Assembly (NCBI GenBank): GCA_950022655.1
Contig: OX465587.1
Span: 33,669,716-33,733,715 of the forward strand
DNA length: 64,000 nucleotides
Source of the DNA: Alentia gelatinosa
Lineage: Eukaryota; Annelida; Polychaeta; Phyllodocida; Polynoidae
Reading direction: 5' to 3'
The position numbers were made by a program, and so were the translations under genes. Positions within the stretch are counted from its first letter, which is position 1. Each line of letters begins with the position of its first letter. A model generated the notes under the pieces. That model was not told the DNA's origin, ran no database searches, and worked only from the letters and a program-made list of their open reading frames with translations. This document shows positions 1 through 64,000 of this stretch, piece by piece.

Positions 1-298
1 GAGGAAACCTACTCAAGTTTAGGGTCAGAGTTCGTATCCCATCGAGTTTGAATCGCGTAGTATTTCACAAGGCGAATCCACGTGAATTACGTAGCGATTC
101 AAACAAGATTTGATCGAGCTCTGACCCTAAACTTGACTAGGATTCTGAATCTATCTCATCCTTAACATTGACTAATGGGCTAACATAATCCCCCATAATC
201 CCCCATTGGATATCTTTCCTAAATATCTCATTGGCATTGGATACGAGTTAACAATATCAAGTCTATGGAGAGAAAATAACAGGGGTGAGATAAAGGAT
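1..298 (+). mobile_element. Bipartite fold-back element, copy I1
   Basis: Bases 6-68 and 82-144 are the arms of an imperfect hairpin of about 60 bp each; the outer arm reads AAGTTTAGGGTCAGAG and its complement CTCTGACCCTAAACTT, and the loop is about 13 bp. It is followed by a module running to GGGGTGAGATAAA near 286-297. Close relatives lie at 27984-28276 (inverted) and 60974-61208. The 5' edge may be cut by the window start. No coding content. Confidence 0.75.
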
Positions 299-302
299 CG
301 TA

Positions 303-1020
303 TCACTCTACAGTAGCCACAGGAATGCCTGTAGGCATTATATATGCTCTGGTATTCCTAGGAATGCTTGGAAGCATTATGCTGCAGTATCCCCACTATT
401 GCCTGGAGGCATCATGCTGTGGTAGCCCTGGGGATGTCTGGAGCCATTATGACGTAGTGGGCCCAGGAATATCCGGAGGCATCATGCTGGGGGGGCCTGG
501 TGGATATGTGGAGTCATCATGCTGCAGTAGCCACTGTGTTAAAGTCATGAAGTGGTGATTGTAAAAATGGAGAATCTGCAGTACAACATCTCGTCCTGGG
601 AATAACTGGAAGCATCAGGTTGCAGTAGCCCCAGGAATGCCTGAATGCATAAAGCTGCATTAGTCCATGGAATGCCTGAAGACATTATGCTGTGGTAGCC
701 CCGGGAGTGCCTTGAAGTATCATGCTGCAGTTCCAACATAAATACCTGGAGGCATTAGCTGTGGTAGCCCCACAAATGCTTGGAAAATTCATACTGCAGA
801 AGCCCCACAATTGACTGGAGGTATCATGCTGTTGTACGCCTGACAATGTCTTTGGCCATTATGAAATAGTAGCCCCAGGAATGCCTTAAAACATTATGTG
901 AGGGCCCTAGGAATGCTTGGAAGCATTATGCTGCAGGACCCTTAGGAATCCCTGGAAGCATTATGCTGGGGTAGCCCTGGAAATGTCTCGAGCCATATGC
1001 TGCAGTGGCCACTGGTGTTA
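303..1020. repeat. Degenerate ~50-bp tandem repeat
   Basis: About 14 diverged units contain GCCCCAGGAATGCCTG followed by GAAGCATTATGCTGCAGTAG-like sequence, with many substitutions and small indels. The ORFs that cross it are short, and the repeat explains their composition. Confidence 0.8.
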
Positions 1021-1231
1021 GATGAAGGGTGATTGTAGAACTGGTGATTTGGCAGTCCAACAGCAGTGTTACATTGCATGATGGTGTCACTTCCAGAATA
1101 TGCTTGATGCAATTTCTTCGTCCATAAGAGCATCATGTTTTCCGACCTGAGCTGAAATCTCCATACTCTCTTCATTTTCAAAATGCATCATGCCGTAACG
1201 CCTGCCGCCATGCCGTAACTGCCGTAATGAT

Positions 1232-1345
1232 GCCGTAACTGTTTGCACACTTAATCAGACGTTATAGGGCACAGAGTGATTACTAGTTCTGCTATCATTC
1301 GCCAGTAAATTGTAATATAGGGCCACTGTAGTCAGGGGGCAACCA
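1232..1345. repeat. Dispersed repeat Q, copy 1
   Basis: The stretch with GCACAGAGTGATTACTAG, an ATTCGCCAGTAAATTG-like segment and CAGGGGGCAAC matches 47990-48075 (GCACAGAGTAATCGCTAG ... CAGGGGACAAC). Just upstream (1195-1245) are a few GCCGTAA repeats. The family is unknown. Confidence 0.5.
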
Positions 1346-1360
1346 CTTTTTTCAGCTTTT

Positions 1361-1920
1361 TTATTACCCACCCATTCCGGAGTCTCCATAGGAAATGTAT
1401 AGAGCATCTGGAATTAGCTACCCGGAGATTCTGATATGTCAGAATCTCCTGCAGGAGATTCCGGGAAAAAAGTCCCTGCTTAAATGAGGTCAATTCATAA
1501 TGTACTTCAAAATGAGTTTATCTAATGTTGATTCAATATTAATTTGTTATAATCAGTCACAATAATCTCGTTTATCATCAGAAATCACTGTCATAAAAAG
1601 ATTTGCACATAAAAACCCAGATGAATAGCGAACTATATAACAGGCGTAAGTATACACCGAATTACCACCATGCCTGACAGTGCTGTGGTGCTATGGCGTA
1701 ATCTGGAACTATATCTACTTTTTAGGCAATAGCCATATTATCTATCTTGTAGGAGGGTAATAAATACAATAACGACTGGTTTTGTTTACGAGTATCCGCA
1801 ATCTCCTCGCAGTTGACGACGTAATATCCTCGCTAATCGCTCGATATTACTACGCGTCAACTACTCGGAGATTACGGCCACTCATACACAAAACCAGTCA
1901 TTATGTGTATATAATCTATA
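1361..1920 (+). mobile_element. Bipartite fold-back element with TTATTACCC / GGGTAATAA module
   Basis: TTATTACCC at 1361-1369 is mirrored by GGGTAATAA at 1755-1763, bounding a ~400-bp module. A hairpin follows at about 1770-1912 with arms ACTGGTTTTGT / ACAAAACCAGT and an inner part with CCTCGCTAATCGCTCGATA at the centre. The module start (CTCCATAGGAAATGTATAG) recurs at 22863-22881. Confidence 0.7.
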
Positions 1921-1964
1921 TATAATATTGAGACGAGGCAAGAGTTCCTCCATGGGAAGCCCCC

Positions 1965-2110
1965 AATAATTATTTTGATAAAATCCTTTGACAATTGGTT
2001 CCGCCACCTGGTGTTTTGGAAGAGTCGGGGGCAAGATGGCCTCCTCAATAAGGCAGTAGCTATGTGCCCTATAGCAGGTTAACCTGCCCGCTTCATGGAA
2101 ACATCCCTCA
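1965..2110. repeat. Dispersed repeat N, copy 1
   Basis: It shares CCTGGTGTTTTG, GTCGGGGGCAAGATGGCC and a TGCCCTATA block with 48450-48600, and a shorter piece, inverted or rearranged, with 58845-58920. No terminal structure was seen. Confidence 0.6.
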
Positions 2111-2409
2111 AGTTTCACCTGTTTATAGGCTTGGACCGACTCACACCAACATCGAGCACTCTGAGGAGCTCTTTTTCCTGGCAGAAGGACATGTGTGGAG
2201 GGACTAGGGACTAACTACACCACTCCCCTAATCACAACTTGCCCCCCCCCCCTCACCATGCCTCATGCCTCAGGGCATTCCACAGATACAGATAGAGAGG
2301 TTTTATATGACACGTTATGTCGCCATAGATCAATATCTGGAAGGGTGGGCATATCGCGGCCTTGGGTGTTAGTAATTAGGTATATCTTCTTAAACCGTAC
2401 ATGAAATTG

Positions 2410-2560
2410 TTATAAAACCATGAGGGGTTGACGCATAGTAATACATGAGCGTGGGCACGTGTATTACGAACTCGACATTGAGTGGTTTACTGAGCTCCCT
2501 GTCCACAAATCTATCCTTTGTTGTATTTATTATCCATCTTCTTGAGTAACTTGAACTCAG
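2410..2560. mobile_element. Hairpin element, family S copy 1
   Basis: Imperfect hairpin 2412-2496: AAACCATGAGGGGTTGACG... pairs with ...GACATTGAGTGGTTTA, with GTAATACATGAGCGTGGGCA at the centre. The same arms recur at 9125-9215 and 33650-33745. It is followed by a TTTATTATCCATCTTCT segment, as in copy 2. Confidence 0.65.
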
Positions 2561-2744
2561 GGTGTATCATTCGGGATTAGTTTTTCTTAGCCATAGGTTA
2601 TTCAACAGCCCCCTGTTTGGTTTGATATACATGGACACAGATTCACTTATTCACATATTGAAAAAGGTTTTCCCTCCAGGAAGACAATGTTTAGAGTCAT
2701 GCCAGGCATAGATCTTCAGCCTGACAATACTAAAGAAGGAACCA

Positions 2745-3108
2745 ACAAGTAAAAGTTGTCGCTCTCCACGAGTTTGATGCGGAGTGATATGAACGAGGGG
2801 ACAGTCGAGTGAATATCACAGCATTCAAACGAGCTGGAGAACAGACACTTTAACCAAAACGAGTTGTTTTCTGTATTTATATCACCCCTGTACACACTAC
2901 AAGAATGGACAACACACAGGATATAGACAATGGAGAACGGACTGCTATACTCGTAGGGGCATTGAGAACAAATTCCCAATGTCAAGTCCATGGGACAAGA
3001 ATCCCATTTTTTCCCGCAACGCTCGGCGAAACCCGAACGGGGAAAAGATTGTCAACATGAGTTCCCAATGTTAAGCATATGGGAGAGAAATACCAGGGGT
3101 GAGATAAA
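2745..3108. mobile_element. Bipartite fold-back element, copy I2
   Basis: The hairpin at about 2750-2870 has CTCTCCACGAGTTTGATGCG against CATTCAAACGAGCTGGAGA. The adjoining module runs from TATATCACCCCTGTAC to ACCAGGGGTGAGATAAA (end 3108). The same family is at 36936-37196, 42728-43000, 56201-56488 and 60655-60926. Confidence 0.75.
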
Positions 3109-3401
3109 ACCCTCATCCACCCACCCTTAGCTGGGGCCCCTCCTTCACCCCCACTGGTGCATGATCCACTTCATAACCCCTTTGCCTATATATACGGCAT
3201 CTAGTCTACTGGGCCGGCGACCACCCACACGGCCCTACATTACCCCAGTGCCGGGGTGGCTCGGTTCAATGCCATCAACACCAATTGCACAAGCAGACTG
3301 ATTCTGTTGGCATGAATCAAATATATCTATTGTGACTGGCCTGAGTGTTGGGAGCGGAGTTACACGGTGGAGTTACTGACCACCAGTGAGTGACACTACT
3401 T

Positions 3402-4195
3402 TTATTTTATTACCCACCTAATACAAAGTGTCCATAGAAAACACACAGGGAGTGTGTATGGACATATCCGGCGCATACATTGATATATCCACCTAATACA
3501 AAGTGTCCATAGAAAACACACAGGGAGTGTGTATGGACATATCCGGCGCATACAGATATATCCAGCTAATACAAAGTGTCCACCTAATACAAAGTGTCCA
3601 TAGAAAACACACAGGGAGTGTTTATGGACATTTACTATATACCCATGCCGTATATACTGTAAATACGCACAGTTTCACTATATAACGTAAAAATACTGTA
3701 CGGAACACTGTTCCATACGGGAAAATACAGAACACTTGTTCCATATTTGTAGACTAAAATATTAGTTCTTAGGCCAAATGAATTTTTTTTCTAAATACGG
3801 GTATATAGTAAATATATATCGTCCAACCATGCTTGTACAAGCCACCTAATACAAAGTGTCCATAGAAAACACATCGGCATTGTGTATGAACATACCCATA
3901 GCATACAGATATGTTGTATGCTGCGGGTGGCGCATAGGGAAAAATAGTGCATAGGGAAAAATAGTGCATAACAAAAACGAACTGTCATTGACTTGCCACT
4001 TGTCCAGTAAGGGTGGATAAAAAATACAATATAGACAGATTTCAGATAAAAGCGGATGTATACTCCTCGGATGTATACTCCTCGGAGATAACATAGCATA
4101 GGCTCGGATATCACTGCGCGTCAACTCCTCGGAGCATACGGCCGCTTGTATCTGAAACCAGTCAATATTGTTTATATCCACCCATTACAAAGTCT
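3402..4195 (-). mobile_element. Bipartite fold-back element, family G copy 1 (interrupted)
   Basis: Relative to copy 50106-50592 this is inverted. Three ~75-bp tandem units (3415-3640) contain CCACCTAATACAAAGTGTCC and ACACAGGGAGTGTGTATGG. A ~200-bp AT-rich interruption follows, then another unit (3842) and the hairpin part (4040-4180) with CAACTCCTCGGAGCATACGG. The hairpin arm is damaged by a short direct duplication of GGATGTATACTCCTC. Confidence 0.75.
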
Positions 4196-4784
4196 CCATT
4201 GAATATGTATGGGGGCCACAGTAAACCACTACCCTTTGTTTCTATGTTGTTATAAACCATAACTATTGATAACGCATTTGAAGCCCATTGATTACGGGCC
4301 ACAAAGCCATTGATTACGGAAACATAGTTGGAGTCCCTACTAATAGACCCAAAGTTCCTACTGATAGACCCAATAACATGGGAATTTCTGGGTTTAATTC
4401 ATTCAATAAGGTGGATAAGAGGTATTCAGGTTTAATATTGATTATACTTACTTCTTAGGGCTCTAATCTTGCTCATACTATATGAGGCTCATAAAGAAAC
4501 AATACAAATTACGATCCACTTGGTTTACACTACTATTCTCACATAAGCATGTAAACAGCAATTGTTGGTGATATAGAAGCTGCTATGAGAAAGCTACAAA
4601 CTTCGCAAGTCTCTTCTCACAGTCTCCTGGGTTTCTAATGATGCCTGACGAAATTAGCGATCAAACTGTATCAACATTTTGTTTCTATCTTTTTTAGTTA
4701 AAAGGTTACCCAAACAATTGGAAACCATATTTGCAGTTTACTGAGAAGATGTGCATGGCTATCTGTGCTTGTGTTGATTCCCGA
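4196..4784. other. Unassigned spacer
   Basis: AT-rich unique-looking sequence. There is a short direct repeat of the CATTGATTACGG type (about 4287-4320) and a doubled ACTAATAGACCCA-like motif. No convincing exon was seen. Confidence 0.4.
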
Positions 4785-5020
4785 TTCTCTTCACTATCTG
4801 TGTGCTATTCACTGTGATATTGAGAACAGAGCAGGGAGCCAGTGTCTCAGTGTCTTAGAGGCCATGACCGATCACTCCCGACCGAAATTTCTCATTGACC
4901 CACTGATGCTTCATTTATTTGGTTACAGAAAACTATCCATGGACTGAATACATGCTCATTCATCAATGATGAACATACTATTTGCTCCTAGTTGTTTAAT
5001 GTTAGATCGAGCACTTGCGG
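4785..5020 (+). repeat. Dispersed repeat H, copy 1
   Basis: It carries the family signature blocks in order: TTCACTATCTGTGTGCTATT, GAGCAGGGAGCCAGTGTC, GACCCACTGATGCTT, CAGAAAACTATCCAT, CATTCATCAATGATGAACAT and CTATTTGCTCCTAG. Other copies are at 26862-27270 (-), 41634-41860, 57603-57983 (-) and tandemly at 62391-63912. No long ORF. Confidence 0.75.
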
Positions 5021-5134
5021 TCTTCAGGATATTACCATTATTCAACTAACAGATGTAATCAAATTTAGAATTAAAATTAGAAAAGAGTATGAAAACCCAA
5101 ATGATTTGTACCTGTACATGGGAAATTCATAATA

Positions 5135-5255
5135 ATACTAGTAACAATATTAATAATAATAATGATAATAATAGTAGCAGTAATGATAATAATAATGACG
5201 ATAATAATAATGATAATAATAATAATGATAATAATAATGATAATAATAAAAATGA
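5135..5255. repeat. AAT/GATAAT microsatellite
   Basis: Trinucleotide-rich tract of AATAATAATGATAAT type. The predicted Asn-rich (+) and Leu/Ser-rich (-) peptides are only translations of the repeat. Confidence 0.9.
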
Positions 5256-5436
5256 TACAGAGCGATGCTCGTATTCAACTCTTTTGATGCAAAGATTCAA
5301 AAGTTTCCAGGGATTTGACACCCTGAGTCGCCGGCAGGGATTCCAGTAAATCCGATACCCTAACGGTAACCCTAACCCTTCCCGAAAGCGATAGCGAATT
5401 CACCGTTTACCGCCAGCAGGAACGTTGCCCCTGAAC

Positions 5437-5451
5437 TCCACCAGGGGGCAT
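5437..5451 (+). promoter_or_regulatory. CTCF-like motif
   Basis: CCACCAGGGGGCA is a close match to the core of the animal CTCF consensus. Occupancy is unknown. Confidence 0.45.
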
Positions 5452-5461
5452 GTGTCTAAAA

Positions 5462-6765
5462 GACAGTTTCCACTTGCCGATTATTGTGCTCCGATCTGCA
5501 GTCAGGAACCACTGACGCAAGATGAGTGGAAACGGCCCGGCATTTGAAATGGTTTTTTTTGGTGTTTTTTTTTTGTTTATCCCTATCAGTTCTACTACGA
5601 TGAGTAGTTCTTCCACTGATAGTGTCGGTGACCGACTAATTTGCCGAAGATTACGCAATAACATCACCATCGACAGAATCGGTCGAGGCTCAAACTGCAA
5701 GCCTGAAAATTCCATCCGTATGTGCATGTGAGATTGAAAACACACTGTCCACTGCACCCTGACCAATTTTGTGTCCCCGACGTTGGTTTGGTGACCAATG
5801 CCAACAGATTTTTAGGGTCCATTGGTGCCATTTTTGTCGGACAATGGAAACAAGGTTCATAATCCATTTTCCATTGGCCGACGAAAACTGCACTGATTAT
5901 TTGAGTTCCCCTAAAACTCTGTTTGTAGTACCAGCGACTGCACGTCGGTATCAAATAGTCGGTGAGTTTTTTTTTGTTTTTTTTTAATCTATCATATATA
6001 ATTCACCTGGAAAGTTGACCACGTTTCTACGATTAGCAGGAACAATCCTGTTCTGAAAAGTTTGAAACACATGGAAAGTAGGTTGTTTTCTAGTTTGCAG
6101 TGTGGCCCTTGTATCTCCTGCATTTTACAGGTTCATACCGATTGTATTTTCCTGATAAAGCCCAGAGGATCCCTGATGAAATCGTTTTGAAGGCTTTTAC
6201 ATTGTCAGTCATTGACTAAATCAGGGGTGGTGGGCTTACTGCGTAATCCTCACCAAATCAATCAGTGAGCATTCAAATACCAGGCTGTTTCCATTCACCG
6301 ATCTGGCATCGGTGTACCAATACAATCAATCAATGGTTCCTCACTGGATTGGTGCCATATTCGTCGGCCAATGAATGGCTATAAGCATGTTTCCATTAGC
6401 CGACGAATATAGCACCGACTTTTTGAGTTATCCTAAAAGTCTGTCGGTGGTCGGTGAGGGTGCATTGGTTGTTTCTAACGTAATTTCCTTGTCCATACCA
6501 ATTTAATTGATGGGGATGGCCATATCAAAGTGGGCGACCATATCAAAGTGGGCGACCATATCAAAGTGGGCGACCATATCAAAGTGGGCGACCATATCAA
6601 AGTGGGCGACCATATCAAAGTGGGCGACCATATCAAAGTCGGCGACCATATCAAAGTCGGTGGCCATATCAAAAGGCAGGTCGTTTCGATTCACCGATGT
6701 TGTGTCAGTGGTTCCCGACTGCAGATCGGTGCGGAATAATCGGTCAATGAAAACGGGCTTTTTCA
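5462..6765. mobile_element. MITE-like element F with ~75-bp inverted ends
   Basis: The reverse complement of 5465-5545 aligns with 6678-6760. Shared blocks are GTCAGTGGTTCC, GACTGCAGATCGG and AATAATCGG, with flanking TTTCCA-type ends. Inside are two homologous segments (about 5810-5945 and 6345-6460) sharing TTTCCATTRGCCGACGAA and TTTGAGTT, so the element may be two nested or tandem copies. An 18-bp minisatellite sits near its right end. Confidence 0.6.
6526..6675. repeat. 18-bp minisatellite
   Basis: About 8 near-identical units of CATATCAAAGTGGGCGAC; the last two carry GTCGG instead of GTGGG. All frames stay open because 18 is a multiple of three, which accounts for the peptide repeats on both strands. 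Confidence 0.95.
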
Positions 6766-6770
6766 CGTAC

Positions 6771-7836
6771 ACACAGTAAAATCTCATTCAAGTCTACTGT
6801 CATTCTTGGTAGCCCACAGCCTCCACAACATTGCTTTTGACAATTTACAGGACAAAATGAAAGACAGCGATGATAACAGGGTAATGGCGTTCTCTCTGAA
6901 ACTGACGGAAACTGGAATATCAAGGAGGGGGGGGGGGGTATTATCGTAAATAATTACAGTGGGTACCAAAACGTTTTCTAAGAATTGTGTGCATTATACT
7001 GCATGTAATAAAACATACATTACTCACACTCTGTGACTAGAGAAGGTCACTGGGCATCTAGGCCACAGAAACAGTGAAAACACATGTTTAACGAGAGGAC
7101 CTCTTAACCCTTTTGCTACGCTATGATGCCTGAAAGCACCATTTCCGAAATTTTAGTAATTGCAATTTTTTAATGAAATAAAGGAATGTTTCGGCAATAT
7201 TTCTCCAACTTGGGTGAAACTATATTGTTGTTGATGTTATCACTATAATGTAAAATCCTGATTATTTTCGATTACTATGGAGTTGGGGTGCTGGGTATTC
7301 TGAAAAGCACAAGCACAATTTTACCAACACTGGAGGCACCGTGCCCTCTAAGTGAACGAAAAAAATACACACACTTAAAATGATACTACTTCGGCGTAAT
7401 TCAACATGTGTATTTGGTATTAGCGAAAGTGTTAGGAATCTGTGATCCAGAGTAAGACCAAAAACCGAAACATATGTACCATATATGAATTACCCAAAAA
7501 TGTTCAACCCATAAAGACATAAAGACGACCCAAAGAGTCTCCAATGTTATAAAGTAGGGAACCATGGGAATGTGGTTGTTGGACCTGAGAAAAGGTCAAA
7601 CCCGAAACATATCTAGTGAAAGACCACCCACTGTAAAGTGAATGGTTGTCAATAGATAAAATAGATAAAAATACGTGAGAAGAGCAGGCAGAGAGAGATC
7701 AGGGGGTGTTCCACTGGGTTGACTGCACGTCCCGCCGTATGTCAGGTGGATATATAGTGATCGGTGCAGTGGAGTAGACAAATCACTCGTCAGTGGTGAC
7801 TGTACGACGTTGTACATAACGGGCAAAGGCCCATAA
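6771..7836. other. Unassigned spacer
   Basis: Mixed AT-rich sequence with a G-run near 6927-6938. A short direct repeat contains CCGAAACATAT (7466 and 7602). No exon or inverted-repeat element was recognised. Confidence 0.4.
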
Positions 7837-8093
7837 AGCCTTAAGTCTATTACATACCAACCGATTTGGGGTTGAACAATTAGTTCTCAAATCGTAAAGT
7901 AGTCGGTGAACATGTTGCAGGCAAATTATGTAGTATTTCCAATGTTCCGTTGTCACCAACTTGATTTATCAACATGTTGATCTACTGACTAGGGCCAACT
8001 CCGTTAGGATGCCTCGCCTGAGACAAAGTACCGTTCCTTTGTCCCCAACAAAGGTACATCAATGTTCCGGAAATTGTAGATGTGCATTGGACA
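7837..8093. mobile_element. MITE family E, copy 2
   Basis: It is flanked by TAA on both sides (7834-7836 and 8094-8096). Internal blocks CAAATCGTAAAGTAGTCGGT, CAGGCAAATTATGTA, CCGTTAGGATGCCT and AAAGGTACATCAATGTTCCG match copy 1 at 22537-22843. TIRs are short and diverged. Confidence 0.75.
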
Positions 8094-8135
8094 TAATGAA
8101 ATAGCTTTTGTTGTCTGCCTGCAACCGTCACCCGC

Positions 8136-8262
8136 ACGGCCGACGTGCGACCGACGTGCGACCGCCGTGCGACCGCCGTGCGACCGCCGTGCGACCGCCG
8201 TGCGACCGCCGTGCGACCGCCGTGCGACCGCCGTGCGACCGCCGTGCGACCGCCTTGCGACG
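8136..8262. repeat. 11-bp GC-rich minisatellite
   Basis: About ten copies of CGACCGCCGTG, the first two reading CGACGTG. It generates an apparent Arg/Ala/Thr/Val/Pro repeat peptide of 123 residues on the + strand, which I do not take as a gene. Confidence 0.9.
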
Positions 8263-9119
8263 TCGGCCGTGGAACTCGCCTGTGAGTTTATACGCTATAA
8301 GTTTGTTTGGCAGAAGCCCGACGGCATCGGATTCAGGTCCCGCCTAATGGAAGACCCCCTTAAGCAGAGGGAAACTCCTAAATCGAGTTCTACAGACGGT
8401 AGACGTGGAGACTCTGATGAATTAGGACCTGCACCGCGTGTGTCTGAATAAATACTCGCCGAGAGGTAACCAGGACGCACTCTCCAAGCACATACCGGGA
8501 CTCAGCGTCCCTCGTCTCGTGTGGAGCCTGTGTTTGGAGATTGTGTGTGGACATTGTGATATCGACCCCCTTCCTGCCTTTCTGTTCTTGTCCCCATTCA
8601 TGTCTACGTAGCCCTCCAAAACACATCCACTACATAAATCTCTACACACATCTATATCCACTAGGTGTAATCTACACTTGCTCAAGTCTTTGATTATGAA
8701 CATTCATTAAATGATTTAAGAAAATCGGAATACAATTCATTATAGCATGTGTCCTTCTCTGACTGGCCCATGAATCAAAGACTTGTCCACTCTGACCAGA
8801 ATCTGCTGTTTATGACCCCAAGCCACTCTGTAACCCTATACCTCCCCTCCCCCTCCCCTCCTCCAGTTCCCTGGCTGCCTGTGTTGTCATAGCAATATAT
8901 TTCGCCTATTCCTGACTATGTCTCGATTGAGATCAAAGAGAGAGGGTATCAATCTCCCAGCAGATATCCTGACCAGTAGCCAGACCTCTGCTTGGGGAGT
9001 GTGGTGCAAAACCGCGCCAGTCTACACGGCCGATTACGGATGAGACCAGTCCCTGTGTCACTCAGAAGGGGTGGAGGGGTAGGATACAGGGACTGAGGCC
9101 AGTCTAGGTGTAATTCTAC
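8263..9119. other. Unassigned spacer
   Basis: Moderately GC-rich sequence without recognisable coding homology. A CCCCTCCCCT tract is near 8843-8863, and CTTAAGCAGAGGGAAACTCC (8359) resembles the CCTTAAGC-type sequence seen at 44.1-44.6 kb. Confidence 0.4.
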
Positions 9120-9255
9120 ATGGCACATCAACTATGCCGTAAACCACAAGAGGTTGCCCCGTAGTAATACACGAGCGTTAACGTGTGTGTTACGACGTCA
9201 TCCTCGACTGATCTGTCCACAGAAGCAACATTTATCGTATTTATAATCCATCTTC
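9120..9255. mobile_element. Hairpin element, family S copy 2
   Basis: GTAAACCACAAGAGGTTG... with GTAATACACGAGCGTTAACG at the centre, followed by TGTTACGACGTCATC and a TTATAATCCATCTTCTCG tail. It matches 2410-2560 and 33640-33760. Confidence 0.6.
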
Positions 9256-10510
9256 TCGTATGAACTGCCGTATTAAAGGATATATCAATGAGAACTATTT
9301 TTCTGCTCTATAGCACAAAGGGACTATTTTTCCGTATACAATATCAAGCACCAGTGGGTCAATGGCCTTAAGTCACACCTGTCCTGCACTTTGCAAGTCC
9401 GTCACCAGCTACCCCGTCCCCTCCTCCTCACCCGCGGGTGGGGGGTACTGGAGTAGCACCATTAAGTACAAAAGATGGAGATTTCGAGATCTGCCGTCGT
9501 AACCAATGAAGGCAGAAATCGTATTGAAAAGTGTTCTAGACGTTGGACTTGGCTTAACCACTCTCTGGCTAAAGTGAAAGTAGGAGCGGGCGACAGCTTT
9601 GCTTGGAGAACATTCACTAGCTATTTTTACTCATAATAGGAGAATTTAGAAACGGGCAGAAATATGGATAGAATACTGTCGATGTCAAGAAAGAAAATAT
9701 ACGTATTCGGTGGGGGACGTGTTCGCAAATGACTGACACAAACTTGTAGACACACTCTGTTCAAGTTGAATTCAATAAAGATTCACAGATTTCTCTAAAA
9801 CTGAATTTTAGCCAGACTATTCAGATATTAAGAAAAACAGATTCCCATGGGGCATCTACATGAAGCCACAAACTGGGACACGTACGGTAATAAAGTAAAT
9901 ATTCAGTAAAGGTAGTGATTTGCTTCCCTTACACGTGATTCCCGAGAGTAGTCGAACCACTAGAGGGCGCGTCGGAACCTGCCACTTCCGGCGCACAAAA
10001 AGCCGTGCAAACTGCATCTTGTCAGGTGCCGCGAGTCGACCAAGTTCTTCACAAATTAACGCCATTCTTGCAGTCTGTCAAGATATGAGGCAAATATTTT
10101 TGTATTTAATGGAATTATTTATTTTAGCAGTTTGAACCGAGCTCAAGCCCCGAGGGTTTTCTGTGACAGTTCGTCTCCTATTTCTGAGATTTGAAAAAAA
10201 AAACCATGTAACATTAACTTGCACCTTTTTCTCGGTTTGTTGCGTTAATAGATAAAGATAAAGATGAAGCCTGGCGGCATTTATTGTGAATTTATTGTGA
10301 ATTTATTGTGAATTAATAATACACCATAAAACACGAAAAATGTGAGTCTGTGTTTGTTTGTGTAGTTTCACATTTCGATAGACTAGTTACGTCCTTTTGA
10401 GACCGACTCAACATGTGAGTCATTGGGAAATATAACCAATACAAATATGTAGAAAAATATATGATAATAATAATGAAACGTTAGTGGCCATTCCTCTATG
10501 CCTCATATGC
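9256..10510. other. Unassigned spacer with one CTCF-like site
   Basis: No exon recognised. Around 9940-10070 the sequence is briefly more GC-rich, with a CTCF-like core and CACTTCCGGCGC (ETS-like). GAATTTATTGT is repeated three times at about 10287-10313. Confidence 0.4.
9956..9970 (+). promoter_or_regulatory. CTCF-like motif
   Basis: ACCACTAGAGGGCGC matches the animal CTCF core very well. An ETS-like ACTTCCGG lies ~15 bp downstream. Confidence 0.5.
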
Positions 10511-10514
10511 ATGT

Positions 10515-11225
10515 AAAGTCTAACAGGGCGCTGGGTAGTTCAGTGGGTAGCCCTTACAGTGGTGGCTTCTTACACCAGAATGCCCCCATTTCACAGGGTA
10601 GCCACCTACACAGGGTCGCTCCTTGCATGAGGTAGCCCCCTTACATGGGGGGTCCACCTTACATAGGGTGACCCCTACACAGGGTGGTTCCTTACATGGG
10701 GTAGCCCCCTTACACAGTGTGTCTCCTAATATGGGGTGTCCCCCTTGCATGGGGTTTGCACCCTTACACGGGGTTGGACTCTTATACGGGGTGGCCCTTT
10801 ACATGGGATGGCCCGCTTACATGGGGCTCCCCTTACATGGAATGTCCTCATACATGACGTGTCTCCTAACAGAGGGTGTCTCCTTACACCGGGTGTCCCC
10901 ATACACAGGATTTCCCCTTTACATGGGTTATCCCCATTACACGGTGTGGCCTCTTACATGGAGTGTCCCCCTTACACGGAGTGTCCGCTTTACATGAGGT
11001 GTCCCCCTTACACGGAGTGTCCCCTTTACACGGGGTTTCCCCCTTACACAGATTGTACCCCTTACATGTAGTGTCCCCCTTGCAAGGGGTTGGCCCTCTT
11101 ACACAGGTTGTACCGCTTACACAGGATGTCCCCCTGACGTGGGTTGACCCCTTACACGGGGTTGCCCTTCCATGGAGTAGCTCCCTTACATGGTGTGCCC
11201 ACTTCCACGGTGTGCCTCTAGGAGA
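10515..11225. repeat. Degenerate ~18-20-bp tandem array (CCCTTACACGGGGTGTC)
   Basis: About 35 units of CCCTTACAYGGGGTGTCC type with frequent substitutions. The overlapping ORFs of 76-136 aa on both strands show the same Gly/Leu/His or Cys/Lys periodicity and are repeat shadows. Related short copies are at 37565-37612 and 44095-44575. Confidence 0.85.
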
Positions 11226-11534
11226 ATATGATATGCCAGGTCGTAAAATACCACCAATCAAACAGCAACATATAAAGTGGATCTAAAGTCCATCTGTGCT
11301 GTTTCTCAACTAAACAGAATAAAAATGATAGGAATTTCCGTAGAATATGCTCGCATGTGGACCATAACGCTGAACCCCATTCCTCGGTCTGATAAAGATA
11401 ATTCACCTGCTCAATTCAGGGCCCTGAACTCAATCAAGCGGCTGTTTCACTCAGAATGCAGTAAACTTTCCATATTTCGCAGCTCATGAGGCTCGCCTTT
11501 GATTTACATTTCTCCGGCTCCTGATTCACTGTGC
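11226..11534. other. Unassigned spacer
   Basis: No recognisable coding or repeat content. Confidence 0.35.
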
Positions 11535-11765
11535 ACAGAATTCTTAACAAACTAGGCTTAGAGCCTGGAGAATCCACTGGCATACAGTTTTCCCGCTGGG
11601 TGGCATCATTGAGATTATAGGAATCTTTGGTTTGCATTGGTATACGTCTTTAGCATTGGAGACAAGCCAGTGGATTCTCAAGGCTCTAAGCCTATTTCGA
11701 TAAGAATTCTTCTCCATAGAGCATAGTGAGAGTACAGAATACGACTTAGAGAGTGTGAGATCTTA
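11535..11765. mobile_element. Fold-back element family J, copy 1
   Basis: The inverted arms CTTAGAGCCTGGAGAATCCA (11568) and GGATTCTCAAGGCTCTAAG (11672) are bounded by AGAATTCTTAACAA / AAGAATTCTTCT. It ends with CTTAGAGAGTGTGAGATC. The matching element at 43606-43850 keeps both CACACTCTCTAAGTGG and CCACTTAGAGAGTGTG ends. Confidence 0.7.
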
Positions 11766-11856
11766 TGAGAGGGGTGCCTCTGAACCCCCACGTTGCAGCA
11801 GGAGGCACCCGCCTGACCAGAATCCCAGCTCATAAATACACAATATTCACTGGTTT

Positions 11857-12257
11857 AAAGGGGGCGTCCACAAACCACGACAAGGCTACGACAATGGCTT
11901 CCCGACAAGGTCCACGATTGGCCTACGATTGGAGGACCTTGTCATAGCCTTGTCCTGGTTGGTGGACCCCAGTTCCCGACAAGAGTCTACGACAAAGCCA
12001 CGACAAGGCCACGATTGGAAGCTTGTCAGGAGCCTTCCGACAAGGCTATGACAACATCAAACAAGTTCGATTTTTCCCATGACTGGACCCTTGCTGTGGA
12101 GTGTCATGGTGTGTCGGGAGCGTGTCGCAGAGGTCTACGATAGGAAATTTTGGTGGAGCGTGCACTTCCTGACACGCCCCGACAACGCTGTCGTAAAGCC
12201 CCCCTTCTTTTTTGTCGGCGCTTGTCGTAACCTTGTCGTGGTTGGTGGACACCACCT
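11857..12257. mobile_element. MITE family B
   Basis: Left end AAAGGGGGCGTCCAC, then AACCACGACAAGGCTACGAC; the right end is the inverted equivalent GTCGTGGTTGGTGGACACC. The TIR is ~35 bp. The first ~110 bp is itself a fold-back (TTGGTGGACCCC at 11959), so the element is compound. MITE A1 starts immediately after its right-hand TTA. Confidence 0.75.
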
Positions 12258-12260
12258 TTA

Positions 12261-12542
12261 GGCCCAGCGTCCACCTACTACGATAGAATCGTAGACCTCC
12301 CGATATGGCACCGATACAAAATGTCAAAATCGGTGCCATATCGGGAAGGTGCAAAATCGTAGACATATGTCTAGACATGCCAATCCACCACGCATTGTAT
12401 GGGGTTTTTATCGGTGTCTAATCGCAGAAACGTGGTCAACTGCCCTGATATTAGGTGACCTTCCGACGTGATTTTGATTTTTTATCGGGAGGTGTATCGT
12501 AGACCATATCGGAGCGATATCGTAGTAGGTAGACGCCGGACC
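12261..12542 (-). mobile_element. MITE family A, copy A1 (PIF/Harbinger-like)
   Basis: 282 bp, flanked by TTA on both sides (12258-12260 and 12543-12545). The ends are GGCCCAGCGTCCACC and the inverse GGTAGACGCCGGACC. The interior contains CGTGGTCAACTGCCCTGATA. TIR plus a 3-bp TWA target duplication is the signature of PIF/Harbinger-type MITEs. No coding capacity. Confidence 0.85.
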
Positions 12543-12547
12543 TTAGA

Positions 12548-12835
12548 ATCAGACCGTATGCTCCGAGGAGTTGACGCGCAGTAGTATTCGAGCGTATGCT
12601 AGTATATTGCTTAGAGTCAAGTCGTCTATATTATATTTATTATCCACCTTTTCTGGACAAACTGCATGTCAAAATCAGTTCGTTTTACTTATGCATTATT
12701 TTTCCATATGCACTATTTTTCTGTATTCACCCCAGAGTATACAACATATCTACATACCCGGAGCATACAGATATATCCACCTAATACATACACAATATTG
12801 AATGGTTTTAGATACAAGCGACCATGCTCCGAGGC
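12548..12835 (+). mobile_element. Family G fold-back element, copy 4 (partial)
   Basis: It contains the half-hairpin CCGTATGCTCCGAGGAGTTG, the TTATCCACCTTTTCTGGACA segment, TATGCACTATTTTTC, and the CATACAGATATATCCACC end at 12766-12783, followed by a fragment of another hairpin end. Aligned to 50106-50592 it lacks most of the left arm. Confidence 0.65.
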
Positions 12836-13078
12836 TCATGCACCTTTATTCAGACTTATGGGAATATTTTCACCAGTGGTGACTTTGCAGTGTGATTTCT
12901 GTTTTTATCATCTAATAAGTTATATTGCTGATTACATATAACTTTAAAAACGAGAAAGATAAGAAAAAGTTCGATGGTGAGAGGGATGAGTTCCTGGTGG
13001 ATTTTCACTCGCTCGTTTTGCTCGTTTTGCTCGTTTGGTATGTGTTTTAAAACGTCAACGAGTTTGGGCTAATCCTCC

Positions 13079-13094
13079 CCCCCCCCCCCCCCCC
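13079..13094. repeat. Poly(C) run
   Basis: Homopolymer of about 16 C just upstream of MITE A2. Confidence 0.9.
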
Positions 13095-13109
13095 AATCTC
13101 GTAAAGTAA

Positions 13110-13327
13110 GGTCCGGCGTCCACCTGCTACGATATAGCTCCGATATTGTCTACATGCACTTCCCGATAAAAAATCAAAATCGCGTCAGAAGGTCACCTAA
13201 TATCGGGGCAGTTGACCACGTTTCTGTGATTAGACACCGATTAAAAACCCTATACAATGCGTGGTGGATTGTATCGGTGCCATATCGGTAGGTCTAAATG
13301 TCTATCGTAGTAGGTGGACGCCAGGCC
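13110..13327 (+). mobile_element. MITE family A, copy A2 (internally deleted)
   Basis: It starts GGTCCGGCGTCCACC after TAA and ends GGTGGACGCCAGGCC before TGA. At 218 bp it lacks ~60 bp of the right interior compared with copies A3 and A5. Confidence 0.8.
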
Positions 13328-13429
13328 TGAGTGGTAATCGGCGAGTTTTTGTTGGTGAGACCATAAATCGCTTCCCTCACTATTCAGGGCAAAATCTGCC
13401 TGATACACCAGTTTTTCATATATCGTAAA

Positions 13430-13850
13430 TTCTGAACACTTTGAGTAGTATTTTATGTTTTACTTGTAAATGGAGATGCACATATTTATATGGTAAAAAA
13501 TCTACACTAATTTCTGTTATTTGCTATGTCAAACCAGACATGGTCATAGTGATTACTTTTTTCAGTGGAAAGATCCTCATGTGTTGCATGGTTTTGTTTG
13601 TCAACATGACACATGTGCTCATTCGGGGCATTGTAATCAACTGTGGATTCAAGTGCTGAAAAAGAAACAGCTGGATTGTCTGTGAAGCTCCTGTAACAAA
13701 TGCAGTATTTCCTAACTCATACTATGTGAGTTGTTTGAGTTTCATGACTTTTGACAATTATACTGTTTGAATCCAAAATGTTGGCTAGCTTCCCCTGTCT
13801 TTAGTGGATACCAGCGTTGGGTTGAGGCAGAGATTAGTAAGCGCTAGCGC
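13430..13850 (+). repeat. Dispersed repeat O, copy 1
   Basis: About 400 bp colinear with 55000-55430. Shared blocks are TGTTATTTGCTATGTCAAAC, TTCAGTGGAAAGATCC, GCTGAAAAAGAAACAG, GAGTTGTTTGAGTTT and TGGGTTGAGGCAGAGATTAG. Both copies lie just downstream of a family A MITE. No intact ORF is shared, so I read it as a non-coding dispersed or segmentally duplicated sequence. Confidence 0.75.
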
Positions 13851-14479
13851 CGCGAACGATCTGCTGGGAGTGTGATATTGCTACACACTCGCACATCTTG
13901 AGGATGTCGCCATTCTGAATATAGCACTCCTTACAAGGAGTGTGTTTGGAGAGTGACGCTTACAGTGATGCGGAAATACCGTCAAGAAAGTGTTCATTAT
14001 TGCTTTTCAACGACTGCCATTAGATAACCACTGCATTAAGACTAACCAGTCCCGCTAGTCTGATAAGAAACCCAAATACAGGAGATAAAGCCTTAAAAGG
14101 TTAAATTAAAACTTCCCTCCACGGTGAGGATTAGTTTAATTGGGCCTTTCACAACTGTAAGTCTACTATTGACTGCGGTCCATGGCGCATAATAGATACG
14201 TCAGGTGTTGAAAGGACGTAGTCAGGCTATGGTAAATTGTCTTAGGCAGTGAACAGCGTGGAGGTAGGACGGTAAATTGATGGCCATGCAGCTTACAAGA
14301 CCTCTCGTGGATCGATAATGTCAATTAAGTAGTCCGCAATATGCGATTAAATGTGGACCGGAAGGAAATTGTCAGAAATAACACTTAAAATCTTAGATTC
14401 ATTTATCCCACTTAACCACTTTAGTGCATGCATTTTGCTATCTAACAAATACACAATATGTGCCTGTTCCTGATACCAG
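13851..14479. other. Unassigned spacer
   Basis: No recognised exon. CTCCTTACAAGGAG at 13927 is a small palindrome. Confidence 0.35.
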
Positions 14480-14575
14480 TAGGCGTATGATGCGTAGTAA
14501 TATCCGAGTGTGGGCGAGGATATTGCACAGCCTCAACTCCGAGAAGGATATAGTAGTATCAGAAATAGATTGATA
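14480..14575. mobile_element. Short hairpin fragment of family G type
   Basis: Contains GCGTAGTAATATCCGAGTGT and GCGAGGATATTGCACAG, the inner hairpin sequence of family G, with much reduced arms. Confidence 0.5.
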
Positions 14576-14736
14576 TTGTATCTATTATTGAGCATTGCAA
14601 ATTTAAGTTATTAAAGGAAAGACAAAATGGCAGCTCATATCCTCACACACTACATTACATGGGAGATATTGACTGATTTCAGATATATAAGTGAATATAT
14701 ATCTGTATGTTCCAGGTATGGTGATATGGTTACTGG

Positions 14737-15155
14737 AAAACTCGACCCGAAACGAACTCGACCCGTAGTTGTCAGGAGAACTCGACCCGTTTCAGATAAT
14801 TATGGATAAGACGGTTCAATATAGGAGGAAATAAATAATAAATAAATCAGCGGATATAGAAAATACTGTCATGTTTAGGTCTAGGGTTATGGTTATGGTT
14901 AGGGATAAGGTTAGAGTTAGGGTTGGGTTAGGGTTAGGGTTAGGGATATGGTTAGGATTAGGGAAAGGGTTTCCTTTTTGTCCAAAGACCAATTTTGACG
15001 CCAAGATAAATTACTTACTATTCAGTATAGTATTTATCCACAGTTGAGACACTTCAGTTGGGAAGATTTAAAACGGGTCGAATTCGTTATGGGTCGAGTT
15101 CTTAAAACCGGTCGAGTTTTTCACGGGTCGAGTTGGTTACAGGTCGAGTTCTCCA
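14737..15155. mobile_element. Fold-back element with iterated ACTCGACCCG arms
   Basis: The left arm has three ACTCGACCCG units (about 14740-14795). The right arm has five inverse GGGTCGAGTT-type units (about 15075-15150), and AACTCGACC-type sequence closes both outer edges. The interior holds a degenerate TTAGGG array. It is a fold-back element with modular repeated arms and no ORF. Confidence 0.65.
14874..14965 (+). repeat. Degenerate telomere-like TTAGGG array
   Basis: About 14 units of GGTTAGGGTTAGGG type mixed with GGTTAT, GGATAA and GAGTTA variants. It lies in the middle of the fold-back element at 14737-15155. Confidence 0.85.
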
Positions 15156-15330
15156 GGATTCGGTGATACACACTCCTTATGTGTTTCCTATAGACATTTT
15201 GTATTCGGTGGATAATAAAATGTCTCAGGGACATGTTCATGTATCCACTCAGGATGGTACCCGGATGTTGTATCCTCCGCCGATAGTGATACACGCTCCC
15301 TGTGTGTTTACAATGGCGACTTCGTCTCAG
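15156..15330 (+). repeat. Diverged family G fragments
   Basis: ATACACACTCCTTATGTGTT, ATTTTGTATTCGGTGGATAA and a second partial unit ATACACGCTCCCTGTGTGTT resemble the ~70-bp tandem unit of family G. Confidence 0.5.
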
Positions 15331-15660
15331 GTTGATGATTAGATATGTCATTTGCTAGACTCATCACTGGTTGGTGTATACCCTTTTGTTCCCTCACTGA
15401 CAGTCATATCTCCAATATATTTCCTGTTGGCGACTAGCTATATTTACATAGAACGACCTGACCATGCTGTACAAGCTACAAAACGAGATGATAACTCGGT
15501 TTGTACGAAAAAAGGCGATTACGCAGAGTTCCGTATAAATAGTAAATTATCATCGAGTTTTGTGGATTGTACATGCATGGAAGGTCGTTCAAGATATACT
15601 ATATACCCGATATTAATCAAAAGGATTAACTCAACTTAAAGGATTGTAACTACAACATGA
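15331..15660. other. Unassigned spacer
   Basis: No recognised repeat. The open stretch 15352-15639 (+) has no protein family features I recognise. Confidence 0.35.
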
Positions 15661-15663
15661 CTT

Positions 15664-15795
15664 AACCCTTTCACAGCAGGATGATGCCTTAAGGCATTAC
15701 TGCTGTACGGCAGGAGAATGCCTTAAGGCATTACCGCTGTATGGCAGGAGGATGCCTTAAGGCATTACCACTGTACGGCAGGAAGATGCCTTAAC
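15664..15795. repeat. ~33-bp tandem repeat with palindromic core
   Basis: Three to four units of GGCAGGAGGATGCCTTAAGG followed by CATTACCGCTGTAC. TGCCTTAAGGCA is a perfect palindrome inside each unit. A short related TTTGCTACGCTATGATGCCT occurs at 7112. Confidence 0.85.
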
Positions 15796-15879
15796 CCTTT
15801 CAGTCCCACGCTCCTGAGAGCAACTTCAGAATAAAAAAATAGGTTTTATATATGTTGTGGTCATTTGAAGACTTTTCAA

Positions 15880-16720
15880 GTGTTTGAAAAGATTTTTCAC
15901 ATATGAACTCCATATTCCATTAGGATTCTGTAACTGCTGTAGTTTATTCCAATTTTGGTTACCATGGCAACCGTTTCTTCTTTTTTTTCAGGGGAAATTG
16001 CATTTTTTGCAGAAATTTCTTGAATAACATGACTTTACAGTGGTTAGTCATCAAACTCTGAGGGGAAAAATTCATCAATATATCTTTCGGTAAATAGGGT
16101 TACAATCTGGAAGGTTTTTACTTTCTTTGGTTGCCATAGTGAACCTCAAAATCGGGTACGAAGGCACTATCATAGAGGCACCTGACCAGTCATGTAAAGG
16201 TAATACACCAATATTTTTAGGTGAATTTATTACAAAAAGGGCCTTTGATACAACTTATGCCCGTTTCTCAAGTTTTTGACTGGTTGAAAAGATTTTCATA
16301 TATGAACTCCATATTCCATTAGGATTCTGTAACTGCTGTAGCTAATTCCAATTTTGGTTGCCATGCCAACCGTTCCTTCTTTTTTCAGGGAAAATTGCAT
16401 TTTTTGCAGAACTTTCTTGAATAACATGAATTTACAGTGGTTAGTCATCAATCTTTGAGGGGAAAATCCATCAACATATTTTTCAGTAAATAGAGTTACC
16501 AATCTGGAATGGTTTTATTTTCTTTGGTTGCCGTAGTGACCCTCAAAATAGGGTACGAAGGCACTATCATAGACGCACCTGACCAGTCACCTGAAGGTAA
16601 TGCACCAATGTCTTTAGGTGAATTTATCACGAAAAGGGCCTTTGATACATGTTCTACCTGTTTCTCAAGTTTTTGACCGATTGAAATTTTTTTTCATATA
16701 TGAACTTCATATTTCATTAG
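15880..16720. repeat. Tandem duplication, ~380-bp unit, 2.2 copies
   Basis: ATATGAACTCCATATTCCAT occurs at about 15901 and 16298, with a diverged third at 16699. Shared downstream blocks include GTAACTGCTGTAG, GAATAACATGA, TTTACAGTGGTTAGTCATCA and ACCTGACCAGTCA. The third copy breaks off where the gag/ORF1-like relic begins. Confidence 0.85.
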
Positions 16721-17260
16721 GAATTTCACAGTCTGGGTGGCCTCTGGTGGCTGCCGCAGATTCAACGGGATGGATACCAGGGGTATCACCATCGGCTGAA
16801 TCTGGGCCTGGCTTGCATGGGTCTCTGAGGCTTTCGCTTCAGTCTCCTGAGCAACCTTTAGGGTGTAATCACGCACTCGTACTCCGTGAGTTGTTGTACG
16901 CCGCCCCTAAACTTGTTCATGTTAGTGACAACCTGGTTGTCTAAATGCTCCAGGTAAGTTGAGATGTGCTGCGGTTCCCAGTTTCCTACCTTATCGGTGC
17001 TAGTGTAGGTCTCGGTAGTGTCTTGGAATACACATACCTTGATGCAGATGCAACTGTAGCAGTGGAAGCCACCAGTGCAGGCTGCGGTTCCTTCTGCTTC
17101 GCTGCCGCCTTGGGGACAAGCCCAGCTGGAGAAGGAAGAGAAGGGAAATCCTCCTCCATCGCAGCCCCACCAGTCCCTTTGGCATCTGTGCCTTTCTCTT
17201 TCGGTCTGGCACCAGCAGTGCTTGTTGGGGAAGGGCAGGCTTTCTGAAAAAGCCTGCTCT
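16720..17260 (-). pseudogene. Decayed ORF1/gag-like coding relic
   Basis: Read on the minus strand, 17255-16966 contains a long open stretch rich in Pro, Ala and Lys, including GGAAMEEDFPSLPSPAG and a lysine/proline segment. Next comes a stretch with LEHLDNQVVTNMNKFRGGVQ (about 16960-16900), and after a frameshift an acidic, helix-prone KVAQETEAKASETHASQAQ segment (about 16855-16800). An acidic 'FPSLP' segment followed by a coiled coil recalls ORF1/gag-like proteins of retroelements. That reading is an inference; I cannot name a family. Stops and at least one frameshift separate the pieces, so it is not functional. On the opposite strand 17232-17310 also translates to a Lys/Ser/Asp-rich peptide, so which strand is truly coding is uncertain beyond about 17240. 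Confidence 0.35.
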
Positions 17261-17655
17261 GAAGAAGACCAAGGGTTCCTCTAAGTCCAGTGACTCAGAG
17301 GAGGACTCTGGTCTGTAAGACAGGAGCCAGACACCAAGTAGTGTAACTTTGGGGGATGTTTTACATTCCTTGAAGACAGGAACAGTGAAGGTGAATCCTG
17401 ACCACAAGAGCTCTGGCACTTCCAAGGGGGAGAAATCCTCTAAGGAACCTGAAAAGGCAGCAGTCTCCTCTGAAGCTTCGGAATTCAAAATTATTGTATT
17501 CGAAAAAAAACCACTCATTAATAGAGCGATTCTATTTGTTTGTATGTATATAACACTGTGCCTATCGTTAAAAAGCGCAAAAACAGTTCCACAAAAGTTC
17601 AGCACTTATGAATACACCTATCAATCCTACATTGAGATTTCATTGGCGACCCCTC
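17261..17655. other. Spacer with possible low-complexity coding relic
   Basis: On the + strand 17349-17490 reads as a Lys/Ser/Glu-rich peptide ending near an EcoRI-like GAATTC at 17479. It could be a further part of the retroelement relic upstream. Nothing is recognised after that. Confidence 0.3.
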
Positions 17656-18300
17656 TATTTTATTACCCACCCAATAAGGGTCTCCATACTAAGCCTATGG
17701 AGCCTACAGATCACTACTGAGTAGATTCCGGAAAGCCGTATTCTCCCACTACGCAATACTCCTCGCTTTCACTCGGAGTATTACAACGTGTCGACTACGC
17801 GGAGAATACGATCATGGTACTATTGTGTATATACTTTACTTCTACTCACACAGGTTTTACTATTTCTTTATCATATACAAATGGCTGTTAAGCATAGGTC
17901 TGACATTTGTAGTTGAATATATACACAATATTACCATGATTTTGATCTGAGTGGCCGTATTCTCCGCGTAGTTCACACGAAGTAAAACTCAGAGCGATAG
18001 TGAGGAGTATTACGTAGTGTCAACTACAAGGAGAATACGGCCACACAGATCGAAATCATGGTAATGTTGTATCTATTACTCACCTCTCGACTGATTATTA
18101 GGAAAACAATCTTGTAAATAATTAGCAATTTTATTCAAGCACCGTGCATTGTTTATATGAATAGTTCCTATAATGCCTGTCAGGTGGCCAAAAAAGCTGT
18201 ATCCTCCTAGGAGAACACGGCTTTCCATATTCTCCTCGGCAGCGATCTGGAGGCTCAATAGGCTTAGTATGGAGACTCTGTATTGGGTGGGTAATATATA
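17656..18300. mobile_element. Fold-back element family L with two internal hairpins
   Basis: The outer inverted ends are TATTACCCACCCAATAAGG and the matching TATTGGGTGGGTAATATA; both then continue with CTCCATACTAAGCCTATGGA / ATAGGCTTAGTATGGAG. Inside are two hairpins (about 17725-17850 and 17935-18070) with the arm CCGTATTCTCC...GGAGAATACGG and centre CTCGCTTTCACTCGGAG. It has the same architecture as families G and I with different arm sequence. Confidence 0.75.
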
Positions 18301-19019
18301 AATTGCTGCCGCCGTCTTCTGTCTGAGTCATAGCGTTAGTCAGTCCAAGCCACTCACTCACACAAAACAGTTTGATTCGTCATTCTCTTGATTCTGACTT
18401 GCATAAAGAAAGCATTACAAGTGTCCATCCAGGATCGTAATTGCGTCAGTTATAACGTGTATTGTCACGTAAGGTGGCGCTGAACGTAAAAACATCAATT
18501 ATAAGGAGAATATGTAAACAACCTTTCATAATGTCAAACCTCCATTTCACACGTGACCCTATACACGGAGAGATCGTGTCAGTATTCAGGAGTATTGTCA
18601 AATTAGCAGCATTAGACTTCCCTACTCTATGCGGAACCCAGAATAGTGGCAAGGTCTTCCCCTAACAGTTTTTATTGCAGCTTAAGTGGATAGTTGACTC
18701 TCTACATCTTTAAACTATTAAGGATGTTTTATTAATAGGAAAATGGTCATATATCTTTACAGAAACAGCTTAAGGAAGTATCAACCAAATCAATAATAAA
18801 CAGTAGGACTAGATATGTTCTGAATAACGGAACTTGTATATAATGGATAACAGTTTGTAGCAATGTATTTTTAGTTTTTTTGTGGGCAGTAGAGAACGCT
18901 TAGTGTTGCTATGAGACAATCTTTCTAGTCTGCAAAAACTTCCCAGGATGTAAGGATCCTGGATGTAAAGGATCAGGATGTAAAGCCTAGAGGCAAAGAC
19001 TAGATTGAGAGTAGGGGAG
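18301..19019. other. Unassigned spacer
   Basis: Mostly AT-rich. AAGGTGGCGCTGAA at 18471 is a weak CTCF-like match. CAGGATGTAAGGATCCTGGA with further GGATGTAAAG repeats is at 18945-18980. Confidence 0.35.
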
Positions 19020-19284
19020 TAAAAGCGGGCTCCCACTGTCCCGACACACTGCGAAAAGTGCTGCGATTGGGCAACGATAAGGAATTTTCCAATCGTAGAG
19101 CCATCGGGACGGTTTTATCGTAGTGTGTCGGAGTGTGTGAAAAGAAGACCACGGTTATGACACCTGCCACGATTGAAGAGGTATGCAAACAATTAAAATC
19201 ATATATTGGTATATACAATTCATTGAAACGGTCATATATTCTATACCGAAAATTCTGGGGGAGGGGGGATGGGGGCCAGGAACC

Positions 19285-19324
19285 CAAAGTGTGTATGTGT
19301 GTGTGTGTGGGGGGGGGGGGGGGT
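19285..19324. repeat. GT tract plus poly(G)
   Basis: TGTGTATGTGTGTGTGTG followed by about 15 G. Confidence 0.9.
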
Positions 19325-19362
19325 GTCAGCTTTTAACCGGGATCGGCTTATAAGCGGTTATG

Positions 19363-19364
<2 letters not shown>

Positions 19365-19446
<82 letters not shown>
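19365..19446. repeat. (AT)n microsatellite
   Basis: About 40 AT dinucleotides with one early interruption. Confidence 0.95.
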
Positions 19447-19448
<2 letters not shown>

Positions 19449-19829
19449 CATAAGCCACAAGCGGAATTAACTGAAATGCTGCGTCTGAGCAATTGTCTAG
19501 GGAACCTCCCGGGGTAATTGCTCATTTGCCGGCCGAAAATCAACATTTTACATAGGGGGAAATGATCGTGACACACTCCGATGAACTTTTACCACTACAA
19601 CAAATCGAACATGTTCGATTTTGTCAGAAGACCTACGACATGGCATTTCTATCGTAGCACTATCGGAGTGTGTCGGAGTGTGTCGTAGTACTCATCGGAG
19701 CACAGAACCCACTTTCACGATAGACCCGTTCCTTCCGATTAAAATTTCATTTTTTTCATCGGAACGCTTGTCGTAAGGCTATCGTAGTGTGTCGGAGGCT
19801 CAAATCGTGATAGTGGGATACCCCTTTAA

Positions 19830-20111
19830 GGCCCGGCGTCCACCTACTACGATATGGCACCGATATGGTCTACGATGCACCTCCCGATACAAAATCAAAA
19901 TCGCGTCGGAGGGTCAGCTAATATCGGGGGCAGTTGACCACGTTTCTCCGATTAGACACCAATATAAACCCCATACAATGGGTGGTGGATTGGCATGTCT
20001 AGCGTATGTCTACGATTTTGCACCTTCCCGATATGTCTCCGATATTTGCTTTTTGTATCGGTGCCATATCGGTATGTCTAAATTTCAATCGTAGTAGGTG
20101 GACGCCAGGCC
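19830..20111 (+). mobile_element. MITE family A, copy A3 (full length)
   Basis: 282 bp with ends GGCCCGGCGTCCACC and GGTGGACGCCAGGCC, flanked by TAA (19827-19829) and TTA (20112-20114). It contains the family blocks CAGTTGACCACGTTTCTCC and TGCACCTTCCCGATATG. It abuts MITE C exactly at the shared TAA. Confidence 0.85.
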
Positions 20112-20114
20112 TTA

Positions 20115-20645
20115 GACCGTAAACACAGATATAATAGGTACTACTATGAGTCAAGAACTTAACTGATTTTAATGACATAGTCTCCAGCTTATATGCAGAC
20201 AGCATGTAGTATCTTCTTACAGGGTGAGCTTGTAAGCTCTGTGCTGTGATTGACCATTGGAGCAACAGCCAATGAGGATTGACCAGTCTCGTTCCGCTCA
20301 TGCCACTAACAATTCAGGTGTCAATTCAGTGCTCCCTGCCCCAAATCTGACCAAAACAGGAACTAGAGAGAGCGATAATGAGGGTAAAAATGCCATTCAC
20401 TACATGCTGCCATACAGACAACATCAAGACAGGGAGGAGCTGCTACAAAATGGCAACTGCCATTATGCAGTCTTTTTGGTACCAATAAATACGCACAATA
20501 TACATGACAAATCTACATAGCATAGAAACCAGTATAATTGATCACATAGGAATGTAGAGACTGGAATTGTAGAAGGAGTTGAGGTTTCGAGGGATGTTGA
20601 TTTGTCCGGACTCTACATCCGTGTGTGCTGGGCATTTCACTGTGG
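20115..20645. other. Unassigned spacer
   Basis: No repeat recognised. An 87-codon open stretch at 20257-20520 (+) has mixed polar composition but no family I recognise and no good splice-site or promoter support. Confidence 0.35.
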
Positions 20646-20648
20646 CGA

Positions 20649-20916
20649 CTGGTTCTAGAAAAGAACTGAACCCCTGGAAAGCCCACTCACTGTAGATACC
20701 TGCGAACTAGTAGTGCACATGCGCTGATACCTGGGGTATCCGCTAGGAGTCTCGGTGGGATATACCTACACCACTGTTTACATGTGTTGAATGGGTAACC
20801 GGAAGTTCACCTCCCCTGTATCTTGAAACAAGGCTAGCCACGAGTTTGTCCCATAGGCACAACATTGAACGGCCGTGAGTGGGCTTTCCAGGGGTTCTAG
20901 TTCTTTGGTTCTAGTT
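20649..20916. mobile_element. Fold-back element, ~40-bp arms
   Basis: ACCCCTGGAAAGCCCACTCA (20670) is mirrored by TGAGTGGGCTTTCCAGGGGT (20876), and the arms extend outward with GGTTCTAGAAAAGAACT / AGTTCTTTGGTTCTAG. The loop is ~180 bp and non-coding. Confidence 0.8.
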
Positions 20917-21129
20917 ATAACGCATCCACCATAGGTTGGACGCGTCACGCAGAGCAGTAGCATCTGTACCTTGTGGTTTTGATGATGGTATATATTGCCA
21001 TCAAAGAATTGATCATCTGTTCAATTATTCTATCTAATGGATTGGCATTTTAGTGGTACACTTTCACATTACAAAACTAGCCCTACTTTACTAGCCGTAC
21101 CTTCTCGATCACTTCCCTCAAATGATACT

Positions 21130-21685
21130 TGTTTCTACTAGCCTTTGCCATATGGAATATACCCTTTCACCATGTAAGAATTACATTTTCGCCATATAAA
21201 ACTTACACTTTGACTTTACAAACTTACAATTCCACAATACAAAATTTTACACTTTCCCCATAAAATACTTGAGCTTTCACAATATAATACTTACTCTATC
21301 ACAATATCAAACTTATACTTTCACAATTTGATACTTGTACTTTCACAATATCAAACTTATACTTTCACAATTTGATACTTATACTTTCACAATATTAAAC
21401 CTACACTTTCACAATATAATACTTACACTTTCACAATATAAATCTTACACTTTCACCATTTGGTACTTAAATGTTCACAATATCAAACTTACACTTTCAC
21501 AATTTGATACTTATACTTTCACAATATCAAACTTACACTTTCACACTATAATACTTACACTTTCATAATATCAAACTTACACTTTCACCATTTGATACTT
21601 ATACTTTCACAATATCAAACTTACACTTTCACAATATAATAATTAAACTTTCACATTATCAAACCTAGACTAAATGTCGAAACAC
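21130..21685. repeat. Diverged ~22-bp satellite (ACTTTCACAATATNAAACTT)
   Basis: About 24 units alternate ACTTTCACAATATCAAACTT and ACTTTCACAATTTGATACTT, suggesting a two-unit higher-order pattern. The array resumes at 21976 after an inserted poly(A)-tailed sequence. Confidence 0.9.
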
Positions 21686-21689
21686 AAAA

Positions 21690-21975
21690 GCAACTACTAA
21701 GATTGCCTTAACAAAATGGTGAAAGCAGAGTTGACAGATTAAGACCTCAGTGTGGAGTCCTCCATCCTGGCTCCTCGACTTATACATAATCCAAGTCTAT
21801 TCTGTGGTTGCCTGTACATATTTGTAAATCTCCTTATCTGTACCACACTCCATCTTTCTCATCCATTTATACCTGAAAAAAATGCTTGTTAACCATGGCT
21901 GTATGTTATTCATGGAAGACCTGCCAATAGGCAGAATGAATAAAAGTTTCTTCAACAAAAAAAACCCAAAAAAAC
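21690..21975 (+). mobile_element. Poly(A)-tailed retroposed insertion in satellite
   Basis: A ~285-bp non-repetitive stretch interrupts the 22-bp satellite. It has AATAAA at 21939-21944 and, 13 bp later, an A-rich tail (AACAAAAAAAACCC). This is what a LINE/SINE 3' end or a processed transcript inserted by target-primed reverse transcription looks like. I see no clear target-site duplication, and the family is not recognised. Confidence 0.55.
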
Positions 21976-22110
21976 CCATACACTTTCACAATGTAAACTC
22001 ACACTTTTATTATATAAAATTAAGTTTTGCAATATAGAACTTACATTTTCACAATATAAAACCTACAACCCCCTACAAGACTCACACTTTCGATAAACAA
22101 AAGACGCCTT
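21976..22110. repeat. Continuation of the 22-bp satellite
   Basis: ATACACTTTCACAATGTAAA, ACTTACATTTTCACAATAT and CTCACACTTTCGATA units are diverged copies of the array at 21130-21685. Confidence 0.75.
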
Positions 22111-22499
22111 CGCCATATAATAATCCCTTGTGACACCTCCATAATCCGTTAATCCCTATTTATATCCTAATTAAGTATTCCTGATCCCGAGAACGTTTAA
22201 AAAGAAAGCTACAGAAAGACAGATGTTAATGATAGTGAAATAATTATAACCAAAATAATAACCAGAGTTGTAAAAAGAAAACACTGATGACCGACTTTAC
22301 CAGCGATGATTGCTGGTTGTAAACAGATCCTGCCAGGTACAAGCGGAGCGAGCAAAGGATCACGGGAATTAACGATAAAAACTCGGGGTTTTTTTTTGTG
22401 ATCAATTAGGATTTAAAAGACGGTGCTGCAGTTCCCCGGTGACTGAGTGATGAGGAGGCATCCGAGTGGGGACTGATATCCGCCAATATGCACCGGGAG
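22111..22499. other. Unassigned spacer
   Basis: No exon recognised. A T/G run is at 22387-22399. Confidence 0.35.
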
Positions 22500-22937
22500 T
22501 GCTGTATTACCCACCTATTACGGGAGTGCTGTATTAAGCCTGATGCCCATCTACCGATTCAGGGTTGAGCGATTAGTTTCCAAATCGTATAGGAGTCGGT
22601 GAACTTGTCCCAGGCAAATTATGTAACCCTTCTCTCGACCGGCAGACATTGAGGAGATGGGGTGGTGGATATAAGTCCTAAGCAAATCGGTCTACTAATC
22701 GTTGGCTGACCCTTGCCTAGCTGTCCTACATGTACCGACTACGGCCGACTCCGTTAGGATGCCTTCGGTGAGCCAAATTACCTTCCGTTTGTCGCCGACA
22801 AAGGTACATGAATGTTCCGAAATCGGTAGATGGGCATTGGGCTTTACCCGCCTATTACGTTGTCTCCATAGGAAATGTATAGGGCCTCTGGAAATCCCTA
22901 CCTAAAGATTCTGACATGCCCGAATCTCCAGGAGGAG
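22500..22937. repeat. Module related to 1361-1470, split by MITE E1
   Basis: TATTACCCACCTATTACG before the MITE and TACCCGCCTATTACG after it, then CTCCATAGGAAATGTATAG, correspond to the left module of the element at 1361-1920. It ends abruptly at the inverted-repeat element beginning at 22938. Confidence 0.6.
22537..22843. mobile_element. MITE family E, copy 1
   Basis: 307 bp flanked by TTA on both sides (22534-22536 and 22844-22846). TIRs are AGCCTGATGCCCATCTACCG / CGGTAGATGGGCATTGGGCT. The 3-bp TTA duplication and TIR are PIF/Harbinger-like. Confidence 0.85.
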
Positions 22938-25011
22938 ATTGTAAGTCGACTTGGTACTTTTATGGCATTTTTATGGTTTTTGCCTGCTCAACCCCAAATA
23001 TCCTGTCAACTTTAGGCGCACCACGTTGAGTTGAGACTGTCATATATTGATATGGTCCTGTCGGAGTCTGGTCCGCACGCCTCCTTTCGAAACCTGACAG
23101 GTTGCTGTCGTGTTCATGTCGACCTAAGGCCACTTACGACGTTCATGATTCAGGTCCCGTTCACTTAAGATTTCTTACACTCACTTTTTATACACAGGTC
23201 GAGTTAAGGCGACTTAAGGTAAGTCACGAAGGAACGTGGTCCTTCGCCCCCCCCCCCCCCCCCCCCACACACATACAAAAATACCAAATGAAATGAAGGT
23301 GAATTGTAAATAGTTCCTCAATAGTTGTAAATAGTTCCTAAAAATTATCACGCAGCTCATTTATCTGTGGCATCACTCCCCTTTCTGCTTGGGGGTGTGG
23401 GGCTTGCGATACCACTATAATCAAATAGTGATGACAACAACTGTGATCCAACCAGCTGGGAGAATGATAAATCATCCGACAATGATCGCCTCTGCATGCA
23501 TGTGGACGGCTGCCGATCATTGGAGGCAGACTGTTGTTGTGTAGATGTTGGTGTGGACAACAGGCAGGATGGAGGAGGAGTTGGTGGCAGTGAACAGGCA
23601 ATGTCCATGGTCGGGAATTGCTGTTGCACCCAACACATGTCATGGGAATGCCACACGCCTGGTGGGGAGGTAATGTTAACAGGCCACTGTGATGGAGGTG
23701 GCTGCCACTGTGATGGAGGTGTTGACTGCTGTGACTGCTGCTGCACTCCCCCAATGAACAGCCGCGGTCGTTGTGGATCCACATTATCTACCATTATTGG
23801 CAGCCTCACTGCTGCCAACTCACAGTTGTTGGTGGCCTGACATTCCTGAAGAACAGTCTGCCTCAAACTGGTAGTGTTCTTGTAGTTCGTTCAGTACATT
23901 TTCTATGAGTCAGAAGGTTGTCTTCCGAAGCTACAGAAGGTGACAGGCCTTGAGTACTGGCACCAGATGACTGGGTATCACTGAGACTGTCTGTTTGCTT
24001 GAATGGTGATAGAGTGTGACTTCAGGAACCAGGAATTGGAATCTGCCCCAGATCCACGTCTCAGTTGCCATGAGCATTCCCGCACCCTGGCCGGACTTGG
24101 CCACCAACCTACAGATTTTTCCGAGCTTTGTCCTCATACTCTCATACCAGGTTTTCAGTTCTTGTGATGTGCGCCCCATGGACTTTGCCTTCTCTGTCCA
24201 CAGGCGGTCTTTAAGTGAGGCATCGCGGTAGCAAACCAAATTTTTGGAATATAGTTCTGGATGCTGCTGGAGATACTCGATGATAGCTTCTTTTTCTTCA
24301 TCGTTAAAGTTTGTATTACTTTGTGGTCCTCCACGGCAATGTGGACGTGGTTGGGGGAGTCCCTCCTCTGCCTGGTATGCCTCCGATGACTCTTGTTCTG
24401 TAGCGGGTGCTGATTCCTGGTCTTCTGATTCACAATCATGCAGGCATGCAATGGACTCAACAGCAGCATCAGTCACCAGTGTATCTGGTGGAACATCTGG
24501 AACATCTGATGCATCAGCAGGCAAATCATTCATTTCAGCAGTAGTAGTAGTAGTAGTATCAGTAGTATGACCCCTTTTGCGCTTCTGCTTCTTTTGAGGC
24601 ATTTTCATGGAGATGGTAGAGAAGGTGAGTTGTGTGTTCTTCAGCTGCTCAAAGTGGAATGAAGCCGTAACGCGACCTACTAGTACTAAGGTGGATGTGA
24701 ACATCAAGCGAAAGTTGCCTTAAGTGGACGGGCTCCATTACCCCCTGGGATCCAGACGGGACTGGACTCAAGCCGATGGCCTCTGTGAGAAGTCAGTGAC
24801 CGAAGCCTGGCCACCGACCACCGAGCCTGTCGACTTAAGTCGAGTTGCAGAAGGCCCTTTTGATGCAGGTATGATGCAGAAGGCACTTTTGACTTGAGGT
24901 GAACCCCGGCAGTCATAAACCACAGGGGGGTTGCTGGGACTGTTCTGACAGATTTTATGACAGTCAGAAATTTTTCGCAGCAACGCCCTGACAGTCAAGT
25001 CGACCTACAAT
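22938..25011 (-). mobile_element. 2.07-kb TIR element carrying a Myb/MADF-like gene relic
   Basis: The ends ATTGTAAGTCGACTTG (22938-22953) and CAAGTCGACCTACAAT (24996-25011) form a 16-bp TIR with one mismatch. TCGACTTAAG- and GTCGACCTAAGG-type subterminal repeats occur inside both ends (about 23118, 23198, 24829), as often seen where a transposase binds. Only a Myb/SANT-like ORF relic is present, with no transposase, so it would be non-autonomous. I could not identify a target-site duplication. PIF/Harbinger elements carry a DDE transposase plus a Myb-like accessory ORF, which is why I favour that superfamily. Confidence 0.6.
23357..24602 (-). pseudogene. Myb/SANT-like (MADF-type) DNA-binding protein relic
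   Basis: Minus-strand reading. The likely start at 24602 (Met followed by the basic MPQKKQKRKRG) precedes an acidic, Thr-rich linker, then a MADF/Myb-SANT-like helix bundle at about 24302-24087 with FNDEEKEAIIEYLQQHPELY, a Trp in DRLWTEKA and KTWYESMRTKLGKI; the spaced Trp/Trp and basic helix fit this fold. Upstream in-frame codons to 24707 exist but look like leader. After the domain the frame must shift near 24000, near 23890 and near 23870 to follow a continuous C-terminal part rich in Gln, Pro and Ser, which ends at 23357 in DDLSFSQLVGSQLLSSLFDY and a short tail. Three shifts mean it is broken. Such proteins accompany PIF/Harbinger transposases or act as host regulators. The TIR element around it argues for the former. 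Confidence 0.65.
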
Positions 25012-25224
25012 TCGCAATGCTGATGACATAAGGGGAACTTGGAAGTACCCGTCAAGATCCAGGAACACAAGGTTGGGGCTGTCGGGACTGTTGAGGTGAT
25101 GGTGTAAACCTAGCATAAGACACAGAGTAATGGAGAACTATATACACTGCGTAAGTACACACAGGTGTGTAGCTGATACACCTGAGGACGCACCCCGATG
25201 CACGCATCATAAGGTATATCATAG

Positions 25225-25358
25225 GGTATCGGGAGCTCAGTGGGCGCCGGTCTTAAAGCCGACTTTCCAACGCGATATCAATTATGTGTCTGAAGATGGA
25301 TCATCAGGCCTTTAAGTGCACCAGGAGCTCAGTGGACGCCGGGCCTAAGGCTTAACAT
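25225..25358. repeat. Direct repeat ending in a family A-like terminus
   Basis: GGAGCTCAGTGGGCGCCGGT (25230) and GGAGCTCAGTGGACGCCGGG (25325) are direct repeats about 95 bp apart. GTGGACGCCGGGCCTAA is the same as the right end plus target site of MITE family A, so a related MITE or a solo terminus is likely. Confidence 0.55.
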
Positions 25359-25439
25359 ATAACTGTCTATGAGTAAATTCAAATATAAGTACACAAAAAC
25401 CCCATTAAGCGTGATACCCTCCTATCTATAATTACATGT

Positions 25440-25622
<183 letters not shown>

Positions 25623-26346
25623 GTGAGACATGACATATAAAGCGAGATCAGAAGAACTGCAGCCACCTGGGAACTTGGCTTCATATAGTCAGGCTAAGCC
25701 AAGTGAATTCTTCTTTATGTACCTTGTCCCACTTCATGTCCAATAGTTAGGCCAAGTAAAATGAGTTCTTCTAGTTGAAATTCTTTTTAATTGAACAATG
25801 ATTCAAATCAAGTAATAAGGTCTTGTATCCTATTCCATTCCCATCGAACAACACACAGTACAGCACCTTTCTAACTTGTACCAAGTTTTATAAATAGTAT
25901 AAGCCCGTCTGCGGTCATTCAACGTATCATGGAGTGCCGTAGTGGAAAATACGCACTACCTTGGAAGTAAGTTATCATTATGATATGTATAGTAGCGTTT
26001 GTGATAATGAGACAGACTTCATATATGTATAATCCCACCCCCCCCCCCAAAAAAAGAAAAGTTTATGGTTCCCCCCCCCCCCCCTCTACCTAGCAAAACT
26101 TTACCCAACCTAGAAAAATTAGTTTTGCCTCTACAGAGTTTGTGATGCGCGATTTCTGATGGAAAATACGCCAAACAATTCATAAAGACAAATATACAGC
26201 ATGAAGAACCTTTTCCCAGAGAACAACTAATTTTCTCACTATTTTAGAGAGATTATAATTCTAAGTTGCTGTTTCAGTCACATATCAAAATACTTGACGG
26301 GTAAGCTGTTCTAAATCTGAAGATTATATGCTGTTTTTGTGACAAC
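25623..26346. other. Unassigned spacer
   Basis: AT-rich. C-runs at 26036-26048 and 26071-26083. AAGTTCTTCT / TGAATTCTTCTT are doubled around 25708-25772. No exon recognised. Confidence 0.35.
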
Positions 26347-26595
26347 AAACATGGGAGAGAAATATTTCATGTATAAAAAAAAAGAAAAAAAAGTGGTGTT
26401 CCAGTAGAAGCATCTAAGATGTAAATATGTCACTTCGAAAGATTTTGAAAATTATGACTGAAATAATGCCAAGATTATTTGATGATGCTGTTACCAATTG
26501 ATGTATATGTCGGAAGAAATTTGAATAAACACTGCAATTATAATGATAATAATAAAAAAAATAAAACTAAAATAAATAAAAAAAACATGGGAGAG
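26347..26595 (+). mobile_element. Short poly(A)-tailed retroposon with 13-bp target duplication
   Basis: AAACATGGGAGAG occurs at 26347-26359 and again at 26583-26595. Between them lies a 223-bp insert with AATAAA (26523-26528) and a 3' tail of AATAATAAAAAAAATAAAAC type. A perfect 13-bp direct repeat bounding an A-tailed insert is the hallmark of LINE-mediated retroposition. The insert has no ORF and no B-box-like sequence, so it is probably a 5'-truncated LINE end or processed RNA. Confidence 0.75.
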
Positions 26596-26861
26596 GCAGA
26601 AACGGCAGCTTCCACTGGAGTGCTAAGTAATTGCTAGTGCCATCATGCTCCTTGTCTGTAGCCTCAGATCATGAAAGCATCATTAACACTCTTGGTGTTT
26701 TTGAAGTGTAAAATCCCAGAATCGTATCAAGTCTCTCTGTTGAGGTGTTGGATCATTAACTTTTAATGATCTACATTATTAAGAACACACTCATTCGTTG
26801 ACAAAGAAGAAACTAAAAATTTGACCATTTCCTTCTGAAATCAATATCCAATGGGAGTATA

Positions 26862-27270
26862 GACTAGGAGAAAATAGTATGTTCATCAATGATGAATGGG
26901 CGTGCAATTATTAGTGAATGGTAATAAAAGGTTTGGGTTACATTCCGTCTACATGGGGTACTTTTTTTATACCCACTTGCACCCATTCAACTTTCCATTT
27001 CTGCAACAACCTGAGTCTCGGATCCAAACATATTAAGCACCAGTAGTTCAATGAGGTATTTTGGTCTTGAGAGATTGGTCATGGTCTGCTGGGCATGCCT
27101 CTGAGACCCTGAGACACTGGCACCCTGCTCCTTTCTCAGTATCACAGTGTATAGCACATAGATAGTGAAGGGATAGCTTTCTAGCAGGACGCTGGAAGTG
27201 TATTTGTGACCACTCTAACCTCTAGGTGATGTATATAACGCGCAAGCACGCTCTAATAAAGTGAAAGGGA
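26862..27270 (-). repeat. Dispersed repeat H, copy 2
   Basis: Inverted relative to copy 1: TAGTATGTTCATCAATGATG, ACCCACTTGCACCCATTCAA, GCATGCCTCTGAGACCCTGA, then CGCGCAAGCACGCTCTAATA at the end, which corresponds to the AGAGCGTGCTTGCAC start of forward copies. This copy appears near full length (~410 bp). Confidence 0.75.
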
Positions 27271-27983
27271 CTGTCTTGGGCATATTTCAGAGAATTGACA
27301 TAGGGAATTTGAGGGGAGGGATACCAGAAAGATAATAACAGATGGCTGGACAAGCAACAATTCTAACATCGGTACCTCTTCCAAATACAAAAATATGTTG
27401 ACCTGACATGCTGGTCACTATAGAGCTCTAGTACTCTCAACATGAAGTCACAAGTTTTTCTTTCTTTGGTTGAGTCTGAAATAAAACTGCACTATTAACA
27501 AAGGTCTTGTTTAGGAGCTATTACTAACAACTGTACGCAAAATTCATGAGAAATCTAACCGACAAAACCCCCCTATCCATCCTCTTCATAATATATTAGA
27601 GTATGTATTTGTAGCAGGTGATGCCTTTATGCATTTCCATACAGCATAGGTGATCAGATGATTTTTTAAAAGTTTTTTGGTAATTAATTGGGAAATAATT
27701 GATAAACATAGATGAAACCTTCTCAGAATGTAAATATGACATGATATTTAGATTTTTTTTTTATTCTATCAGATTTATTCATGATTATAAATGCTAAATC
27801 TAATTAACAAAAATACCACTATGTGATGCCACCTGTGCATTAGAAATTCTTCTCCAGTGTCCCCCAGCAAGTTTTAATGTGTGTTTCATCCAGCCCAGGC
27901 CTGACGCCGTACGCGGAAGGTCGTATGATTTCCATTATTGACCGTGGCAGAAACGCGTTTCCATTGTGAATGAAACGTATCAT
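27271..27983. other. Unassigned spacer
   Basis: AT-rich; nothing recognised. A short GC-richer stretch (27895-27960, CCTGACGCCGTACGCGGAAG) shows no coding family. Confidence 0.35.
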
Positions 27984-28276
27984 TATTTATCTCACCCCTG
28001 GTATTTTGTATCAACAGAGTTAACATTGGGAACTCTTATCCAACGCCCATGAGATAGTTAGGAAGAATATCCAATGGGTGATTATGTCACAAAGATTAGC
28101 CCATTAGTCAATGTGAAGGGTGAGATAAATTCAGAAACCTATTCAAGTTTAGGGTCAGGGCTCAATCCCATCTCATTTGAATCGCTACGTATCTCACGCG
28201 GCTTCACCTTGTGAATTACTACGCGATTCAAACTCGATGGTATATGAGCTGTGACCCTAAACGTTAATAGGTTTTC
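27984..28276 (-). mobile_element. Bipartite fold-back element, copy I3
   Basis: TTTATCTCACCCCTGG opens the module; GGGTGAGATAAATTCAG closes it at about 28119. The hairpin follows with CAAGTTTAGGGTCAGG / CTGTGACCCTAAACG arms. It is the inverse orientation of 1-298. Confidence 0.8.
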
Positions 28277-28485
28277 TCTATATCATTATATACCGGTACA
28301 CCGGTAATGTCTCACTTTTACGCGATAGCAGAAAAGATTCCGTTCGGCCGCACCGTGGCGTAAAATATTTTTACGCCACACCGTACCACGTGACTTGTTG
28401 ACAAGCAGAGAGACTAACATTCGGAGGTTGAAATAGGTTGATAATGTAAGTACAAAAATGACATTTAAATCGAATATCGGTATAT

Positions 28486-28606
28486 AATAATAAAAAGACA
28501 TGGTGAGTGTGTCTGAATGCCGTCTGTTCCTCGATATTTTGGCCAAAATATCTCTGAACAGATTCCATTCGGTCACACTAACCATGTCTTTCTATAATAC
28601 CTGAAG
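28486..28606. mobile_element. Hairpin element family M, copy 1
   Basis: Near-perfect fold-back: AGACATGGTGAGTGTGTCTG... pairs with ...CGGTCACACTAACCATGTCT, meeting at GATATTTTGG / CCAAAATATC. The loop is almost zero. Such hairpins can be precursors of small RNAs, but here this is only structure. Confidence 0.75.
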
Positions 28607-29033
28607 CCGCATCTCCTATGTACACCGCCCACTCCTACTCAGGTCGTATTTATGGCCCTACGGGTTACAGCCACTCAGTGGATACCTATAGAATGTAAAA
28701 TCTCGGTATTCTAAGATATATACGAGAAAAAATGCTGACTCTAGTTGCACATCACAAATACATGGCATAACTCTCAATAAGACTCTTCCTCTGCATTAGG
28801 GAAATAGAGTTACACAGTGTATTTTTGACGCACAACTACAGTAAACATGTTTCCGTATATTACTAAATACCTATGGGCGAATGTTGTACTTTTTTACTGA
28901 CCAGGAGAACAACTTCCGTTCGTCTCCGAGTCACAAAATAATATTCATACGTCCCTCCGTACCACAAGACCACTGTCATTCTGTCATTCTGACATGTTGT
29001 GAGTTGTAGAATGACATTCTTAATGATTTCTAG
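28607..29033. other. Unassigned spacer
   Basis: No recognised element or exon. Confidence 0.35.
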
Positions 29034-29200
29034 GTATATAATAATAAAGAGACACAGTGAGTGTGACTGAATTCCATCTATTCCTCGATATTTTGGTCAG
29101 AAATACTCACCTCGTTCTTCGAACTCGGTTAATATTTCTGAGCAAAATATCTCTGAACAGATTCCATTCAGTCACATTAAGTATGTCTCTATATATTACA
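29034..29200. mobile_element. Hairpin element family M, copy 2
   Basis: Same arms as copy 1 (GTGAGTGTGACTGAATTCCA / GATTCCATTCAGTCACATT) but with an extra ~45-bp nested hairpin at the centre: AGAAATACTCACCTCGTTCT ... AACTCGGTTAATATTTCTG. Confidence 0.75.
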
Positions 29201-29308
29201 CTTGCTCCTCGTTCTTCACAAGGCCTGTTGATACGTAGCCCCCTCCCTCCACACCTCTTGTGGGCTTCACGCTCACACAGAAGTGTGAGTTTTGTGTGTT
29301 GTGGGGAG

Positions 29309-29385
29309 GCGGGTGTAGCGCGGGTGTAGCGCGGGTGTAGCGCGGGTGTAGCGCGGGTGTAGCGCGGGTGTAGCGCTGTGTAGGT
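29309..29385. repeat. 11-bp minisatellite GTGTAGCGCGG
   Basis: Seven near-perfect units. Confidence 0.95.
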
Positions 29386-29439
29386 GTCTTGTCCGCTGAC
29401 AGCACTGAGAAGTAAACTAGCGTTGTTTCACTCACAGCG

Positions 29440-29830
29440 AGGCTACTCAGCGTCTACCCAGCATGCACCGCGCCCCGCCCAACGCGTGACTGGTTCCTCA
29501 CCGGCGGGTCTATAAGCCGTGTATGTTCACGCCGGTCACCAGCCGTGTCTTAACAAGCAATGGCGGCGCCCTGCAGACGCCGGCTCCGCGGAGCACGCCG
29601 CGCGCGACGCCATCTTGTCTTCCCGGCGTCCCTTTCGCCCCACGGCCACCACCAGGCGGCGCCACCTGTGTCACGCAGCCGCCGGAAGTCACGTGATAAT
29701 GACGGCTTCCGGTGCGCACAGCGCCGCGTGCGGCGGGCAGGGGAAGCATTGATTGGCCCCGGCGTTCCTGTTCTATTGGCATAGCTAGCGTAATGAGAGC
29801 GTCCCGCCCGCCGGGGCTCCCCTAGCGGCC
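29440..29830. promoter_or_regulatory. CpG-rich promoter-like island 1
   Basis: High density of CpG with clustered motifs: CAAGATGGCG (YY1-like, minus, 29608-29617), GGAAGTCACGTGA (ETS plus E-box, 29685), CTTCCGGT (29706), two inverted CCAAT boxes (GATTGGCC 29750, CTATTGGC 29773), and CCACCAGGCGGCGCCA (CTCF-like, 29647). This is the usual make-up of an animal housekeeping, possibly bidirectional, promoter. ORFs of 74-108 aa on both strands are GC-driven and I do not accept them as exons. Confidence 0.5.
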
Positions 29831-29929
29831 AGCGGGGCACAGGTGTTCCTGTTGGCGACGCGGGACGCGCGGCCATTGATCGGGAGAGGGCGCTGGCAGC
29901 GGTCTGCAGGGGCTGGCGTCCCGACAGAG

Positions 29930-30475
29930 GGCGTGAGGAGAGGGGGAGGGGTGGAGGCGGTCACCCTATCAAGGGACGGGTTCAGGGTGAGGAGAGGGGG
30001 AGGGGTGGGAGCGGTCACCCTGTCAAGGGACGGGTTCAGGGTGAGGGGAGAGGGAGGGGTGGGGGCAGTCACCCCGTCAAGGGACGGGTTCAGGGTGAGG
30101 AGAGGGGGAGGGGTGGGGGCGGTCACCCCGTCAAGGGACGGGTTCAGGGTGAGGAGAGGGGGAGGGGTGGGGGCGGTCACCCCGTCAAGGGACGGGTTCA
30201 GGGTGCGGAGAGGGGGAGGGGTGGGGGCGGTCACCCCGTCAAGGGACGGGTTCAGGGTGCGGAGAGGGGGAGGGGTGCGGGCGGTCACCCTGTCAAGGGA
30301 CGGGTTCAGGGTGAGGAGAGGGGGAGGGGTGGGGGCGGTCACCCCGTCAAGGGACGGGTTCAGGGTGAGGAGAGGGAGTGGGGGGGGGGGGGGCAGTCAC
30401 CCTTTCAAGGGACGGGTTCAGGGTGAGGAGAGAGGGAGGGGTGGGGCGGTCACCCTGTCTGGGTTTATAAGAGTG
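29930..30475. repeat. 54-bp GC-rich minisatellite
   Basis: About 10 units of GGGACGGGTTCAGGGTGAGG plus GAGGGGTGGGGGCGGTCACC. The unit is a multiple of three, so both strands carry long open frames (230 aa +, 185 aa -) with 18-residue repeats. They are artefacts of the array unless shown otherwise. Confidence 0.95.
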
Positions 30476-31255
30476 GTATCCTTGAATCATTACCACTCAG
30501 TGTGTGCCCCTTACGCATCACCCACCAGACATTGATAATCGAAATGTAAAATGAAGGGAAAAATTACACTTTGTAGATTCAGAAACTGCTTTTATTTCTA
30601 CACCAAGCCTTTGGTATTCAAACATATCTGCAATTTTCCTGTACGCATATATGATGACTGACCAAATTAAATCAAGGTTTATAAGGGTAGTATCCCTCAA
30701 ATCATTATCACTCAAAATCTGCCCCTTACACATCCCCCACCCCACCTTGATAATCGAATACAAAATGAAAGAAAAGATTCCACTTTGTATAGTCGGAAAC
30801 TGCTTCAATTTCTACACCAACCGTTTGATATTTGGAAATATCTGCAATTTTCTTGTACACATATGATGACTGACCAAATTAAACCAAGGTTCATAAGGGT
30901 GGTATTCTTCAAATCATTACCACTCAGTATCTGCCCCTCACCCATTTAAAAAAAATTATTTTCAGGTAACAAAAGTTTTACGACAAGCATTATTCACAAC
31001 GGTAGTTGCGATCTTCCATAATGAAGTCACAATTATACATATAAGCATATTACAGGACAGGACATCTAGATAATCCAAATATAAAATGAAGGAAATGATT
31101 CAACTATGTAAATATATTCGGAGATTTAATTTCTACACCAACCCTTTGGTACTTAAACATGTCTGCAATTCTCCTGTATATATATTATGGCTGACCAAAT
31201 TAAATCCAGCTTCATAAGGGTGGTATCCTTCAAATCATCACCCCTCAGTGTCCCT
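30465..31255. repeat. ~212-bp tandem repeat, 3.7 copies
   Basis: ATAAGGGTGGTATCCTTCAA-type starts are at about 30465, 30680, 30892 and 31212. Other shared blocks are TTTCTACACCAA, ATATCTGCAATTTTC and ATGACTGACCAAATTAAA. The third unit carries a ~107-bp insertion (about 30960-31068), which explains its longer spacing. Confidence 0.85.
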
Positions 31256-31559
31256 CACTCCCCCCCCCCCACACACACACACACACACGCCACCTATTGT
31301 TATCTACAATAACGCTGCGGCTCCACCAATAACTCAGCCCCACCCTGTGTCTCACATACCAGTTATGAGCTCTCACGTATTGACCGGCGAGAAGCGGTTA
31401 TAACTACGGACAAAGCGGCCCACAACAAGTCCATTGTCCAGTCCCTGGCTCTCAGAGCTATCTGTGACCTGCTGGTAAATAGAACCCCAGGTGGCCGTGA
31501 TGCAACCATCCACTGTGTTTCTGTAAACATCGCTAGGTGTCAATATCAAGCCGCTCTGT

Positions 31560-31700
31560 GAACGCCCCTTGTTATCTCCCCGCTGATTGGCCAGCTTGTG
31601 TCGCGCGCGGTTATTGGCTGAGGCGTGTCAACATGGCGGCGTACATTGATTCGGGGCTCTCTCGGAAGGCTCTATACGTGTGTCTGGGGTGTTGACAGTC
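31560..31700 (+). promoter_or_regulatory. Promoter-like region 2 with possible first codons
   Basis: Two inverted CCAAT boxes (CTGATTGGCC 31583, TTATTGGCTG 31611) lie 20-45 bp upstream of AACATGGCGGCGTAC (31630), which is both a YY1-like site and an ATG in good context. The ATG opens only ~20 codons (MAAYIDSGLSRKALYV...) before a stop, with GTGTGT nearby as a possible donor. It could be a short 5' exon. No homology is recognised. Confidence 0.35.
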
Positions 31701-31970
31701 GGGTGTGAGGTGTGGAGTCCTCTTGTCTACAATACCCACACCTGTTTGGAGACTCGAGTCAACGCAAACTTTCCCCAGTCCCCAGAGGCGCAAAGCCGTG
31801 CTTGTCAATAATTGGAAATTTAAGATACGCAGCCATTGTGAATTTGATAGGTACCTACATCAGATGTGGTCGTATTTAGATGCCAAATTCTCCAGCTTAT
31901 TCCTGCCTAATTGTGGCCAAATGCTAACGAAAAATTCACACATAATATACATATATATATATATATACCT

Positions 31971-32072
31971 ATGGCCGAACGTCTATGAAATACTACCCGC
32001 TGCTCGGGGTCCAGTATAAATAATGTTCGGGCGCACTGAGGCCGTAGTGAATATTCGGGCGCACTGTGACCA
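31971..32072 (+). repeat. Dispersed repeat T, copy 1
   Basis: ATGAAATACTACCCGCTGCT, ATAATGTTCGGGCGCACTGA and a second TTCGGGCGCACTGTG match, inverted, 38690-38783. A short (AT)n tract precedes it at 31950-31965. Confidence 0.65.
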
Positions 32073-33004
32073 TTGGGTCAATTGGTACATTTAATAAGTA
32101 TATAAAATGGCGTTTTTTAAAATATTTAGTTATGTAGTACATGTAATAAGAAACCGTAGTGATTGAGCCCGTAGGGATGCTATTCTCGGCCTTTTGATGC
32201 CAGAAATATGTCCCTCCAGCTGCGGCGTCGGGACGTATTCATGGCATAAAAAGACCTCGATTAGCCATCCTTTCAGGCTAATACTCGTGTATTACTGCGC
32301 GTCAACCCTTCGTGCCCACAAAATCATCGGTTGTTGTCCATGTAATCCCTGTTTCAAGTTGTTGCATGGTAGTCAGAGCTGGGTAAGTAGTACTAAAGAA
32401 GGGCGTAATTCACAGGCGAGAAATAGTCCTTATCGCATCACAACGCGTAGGAATACAGCTCGCGGCTGCTGATTTGTGTGAAGCGGCGGAACATAGATCG
32501 ACCCAGACCGAGTGAAAGATTTATAATGTGTGCACGTTAATCACTAGCAACAATCAATAAACAAAACAAAAAAAGGTTTGCGTTTCTAGCAGACGGCTCT
32601 ATCGGGTCTCGATGGAACTACTTTCTTTTATTCACGAGGCGTTGATTTGCTCGTGGGACTACTTTTTTTATTCACCAAGGTGTTGATTTGCTTAGGAACA
32701 TTGCTATTGCCTAATTAGGTCAAATCAGATTATTTTAGTGATGAAGCAAGATTATAGGTATAGGTATCCCTATGTATATTCTGATGATATATAAATGTAG
32801 GGCAGCATCTGTGGCAATATGATAAGGGACTTTAATAGATGAAAATCCCCGCTCAGCAGTTTGTCTTAATGGTTGATATTTTAACCCCATTCATCCAACG
32901 ACTACAAGTCTGGTACTCTGTAACACAGGAATAACAGATTCCATTCAGTCACACTGATCATGATTCTGATTATAATATGTATTCCAAAGCGAGCGTTTTA
33001 TGCA
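32073..33004. other. Unassigned spacer with a half-hairpin
   Basis: 32270-32330 (CTCGTGTATTACTGCGCGTC AACCC) looks like one arm of the fold-back family. AACAGATTCCATTCAGTCAC at about 32934 is a fragment of hairpin family M. GGTGTTGATTTGCT-type sequence is doubled at about 32640 and 32680. Confidence 0.45.
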
Positions 33005-33318
33005 TTTTATCCTACCCCTAATAAAACAATAATCAGCTTAACTTTGGGTCACTGTATTCGGTCTGGAGTTCAGAAAAATTAAAAATATCGCTCTAGTGGG
33101 ATACACTTGACAAAAGACGTCATTTGTTAATGTAGAAGTAATTTAGACGGGCAGGGTAGGATAAATTCTAAACCAAACTCGAGTTAGTCATGTCATTGTT
33201 CATCACACTCCGGCAAGATCGCGTATTACTGCTCTCGACTTCGCCTCACCCAGTAATACGCTATCTTGCCGGAGTGCGATGAACAACAACATGACTAACT
33301 CTTGTTTGGTTTCTCCAT
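33005..33318. mobile_element. Bipartite fold-back element, TTTATCCTACCCC variant
   Basis: The module from TTTTATCCTACCCCTAAT to GCAGGGTAGGATAAATTC (about 33165) is joined to a hairpin 33180-33305 with arms CACTCCGGCAAGATCGCGTA / TACGCTATCTTGCCGGAGTG around CTCTCGACTTCGCCTCACC. Same architecture as family I with different ends. Confidence 0.8.
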
Positions 33319-33639
33319 TGTATGTATCAGACTCTGAATCGTGATTTCAGAAACAGTCTTTTCAATCCAGGCTCGCTGGATTACGCATAACAAAACCGGG
33401 AAGTTTGTTACAGATGGAAATGACAATGGATCCACAGAAGATAACCTCGATTTTGAATTGATCTCTTTAAATTGACTGTTTGAAAATTGCTTGATGAATA
33501 CAGAACATGACTCCTTTTGGAAACATCCGAACCGCAGCTACGTTTTTTTACAAAATGCCATTTCAGGTTGGTAGGGTATAACTCATATCATAGATTTGGC
33601 GGGAGGGGTTGAAATAAACGATAATTGGTGGTTTTATGG

Positions 33640-33760
33640 ACAGGCAGCCGTAAACCACGAGAGGTTCATGTGTAGTAATACACAAGCGTTATCGAATGTA
33701 TTACAACGTCAATCATGAGTGGTTTACAGAGCCGCCTGTCCACAAAACCATCTTCTCTAA
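33640..33760. mobile_element. Hairpin element family S, copy 3
   Basis: Arms ATGGACAGGCAGCCGTAAAC / GTTTACAGAGCCGCCTGTCC, with GTAATACACAAGCGTTATCG at the centre. Confidence 0.8.
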
Positions 33761-34491
33761 TAGAGTAGAATCAGGAATAGACCTTTTTTCCACAGACCAG
33801 TATCTTACCTTATCTACCTGGTTACGCGATGCTTGCAGCCAAACAAACACTTAGCAACACATCATTTAGCATTGGATGACTGAGTTTACGAGCGTAATAC
33901 ATTTATAATCCCTATTAAGATTATCTTCGGAGAATTTAAAGGGGTTGCATCATATTCTATGGTATTCCAGCTGCAATTGCGTGGGTTACTTATGAATAAT
34001 GCCCCTGTAATGATACGCGGGTCCATCATTTTGGAATTTCTGCATACATCTATCAAATACAGGATGGAAAGAAGGTTAGAGGGGTCAATTATTTCAGATT
34101 TTGCGTTATACCTAATTATGGATGGCCGCAAGCTATGTTTGAAATTATTACTATGGGCTCATCTCCATACCCACACATGCTGGTATCCTCCTCTGATTTG
34201 TAGATCTAGCCGTTCTTCCGCCCAATCCCTCGTTGTTTACAATACAGTTTCTTATTTCAATTGGCTGAGCAGCACACTATAAGTTATTGGTAAAGTAGCA
34301 GTTTAACTAAGCAATGGTCGCACAGCTAATCGCAACGGCAATAATGAGATGGGATGAGATGAGTGACACTGATATAAACACCAAAACTATCCTGAAACAG
34401 TGAACTAATTGATTTCTCAAGGTAGTACAATGTACAGTCCTCTAGTCATACTCCTACTTATTATAGCCGGCTTTGGTCTGGTACAGTTTTT
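33761..34491. other. Unassigned spacer
   Basis: Open stretches at 33886-34131 (-) and 33959-34282 (+) overlap but show no recognisable family, start context or splice sites. Confidence 0.35.
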
Positions 34492-34743
34492 GGCCCGGTG
34501 TCCACCTATTACGATAGAAATTTAGACCTCCCGATATGGCTCTGATACAAAAAGTCAAAATCGTAGACACCCTACGATATATCGGGACTAAATCGTAGAC
34601 GCCCTTTTACAATGGAGTCTAATCGCAGAGAGGTGTTCAACTGCCCCGATAATATGTGACCTTCCGACGCGATTTTTATATTTTATCGGGAGGTCCATCG
34701 TAGACCATATCGGAGCCATATTGTGGTAGGTGGACGCCGGGCC
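34492..34743 (-). mobile_element. MITE family A, copy A4
   Basis: 252 bp. Ends GGCCCGGTGTCCACC and GGTGGACGCCGGGCC; flanks TTT (34489-34491) and TTA. It shares the subfamily interior TTTTACAATGGAGTCTAATC with copy A6. Confidence 0.8.
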
Positions 34744-35042
34744 TTACCTTTGCATCCGTTTCCACAGTTGGTACAGCAGTGAGAATTTTACAGCGTGTAC
34801 GGTTTGTTCAAATCATCAATTTCTTAGCAATTTGTGGTCAGTATATGTACCTATTATGGTTGCAAGACAAGCCACCGAATTATATTCCTCGGTCCTATAT
34901 AGAAGTTGCAACACAATCAACTACTTTACTTTACTACTTTCATTGAGTTACATCAAGATACATTCCCATTTTAATAATTTTATACACACATCACTCTAAC
35001 AGCACCATTCTGCTGACATGATTCCATATATACTAGTGGCAG

Positions 35043-35220
35043 CATGGAGTTGTCCCACTACCTTAAGTCCATATAAGGAATAGAGTAGACCGAGTAGCCA
35101 ATGACTGCATTCGCAGCAAACCCCGACCTTCACCCTGACCTCCTTACATGATATTTTCTAGCGCCTTGGGAGGGCTATACAGTCGAGAGTTGACCTCGAA
35201 TATTAGGGGCCACAACCACC
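35043..35220. repeat. Dispersed repeat P, copy 1
   Basis: CATGGAGTTGTCCCACTA, CCATATAAGGAATAGAGTAG, CCAATGACTGCATTCGCAGC and TTGACCTCGAATATTAGGGG match 46861-47012, which lacks the ~24 bp at 35162-35185. In this copy it abuts the RT fragment at 35220, so it may be the 3' tail of that LINE. Confidence 0.75.
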
Positions 35221-35378
35221 CTCAGTGGATATAAACAATATAACATATCAAGCAAAGTAGATTTTATCATTAACACTGATTTGATATTACTCTCAAAATT
35301 CAAAAGCGAGTCTACATGGTCCCCTAGATAAGTATATTCATTCACCACATTTAGCTTTGACATACCTAAGAACAAATC
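35220..35378 (-). pseudogene. LINE reverse-transcriptase C-terminal fragment
   Basis: The minus strand reads LGMSKLNVVNEYTYLGDHVD followed by LLNFESNI. The K-x-V-x-E-Y-x-Y-L-G-x-x-V/L-D pattern followed by an 'F..HI'-like segment is the conserved stretch just after the polymerase core ('YLG' motif) in non-LTR retrotransposon RTs. Only ~50 residues remain. The upstream side (above 35378) shows no continuation I can follow, and downstream it runs directly into repeat P. A short 5'-truncated, dead copy. A similar motif is at 60350 (-) but from a different element, since the sequences differ. Confidence 0.6.
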
Positions 35379-35499
35379 AGGAAATTTTGTTGATTTGTCT
35401 TTCTTTCTAAAGGCATACCAATCATCAACATGGTAGTTGCAACACTAGCTACCAGTCCAGTTCTATGTTAGTAGGTTTGTAGACGATTGTGAATTGCTG

Positions 35500-35790
35500 A
35501 TCTGCGACAATCCACAGAGACAGGGCTCAGAGAGGAGGAGGGGGCAGATTGACTCTGCCGCTAGGTGGCGCCACATGCACCGGAAACACGTGACGGCGAT
35601 GGTGAGGACAGGTACAGCTTACCTGAGACTGGTTCCACACCCGCCCGCGAGACGGCGCCTCGGGCGAGGTGCAGGTGGCGACACCTGGCGAGCGGCCGGC
35701 GACTCACCTTGAACGCCGGCTCCCTCTGGTGGCGGACGGGGTCACCCCACTTCCGGTGGTTGTGGGCACGTGGCTTCATGTAGTGCCAGG
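35500..35790. promoter_or_regulatory. CpG-rich promoter/insulator-like island 3
   Basis: Clustered motifs: CCGCTAGGTGGCGCCA (CTCF-like, 35557), AACACGTGACGGCGATGG (E-box, 35584), GGTGGCGACACC (35670), CTCTGGTGGCGGAC (35723), CACTTCCGGTGG with GGCACGTGG (ETS plus E-box, 35747-35772). ORFs on both strands are compositional. No splice-supported exon was seen. Confidence 0.45.
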
Positions 35791-35807
35791 TTAGGGTCTC
35801 TCAAACA

Positions 35808-36632
35808 GTGAGTTCATAGTTCTCACCATACACCAACACATGTACAGGGATCAAGGTTAATGTGTGTCAGACAGTGAGATCATAGCTCTCACCACACACC
35901 AACACATGTACAGGGATCAAGGTTAATGTGTGTCAGACAGTGAGATCATAGTTCTCACCACACACCAACACATGTACAGGGATCAGGGTTATGTGTGTCA
36001 GACAGTGAGTTCATAGTTCTCACCACACACCAACACATGTACAGGGATCAAGGTTTATGTGTGTCAGACAGTGAGTTCATAGTTCTCACCACACACCAAC
36101 ACATGTACAGGGATCAAGGTTAATGTGTGTCAGACAGTGAGATCATAGTTCTCACACACCAACACATGTACAGGGATCAAGGTTTATGTGTGTCAGACAG
36201 TGAGTTCATAGTTCTCACCACACACCAACACATGTACAGGGATCAAGGTTTATGTGTGTCAGACAGTGAGATCATAGTTCTCACCACACACCAACACATG
36301 TACAGGGATCAAGGTTAATGTGTGTCAGACAGTGAGTTCATAGTTCTCACCACACACCAACACATGTACAGGGATCAGGGTTATGTGTGTCAGACAGTGA
36401 GTTCACAGTTCTCACCACACACCAACACATGTACAGGGATCTAGGTTAATGTGTGTCAGACAGTGAGTTCATAGTTCTCACCACATACCAACACATGTAC
36501 AGGGATCAGGGTTATGTGTGTCAGACAGTGAGTTCATAGTTCTCACCACACACCAACACATGTACAGGGATCAGGGTTATGTGTGTCAGACAGTGAGTTC
36601 ACAGTTCTCACCACACACCAACACATGTACAG
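35808..36632. repeat. 66-bp satellite array, ~12.5 units
   Basis: Very homogeneous units: TGTGTGTCAGACAGTGAG, TTCATAGTTCTCACCACACA, CCAACACATGTACAGGGATC, AAGGTT(T/A)A. The period is divisible by three, hence the repeating 22-residue peptide. Related single units at 36866-36925, 37201-37262 and 37465-37525 flank SINE-like copies. Confidence 0.95.
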
Positions 36633-36852
36633 CATGGGAGATCATGGGAACATGGGAGATGAGGGGTTCAAACCCTGTCGGGTCATACCAAAGACTTACA
36701 CAAAAAAGTACACTGCCCATTTGGCTTCACACCCGCCATTAGAATGAGGAGTAGGGAGTTAGGGCCCAAGTGGAAGAATGGCTGTACAGCCGAATTAAGC
36801 GATTGTGTACATACACTATTCCCCTAGTTAAAATTGCTAAAAAAAAAAACAT
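36633..36852 (+). mobile_element. SINE-like element, copy 1
   Basis: Starts CATGGGAGATCATGGGAAC right after ACATGTACAG of the 66-bp unit. A pol III B-box-like GGGGTTCAAACCCTG is at about 36661. The body CATTTGGCTTCACACCCGCC and ATTAGAATGAGGAGTAGGGA leads to a GCTAAAAAAAAAAAC tail. B-box, no ORF and an A tail fit a tRNA-derived SINE; the A box is not clear. Confidence 0.6.
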
Positions 36853-36935
36853 GCACAAGAGATCAAGGTGTGTGTGTCAAACAGTGAGTTCATTGTTCTC
36901 ACCACACAACACCACATGTACAGGGATCAAGGTTC

Positions 36936-37196
36936 ATATCACCCCTGGTATTTTTGTCATATACTTAACATTGGGGACTCGTTCTCCATGCCCCTACGAG
37001 TATTGTAGTCCGTTCTCCATGCTCTATATCTTGTACATCGTCCATTATTGTAGCATGCACAGGGGTGAGATAAATACAGAAAGCAACTCGTTGTGGTCAA
37101 AGTGATTGACCACATCGTTTGAATGCTACATGATATTCACTCCACATCAAACTCGTGGAGAATAATTACTTTCAACAAAATTTGTTTGATTCTTCT
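36936..37196. mobile_element. Bipartite fold-back element, copy I4
   Basis: TATCACCCCTGGTATTTTTG to CAGGGGTGAGATAAATACAG, then a hairpin with ATTGACCACATCGTTTGAAT / CATCAAACTCGTGGAGAAT that lacks part of its centre. It lies between two copies of the 66-bp-related unit. Confidence 0.7.
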
Positions 37197-37261
37197 TCAG
37201 TATGTGTGTGTGTCTCAAACAGTGAGTTCACAGTTTTTACCACACACCACCACATGTACAG

Positions 37262-37455
37262 CATTGGATATCATGGGAGCATGCGAGATCAGGGGTTCAA
37301 TCTTACACAAAAAAGTACACTGCCCATTTGGCTTAACACCCGCCATTAGAATGAGCAGTAGGGAGCTAGGGCCCAGGTGGACGAACGGCTGTATCGCCGA
37401 ATTCGGTGATTGTGTGCACACAATATTCCCCTGATAAAGATTGCTATAAAAAAAC
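37262..37455 (+). mobile_element. SINE-like element, copy 2
   Basis: Same element as copy 1 with ~25 bp deleted just after the B-box-like GGGGTTCAATCTTAC. The body (TTAACACCCGCCATTAGAAT) and tail (ATTGCTATAAAAAAAC) are conserved. Confidence 0.6.
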
Positions 37456-37850
37456 CTGTAAAGGGGATCAAGGTGTGTGTGTCAAAAAGTAAGTTCATAG
37501 TTCCCACTACACACCACCACCGGGGCCATAAATATACAGAATCCCACAGGGGAAAATCAAACCTTCCGAATAAAGGTGTTCCCTTACACGGGGTGTCCCT
37601 TCATTCGGGATCTACTGTACATCTAAACCTATTACCTAGACATTTAATTTCACATTTGATTCCTGCAGAATGCAGACCTTTGTTAGACTAGACATGCTGG
37701 GTTCGTTACACAGGGTTGGTTTCCTCTTGAGCCTGAGAGTACGACGTTCGTTAGTGGGCCTCTCAACTGAGTAATTAGATTGTAGTTAATCAAACCGGAG
37801 AGTGGTACTACTGTCTAATTAGTCATCGGTCTAAAGACTGCCCCGCACTG
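37456..37850. other. Mixed spacer
   Basis: 37465-37525 is a diverged 66-bp unit. 37565-37612 holds CCCTTACACGGGGTGTCCCT, as in the 10.5-11.2-kb array. No exon recognised. Confidence 0.45.
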
Positions 37851-38410
37851 CCCCACCACTGACAAGCCCCACCACTCACCAGCCCCACCACTCACCAGCC
37901 CCACCACTCACCAGCCCCACCACCCACTAGCCCCACCACTCACCGGCCCCACCACTCACTAGCCCCACCACTCACCGGCCCCACCACTCAATGGCCCCAC
38001 CACTCACCGGCCCCACCACTCACCAGTCCCACCACTCACCAGCCCCACCACTCACTGGCCCCACCACTCACCAGCCCCACCACTCACCAGCCCCATCACT
38101 CACCAGTCCCATCACTCACCAGCCCCACCACTCACCAGCCCCACCACTCACCGGCCCCACCACTCACCAGCCCCACCACTCACCAGGCCCACCACTCACC
38201 AGCCCCACCACTCACCAGCCCCACCACTCACCAGCCCCACCACTCACCGGCCCCACCACTCACTGGTCCCGCCACTCACCAGCCCCGCCACTCACCGGCC
38301 CCACCACTCAACGGCCCCACCACTCAACGGCCCCACCACTCACCGGCCCCACCACTCACCGGCCCAATCACTCACCGGCCCAATCACTCACCAGCCCCAC
38401 CACTCACCAG
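37850..38410. repeat. 16-bp minisatellite CCCCACCACTCACCAG
   Basis: About 35 units alternating CACCAG and CACCGG endings. The 146-residue Pro/His/Ser/Thr frame is the array in translation. Confidence 0.95.
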
Positions 38411-38411
38411 T

Positions 38412-38690
38412 GTGTATTGAGACCGTTGTAAGACTGATACAAGACTGTTGTAAGACTGATACAAGGCTGTTGTAAGACTGTTGTGAGGCTGATACAAGAT
38501 TGTTGTATAACTGATACAAGACGATAGTGAGACTGTTTGTGAGACTGTTGTAAAACTGATATGAGACTGTTGTGAGACTGTTGTGAGGCTGATATAAGAC
38601 TGTTGTGAGACTGTTGTAAGGCTGATATGAACTAAGTCTCATATTAGCCTTACAACAGTCTCACAACAGTCTTACAACGGTCTTGCACAG
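38412..38690. repeat. GACTGTTGTAAGACTGATAC repeats with inverted end
   Basis: About 12 diverged ~21-bp units. The last ~50 bp (38640-38685, CTTACAACAGTCTCACAACA) is the same repeat in inverse orientation, so the array can fold back. Confidence 0.85.
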
Positions 38691-38783
38691 TGCACCCGAA
38701 CACTCATTATGGGCACAGTGCGCTCGAACATCATTAATACTGCACCCCTAGCAGCAGGTAGTATTTCATAAACGTTCCGCCAG
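38690..38783 (-). repeat. Dispersed repeat T, copy 2
   Basis: The reverse complement matches 31971-32072. A third partial match (TGCACCCCCAGCAGCGG) is at 39130. Confidence 0.65.
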
Positions 38784-38827
38784 AGGTATATAGGAATATA
38801 GGGAAACTATGTTCCGGTGAGCAAAAG

Positions 38828-38935
38828 TTCAAAGTTACGAAGTAAGGCTCGGAAAAATTACTGCCCAAGGCATTGGCCGCGGGCAGTAATTCTTCCAAGC
38901 CTTACTGAGTAACTTTGACTTTTGATTACCGGTAC
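38828..38935. mobile_element. Hairpin element
   Basis: Arms AAAGTTCAAAGTTACGAAGT and AGTAACTTTGACTTTTGAT continue with AAGGCTCGGAAAAATTACTG / CAGTAATTCTTCCAAGCCTT. The centre is CCCAAGGCATTGGCCGCGGG. Confidence 0.8.
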
Positions 38936-39039
38936 TTGGTTTCCCTAGAAAAATGATTATTTCTTTTCCTGTGATAGCCCCAGAAAAATGGCCACCCTTA
39001 TCAAGTAACTGCAATAGCTAAGTTTTCGTCCCGCTGCTC

Positions 39040-39115
39040 TTTATGTCACGTGGTCAGGCCGGGACGAAAACGTCAGTCTGGGACGAAAACGTCAGCCTGG
39101 GACGAAAACGTCAGC
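39040..39115. repeat. 19-bp repeat GGGACGAAAACGTCAGCCT
   Basis: Three direct copies and a partial one. Each contains the palindrome GACGAAAACGTC-like core. Confidence 0.85.
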
Positions 39116-39440
39116 CTCGCTACATAACTTATAATAACTGCACCCCCAGCAGCGGTATGAAACTATAGAGGTTTCGGAAATGGGTATATAGGAATACTTT
39201 GCTTAGTTAGCCTTATAGACCTGCACAAGTTTATCAATGAGTAATGCTGTCGGAGTTGTTATTGGCGCCTTCTTCCGTGCATAGCGATCACTACATGACC
39301 TTCCCTGTGAGATCACAACCGAAAGGTGTCATTTCAGAATAATAATAATAAAAACCAAAACAAAGCATTTCAAAAATGCAAATTGAGTCTCACTAGTCCA
39401 GAGACAATTCCTTTCCGTCTGAATAATTCAGGTTTGTTAA
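39116..39440. other. Unassigned spacer
   Basis: Contains the third repeat T fragment (39130) and an AATAATAATAA tract (39341). No exon. Confidence 0.4.
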
Positions 39441-39770
39441 TGCGACCGGAATCACTCGATAAGCTTTTCATTGGTCTGAGAGATGGTGTCGTGATTTGAG
39501 CCGATTTCCCGCAGATTCGGCCATGTTTCCGGCGAATCAATGTCTCTGTGAGCCCCCGCCCCCCTCTCCGCCACCACCGGTCGGCCTGTGATGTCCCTGT
39601 GTGAGCTACTCAGCGGGAAAAGGAGGCGCTCACCAGGGAAAGCACGACGGATCGGTCTCTGTGCACACTGCGAGAAACGTTTAAAACTCACCGCCAGACT
39701 CGGGTGAAAAGAGCGAGCGGCGCCGTCACCTAATGGCACATCAAGCGATGGCTAATGGGCGCTCCGGCGA
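39441..39770. other. Moderately CpG-rich stretch
   Basis: GC content rises and a 95-codon open frame runs on the minus strand (39739-39452). It contains no family I recognise. It could be a 5' exon or promoter but lacks the motif cluster seen at 29.4, 35.5 and 44.6 kb. Confidence 0.25.
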
Positions 39771-39773
39771 GAC

Positions 39774-39775
<2 letters not shown>

Positions 39776-39848
<73 letters not shown>
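39776..39848. repeat. (GT)n microsatellite
   Basis: About 36 GT dinucleotides. Confidence 0.97.
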
Positions 39849-39850
<2 letters not shown>

Positions 39851-40310
39851 GGGGGTGAGGGGGTGTGAGGGGGTGTGGCAAGGGTGAGGAGAGGTGTGAG
39901 GGTGTGAGGGGGTGGTGAGGGAGATGAGTGGGAGGGGGGGGGGGGTCAGAGGGTGAGGAGGTGGGAGGGTATGGTGAAAGGTTGGGAGGGTGGTGAGAGG
40001 GTTGGAGGGGGATGTGAGAGGGTGTTAGGGGAGGGTGGGAGGGTGGATGGGGGTGTTGAGGGTGGGAGGGTGACAGTGAGAGGGTGGGAGGGGGTTGTGA
40101 GAGGGTGGTAGGGGGTGAAAAGAAGGTAGGATGGGGTGGGGGGAGGGTGGTAGGGGGTGGTGAGAGGGTGGTAGGGGGTGGTGAGAGGGTGGTAGGGGGT
40201 GGTGAGACGATAGTGAGAGGGTGGGAGGGGGTTGTGAGAGGGTAGGAGGGGATGGGGGGAGGGTGGGGGGTGGTGACAGGGTGGGAGGGAGTGTTGAGGG
40301 TGGGACAAGA
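39849..40310. repeat. G-rich minisatellite GGGTGGTGAGAGGGTGG
   Basis: Irregular ~24-36-bp units of GGTGGTGAGAGGGTGGTAGG type. Strong G-strand bias; many runs of three or more G suit G-quadruplex formation. The Pro/Ser/His frame on the minus strand is the array. Confidence 0.9.
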
Positions 40311-40690
40311 TAAATGTGACAGACCTTATGACGAATATAGGTTTGTGTTGTTGTTTTTGGTGAATTTTATTAGGGCAAATAAGTACAATAGAACTTGGAC
40401 AAATAATCCAGACTCGGCTTGGTATTGTGAAAAGACCTTCTGAGGAATACAGTGGTCAACTCATAATAAATATGACAGACCTTATGAAGAATATAGAGAT
40501 TGACTCAAGACAAGTGTGTCAGACCTTATGATGAATATAGAGATTGACTCAAGATAAGTGTGACAGACCTTATGATGAATATATAGGTTGACTCAAGATA
40601 AGTGTGACAGACCTAATGAAGAATATAGAGATTGACTCAAGATAAGTGTGACAGACCTTATGGAGAATTTGAAGAAGAGATTGACAGATT
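40311..40690. repeat. Tandem repeat with GACAGACCTTATGA
   Basis: GTGTGACAGACCTTATGATG and AATATAGAGATTGACTCAAG recur about every 60 bp at the 3' part, with an initial longer-spaced pair (40314, 40470). Five to six units. Confidence 0.85.
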
Positions 40691-40817
40691 GTAAAGCCTA
40701 GGGACCTAGACTGACCAGGTATATACCTTACGCGTAAGGGAAGTATGGAGTAGGGGATACAACTATGAGCCAGAGAAGACAGATTTATTGGTAAAACTGC
40801 TAGGATTACATAATATG

Positions 40818-41150
40818 AAGAGACGTCACGAGTTTGAGTCTGAGTTTATTTATGCCACGCAATTTGTTGGCTCTATAATTTCACGAGTCGAAGACGAGTG
40901 ACATTATATAAAGAGACGTCACGAGTTTGAGTCTGAGTTTATTTATGTCACGCATTTTGTTGGCTTACAAAATGAGTGGCATAAATAAGCTCAAACTCAA
41001 ACGAGTGGCGTCTAGATTTTATCCTACCCCGTTTCCATATTTTTTCAGTATCAGAAAGTAGTGACATAAACGACACTTTATGTCACACCCGTGTCATAAA
41101 CAAATCCCATGTTAAGCCTATGGCGTTTTTTATTAGGGGTAGGATAAAAC
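40818..41150. mobile_element. Fold-back element, TTTATCCTACCCC variant
   Basis: A ~100-bp direct duplication of GACGTCACGAGTTTGAGTCT (40823, 40914), then an inverse arm AGCTCAAACTCAAACGAGTG (40989), then a module from TTTTATCCTACCCCG to GGGGTAGGATAAAAC (41134). Same module ends as 33005-33318. Confidence 0.7.
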
Positions 41151-41279
41151 ACAAGGAGGCAATCACTACAGGTTTGAGCTCATGTGTCCTACACTGTGGC
41201 GCGAACGGCCAATAGGGGATGACTAGTCTCCCTTAAATCTGCCGCGGATGCCTATGAGGGTGGGGGCCATCCATAAAGT

Positions 41280-41400
41280 ACGTACGCACTGAGGGGTGGG
41301 GGGGGGGGGGTCAAAAATTTCAGAAATTTTGCGTATGCTCCTTCTTTGTTCTATTGCGTACAAAATGAGGAGAGGGGGTGGGGGGGGGGTCAAAGTCCAA
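41280..41400. repeat. Inverted/duplicated G-run block
   Basis: GAGGGGTGGGGGGGGGGGTC (41289) and AGAGGGGGTGGGGGGGGGGT (41373) bracket ~70 bp, with AAATTTCAGAAATTTTGC between them. Confidence 0.7.
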
Positions 41401-41544
41401 GTCAAAGAGTTATTATAGACATAAAATGAATAGAATTCTAGTGCAGAGCTTTATTGCAATGCATGAGCATTATTTCCAACTGAAAAGACCTGACAGTTTA
41501 GATACCATAATTATCGAGCAGATCTATATGTATTATATAACTAA

Positions 41545-41632
41545 AAAAAGACCACCTCGCGAAGTAATATCCGAGAGTAAGTGAGGATGTTGAGTCAACT
41601 ACGAGGAGGTCACACACACACAATATAAGAAT
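41545..41632. mobile_element. Short hairpin element
   Basis: GACCACCTCGCGAAGTAATA pairs with TCAACTACGAGGAGGTC, with CCGAGAGTAAGTGAGG at the centre. Same inner plan as family G with unrelated arms. Confidence 0.65.
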
Positions 41633-41633
41633 G

Positions 41634-41860
41634 CTGACCATGACCAATCACTAGAGACTGAATTACCTTATTGACCCACTGATGTTTGACTTGCATGGAC
41701 CCCACAAAAGCAGGTGTAGAACTGACTGCTTGACCAAGTGCCAAGTGAGCTAAAGTAATGACCCACTTACAGAACAACACCAGAACCTTTGAATTGTTCA
41801 TTTTTGGAATTCCATGCCCATTCATCAAAGATGAACAGAGCATATGTTCCTAGCATTGAT
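41634..41860 (+). repeat. Dispersed repeat H, copy 3
   Basis: TGACCATGACCAATCACTAG, TGACCCACTGATGTTTGA and TTCATCAAAGATGAACAGAG follow the family order; the 5' half is missing. Confidence 0.65.
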
Positions 41861-42727
41861 TTACCATCATTTCAGCGACGTAAAATTGCCGTTGATGCTC
41901 TCCAAGCACACCATGCTCGTACATTGCATCTCCTGTGCCTGGAGAATGATGGTTCTGCCGACCCTTGAAGCACATTGCTGAAGGAAAGTTGTGCATGTCT
42001 AAAGTGAGCTGAATGGACGCATTAAGCGGGCATCTCCCTCGGGGGAGAACACAGCAGACCTTCTACCCATCTCTCAGCATTACGTATTGAACCCTAGCCT
42101 ATCCGTTGTTGCAACCCCTCAGGGAACATTAAACAGTGGAGCACACTCACCATGGGATATCTGAAAGATGAACTTTCAATTCTCAGGAGCACAGTTTTGT
42201 TAAAATTGAGGTAACCTTGAGATTGGGATAAGTTCTACGTCTAATCGACAGACGGCAGCACTTACAGTTCCGGATTTCCCGAGATGCAACTGGAACATTT
42301 CCTTCTTTAAGGACATGCTACACTATGACATCCTCTTTAAGGATACACTGTATCTGGGACATCAATGATATACAATAATAAGTTGACATAATCATCTGGC
42401 ATTTAAAGGCATATACTACAATTCACATTGGCACCACCTGGTAATTTTCAAATGCGATGTCTTCTATAACCCTTGGAGACCATCATATTCAATTTCCAGG
42501 AAATTGACGTGGGTTTTAATGTTGAAGGTATATTGTCCGATATGCTTTTAAGTACATGTATAGCCCGATTCTAATTCATGGGAGTCAGAAAACCAGAAAA
42601 CAGGCTATTAAGTGAGAAAAAAGACTACCCCATAGGTTTACTTTACCAGATTAAAAAATGGCAAGAATTATTTACAAGAAGAGTAAAACGAGGTGACTGG
42701 CAATGAATATCATCCATTCTGGGCAAG
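41861..42727. other. Unassigned spacer
   Basis: No recognisable exon or repeat. The sequence looks unique and lacks long open frames on both strands. Confidence 0.4.
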
Positions 42728-43000
42728 CAGTTAAAGTCGTCGTTCTCCACGAGTTTGATGCGGAGTGATATGAACGAGGCGACAGCTGAGTGAATATCAC
42801 ATAGCATTCAAATGAGTTGGAGAACAACTTGCTTGACCCAAACTAGTTGCTTTCTGTATTTATCTCACCCCTGTACACACTAAGAGAATGGATGACGCAC
42901 AGGATATAGACCATGGAGAACAGACTGCAATACTCATAGGGGCATGAAGAACGAGTTCCTAATGTTAAGCTTATGGGACAAAAATACCAGTGGTGAGAAA
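42728..43000. mobile_element. Bipartite fold-back element, copy I5
   Basis: The hairpin GTTCTCCACGAGTTTGATGC / CATTCAAATGAGTTGGAGAA has centre GAACGAGGCGACAGCTGAG; the module runs TATTTATCTCACCCCTGTAC to ACCAGTGGTGAGAAA. Confidence 0.75.
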
Positions 43001-43605
43001 ATGTTCATCGACACTAGAATCGTTTAGCTAATATCATATACTTTGAATTGTTGAAGATTGATTAGAATTTTGCCTGGCACGACCTTATCGAGTGTTGCAC
43101 CGAAATGCTGTTTATGTCCAGCATGGACAGTTGATGGTACACCTCACATGCGCATGTAACAGATGCTCTGATTGGCTGAAAATGGTTCTCCATAAAAATA
43201 TCAGCCAATGAGAGTTATTTAATGACAACTCTTTTGCAGCAGATTGTTCATTCGTCCAGCCGCTGCAGATGCATATAAACCAAGGAATTTGTCTGGTCAT
43301 TTATGTTTGCCATATATACGGAGTAGAAGGAAGTAAATATGACTTGTATGCTGTTAGGTATATGATAAACGAAGTACCATCTTAACAGAACTTGACTAAT
43401 ATGCACATCTCGGTGACATGTTTGAACATTGATCGCTGTCACTTGGCAGATCTGTCAAGTACAAGTGTCCTGCCTGCATAGTTCCTATGTACGAGATCAC
43501 TGCCGCCCCATAGCATTCATTCCGCCTAGTGAGTCCTGGGTATGAGTAGCTGAACTCTACTTTACAAAATCACTCAGTATAAGTATCATAATTGTTGCAC
43601 CCCTC
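43001..43605. other. Unassigned spacer
   Basis: Contains a short inverted pair around 43162-43215 (ATTGGCTGAAAATGGTTCTC ... CAGCCAATGAG). No exon recognised. Confidence 0.35.
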
Positions 43606-43850
43606 CCATAAGATCTCACACTCTCTAAGTGGTATTCTGTATTCCAGTCCAAAATAAAGCCAATATAGCGCCAAGTACACAGTATTCCCGCTAGGTGGCA
43701 TCATTATAGGAATCTAATGTTCCTGTTTAGCACGGGAGGCAGGCCAGTGGATTCTCAAGGCTCTAAGCCTAGTTTGTTAAGAATTCTTCTCCCATAGAGC
43801 GTATTGAGAACCTTGTACAGAATACCACTTAGAGAGTGTGGGGGTATCTT
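43606..43850. mobile_element. Fold-back element family J, copy 2
   Basis: Ends CACACTCTCTAAGTGGTATT / AATACCACTTAGAGAGTGTG. The interior GATTCTCAAGGCTCTAAGCC and AGGTGGCATCATTATAGGAA are as in 11535-11765. CCGCTAGGTGGCA also resembles a CTCF core. Confidence 0.75.
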
Positions 43851-44394
43851 TAATGTCAGAAGCTTCTCGGATTTGTCAGTTGAGGTGTTGAGTAATTATT
43901 AGCCATAGATGGCTTAAAGCTCCAGGTATAGGCGGCATATATTCTTATTTATTTACCGAACATTTATAATCCCTTATATTATGGGGGGTTCCTGGGGATT
44001 AACTAGGTGACGTGACGCCTTTTCACATTGTCGCCATGAGAAGGTTAGGGCTCATGCCATGCAACTGAAAACCACAATTTAGGTACAGGAACATCGCTCT
44101 TAAGGGAAAACCCTCCGTTCCGAGCAAAGTCTCCCCTTAAGCAGGGTTTTCAGTCTGCCGATGGTTAGGCTATGTAGTATAAATAATACCCGCATACAGG
44201 TGAAACTATGGCATAGAGACACAGCTATTACCACACAGACACCCCACAAAAGCCTACCTGGTGCCCACAGGAGCCTACGTAGGCTGTTGCCTGGATATCA
44301 GTCTACCTGCGCCACACACATACCATAAACAAGCACTTTAGATATCCAGAATGCTGTTTCCACAGTGTCCAGTCAAATTTGATAAGGTGTCCCT
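43851..44394. other. Spacer with CCTTAAGC-type repeat fragment
   Basis: 44095-44160 contains CTCCCCTTAAGCAGGGTTTT, the short repeat found again at 44395-44575. The remainder shows CCTACCTGGTGCCC / GCCTACGTAGGC duplications near 44254-44290. No exon. Confidence 0.4.
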
Positions 44395-44575
44395 CCAAAG
44401 CTTCCCCTTTAGCGGGATTAAGAAGCATTCTATATTGAAATAACTACCCCTTAGGCGGGGTGTTCCCTTAAGCGGGGTGAATAATATAAACTCTTAATAG
44501 AGCGGAAAATTTCCGTTCGTAGCAGATTGTCCCCTTAAGCGGGGTGTCCCTGAAGCAGGGTTTTACTATATATCT
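44395..44575. repeat. CCCCTTAAGCGGGGTGTCCC repeat cluster
   Basis: Several copies of CCCTTAAGCGGGGTG and variants ending in GCAGGGTTTTACTATA. Related to the arrays at 10.5-11.2 kb and 37.57 kb. Confidence 0.75.
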
Positions 44576-44619
44576 CCATGTGTAGTTTTATGTTGGGCAG
44601 TGTTTGTAGACTTTATACG

Positions 44620-44740
44620 GGTCGCCGGTAGTGATGTCACGGACTGCGCGCGCAGCCTCTCAGCGTCTGTGGTCAGTACCGGAAGTAGCCGTGAGACGCG
44701 GGCCCGGAGATAAATCTGGCGCCTCGGGGGACATGAAAGT
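44620..44740. promoter_or_regulatory. Promoter-like cluster 4 (CRE, NRF-1-like, ETS)
   Basis: Within ~70 bp: TAGTGATGTCACGGAC (CRE-like, 44628), CTGCGCGCGCAG (NRF-1-like palindrome, 44645), ACCGGAAGTAG (ETS, 44678), then a G/C-rich CGCGGGCCCGGAG. This grouping is typical of animal housekeeping promoters. It ends only ~130 bp before a large minisatellite, and no first exon is identifiable. Confidence 0.5.
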
Positions 44741-44869
44741 TTAATCTATTAATGAAAAGAGGCAATCTATAGGCACAGAGGGCAGGGGACATGCAAGTTT
44801 AATTTAGTAATGAAGAGAGGCCCACCGGCCGACACGGCAGCCCAGTGACCACCCGGCACCAACCAACAG

Positions 44870-46315
44870 CATGCTGATAACTGACTGATACCTACCAACA
44901 GCAGGACGGTGACCATCAAACATAAACATAAACTGATAACTGCCCGATACCTACCGACAGTATGGCAGTGACCACCAACACCAGACAACAGCTGGTGGTG
45001 CCCGCCCGACACCAACCAACAGCACGGTGATAACTGCCCGATACTTGCTGACAGCATTGGCAGTGAATGCCCGACACCAACAAACAGCACGGTGATAACT
45101 GCCTGATAGCTGCTGACAGCATTGGCAGTGAATGCCCGACACCAACCAAAAGCACGGTGATAACTGCCCGATACCTGCTGACAGCATTGGCAGTGAACTT
45201 CATGCCCGACACCAACCAACGGCACAATGATAACTGCCCGATACCTGCTGACAGCATTGGCGGTAAATGCCCAACACAAACCAACAGCACAATGATAACT
45301 GCCCGATACCTGCTGACAGCATTGGCAGTGAATGCCCGACACCAACCAAAAGCACGGTGATAACTGCCCGATACCTGCTGACAGCATTGGCAGTGAATGC
45401 CCGACACCAACCAACGGCACAATGATAACTGCCCGATACCTGCTGGCAGCATTGGCGGTAAATGCCCAACACAAACCAACAGCACAATGATAACTGCCCG
45501 ATACCTGCTGACAGCATTGGCAGTGAATGCCCGACACCAACCAACAGCACGGTGATAACTGCCCGATACCTGCTGACAGCATTGGCGGTAAATGCCCAAC
45601 ACAAACCAACAGCACAATGATAACTGCCCGATACCTGCTGACAGCATTGGCAGTGAATGCCCGACACCAACCAACAGCACGGTGATAACTGCCCGATACC
45701 TGCTGACAGCATTGGCAGTGAACACCTAACATAAACCAACAAAATGGTGGTGACTGCCGAACACCAACCAATAGCACAGTGGTGATCTCCAACACCAACC
45801 AACAGTATAGCGATGACTACATAAACTGACAGCTGCGAGTGACAACCGCCTGACACCAACCAACAGCACAGCAGTGACCTGACACCTACCAAGAGCATGG
45901 TGATGCCCACCCAAAAACAAACAAACAGCATTGGTGGTGACTGCCCAACATAAACCAAAGGCATTGCAGTGACCACACGACACCAATCAACAGCATTGAG
46001 GTGAGCACCCGACACCAGCCAACTGCTGTCAGTGATCACCCAACACAAACCAACAGCATGGTGGTGATCGCCCAACACCTACCGACAGCACTGAGGTAAC
46101 CACCCAACATAAACCAACAGCCTGACAAGGATGACCAACTGACACCAACTGACTGCTCAATACCTACCAACAGCATGGCAGTGACAACCCAACATAAACC
46201 AACAGCACAGCAGTGACGCCCGCTTGTCACAACCAACAGCTTGTGGTGACCACCTGAAACCAACCAACAGTATTAGCAGTGACTGCCCAAAACCAACCAA
46301 CAGTATGGCAGTAAC
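44870..46315. repeat. 65-bp minisatellite with higher-order structure
   Basis: Unit: CAGCACGGTGATAACTGCCC, GATACCTGCTGACAGCATTG, GCAGTGAATGCCCGACACCA, ACCAA. From 45126 a three-unit order (GCAGTGAATG.CGGTG; CAACGGCACAATG; GCGGTAAATGCCCAACACA) repeats twice. 65 is not a multiple of three, yet minus-strand frames are open for 269-343 residues because no phase of the unit holds a stop. Edges (46000-46315) are more diverged. The array continues after MITE V and repeat P2 to about 47085. Confidence 0.92.
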
Positions 46316-46318
46316 TAA

Positions 46319-46836
46319 AGTGGGATTCACACGGTGGGATTCACGTACCTCACAGGCCGTTTGTCTGAGACAAATCCTGTTGAGATTCGGTACTGGAACA
46401 CAATCTCCTGTGTGAATGTTGGGGTTCTTTTTGCTGAAATAACTTTTTTCCCTTGCAATTATCGGTGACAATCATTCTTAACAAGAAACAGAATCTCATG
46501 AGATGTTGACTTTAAACAGGTTTAAAATTTTGAGGGGCATTTTGGTGAGACAAATGTATTTCACATGTTCTCCCCCAATCTGTGACTCTCAGTGGTCCTA
46601 AATAACACCTATTCACACGGGGAAGTACCAGTCAGCGACTGTGTACCCTGTGTAGGGGTGTAGGGGTGAGACTATGTACCTGTTAAGTCTTCCCATGTGA
46701 ATTGAATGTTGCCATGAGACTGTAGAACATCCCAATCTGTGAATCTTTGTATCCAGTTGGAAATAGTAGCCGACTGGTGCAAAGGTATGAAGTACACCAG
46801 TCTCAGGTCCATTTGTCCCATCGTGTGAATCCCACT
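46319..46836. mobile_element. MITE family V inserted in the 65-bp minisatellite
   Basis: TIR AGTGGGATTCACACGGTGGG (46319-46338) and CCCATCGTGTGAATCCCACT (46817-46836), one mismatch in 20. TAA flanks both ends (46316-46318 and 46837-46839). The sequences outside are minisatellite (CAACAGTATGGCAGTAAC / CACCAACCAACAGCACCG), so the empty site is obvious. 518 bp, no ORF of note. Confidence 0.88.
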
Positions 46837-46860
46837 TAACACCAACCAACAGCACCGCCA

Positions 46861-47012
46861 CCATGGAGTTGTCCCATTAATTCCATATAAGGAATACAGT
46901 AGACAGAGTAGCCAATGACTGCATTTGCAGCAAACCCCGACCTTCACCCTGACCTCCTTACATAATATTTTCTAGAGTTGACCTCGAATCTTAGGGGCCA
47001 CAACCACCCTCT
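46861..47012. repeat. Dispersed repeat P, copy 2
   Basis: Matches 35043-35220 apart from a ~24-bp internal deletion at 46974. It is embedded in the outer part of the 65-bp minisatellite. Confidence 0.75.
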
Positions 47013-47085
47013 CGCAGTCACCACGTGACACCAACCTATAGCTGGCAGTGACCACACAACACCAACCAGCAGTACGGCTGTGTGT

Positions 47086-47934
47086 TGGTGCAGAGGGCTT
47101 GAGGAGGGGCAGGAGTATGGGAGAGGGTTAAGGGGGAAGGGTGCAGAGAGGAGAGGAGCAGCAAATATGGGAGCAGGGGAAAGAAAGTAAAGGAAGAGCG
47201 AATAAGGAAGGGGAGGTGTGGGCAAGAGACAGAAAGTAGAGGATCAACAAATATGGAATAGGATGTAGAGAGCAGGGGCTGTCAAAAGATTATGAATTGT
47301 ATTATAATCATAAAATTCGGTATCACCAACATACAAAACATTGCACCTGAATCAAACCAGGTCAACGTTATAACCAATGAGATCTTGTATTTAGGAAGAT
47401 TTAATAGCTGGTTATAATTTCGAGATTTTCACAATGCAATAAAGACAGTTCAATATATATTTTATTATTCATTGAAGGGTTTATTTCAGAAAGTTACATG
47501 GTTATAAATTGTACGATATATTGATAATGCAATAACGTTAGCAGTTATCCGAGGAACACTTCCTTAAAAGTGTTTTTAGCGATTGGGACGTTCTGAGAGG
47601 AATCTAGGTATTCATTGTCTCTGGCAGCGATTCTTGGGGGGACATGTATACAGCGAGGAAACCCTCATGGGTTGAGTTTTTTGTCAACGAATGGAAACCC
47701 GTTTATAGCCTGCTAACCTTGTGGCTGGCTACACAAGGATGCTTCTGACCACAAGTGTCAGCGGCGACCTGGAGTAGAGAGGTTTTCACAGGACCTCTCA
47801 CGTGTTGAGTCCGTGTGGTCGGCGGGAGAGCGGGAACTTGTCCAGGGCTCCATGTCTGAGTGGACGGCCGCTGGATGAGGCAGGAGCAATGCTTCACGAG
47901 TGAAACCAAACCCGCTTCAAATCAAATACAGTTG
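47086..47934. other. Unassigned spacer
   Basis: A purine-rich GGGGCAGGAGTATGGGAGAG tract is at 47090-47240, then AT-rich sequence. A minus-strand open stretch 47909-47703 has no recognised family. Confidence 0.4.
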
Positions 47935-48075
47935 AACCCCACGTATATATTTGATAAGATGTCCTTCCAAAGTAACGTTGATAGAAGCGGGCGATATAGC
48001 GCACAGAGTAATCGCTAGTTCCACGATTATCCACCGGAAAATTGTGGGATGGTGCCATTATAATCAGGGGACAAC
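47935..48075. repeat. Dispersed repeat Q, copy 2
   Basis: TATAGCGCACAGAGTAATCG, CTAGTTCCACGATTATCC and ATAATCAGGGGACAACTG match 1232-1345. Confidence 0.5.
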
Positions 48076-48244
48076 TGCTGTTATCATTTAATCCAGATGT
48101 TTAAAGCCTTAACGAAAATTAACTTGAGAAGCAATACTTGGCTACTCTAGCCTTGATATTATATTAAATCTTCAGGGATAAGGAAATCTGATCTTAACTT
48201 GGATTAACAACAGTCTTGTTTGTTAAAATTTCTTCGAGTTTTGT

Positions 48245-48405
48245 TATATAAACTCTGTCATGGTTAGGCCGTTAAGACCAGCCTTACAAAAAGGCTGAGG
48301 CCTCTACAACTTTGTTAAGCATAATTGCTAAATGTGAGATGTATCTAGACTGTAGAACGACCTTGGCTCAATAAAGAAATTTTATTTTTTTTAAATTTAA
48401 AAAAA
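48245..48405 (+). mobile_element. Probable retroposon 3' end
   Basis: AGCCTTACAAAAAGGCTGAG (a small hairpin), then GGCTCAATAAAGAAATTTTA with an AATAAA signal at 48370-48375 and an A/T-rich tail. The ending resembles CR1/jockey-type LINE 3' termini; the family is not identified. Confidence 0.35.
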
Positions 48406-48449
48406 TGTTAACAATCATGAGACGAGGCTAAATACCCTTTATGGCAAAT

Positions 48450-48600
48450 GAAAATTTAGTTGAAAAAATCCTTTGATACCTGGTGTTTTATTTGGTGTCG
48501 GGGGCAAGATGGCCAGCTCAGTAACACAATAGTTATCTGCCCTATACCCAGTTGATCTGGCCATAGGTGTAACATGGCAGCTGAGGTATACAAAGTACAC
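48450..48600. repeat. Dispersed repeat N, copy 2
   Basis: CCTTTGATACCTGGTGTTTT, GTCGGGGGCAAGATGGCC and TCTGCCCTATACCCAGTTGA match 1965-2110. Confidence 0.65.
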
Positions 48601-48866
48601 CAACATCACCAGGGGGTTGTTGCTCCACGTTTTGCGGATCACAGAATAACGATCCGAGGTCGAAAGGGTTGCTCCAGATTTTTTACGGAACGCATCATGA
48701 TTATGTCGTTATCTATATCCAATTAAAAATCTAATGAACCTTTCACCTATGACACTGAAAATGTGGTGTTGTAATAGGTAGCGATACAATATGAAAGTAG
48801 CGATACTGCACAACACGATCCGATATTACTGGATCAATGCTTTTCCCACATTTCTAGGAGCAATGA

Positions 48867-49549
48867 CCCCCCAGGGGGTTTCAGTCACGACAATTGTAGG
48901 TAACTAACGATTGTCTAAGATCGCCTAATGAATGTACAACAGTTTGGATGAATAAAGATGGCAGGTGTCCTATAGACCCCATCATAGCGCGTTATGGGAG
49001 ATCAGCGCCAAAACGGTCGTTCAGAACGATTGTTATAGAAAAATCATAGAAGTAGGCATGGTGTTTTTCAGTCATGGCAATCGTTATAAGCGATGTTGAC
49101 AAACATGGGGACCACTGCAGTAGCAACCGAGTGGTGCAGTACCCGCAAATATCAAGTAGACTATGATGGTTTAGAGAAATGTCTCTCACCATCGGAATAA
49201 CCATAGGGAAATTATGATATTACGGTTATAGGTACACCAGCTATATAGAAAGATTCATAGAAATTATTCCCTAATTTTGATATATTTAACATCTGTAAAA
49301 AAAAGAGTTCCAGCTACCGATTATGCCAGTACGACATGTCCAAACTTGTCATTGGTAGCGACACTTTGGGCGACAATATCACCTACAATACCCTACGATT
49401 ATCACTACTATAGCACACCTCAAACCTCCCTATGTGTCGCAGCCAACGATCATTGACCGATCCTCTACGATCGTAGGTCTATAGGACGCAGGCGCCTAAA
49501 CGCTAAACAGTCGCTATTAACGATTGTCGTGACTGAAAAACACCCCCAG
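48867..49549. mobile_element. MITE family W (~680 bp)
   Basis: Left end CCAGGGGGTTTCAGTCACGA, then CAATTGTAGGTAAC; right end is the inverse, ATTGTCGTGACTGAAAAACA then CCCCCAG. A related inner copy GTGTTTTTCAGTCATGGCAA is at 49061. ACGATTGT / ACAATCGT motifs repeat through the body. No ORF. Confidence 0.7.
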
Positions 49550-50105
49550 TTTTATACACAAACGTGTGTCGGATTCCTTTTGCCCATCGGGATAGGGTGT
49601 TCCGGAAGTTGACCGATGCCTCTAGACCAATCAGCACTCTCCAATGGAGGTCACATGATTTATGCCTGTATACAGCCAAAATTAGAAACCGAAAGATACC
49701 ACCATTTCTTTATAAGTATATCTAGAGAAATTGATAAATCTTTGAGAAAAATAGGGAATATTTGCCCTGATATGTTTAAAAATACACAATGAATTTAGAA
49801 TGCAGTGTTCATATCTATGACGTCTTGTTTACACAAACTTACACACCTCTAAGAGATGTTACCGCTCTTTACAAAACAAGGATATTTCAATGTAACCTTT
49901 AAAATAATAAACTCTCCCATATTACTCATTTTTAAATTAACAATTCAATACCAAAACTAATCTTTAAATAATGCAACATCCTAATATCTTTATTTTGAAC
50001 ATTTATTGACATTTAACAGCAATCTATGCAGAGATCTGAACCACGCAGACGTAATTTTGTTGGCCATTACATTGATAGTCAGAGCTAAGGTGGTTAGTGG
50101 CGAGA
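49550..50105. other. Unassigned spacer
   Basis: 49590-49660 has TTCCGGAAGTTGACC and GACCAATCAGCACTCTCC (ETS- and CCAAT-like) but low CpG. The remainder is AT-rich without exons. Confidence 0.35.
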
Positions 50106-50592
50106 AATACACAATATTGACTGGTTTCAGATACAAGCGGCTGTATGCTCCTAGGAGTTGACGCATAGTAATATCCGAGCGTATGCGAGGATATTGCACA
50201 GAATCAACTCCGAGGAGCATGCGGCCGCTTTTATCTGAAACCAGACTATATTGTATTCATTATCCACCTTTTCTGGACAAGTGGCATGTCGATATCAGTT
50301 CGTTTTAGTTATGCACTATTTTTCCATACGCACTATTTTTCCGTATGCGCCACCCGGAGCATACAACATATCCGTATGCGCCGGGTATGTCCATACAAAC
50401 TCCCTATGTGTTTTCTATGGACACTTTGTATTAGGTGGATATATCTGTATGCTCCGGGTATGTCCATACAAACTCCCTATGTGTTTTCTATGGACACTTT
50501 GTATTAGGTGGATATATCTGTATGCTCCGGGTATGTCCATACAAACTCCCTATGTGTTTTCTATGGACACTTTGTATTAGGTGGATAATAAA
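50106..50592 (+). mobile_element. Bipartite fold-back element, family G copy 2 (best copy)
   Basis: The hairpin 50108-50255 opens CAATATTGACTGGTTTCAGA; arms carry AAGCGGCTGTATGCTCCTAG / CGAGGAGCATGCGGCCGCTT, and the centre is CCGAGCGTATGCGAGG. The module then runs from TTATCCACCTTTTCTGGACA to TTAGGTGGATAATAAAA. Within it three ~70-bp direct units (50383-50583) carry ACAAACTCCCTATGTGTTTT and CTATGGACACTTTGTATTAG. Confidence 0.85.
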
Positions 50593-51001
50593 ATGAATGA
50601 TACTCGCTGTGTGTAAATCAGTGATAGATGGTATCTTTTGAAGGGATGTGACTGTGGGCGTCAGATCTGTTTAGCGCCAATGAAGGCTATCCTAGTTGGC
50701 ACTATTCCCTAATTCAATTGCCAGTCTTGAAGAGAAAGCACACCCTCAATTCACTGCAGCGGTTCATCGTAGATCCCGCTGTGTCGACTCGGTTTAAGAC
50801 ACACATCAACTGAAGACAGCGTAGAGGGAGGTAGAGTGTGGAGAAAAACGTATCCAGGAGAAAACTCCAACTAATAAAATTAACAATGATTATCTGAGTT
50901 AAAGCCGCAGTCTATTCTTGTCAGAAGCTTTCACTCATCTGCCATAAAATGTGTTATTTCCGCAAACGGGGATTCCCTCTGGGAGAAGGATCCTGTAGTT
51001 T
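50593..51001. other. Unassigned spacer
   Basis: No exon or repeat recognised between two copies of family G. Confidence 0.4.
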
Positions 51002-51675
51002 GTTATCCACCTGATACATAGTGTCCATAGAAAATACATAGGGAGGGTGTATCACCGCACCCAGAGCATACGGATATATCCAAAGTACCCATAGAAAACA
51101 GATAGGGATTGTGTATCATCATACCCGTAGCATATGGATATATAATACATATGGTCCATAGAAAACACATGGGCAGCATGTATCTACATACCTGGAACAT
51201 ACAAATATATCCGCCTATTACATAGTGGCCATAGAAAACACATGGGCAGCATGTATCTACATACCCATAGTATACGGGCATATCTACCCAATACATGTAC
51301 ATAGTGTCCATAGAAAACACATGGGCAGCGTGTATCTATATATCCAGAGAAAACAGATATGTTGTATGTTCTGGACTGCAAAAGCTAGCGCATACATGGA
51401 AAATAGTGCGTATGAAAAAATAGTGCGTATCTAAATGAACCAATATCAGCAACCCACCTGTCAAGAAAAGGTGGATAACGAATACAATATAGACTGTTTT
51501 CAGATGTTAAGAAAAGGTGGATAACGAATACAATATAGACTGTTTTCAGATACAAGCGGTCGTATGATCCTCGGAGTTGCCTCTGCACAATATTCCTCAC
51601 AGGCACTTGGATATTACTGCGTACCAACTCCTGGAGCATACGGCCGCTTGTATCTGAGACCAGTCAATATTGTTC
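51002..51675 (-). mobile_element. Bipartite fold-back element, family G copy 3
   Basis: Inverse of copy 2: about five diverged 65-70-bp units (TAGAAAACACATGGGCAGCA) at 51010-51345, then GCATACATGGAAAATAGTGC, then the hairpin 51535-51668. A 45-bp direct duplication (AAGAAAAGGTGGATAACGAA, 51463 and 51509) lies at the junction. Confidence 0.8.
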
Positions 51676-51755
51676 ATGTATGCTATGATTTTTATCTCTT
51701 TTAATGAAACTCTGTAAGTGTGGTATTTACAATAAAAGAGTGCTTATCCTCACGC

Positions 51756-51960
51756 TGGTCTATCTATAGATCCGGGTCACTATATGGCTAGTGTTAGTTG
51801 AATGAAAGTCATCAGGTTTTAGTCACTTTGATAGAAACACCACTTTTTGCTATCTTCCTTGGGTTGGTCTATTTATAGATGCTGGTCAGTACATGTCGGT
51901 GGCTTTAGTAAAATGAAAGTTATCAGGTTCTAGTCACTTTAATAATAACACTACTTTATT
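51756..51960 (+). repeat. 109-bp duplication of intron end upstream of the SLC22 exon
   Basis: TGGTCTATCTATAGATCC (51756) and TGGTCTATTTATAGATGC (51865) begin two copies. Shared blocks are AATGAAAGT(C/T)ATCAGGTT, TAGTCACTTT and ACAC(C/T)ACTTT. The second copy runs into the exon's acceptor. Confidence 0.8.
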
Positions 51961-51970
51961 CTCGTTACAG

Positions 51971-52156
51971 GTGCCTGAGGGGGCGAACATCAACAAGACA
52001 ATTCCACAGACAATGAAGGACGGGACGCTACAACGAGAGCAGTGCCAGATGCACTCCTACAACAACGTAACCAACACCTACAGTAACTATACTGTGAGCT
52101 GTACGGACGGCTGGTACTACAACCCGCAGCCCATCCACACCACTGTTGTCTCAGAG
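51971..52156 (+). CDS. Exon of SLC22 organic cation/anion transporter-like protein
   Basis: A 62-codon exon in frame from its first base. The acceptor TTCTCGTTACAG precedes it, and the donor GTATGT follows directly after the last codon. The translation contains REQCQMHSYNNVTN and VSCTDGWYYN, and ends in TTVVSE. In SLC22 transporters (OCT/OAT/OCTN) this is the large extracellular loop between the first two membrane helices. 'C-Q-x-Y' and 'C-T-D-G-W-x-Y' are conserved there, and the loop leads into '(V)SEWDLVC', so the donor after SE is at a natural place and the next exon should start with W-D-L-V-C. Residues C25 and C44 would be loop disulfide cysteines. N8-K-T, N32-V-T and N39-Y-T are N-glycosylation sequons. 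These proteins are 12-helix plasma-membrane carriers of organic ions. Neither the preceding nor the following exon is recognisable in this window. It may be functional or a dead fragment; the downstream array makes a local duplication certain. Confidence 0.85.
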
Positions 52157-52870
52157 GTATGTCATAGAAAATCTTATATTGTTAAAAAAATTATGTCATA
52201 TTGTCACATACATTACCAAAAATTTCATATTGTCACAAAAATATCACATGACCAACACGCACAGTAACTATAATGTGGGCTGTACGATGGCTTGTATGAC
52301 AACTCGCAGCCCATTCAAACCAAGGTTGTCTCAAAGGTAGTCATAAAGGATCTCATATAATTACAAAATTATGTCATATTGTCACATACATTACCAAAAA
52401 TCTCATTTTGTCACAAAAATATCCCATACGTGAACTACATGTACAGTAACGATACTGTGGGCTGTACGATGGCTGGTACGACAACTCGCAGCCCATTCAA
52501 ACCCCAGTTGTCTCAGAGGTATGTCATAAAAAATCTCAAAATGTTACAAAATTATGTCCTATTGTCACATACATTACCAAAAATCTCATTTTGTCACAAA
52601 AATATCACATGACCAACATGTACAGTAACTATACTGTGAGCTCTACGGACGGTTGGTACTACAACCTGCAGCCCATTCATATTGTCACATACAATACCAT
52701 ACCTGTGACTACACTGTAGCATGTATGGATAGCTAGTACTATGAACCACAGCCCATCGTTATCTAGTAGCTACGAAACAAAAATTTCATTTTGAAACAAA
52801 AAAACCACATACAATGTGACCAACACGTAGAGTAACTATAATCACACAAATTGTCACTAAAATGTCTCAA
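52084..52870 (+). repeat. Tandem array of SLC22 exon 3' end + donor + intron start
   Basis: TAACTAT(A)CTGTG starts at 52084 (true exon), 52265, 52447, 52626 and, decayed, 52833: spacing 181, 182, 179, 207. Each unit carries the CTGTACG(G)A..GGCTGG...CAGCCCAT part of the exon. The first and third units keep the donor GTATGTCATA and the second has GTAGTCAT, followed by the same intron text (ATTGTCACATACATTACCAA). Copies 2 and 3 share a 1-bp deletion after TGTACG that breaks the frame. Copy 4 reads CTCTACGGACGG and is truncated after CAGCCCATTCAT. Each exon-like block is preceded by ACAG, a potential acceptor. Confidence 0.85.
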
Positions 52871-52879
52871 AAATTCCAA

Positions 52880-53085
52880 ATTGTCAGACTTCCTCTCTCC
52901 ATCTCTCTCTTTCTCCATATCTCCCTCAATCTCACCCTCCCTCTTTTGTCCCTGTTTCTTCCTCTCTTCTCTCTCTCACACTACCCTCTCTCTTCCTCCC
53001 TCTCTCCCTCAATTTCGCCTCCCCCTTTCCATCTCTCCCTCCATTTCTCCCTCCCTCTTTCCATCTCTCCCTCTCTTCACTCTTA
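52880..53085. repeat. CT-rich polypyrimidine tract
   Basis: CTCTCTCCCTC-type low complexity with TTTCCATCTCTCCCTC repeats; strand-asymmetric. Ser/Leu/Pro-rich frames come from this composition. Confidence 0.9.
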
Positions 53086-53184
53086 TATAAAAAGAATACC
53101 ATCTTATAATGTTAAACATCATATTCTCATATATCCATGTGTGCCATCCATAACTATCAAAAATGTCCATATCTATCAACAATA

Positions 53185-54037
53185 AACGATTACTCAATAC
53201 CAGATGTGACACCAACTCAGATCGGGAGGTGTACCCCACATCTTAGACTATACATAACGATTACTCAATACCAGATATGACATCCGCTCAGATCGGGGAG
53301 GTGTACCCCACATCCTAGACTATCCATAACGATTACTCAATACCAGATATGACATCCGCTCAGATCGGGGAGGTGTACCCCACATCTTAGACTATACATA
53401 ACGATTACTCAATACCAGATATGACATCCGCTCTGATCGGGGAGGTGTACCCCACATCCTAGACTATCCATAACGATTACTCAATACCAGATATGACATC
53501 CGCTCAGATCGGGGAGGTGCACCCCACATCCTAGACTATCCATAACGATTACTCAATACCAGATATGACATCCGCTCAGATTGGGGAGGTGTACCCGCAT
53601 CCTAGACTATCCATAACGATTACTCAATACCAGATATGACATCTGCTCAGATCGGGGAGGTGCAAACCACATCCTAGACTATTCATAACGATTACTCAAT
53701 ACCAGATATGACATCCGCTCAGACCGGGGAGGTGCACCCCACATCCTAGACTATACATAACGATTACTCAATACCAGATATGACATCCGCTCAGATCAGG
53801 GAGGTGCAAACCACATCCTAGACTATTCATAACGATTACTCAATACCAGATATGACATCCGCTCAGATCAGGGAGGTGCACACCACATCCTAGATTATCC
53901 ATAACGATTACTCAATACCAGATATGACATCCGCTCAGATCTGGGAGGTGCACACCACATCCTAGATTATCCATAACGATTACTCAATACCAGATATGAC
54001 ATCCGCTCAGATCAGGGAGGTGCAAACCACATCCTAA
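53185..54037. repeat. 72-bp tandem repeat, ~12 units
   Basis: AACGATTACTCAATACCAGA starts at 53185, 53256, 53328, 53400 and so on. Units contain ATGACATCCGCTCAGATCGG, GGAGGTGYACCCCACATCCT and AGACTATCCAT. Later units switch from GTACCCCACAT to GCAAACCACAT, a gradient along the array. Confidence 0.95.
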
Positions 54038-54713
54038 ACGATACGTGTTTCGTAATGCACAACGGATACGTGTTTGGCAGCTGTCAATGACATTTTGCCG
54101 ACAAATCAGTTGAATTAAGTTTCCCGTACTAACGCTACGTAAACCTCAGTTCTCAGTTTTTCAGGTGCAGCTCATACTGCGCCTAAAAATAAGATACGAC
54201 TAAGGATTAAACCTCATCATCGCGGGGATTTTGCCATGGAATCAGATGAATTAATTTCCTGTTCTAACCTTCTTAAACCTCAGTTTTCGGAAATCACACC
54301 GTACTGAGCTGTGCCTAAAAACCCACCCCGGACCCTGGGTTAGAGCAGCATACCCCTGAACTCCCAGTGCACACACCCTACACCACCCCCATCCCCACCA
54401 CCACGGCACCACGCATTTAATCAGGCTAGATTTATCCCCTATCAACCAATACACCCATTTACCGTGACAACAGGGTGGCGGTGGGGGCGGCGCGGGGAGG
54501 AGGAGGGGTACAGAGGTTAGGGGGTCTGACAACACGGTGCACTGTGACAGTGTGAGCTGCTCACTGAGTGACATCTGTGTGGCCCCGATCCCCGTACGCC
54601 ACACCATACACAACGCGCACCAAGTGGGACGTTCTCACACTCTCCTAGCAGAAATTCCCTAAATATCCCAAATACTTAGGGCTTTTGGGATCATCTTTGT
54701 ATTCTACTTGTAA
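54038..54713. other. Spacer with a ~150-bp direct duplication
   Basis: AAACCTCAGTTCTCAGTTTT...GCGCCTAAAAA (54139-54190) and AAACCTCAGTTTTCGGAAAT...TGTGCCTAAAAAC (54274-54322) are diverged duplicates. 54320-54615 is GC-richer; the minus-strand 120-codon frame there is Pro/Trp-rich without a family I recognise. Confidence 0.5.
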
Positions 54714-54994
54714 GGCCCGGCGTCCACCTACTACGATATGGCACCGATATGGTCTACGATGCACCTCCCGATTCAAAATCAAAATCGCGTCGAAAAGTCA
54801 CCTAATATCGGGGCAGTTGACCACGTTTCTGCGATTAGACACCGATATATACTCCATACTATGCATGGTGGATTGGCATGTCTAGACATATGTCTACGAT
54901 TTTGCACCTTCCCGATATGTCTCCGATATTTGCTTTTTGTATCGGTGCCATATCGGTAGGTCTAAATTTCTATCTAGTAGGTGGAAGCCAGGCC
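54714..54994 (+). mobile_element. MITE family A, copy A5 (full length)
   Basis: 281 bp flanked by TAA on both sides (54711-54713 and 54995-54997). Ends GGCCCGGCGTCCACC and GGTGGAAGCCAGGCC. Repeat O copy 2 starts right after it. Confidence 0.87.
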
Positions 54995-54999
54995 TAACT

Positions 55000-55430
55000 G
55001 GTGTAACTTATGCATACATTTCTATGGTAAATGTTATACACTCATTTCAGTTATTTGTTATTTCAAACCAGACACAGTCTCTGGGATTACTTTCTTCAGT
55101 GGAAAGTATCTCATGTGTTATTGGGTTTGGTTTTGTCAACAAGACACATACATGTGCTCACTTAATGGGGCAGTCTAGTCAACTGTGGATTTACATAACA
55201 AAGATGTTTAGAGCTGAAAAAGAAACAGTTAGATTGAAGATTGTCTATGAAGCTCATTTCACAATTCCCATATTTCACAACTCACAATTTATGAGTTGTT
55301 TGAGTTTTATAAGTTTTGACAGTTGCCTTGTTTTTGAATCTGAAATTTTAGCTGGTTCCCACTGTCCTTATTTAGGTAGCAGGGAACCAGCATTGGGTTG
55401 AGGCAGAGATTAGCAATGGAGCGTGTGGGT
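55000..55430 (+). repeat. Dispersed repeat O, copy 2
   Basis: Colinear with 13430-13850: TTCAGTTATTTGTTATTTCA, TTCTTCAGTGGAAAGTATC, GCTGAAAAAGAAACAG, GAGTTGTTTGAGTTTTATAA, TGGGTTGAGGCAGAGATTAG. Confidence 0.75.
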
Positions 55431-56200
55431 GACACGCCACAATACACCCGCCATCTTGGTAGCGTGGTACGGACTTGTGTGCACACAGATAGATGACAAG
55501 TTAGCGCCATGTTTTTACCCTCACACAAGTGTGTGTGTGTGTGTGTGTGTGAATGGCTGATTTTTTGGAATGTGGGTATGGACGTATAGAGCATAGTTTG
55601 GGTAAATTGTATGTGATGGTGGCGCCATCTATAACTTCAAACAGGAACCAGGAATACATGGTATCAAAAATCTTTCTGCGTAACGTGTTGGTCTCGCTAT
55701 CCCGGGCCAGGGTGTGTTCGACCGTACGGTATTTAGAAAAATACAGGAACCAGGAATACATTATTTCACCTACTGCTCTTCCGATACACGCCGATGGACC
55801 TTGCTTTTGACTTTTCGATTCAAATAAAATATTTCATCAGGGGTTCAAAGTACTTGCAAAAAACTTTACGGAAAATTTCGGAATTATGTAAATTGTTTAT
55901 AGATCTATGATTCTGGCACACTTATATCTATATTGACAATAATGTAATAATATTTTGTCTATACTTCCAAGATTATACTATACGATGTATATGATAATAA
56001 AATTCTGCCTGGTATCTACCCTGATACACTAATTGAATCGTGAGATACGATGGTACCGTGGTTGCCTTTTTCTGTACTGCCAAAGCCATACCGATGCGCT
56101 ACGATACACATCGATACACTACGAATAGAATTGTCAGGGACTTCCCGATACACCACCTTTTTACCGTTTTGAATCGTAGTGTATTGGAGGTCTACTGTAG
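55431..56200. other. Spacer with short duplications and a GT tract
   Basis: (GT)n at 55527-55550. CAGGAACCAGGAATACAT occurs twice (55643, 55744). 56020-56200 has CTACGATACACATCGATAC and ATCGTAGTGTATTGG, probably a decayed MITE with CGATA-type motifs like families A and C. Confidence 0.45.
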
Positions 56201-56488
56201 TTTATCTCACCCCTGGTATTTTTTTTCCAATAGGCTTAACATTGGAATCTTGTTCTTCATGTCACTTCGAGTGTTGCAGGCTGTTATCCATAGTCTATAT
56301 CCTGTCCAACATCCATTATTTTAATGTGCGATAAATACAGAAAGCTACTCGTTTTGGTCAAAGTAGTTGTTCTCCAACTCGTTTGAATATTACGTGATAT
56401 TCACTCGGCTGTCGCCTCATTCCTATCACTCCGCATCAAACTCGTGGAGAACGACGACTTTGACCAAAACTTGTTGGTTTCCTCTTTA
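56201..56488 (-). mobile_element. Bipartite fold-back element, copy I6
   Basis: TTTATCTCACCCCTGGTATT opens the module; its closing end is truncated to GATAAATACAG at 56331. The hairpin has AGTTGTTCTCCAACTCG / CTCGTGGAGAACGACGACTT and centre CTCGGCTGTCGCCTCATTC. Confidence 0.78.
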
Positions 56489-56853
56489 GTATCGGCGGCA
56501 GTGGGTACGGGGCTTTAATACACCAAAAAATGGTTACCTGGCTTTATATGTGAGTGACCACATAGGCCATGCTTCCAGTTTATAGGCAACGTTCAATGAA
56601 TCCGGATGCGAGTCCCGGAATTTATCTACCAAGGCCTCGGTATGAAAATTCCGTGACCCTCACATCGAAACCTCGCAATTCTGCCACTCAAAACCTTTGA
56701 ACTACTACTATACTAATTCCAATAACCAGAACCACTTCTGTGTATTTCTGATATAGTAAGTTCAGTTCTAGCACCGCCCATGATTAATCATCCCACTCTA
56801 CAAAATATACACATTGAGAAGAGAATGGTTACTCGAAGGTACTAAGGAACCAT

Positions 56854-57071
56854 TTTTATCTCACCGCTGGTACAAGTTTAGCCATCGGAATAACATTAGT
56901 ATAAAATACCCAACGATCACCCTGGTAAAGTGACAATACTACGCCATGGTCGTGGCGTAGTGAATACGAAATGACGTCATATGGGATTGACCAATCGGCG
57001 GCCAGGAGTTCAGATAGAAGACAAGACAAGAGATTTAAACGTCCCTAACAGTGAAAGGGGTGAGATAAATC
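56854..57071. mobile_element. Stand-alone TTTATCTCACC module (I9)
   Basis: TTTTTATCTCACCGCTGGTA at the left and AGGGGTGAGATAAA at the right form inverted ends of ~220 bp without an attached hairpin. A small inner palindrome is ACTACGCCATGGTCGTGGCG TAGT. Confidence 0.7.
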
Positions 57072-57554
57072 CAGAACCGCACTCCAATGCAGTTCTATGA
57101 AAGAGTATTTGAAAGTAATTGTAAAACATAACCAGTAAAAAAGACGAAACTTGTGCTGATGAGTGGTACTATTGTTACCAAAAGAGTTAAGTAACATGAT
57201 CAAGTGTCTCATAACATCATCTCTGTTACCAATACAATACACATTCTTCTGCCGAGGACCGGAATATTGGATGTAAATCACATCTGAGACAAGATTTATG
57301 TGCATTTTAGTGACCATTTATGTCCGATTTCGTTTGAGTTTCTTCTCTGAGAGGGGCAGGCGGCAGTTGTTGTCGGTTAAACACAGCTGGCGTAACCCAC
57401 ACCGCTCTGAGCAAATACTTCTGATGGCTTTTCTTCATAAAGACATTCCCAAATCCTCATCAATTCAGAGAAATCCCTCAACAAACGCGACACCGGTCTG
57501 CGACAATGTGTGACCACGTGAGGTCTTCAGGGGCCAGTTTTTTACAACAAAGAT
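57072..57554. other. Unassigned spacer
   Basis: Open stretches of 71-90 codons on both strands (57298-57513 +, 57317-57045 -) show no recognised family. Confidence 0.35.
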
Positions 57555-58031
57555 GGATACTGAATCAATGACGAAGAATAAGACTTACCTGTGGCCCTTA
57601 GAACTAGGAGCAAATAGAATGTTTATCATTGATGAATGAGCGTGCAATTATATAAGAATAACAATTAACAGGTTTGAGTGAAACTCAGAATATGGATAGT
57701 TTTCTGTAACCTATTTGCACCCAGTCACTTGCCATTTTTGCAACTGGATCTAGGATCCAAACAGATTAAGCACCAGTGGGTCTTGAGGTATTTTGGTCTT
57801 GAGTGGTTGGTCATGGTCAGCTGGGTATACCTCTAAGTGCCTGAGACACTGGCTCCCTACTCTGCTCTCAATACTCCAGTGAATAGCACACAGATAGTTA
57901 TGCAGCACCCTGAAAGTCTTTATGGACCCCTCTAACCTCTAGATGATGTATTTTGCGCGTGCAAGCACGCTCTATCAAAGAGCGATACTGAATCAACGAC
58001 GACGAATACGACGTACCTGTGGCCCCTAGAA
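57555..58031 (-). repeat. Dispersed repeat H, copy 4, bounded by 48-bp direct repeats
   Basis: GATACTGAATCAATGACGAA...GTGGCCCTTAGAA (57555-57602) and GATACTGAATCAACGACGAC...GTGGCCCCTAGAA (57984-58031) are direct repeats with a few differences. Between them lies a near-complete inverse H copy ending GCGCGTGCAAGCACGCTC. Confidence 0.75.
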
Positions 58032-58197
58032 TAATCCCATTTTATGGGATATCAGGGGGTTATCGTTTAATAGATTTTAATTTCGTTTGCTAAGACAGTC
58101 ATAGCCGTCCATAAGGCTGCCCATAAGTATTGAATAAAGTTGATCCACATCGTCCCTGGATCTCCTTGAGAAAAGGGGTCTTCATTTAATATCCTAA

Positions 58198-58461
58198 GGG
58201 CCGGCGTCGACCTACTACGATATGTCTCCGATATATATGGTCTACGATGGACCTCCCGATAAAATATAAAAATCGCGTCAGAAGGTTACCTAATATCGGG
58301 CAGTTGATCACCTCTCTGCGATTAGACTCCATTGTAAAAGGGCGTCTACGATTTGGTCACGATGAAAAACATGTATCGTGGGGTGTCTACGATATTGACT
58401 TTTTGTATCGGAGCCATATCGGGAGGTCTAAATTTCTATCCTAGTAGGTGGACGCTGGGCC
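58198..58461 (-). mobile_element. MITE family A, copy A6
   Basis: 264 bp flanked by TAA on both sides. Ends GGGCCGGCGTCGACC and GGTGGACGCTGGGC(C). Its interior (ATTGTAAAAGGGCGTCTACG) defines the subfamily shared with A4. Confidence 0.83.
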
Positions 58462-58849
58462 TAAATTATTCAACAGTGCCCTGAGCGATACTGGGAGAAC
58501 GAGAGGAAATTTGATCTTACCGTGGTCTTCATTGCATTCTCGTTAATCAAATTGATCCGTCTTTATGGAGGACTATACAAGACGATAACTGAAAAATCGG
58601 AAATTTTAGTTTTTGAAAAGGCGTAAACCTTTACCTTTTTCGACCCATTGATATGTAAACCTGTTCACAAAACCATCGTTTATTTTCTACATATGGCCTG
58701 TTTCCACTTCCGACCTTTGGTCTCCGATAAATTTGTTGGGCACCTTCGACGGATTTGTTTTGATTTTTGTCGGAAATCTGCAAAAGAAAACAAATCTTTT
58801 TCAAAAGTCGGCTACCGATCTATGTTCCGATTCTGTTATAGGCTTAAAA
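58462..58849. other. Spacer with F-like fragment
   Basis: 58690-58820 has GCCTGTTTCCACTTCCGACC and TTTGATTTTTGTCGGAAA, resembling the GTTTCCA..CCGA ends of family F. No exon. Confidence 0.4.
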
Positions 58850-58920
58850 TCAGTCGCCTATAGGGCAAACAACTATTGTATTATGGAGGCAGCCATCTTG
58901 TCCTTGAAACAAAAAAACTC
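58850..58920. repeat. Dispersed repeat N fragment, copy 3
   Basis: CGCCTATAGGGCAAACAACT and GAGGCAGCCATCTTGTCC correspond to the CCCTATA... and CAAGATGGCC parts of repeat N in inverse order. Confidence 0.4.
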
Positions 58921-59283
58921 TAGGTGGCGGGTGAAGTTATCAATAGTTTGGTGTTTTCTTTGCCTTGCCATGGAAATCTCATGTCATGATTATCAATGGA
59001 TTATAACAACTTGTTAAGTTTCAGTCTATACATTCCTATCATGACAAACTATATTGGTTTCTATGCGAAGAGATTAAGTCATCTAAATTGCCCATATTTC
59101 TTAGTACCAAAATGACTGCATCAAGACAGTCGCTAGCCATTTCGCAGCAGCTCCTCCCTGTCTTGATGTTGACCGTACGGCAGCCATGTAGTGAATCCAT
59201 ATTTACACTCATTATCCCTCCTCTAGTTCTCAGTCTGGACACATATGGGCAGGACACTCTGACACTCGACAGGGGTAGAACCC
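58921..59283. other. Unassigned spacer
   Basis: No recognised repeat. Overlapping open stretches at 59039-59303 on both strands are not supported. Confidence 0.35.
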
Positions 59284-59423
59284 CATTTTCTATCGGTGCC
59301 TAATCGCAGAGACGTGGTCAACTGGCCCGATATTAGGTGACCTTTCGACGCGATTTTGATTTTGAATCGTGAGGTCCATCGTAGACCATATCGGAGCCGT
59401 GTCGTAGTAGGTGGACGCTGGGC
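59284..59423 (-). mobile_element. MITE family A, copy A7 (half element)
   Basis: Only the right ~140 bp remain (TCGCAGAGACGTGGTCAACT to GGTGGACGCTGGGC), followed by TTTA. Confidence 0.75.
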
Positions 59424-59622
59424 TTTATTCTGTACCAAGATGCCACCTGCTGCTTGTATATAAGCAGATGAACCTCTCAATATTACATGCAGTTAAGTTC
59501 TTGACTCCTAGCAGTACAAAGTACATCTGTGTTTGAGTTCTTACTCCCTTCTTCTTTAGGTCTACACTTAGCTAGTCTAAGCCTCCAGGCTTTACAAACT
59601 GATAACAGTGGTCCTACCCATA

Positions 59623-60440
59623 CTTTTTTTTTTTCTTTTTTTTTTATGTCTCTCACAATAGTGAGTTTTTCAGTCTTTTAATGGCCAATTACAGTGAAGA
59701 CAACAGAAATATCCAAGTTCAATATATCAAGGTGAGGAAGGTGATGATAGGGAGTATAAAAAGAAATTAACCATCAATATTAGAGCACTCGCTTACGTTT
59801 CAACCGGAAAAATAGCTCTTGATCTCCTCTTTAGTTTTGCTTTTTTGGACACTACTGGGCAACGAGTTCCATAGTCTCGCTCCTCTTAAATAAGGAGAAT
59901 TAAGCACAATTGAACTTTTAGTACGATAGATCTCAAATAAAGTTTTGTTGCTTGATCTAGTGTCTCTCTGAGCAACGGATAGCCAATCATTTTTCATACG
60001 ATATTTAAACATGATACAACATAATTGTTTCTTACGTCTTACTACAAGTGATTCAAAGTTACAGGCTCTTTCCATACTGGTGATAGAGTGTCTGTAACCA
60101 AATAAGCCCAATGCACAACGCATTCCCTGATTATGGATCCTTTCTATTCTATCTATATCACACTTCTTAAAGCTGTCAGTCAAAAAAGAACAATATTCAA
60201 GAACAGGTAGGATAGAGGATACATATACATTGATTGAAGCATCTTTGTAAGACAATACCTGAGTTTTCGAAATTTAAACATTCTTGCACTCACGTTCTTT
60301 ATAATTTGGTTGCAATTAATCTGCCAGTTGAGCGCAGAGTCGGACTCTACACCCAGGTAACAGTAATGCTGACATTGGGCAATTGCTTCATTATTCATAC
60401 TCAACAGCCGTGAGACTATCTTACAATTTGCTGGTGGATG
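59623..60440 (-). mobile_element. 5'-truncated LINE (non-LTR retrotransposon) with poly(A) tail
   Basis: On the minus strand the reading starts near 60440 with NCKIVSRLLSMNNEAIAQC, continues YCYLGVESDSALNWQINC (the 'YLG..D..L.W' motif after the polymerase core of non-LTR RTs), then after a frameshift at ~60260 the 151-residue C-terminal part. That part has ILPVLEYCSFL, DRIERIHNQGMRCALG and GARLWNSLPSSVQKS, the usual end of jockey/CR1-like RT proteins, with a stop at 59800. About 150 bp of 3' UTR follow, then a T-run at 59623-59646 (a poly(A) tail on this strand, interrupted by one G). Endonuclease and RT core are absent. At least one frameshift. Dead copy; class assigned from these motifs only. 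Confidence 0.8.
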
Positions 60441-60654
60441 ATGGCGGAACCAGCAATCACTCTGTGCCCTGTAGACTGAACACTGAGAGATTGTTAGACC
60501 TCCTTAAAGAGACCCAAGTTGTTCCCTCTGGTGAATTTTTCATTGAGACTTATCCAGGCCGAAGAGGCTAAGTTCCCGACTGTCGTCAACAATTATCAAT
60601 TGAACCCCTCCAAAAAGGAATTAGCCCATTTGGTAATAAGAAGGAAATTGATGA

Positions 60655-60926
60655 GCGTTTGGTCTGTGCCCTCGTTCTCCATCGAGTTTGGAGTGCTCAG
60701 TAATATGAACGAGGCGATAGCCGAGTGAATATTCTGAAGCGCACCAAACGAGATGGTGAACAGGGACTCAGACCAAGCACGAATATGTTTCTGATTTTAT
60801 CTTAGCCTGGAAATTTATATTCATCTCTTTATCACCCGTTGAGAACGAGTTACCGTTCGCGCAAGCCCGTTGAGAACGAGTTCGTAATGCTAAGCCTATT
60901 GACGTTTATACCAGGCTAAGATAAAG
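60655..60926. mobile_element. Bipartite fold-back element, copy I7 (variant module ends)
   Basis: The hairpin GTTCTCCATCGAGTTTGGAG / CACCAAACGAGATGGTGAAC has centre GAACGAGGCGATAGCCGAG. The module runs ATCTTAGCCTGGAAATTT to ACCAGGCTAAGATAAA, i.e. both ends changed together from CACCCC to AGCC. Confidence 0.78.
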
Positions 60927-60973
60927 GTATGTCTCACACATCCTTGTCCTTTTAAAATTTATAAATCACCATG

Positions 60974-61203
60974 AAAGTTAAGGGTCAGAGCTCATATTCC
61001 ACCGAGTCTGAATCGCGTAGTCATTCAAACGAGATGGGATCGAGATCTGACCCTAAACTTGAATAGGTTTCTGAATATATCTCACCCATCACATTGACTA
61101 ATGGGCTAATCGTAATGACATAATACCCCGTCGAGTAGATTCCTAAATATTCAACGGGAATTGCATACGAGTTCTAGATGTTACGTCTATGGGGAAGGAA
61201 TAT
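60974..61203 (+). mobile_element. Bipartite fold-back element, copy I8 (interrupted by hAT-like MITE)
   Basis: The hairpin TAAGGGTCAGAGCTC / GAGATCTGACCCTAAACTTG has a deleted centre. The module TATATCTCACCCATCACATT runs to GGAATAT at 61203, and the expected closing GGGTGAGATGA is found only after the insertion, at 61759-61769. Confidence 0.75.
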
Positions 61204-61758
61204 CAGGGCCCCGTTGTTCCTGTTTTTGTGGTATCGCTAGCAATAATCGGATCGCAATTTTATTTTTACGATTACTTTAACGATCTGACTAAAAAAAGCG
61301 CCAGTAATATCGGATCGTATCGCTATATTTCCGCGGTATCGCTAATTTTTACGATGCGATCACGATGCAATAATTCAGGGGCACATATTGAATGAGACAG
61401 GGGAAGATTAATTAGTTCTTTAATTAAATACGGATGGCACCATAGTTAAAACTGATCTGACAGCTGGTGGTTTGGATCGCTATTTCCTATAGGTAAAAGA
61501 ACAAGGGGCAGGGGTTGGTGGTGCCATCATGGATCGTTATTTGAAATATCAGACAAGGCTGTATTTAACCAACAGCGATAGGATCCGCAGTGCTGTGAAG
61601 GTCCGTGTAAAAAGTATCACTAAAAGCCGTATTTCACGCGGCGTTGCGCCTATGCGATTGCGACACGATCCGCAAAATTTCAGGAGCAACGTTTTGGCCC
61701 TCGGATCGCTTTTCTGCGATCCGCAACTCTGTCGTAATCCTGGAGCAACGGGGCCCTG
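61204..61758. mobile_element. hAT-like MITE
   Basis: TIR CAGGGCCCCGTTGTTCC (61204-61220) and GGAGCAACGGGGCCCTG (61742-61758), one mismatch in 17. CAGGG... termini are typical of hAT elements. The interior is rich in GGATCG/CGATCC. It splits element I8. No 8-bp target duplication could be seen. A further CAGGGCCCTTTTACATAG at 62106 may be a solo end of a relative. Confidence 0.75.
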
Positions 61759-61769
61759 GGGTGAGATGA

Positions 61770-62390
61770 ATAGCATAGTGTGGTCTACTCTGAGGAAAGG
61801 GTGGTTGGTTTGATGGTGGTTGGGGTGATTCGCTTACTGGGGTAAAAACATACATGGTATAGAGAAGCCTACTGGAGGGATGGTTGCCTGCCACAGGGAG
61901 TCTACTCCATGAAGATTAACGGCAATATGTTTACATTTACCTTCTCAGTATCCCTGTGGGGACAATCATCGCGCCGTTATTTATCCATCACCATTCTGCG
62001 TCATCCCCAATTACCTGACACATCTGTGATAACCAGTCCCCATCCACTGTAAATGTAACAGAAAAAACCCAAAAAAAACCAGAAAAATTCACTATAATAC
62101 CAATCAGGGCCCTTTTACATAGCATCAAATTTGACCCAGATACGCCGGGGCCGAATTGAAAGTGAAAAAGAGGAGATCACCAAGAAAGAGGAGGGTGTTT
62201 TCATTAAGTATTCCTACAAAACGTCACTGAGTGAGGTACGGATAGCGCTCAGTTATAACTGCCATTCATCACGGGCAGAATCTAATCTGCGTTCACAACT
62301 CAATCAGAAGATAAAAACCTCGGCGGAGGTTTAGATGAGAAGATGTGGGGGGAGAGGCGTCCATGGAGCTGTCCAATCCTCGGCGTTTTT
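61770..62390. other. Unassigned spacer
   Basis: CAGGGCCC-type terminus at 62106. A 67-codon Lys/Glu/Ser-rich frame (62131-62334 +) is not recognisable. Confidence 0.35.
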
Positions 62391-63912
62391 AGAGCGTACT
62401 TGCACGTTCTATATACGTAGCTTTAGAGGTTAGAGTGGTCACATATAGGCTTCCAGTGTACTGCAAAAAATACTATCCCTTCACTATCTGTGTGCTACTC
62501 ACTGTGATACTGGGAAAGGAGCAGGGTGCCAGTGTTCAGTGCATTAGAAACTGCCGAACTGAACATGACCAATCACTCAAGACCAAAATACCTGATTGAC
62601 ATACTGGTGTTTGATAAATTTGGGTCCTAGACTCATGCAGTTGAAGAAATGTCGAGTTGACTGGGTGCAAGTGGGTTACAGAAAACTATCCATATACTGG
62701 ATGTAACCCAAACCTTTTAATTGTTATTCATTTATAATTGCATGCTCGTTCATCAATGATGAATGTACTATTTGCTCCAAGTGTTTATTGAGCGTTGGAT
62801 ATGCTTAGATACGCTGCATAGTGATGGACAGGTTATAGAGACTATCGGCTTGCTGCAAAAACTATCCCTTCACTATCTGCGTGTCATGTCTTTTACATTA
62901 GTAGGGTTCAGAGAACCAATAACCTAGTGTCACAGAGGTCTACCCAGCTGATCATGACCAATCACTTAAGACTGGAGTACCTAATTGACTCACTGGTGCT
63001 AGACACATTGGATCTTACAAAGGCAGTTATAGAAGTAGCTGGTTGCAAAAGGGGTTACAGCAAATTTATAACACACAGACTGGATAAAACTGTCATTTAT
63101 CATCTTTTATAATTCCACACTTATTCATCAATGATGAACATTAGCCTAGTTATTGAGCAATAGATACTCACGCTCAGATATGCTGCCTAAAGGTTATAGA
63201 GGTTGGACATGTGACATGAGATTGCTGAAACAATCTAAGCTTTCATTATCTGCATGCCAACTCGGTGACATTGGTAAAGGACCAGAGGGCCAGTGTGTTA
63301 GTCTTAGAGGAATGCCAAGCTGACTAAGACCAATCACTTCAGACCAAACTACATGAAGCTTGACACTTTGAGAACAGACAAAGGCAGTTGTAGAATGGGT
63401 GGTCTGTTGCTAACAAGGTTACAGCAATTCACACTGGATAAAAAACCAAACCTTTGTTTGCTTATTAGAGCGTGCTTGCACGAGCTATATACACCGCCTA
63501 GAGATCAGAGGGGTCACATCGAATTTCCAGTGTGCTTCCAGAAAACTATCCCTTCACTATCTTCATGCTATTCACTGTGATAGAGAGAACAGGGAAGGTT
63601 GCCAGTGTATCAGTGTCTTAGGGGCATGCCCAGCTGACCATGACCAATCATTCAAGACCAAAGTACCTCAAGACCCACTGGTGCTTGATATGTTTGGATC
63701 CAAGACTAGTCAAGCAGTTACAGAAATGGCAAGTTTAATTGGTGAAAGATACAGAAGGGCTATCCATTGACTGAATGTTACCCAAATCTTTTAGTTGTTA
63801 TTCATATATGATTGCTTGCTCATTCATCAATGATGAACGTGCTATTTGCTCCTAGTTTTTATAATTCCAGGCACATTCATTTATGATGAACATAGGACCT
63901 GTTCCTAATATA
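62391..63912 (+). repeat. Tandem cluster of dispersed repeat H (about four copies plus an end)
   Basis: Approximate copies: 62391-62789, 62790-63145, 63146-63460, 63463-63865 and an end fragment 63857-63912. Each repeats TATCCCTTCACTATCT..., CCAGTGT(N)TCAGTG, TGACCATGACCAATCACT, GACCCACTGGTGCTTGA, CATTCATCAATGATGAAC and GCTATTTGCTCCTAG. The first and fourth begin AGAGCGT(G/A)CTTGCAC. They differ from each other by 15-25% by eye, so the expansion is not recent. Confidence 0.8.
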
Positions 63913-64000
63913 TGGAAGTTTATATATAGGGTATATGTATAACCAGACTGGATACATGTACCTGCCCGTAAGTCGAGGGCTACTGAGGGCCCAATCTTCA

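Follow-up and report, generated by a model that had tools for sequence, protein, structure and literature searches.

Elements in the window

The 64-kb stretch of DNA analysed here (the window) is part of an assembly of 1.23 Gb and contains about twenty elements built on a common bipartite plan. Each begins with a 5' repeat of the form TTATC..ACCC, followed by a body, the inverse repeat GGGT..GATAA and, at the 3' edge, a hairpin of 100-180 nt whose arms reach about 60-75 nt, so that the 3' repeat lies about 150-175 nt inward of the element end. The outermost bases are TTATC on the 5' side and CTATA, CTTTA or GTGTAT on the 3' side, as in the end pairs TTATCTCACC..CTCTATA and TTATTATCC..GTGTAT.

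The A1 family includes a minus-strand element at 1..293 (5' end 293, 3' inverted end 151-161, hairpin 4-145), whose final 4 bases fall outside the window on its upstream side; a plus-strand element at 27987..28282 (5' end 27987, 3' inverted end 28118-28128, hairpin 28135-28274); and the 3' part of a minus-strand element at approximately 60970..61110 (3' inverted end 61076-61087), the 5' side of which is lost. A2 elements are found at 2731..3107 (minus; 5' end 3107, 3' inverted end 2877-2888, hairpin about 2745-2870, limits set by motif and by eye), 36937..37199 (plus; 5' end decayed, 3' inverted end 37063-37073), 42727..43001 (minus; 5' end about 43001, 3' inverted end 42860-42871) and 56202..56488 (plus; a weak 3' inverted end with 3 mismatches). 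There are also a C1 element at 33007..33319 (plus; 5' end 33007, 3' inverted end 33154-33164, hairpin 33170-33312), a C3 element at 40820..41147 (minus; 5' end 41147, 3' inverted end 41019-41030, with a partly duplicated hairpin region and an approximate outer limit) and a D element at 60653..60924 (minus), with TTATCTTAGCC ends on both sides and the apex ACGAGGCGATAGCCGAGT.

Two B elements with central tandem repeats lie at 3407..4175 (plus; 5' end 3407, 3' inverted end 4011, hairpin to 4175) and 50107..50591 (minus; hairpin 50111-50254, apex CCGAGCGTATGCGAGG), and a third B element lies at 51000..51677 (plus; 3' inverted end from 51516, hairpin 51530-51673). A B-like (F) element occupies 1361..1910 on the plus strand (5' TTATTACCCACC, 3' inverted end from 1752, hairpin 1761-1913), and a minus-strand remnant of a B-type 3' inverted end (2521..2535) sits beside an isolated hairpin at about 2412-2510. 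E-type elements, all on the plus strand, are nested in the B element at 3407..4175 (3632..3840, with TTACTATATACCC at 3632-3644, GGGTATATAGTAA at 3799-3811, a truncated hairpin and a right limit set by eye), follow the A1 element at 27987..28282 head to tail (28283..28596, hairpin 28487-28598) and occur at 28859..29198 (hairpin 29039-29198, GA/GA apex on the bottom strand); an E-type hairpin with a neighbouring GGGTATATAGTATA end lies on the minus strand at 15439..15603. Two further hairpins are a copy of the TGTGGACAGG arm type (33629..33750) and one beside AGGTATATAGG (38799..38947), the orientation of which is uncertain because AGGTATATAGG occurs on both flanks in a relative (L017:901).

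The sequence at all 15 element sites listed in the original prediction was inspected. The site at 17656 consists of two partly overlapping B-like pieces (17660..18297; minus-strand piece 18297 to 17921, hairpin 17911-18085) and that at 60974 is cut at its 5' side. With a score of at least 20 and low-complexity sequence left out, the window holds 18 hairpins, at least three of them of another kind (11518, 11863 and 38524), and a single order-2 Markov resample of the window holds none. The isolated hairpins at 33640 and 38828 pass this cut-off; those at 2412, 9125, 14480 and 41545 fall under it and were judged by eye.

Association of the hairpin with the module

In the window and 41 further loci, 46 of the 67 hairpins have the end motif beside an arm, compared with 12.5% of random positions. 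The motifs used in this count were taken from the data being tested, and the 5' end of one family served to pick most of the loci. The bipartite elements of the original prediction are real. The two ends of an element also co-vary: across 12 window elements the mean number of mismatches is 1.08 between an element's own ends and 4.83 (n=116) when ends are swapped between families, the former value being favoured since the 5' end was taken as the best upstream match. When random spans are used as a control, 0-6 of 300 equal the own-end match in 11 of the 12 elements, and 24 of 300 do so for the element at 56201 (3 mismatches). These 12 elements comprise 10 of the 15 listed earlier together with those at 28282 and 28859, both absent from that list, while 2745, 3402, 36936, 42728 and 60974 were placed by motif position only.

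In family A the 5' repeat is present with at most 2 mismatches in 32 of 40 copies and the spacing between the two repeats is 131-135 in 28 of 40; asymmetric inverted repeats upstream of the hairpin are found in 30 B copies as well. Head-to-tail neighbours, seen by eye, occur at 28282 in the window and at three other loci (L015, L016 and L064). The ends of types A and C each combine with several arm sets, so the arms are not strictly tied to the ends. Of the proposal that arms and module ends change together, the co-variation of the ends therefore stands and the strict following of the ends by the arms does not. Architecture does unite the families into one superfamily in which pairing is kept as arm sequence varies. 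At the 5' side no consistent fold was detected (15 ends; z from +1.6 to -3.4), and no origin motif of small Rep viruses was recognized by eye in the elements.

Tandem GA/GA mismatches in the hairpin

The hairpin centres are alike across families, as originally proposed, in that they share an apex with tandem GA/GA mismatches. GA/GA accounts for 48 of the 122 tandem mismatches in the arms and is spread over 12 arm clusters, where the single-mismatch frequencies observed in these hairpins predict about 0.8%. It is also strand-polar: the bottom strand, that is, the complement of the 5'-TTATC strand, bears it in 62 cases and the top strand in 6 (93 rows, 12 of which are six hairpins entered in both orientations), or 58 versus 2 in the 81 hairpins that can be oriented one way only. 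The A1 apex, in the most numerous A family sampled (25 of 40), is AA/GC rather than GA/GA, and when all purine-rich tandem loops are counted, hairpins with at least two of them are one-stranded in 21 cases and mixed in 13. Predicted folding energies of the two strands show no consistent direction among the hairpins listed; for the three majority sequences the folded bottom strand is slightly the more stable (-63.2 vs -58.7, -42.1 vs -40.1 and -56.1 vs -55.2).

Judging from these patterns, GA/GA has the appearance of a strand mark set into a palindrome that is otherwise almost perfect. It might instead be a functionless fossil, all families descending from one ancestral hairpin that bore it, which we regard as possible but on balance doubtful. 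Part of the pattern is plain homology, as several arm types of A, C and D have nearly the same apex, CACGAGGCGAAGCCGAGTG. However, by eye, the bases around the mismatch co-vary (GGC/GCC, GC/GC, GTC/GAC, TGCC/GGCA, GTTC/GAAC, GCCG/CGGC) while GA/GA itself is constant, and none of 30 B copies has a fully paired site. The B-family apex 24-mer occurs 1,861 times and one fully paired form 0 times, though that given double mutant would be rare anyway.

Insertion sites, copy number and alternative explanations

Paralogous empty sites were recovered from fetched DNA for 6 of 26 A copies, at 69-92% identity (two of the comparisons rest on 69-76%). They span the whole bipartite unit end to end and show no target duplication; at each, at least one comparison is exact to the base, and one comparison, L077 versus L001, is off by two more bases. 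Insertion is at T|DTAY: 26 A and 30 B copies, which are not independent events, show W|DTAY, with T before the element in 44 of 56. Target-site duplications, proposed as a check on the outer edges, are absent from the six empty sites, and direct repeats at the edges of the 56 copies are in no clear excess (2-nt repeats slightly exceed the shuffled mean: 6 vs 3.5 and 7 vs 5.2). One 20-mer of a single end type has 13,791 exact occurrences in the assembly and its reversed control none; the same 20-mer has no match in viral_contigs and five in genome_contigs, in prokaryotic records regarded as chance.

Taken together, these elements are probably non-autonomous single-strand (rolling-circle type) transposons on the Helitron2/Helentron plan. 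An autonomous partner with the same ends, which the original prediction had proposed to look for, was not found. Searches that score only the best candidates indicate two to three broken RepHel loci in 1.23 Gb, unlinked to these elements: the profile PF14214 gives one locus, PF05970 gives nine pieces, a protein search with Rep pieces gives four matches at two to three loci, and PF20209 gives none, its controls being equally silent. No pair of element ends frames these loci in the 15-16 kb inspected, and when two of the regions are aligned only pieces match, with no common ends. An OTU-like ORF noted by eye after the helicase was dropped, as no Pfam family was found in it.

The apparent scarcity of RepHel genes beside so many end copies, together with hairpins far longer than those described and the distinct target, could point to a separate single-strand lineage that uses an HUH enzyme other than the Helitron RepHel and has converged on the same end plan. 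We consider this unlikely: broken RepHel relics are present, autonomous partners can be rare or lost, and both the plan and the absence of target duplication fit Helitron2/Helentron.

Less probable still is that the hairpin acts as RNA, as a transcribed double-stranded RNA or a source of piRNA or silencing, with GA/GA as an RNA motif. Tandem GA pairs are stable in RNA as well, and the hairpins are long, but scans of the window gave no Rfam family at gathering score (and no tRNA), and a location at the precise 3' terminus suits a function in DNA.

Ordinary MITEs or foldback elements that a DDE transposase mobilizes by cut and paste would share the short inverted ends, the T/A-rich target and the very high copy number, and HINEs have previously been mistaken for MITEs (PMC4067079). 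This explanation is very improbable and was rejected, since the 3' repeat is internal, leaving the inverted ends not both terminal, and target duplication is absent from the empty sites and in no clear excess among the 56 copies. It is scarcely credible that the hairpin and the module are two separate MITEs, independent repeats lying side by side by chance or through a shared target preference: lone hairpins do occur (2412, 9125, 14480, 41545) and different families do insert adjacently, but the A elements keep a constant order and spacing, the end motif adjoins most hairpins and the empty sites cover the whole unit. Neither independent repeats nor MITEs with ordinary terminal inverted repeats, the outcomes named as counting against the original prediction, were found.

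A possible mechanism and its significance

Under the preferred reading of rolling-circle type movement, an enzyme supplied in trans would recognize the 5' repeat (TTATC..ACCC) and either copy one strand or peel it away, halting at the 3' side, the site of the inverse repeat and the long hairpin; the transposed strand would then be joined into T|DTAY, leaving the target unduplicated. The hairpin, being palindromic almost throughout, reads nearly alike on the two strands. The conserved GA/GA on the bottom strand would give them different folds and could tell the enzyme which is which. A bolder version, which we hold to be rather unlikely, is that of a Helentron-plan lineage that uses either an enzyme of its own or a RepHel that has changed greatly. 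In this version, giant palindromes with sheared tandem G-A pairs on one strand only, located at the apex and in some families repeated about 25 nt down the stem, would solve the palindrome strand problem and the arms would drift freely while pairing is kept, giving many arm families in one genome.

These elements may bear on how Helitron-type enzymes recognize the 3' hairpin and choose a strand. A single genome with about a dozen arm clusters, differing in their stems and sharing the strand-polar GA/GA apex, amounts to a natural experiment in which structure and sequence are uncoupled. The pattern TTATC..ACCC / GGGT..GATAA plus a long palindrome at T|DTAY also provides a detection rule for elements that might be misread by search tools designed around the ends of canonical Helitrons or MITEs.

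Comparison with known transposons

The original prediction held that no named element type has this plan. Helitron2, Helentrons and HINEs do have it: their inverted repeats are asymmetric (subterminal), and a 3' palindrome lies beyond the 3' one (PMC3627910, PMC4067079). The elements are therefore not unnamed. The described 3' repeat is 20-30 or 38-60 bp from the element end (PMC3627910, PMC4067079). Relative to this plan the strand-polar GA/GA excess is a new feature; a literature search of open-licence papers found no report of a tandem-GA mark or a long hairpin in Helitrons.

Helitron2 shares the asymmetric terminal inverted repeats, a 3' hairpin immediately preceded by the 3' repeat, the 5'-T start, compensatory changes that preserve the repeats and, mostly, the lack of target duplication. 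It differs in having its 3' repeat 20-30 from the end (here about 150-175 nt, with arms of 60-75 nt), a TTTT|T/C target (here T|DTAY) and a 5' hairpin with the 5' repeat that has no consistent counterpart here, where the partner gene is also not linked (PMC3627910). Related Chaetomium elements without a 5' hairpin have been reported (PMC5148889).

Helentrons, HINEs and DINE-1 resemble the present elements in their 12-15 bp subterminal inverted repeats, 3' palindrome, T-rich and unmodified target, central tandem repeats and many non-autonomous copies. However, the palindrome of mite HINEs is 5-10 bp, compared with 100-180 nt here, and their target is TT, whereas W|DTAY in the 56 copies is not strictly the TT/T-rich site of Helentrons; the available portion of that account describes no strand-polar GA/GA mismatches (PMC4067079). 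The Cg_HINEs of the oyster likewise have many non-autonomous families per genome, 11-12 bp repeats, a 3' palindrome, satellite-like central repeats and no linked autonomous partner, but use a TT target and carry an inverted repeat beside the 5' repeat that is not consistent here (PMC7492417).

Canonical Helitrons (Helitron1; 5'-TC, CTRR-3', A|T target) were rejected, as the ends here are TTATC and CTATA, CTTTA or GTGTAT and the target is W|DTAY, the A|T target (PMC4067079) being absent. The bat Helitron Helraiser has 5'-TC/CTAG-3' ends and a 19-bp palindrome, neither of which is present here. In Helraiser, swapping the stem of the 3' hairpin kept about 90% of activity, while changing the loop was similar to deleting the hairpin (PMC4778049), and this exchangeable stem with an important loop resembles the free stem and fixed apex of the elements described here.

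Organization of the element superfamily

The hairpin elements are a real, very large superfamily of non-autonomous elements. The original prediction of long hairpins is borne out by a self-complementarity scan of the window, which detects 18 hairpins of score 20 or more outside low-complexity sequence (at least three of them of another kind), versus none in one order-2 Markov resample of the window. In the window, which occupies C9:33669716-33733715 in an assembly of 1,234,393,884 bases and 101 contigs, and in 41 further loci of this assembly, an inverted-end motif abuts the arm in 46 of 67 hairpins of score 20 or more, as against 12.5% of random positions. Since the motifs were derived from the sequences tested and the 5' end of one family served to choose most loci, this figure tests arrangement and not frequency. 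The A-type 3' repeat with its spacer (GGGTGAGATAAATHCAGAAA) has 13,791 exact matches genome-wide and its reversed control none; TTATCCACCCNNNACAAAGTNTCCATAGAA has 55. The first 40 of the 13,791 matches in map order, our sample of the A family, comprise 25 A1 and 15 A2 copies; in 28 of them the two repeats lie 131-135 apart. The first 100 B-apex matches listed, ordered along the map, extend to 81.4 Mb of the 181 Mb of contig C1; 68 of them fall within its first 20 Mb, and the B family therefore seems, on these first 100 matches, denser towards that chromosome end.

From 5' to 3', an element consists of a TTATC..ACCC-type repeat, a body of about 120-500 bp (12 measured; tandem repeats in some), the inverse repeat GGGT..GATAA, up to about 20 nt, the hairpin and the end. 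The families are distinguished by their repeats, namely TTATCTCACCCC (A), TTATTATCCACC (B), TTATCCTACCCC (C), TTATCTTAGCC (D) and TTACTATATACCC (E), of which variants also occur; at the outer ends, TTATCTCACC is paired with CTCTATA or CTTTA, and TTATTATCC with GTGTAT. Both ends were measured in 12 window elements, ten of the 15 originally predicted and two more, with the best upstream match taken as the 5' repeat. Within an element, the repeats differ by 1.08 mismatches on average, versus 4.83 when swapped between families (116 pairs), and the predicted joint change of the ends is thereby upheld. When 300 random spans of the same length were drawn per element, 0 to 6 matched as well as the chosen 5' repeat for 11 elements, and 24 for the element at 56201. 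The arms had also been expected to change with the ends; they are not strictly tied to them, as several arm sets accompany A ends and, likewise, C ends. Arm clustering (blastn, E 1e-5 over 40 nt) places 92 hairpins in 35 clusters, some of which are unrelated inverted repeats. A further end type (TATATACC / GGTATATA), found at window positions 3632-3840, 28283-28598 and 28859-29198 and at loci L002, L010, L014, L023, L025 and L034, also occurs with several arm sets; thus, there seems to be shuffling between end types and arms. In the first 50 nt, a 5' subterminal block near CATAGGCTTAACATTGGGAAC is common to A, C and D elements, and CTTAACAT, with at most one mismatch, is present there in 30 of 32 A copies.

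Open frames and Pfam searches gave no long gene that could be named within the 64-kb window. A 258-aa open reading frame at 23931-24707 (minus strand) contains a MADF/Myb-SANT-like domain (PF10545), a domain carried by Harbinger-type elements; another at 59800-60255 (minus strand) matches no Pfam family and by eye is similar to the C-terminal part of a LINE reverse-transcriptase protein. Short tandem repeats that by eye resemble minisatellites make up long open frames at 29785-30535, 37991-38431 and 44767-46078. Hairpins with arms CCACGACAAGGCTACGACAATGG, which lack an end motif of the described kind, occur at window 11863-11970, L003:2469-2567 and L053:9-115.

Tandem GA mismatches, a possible mark in the hairpins

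The hairpin centres had been predicted to be alike across families. Their layout does recur across different stems; the centre is not paired as it appears at first sight, and a tandem GA/GA mismatch separates two short stems. The apex CCGAGCGTATGCGAGG reads CC-GA-GC(GTAT)GC-GA-GG, and other stems with such an apex include CAC-GA-GGC(AAA)GCC-GA-GTG (L040), CAC-GA-GTC(GAA)GAC-GA-GTG (window near 40882), ACC-GA-TGCC(GGA)GGCA-GA-GGT (L010), ACC-GA-GTTC(GAA)GAAC-GA-GGT (window 29039) and AAC-GA-GCCG(GCA)CGGC-GA-GTT (L034). Tandem GA pairs in the sheared form, like GNA loops, are highly stable in DNA. In hairpins scoring 20 or more, 122 tandem (2x2) mismatches bordered by two or more pairs were counted: 48 are GA/GA, 15 GA/AA or AA/GA and eight TT/GG, with all others at five or fewer; the expectation for GA/GA is about 0.8%, from 270 single mismatches and with the two positions taken as independent. 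GA/GA is present in 12 arm clusters. Of 30 B copies, for which ATATTAC close to the apex was one of the selection criteria, 20 have GA/GA in the apical loop and 16 have it in the lower one; where the apical loop departs from GA/GA it is changed or gapped, and in no copy is it fully paired. Genome-wide, the GA/GA version of the B apex 24-mer has 1,861 matches and one fully paired form has none; since a given double mutant would be rare, this zero argues only against a sizeable subfamily with that pairing.

The GA/GA pattern is strand-polar. Nine hairpins hold two or more pure GA/GA loops, all on one strand within each; hairpins with at least two tandem loops of three or more purines are one-stranded in 21 cases and mixed in 13. 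When hairpins are oriented by the 3' repeat beside them (93 rows, 12 of which are six hairpins with repeats on both sides counted in both orientations), GA/GA lies 62 times on the complement of the 5'-TTATC strand (the bottom strand) and six times on the other, GA/AA 18 and three times, and there are 70 other tandem loops. In the 81 rows without doubly oriented hairpins, GA/GA numbers 58 on the bottom strand (48 hairpins) versus two on the other, at window 38799 and L034:2681, and GA/AA again 18 and three. Successive GA/GA loops on one strand are spaced by 25 in five of 11 cases, by 4 in three, and by 56, 26 and 22 once each. Several observations count against a mark. The A1 copies (25 of 40 A copies) have AA/GC at the apex and GA/GA restricted to the lower stem; hairpins at window 28487 and 40914 and at L017:576, among others, have no such tandem loop, and L034:891 by eye has two sites apparently on opposite strands. 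Computed folding energies show no consistent strand preference among the rows listed.

Insertion sites

Both ends could be set in 26 of the 40 A copies, the other 14 having a poor 5' repeat or an unclear 3' end. For six of the 26, the fetched DNA contains paralogous empty sites: L060 (69% identity), L076 (89%), L077 (83% and 79%), L082 (two, 87%), L087 (92%) and L092 (76%). If the initial T of TTTATC (or A of ATTATC) is assigned to the host, seven of the eight comparisons match to the base, with none duplicated and none lost; L077 lacks two further bases against L001 and is exact against L008. Two B copies, L012 and L013, by eye interrupt an arm of a different B hairpin (GCTT|GTATCTG and GGTT|TTATCTG), and head-to-tail neighbours are seen, also by eye, at window 28282 and in L015, L016, L064 and L094.

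The preceding base is T in 18 and A in eight of 26 A elements, and T in 26, C in three and A in one of 30 B elements, a set in which one 5' end (L020) is paired with two 3' ends. The bases that follow fit DTAY, position by position, in 24, 22, 22 and 21 of 26 A and in 29, 25, 24 and 26 of 30 B elements. Direct repeats at the edges number six (A) and seven (B) at 2 nt (shuffled means 3.5 and 5.2), one and one at 3 nt (1.39 and 0.29) and one and one at 4 nt (0.20 and 0.51); none of 5 nt occurs among these 26 A and 30 B copies.

A candidate autonomous partner

The PF14214 profile identifies one locus on contig C7 (36825292-36825621) with PIF1 pieces downstream; a second match, C7:3642491-3642778 (89%), came from a protein search, together with weaker pieces near 3648700. 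Reading frames are broken at both RepHel-like loci, C7:36823478-36825621 and C7:3642491-3648928, the sole relics found; the search scores best candidates only, and further copies may therefore exist. In the surrounding 16 and 15 kb that were read there are single end-like matches (up to two mismatches), one of them a C-type 5' end at which the alignment of the second copy breaks off, but no gene is framed by a pair of ends. The broken loci indicate that the Alentia gelatinosa genome once contained a RepHel element, a candidate partner of the hairpin elements.

Comparison with known transposons

The elements probably belong to the Helitron2/Helentron group and would work as its members do; they are unusual in that the 3' palindrome is very long and in the strand-polar tandem-GA mark. 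As described, Helitron2 has terminal inverted repeats that are asymmetric, with a hairpin immediately downstream of the 3' repeat, and compensatory changes preserve this plan of repeats and hairpin (PMC3627910); Helentrons and HINEs have subterminal repeats of 12-15 bp and TT targets that are left unmodified, and the 3' palindrome of mite HINEs is 5-10 bp (PMC4067079). Compared with these descriptions, the Alentia elements share the plan and likewise lack a target-site duplication; they differ in hairpin length, in target and in having no consistent 5' hairpin. Oyster HINEs have satellite-like centres and no linked partner (PMC7492417), and for the Alentia elements, too, no linked partner was found. 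For Helraiser, it is reported that a swapped hairpin stem retains about 90% activity and that a loop change is as harmful as deletion of the hairpin (PMC4778049); a stem that can be exchanged and a loop that is needed thus fit the free arms and fixed apex seen here.
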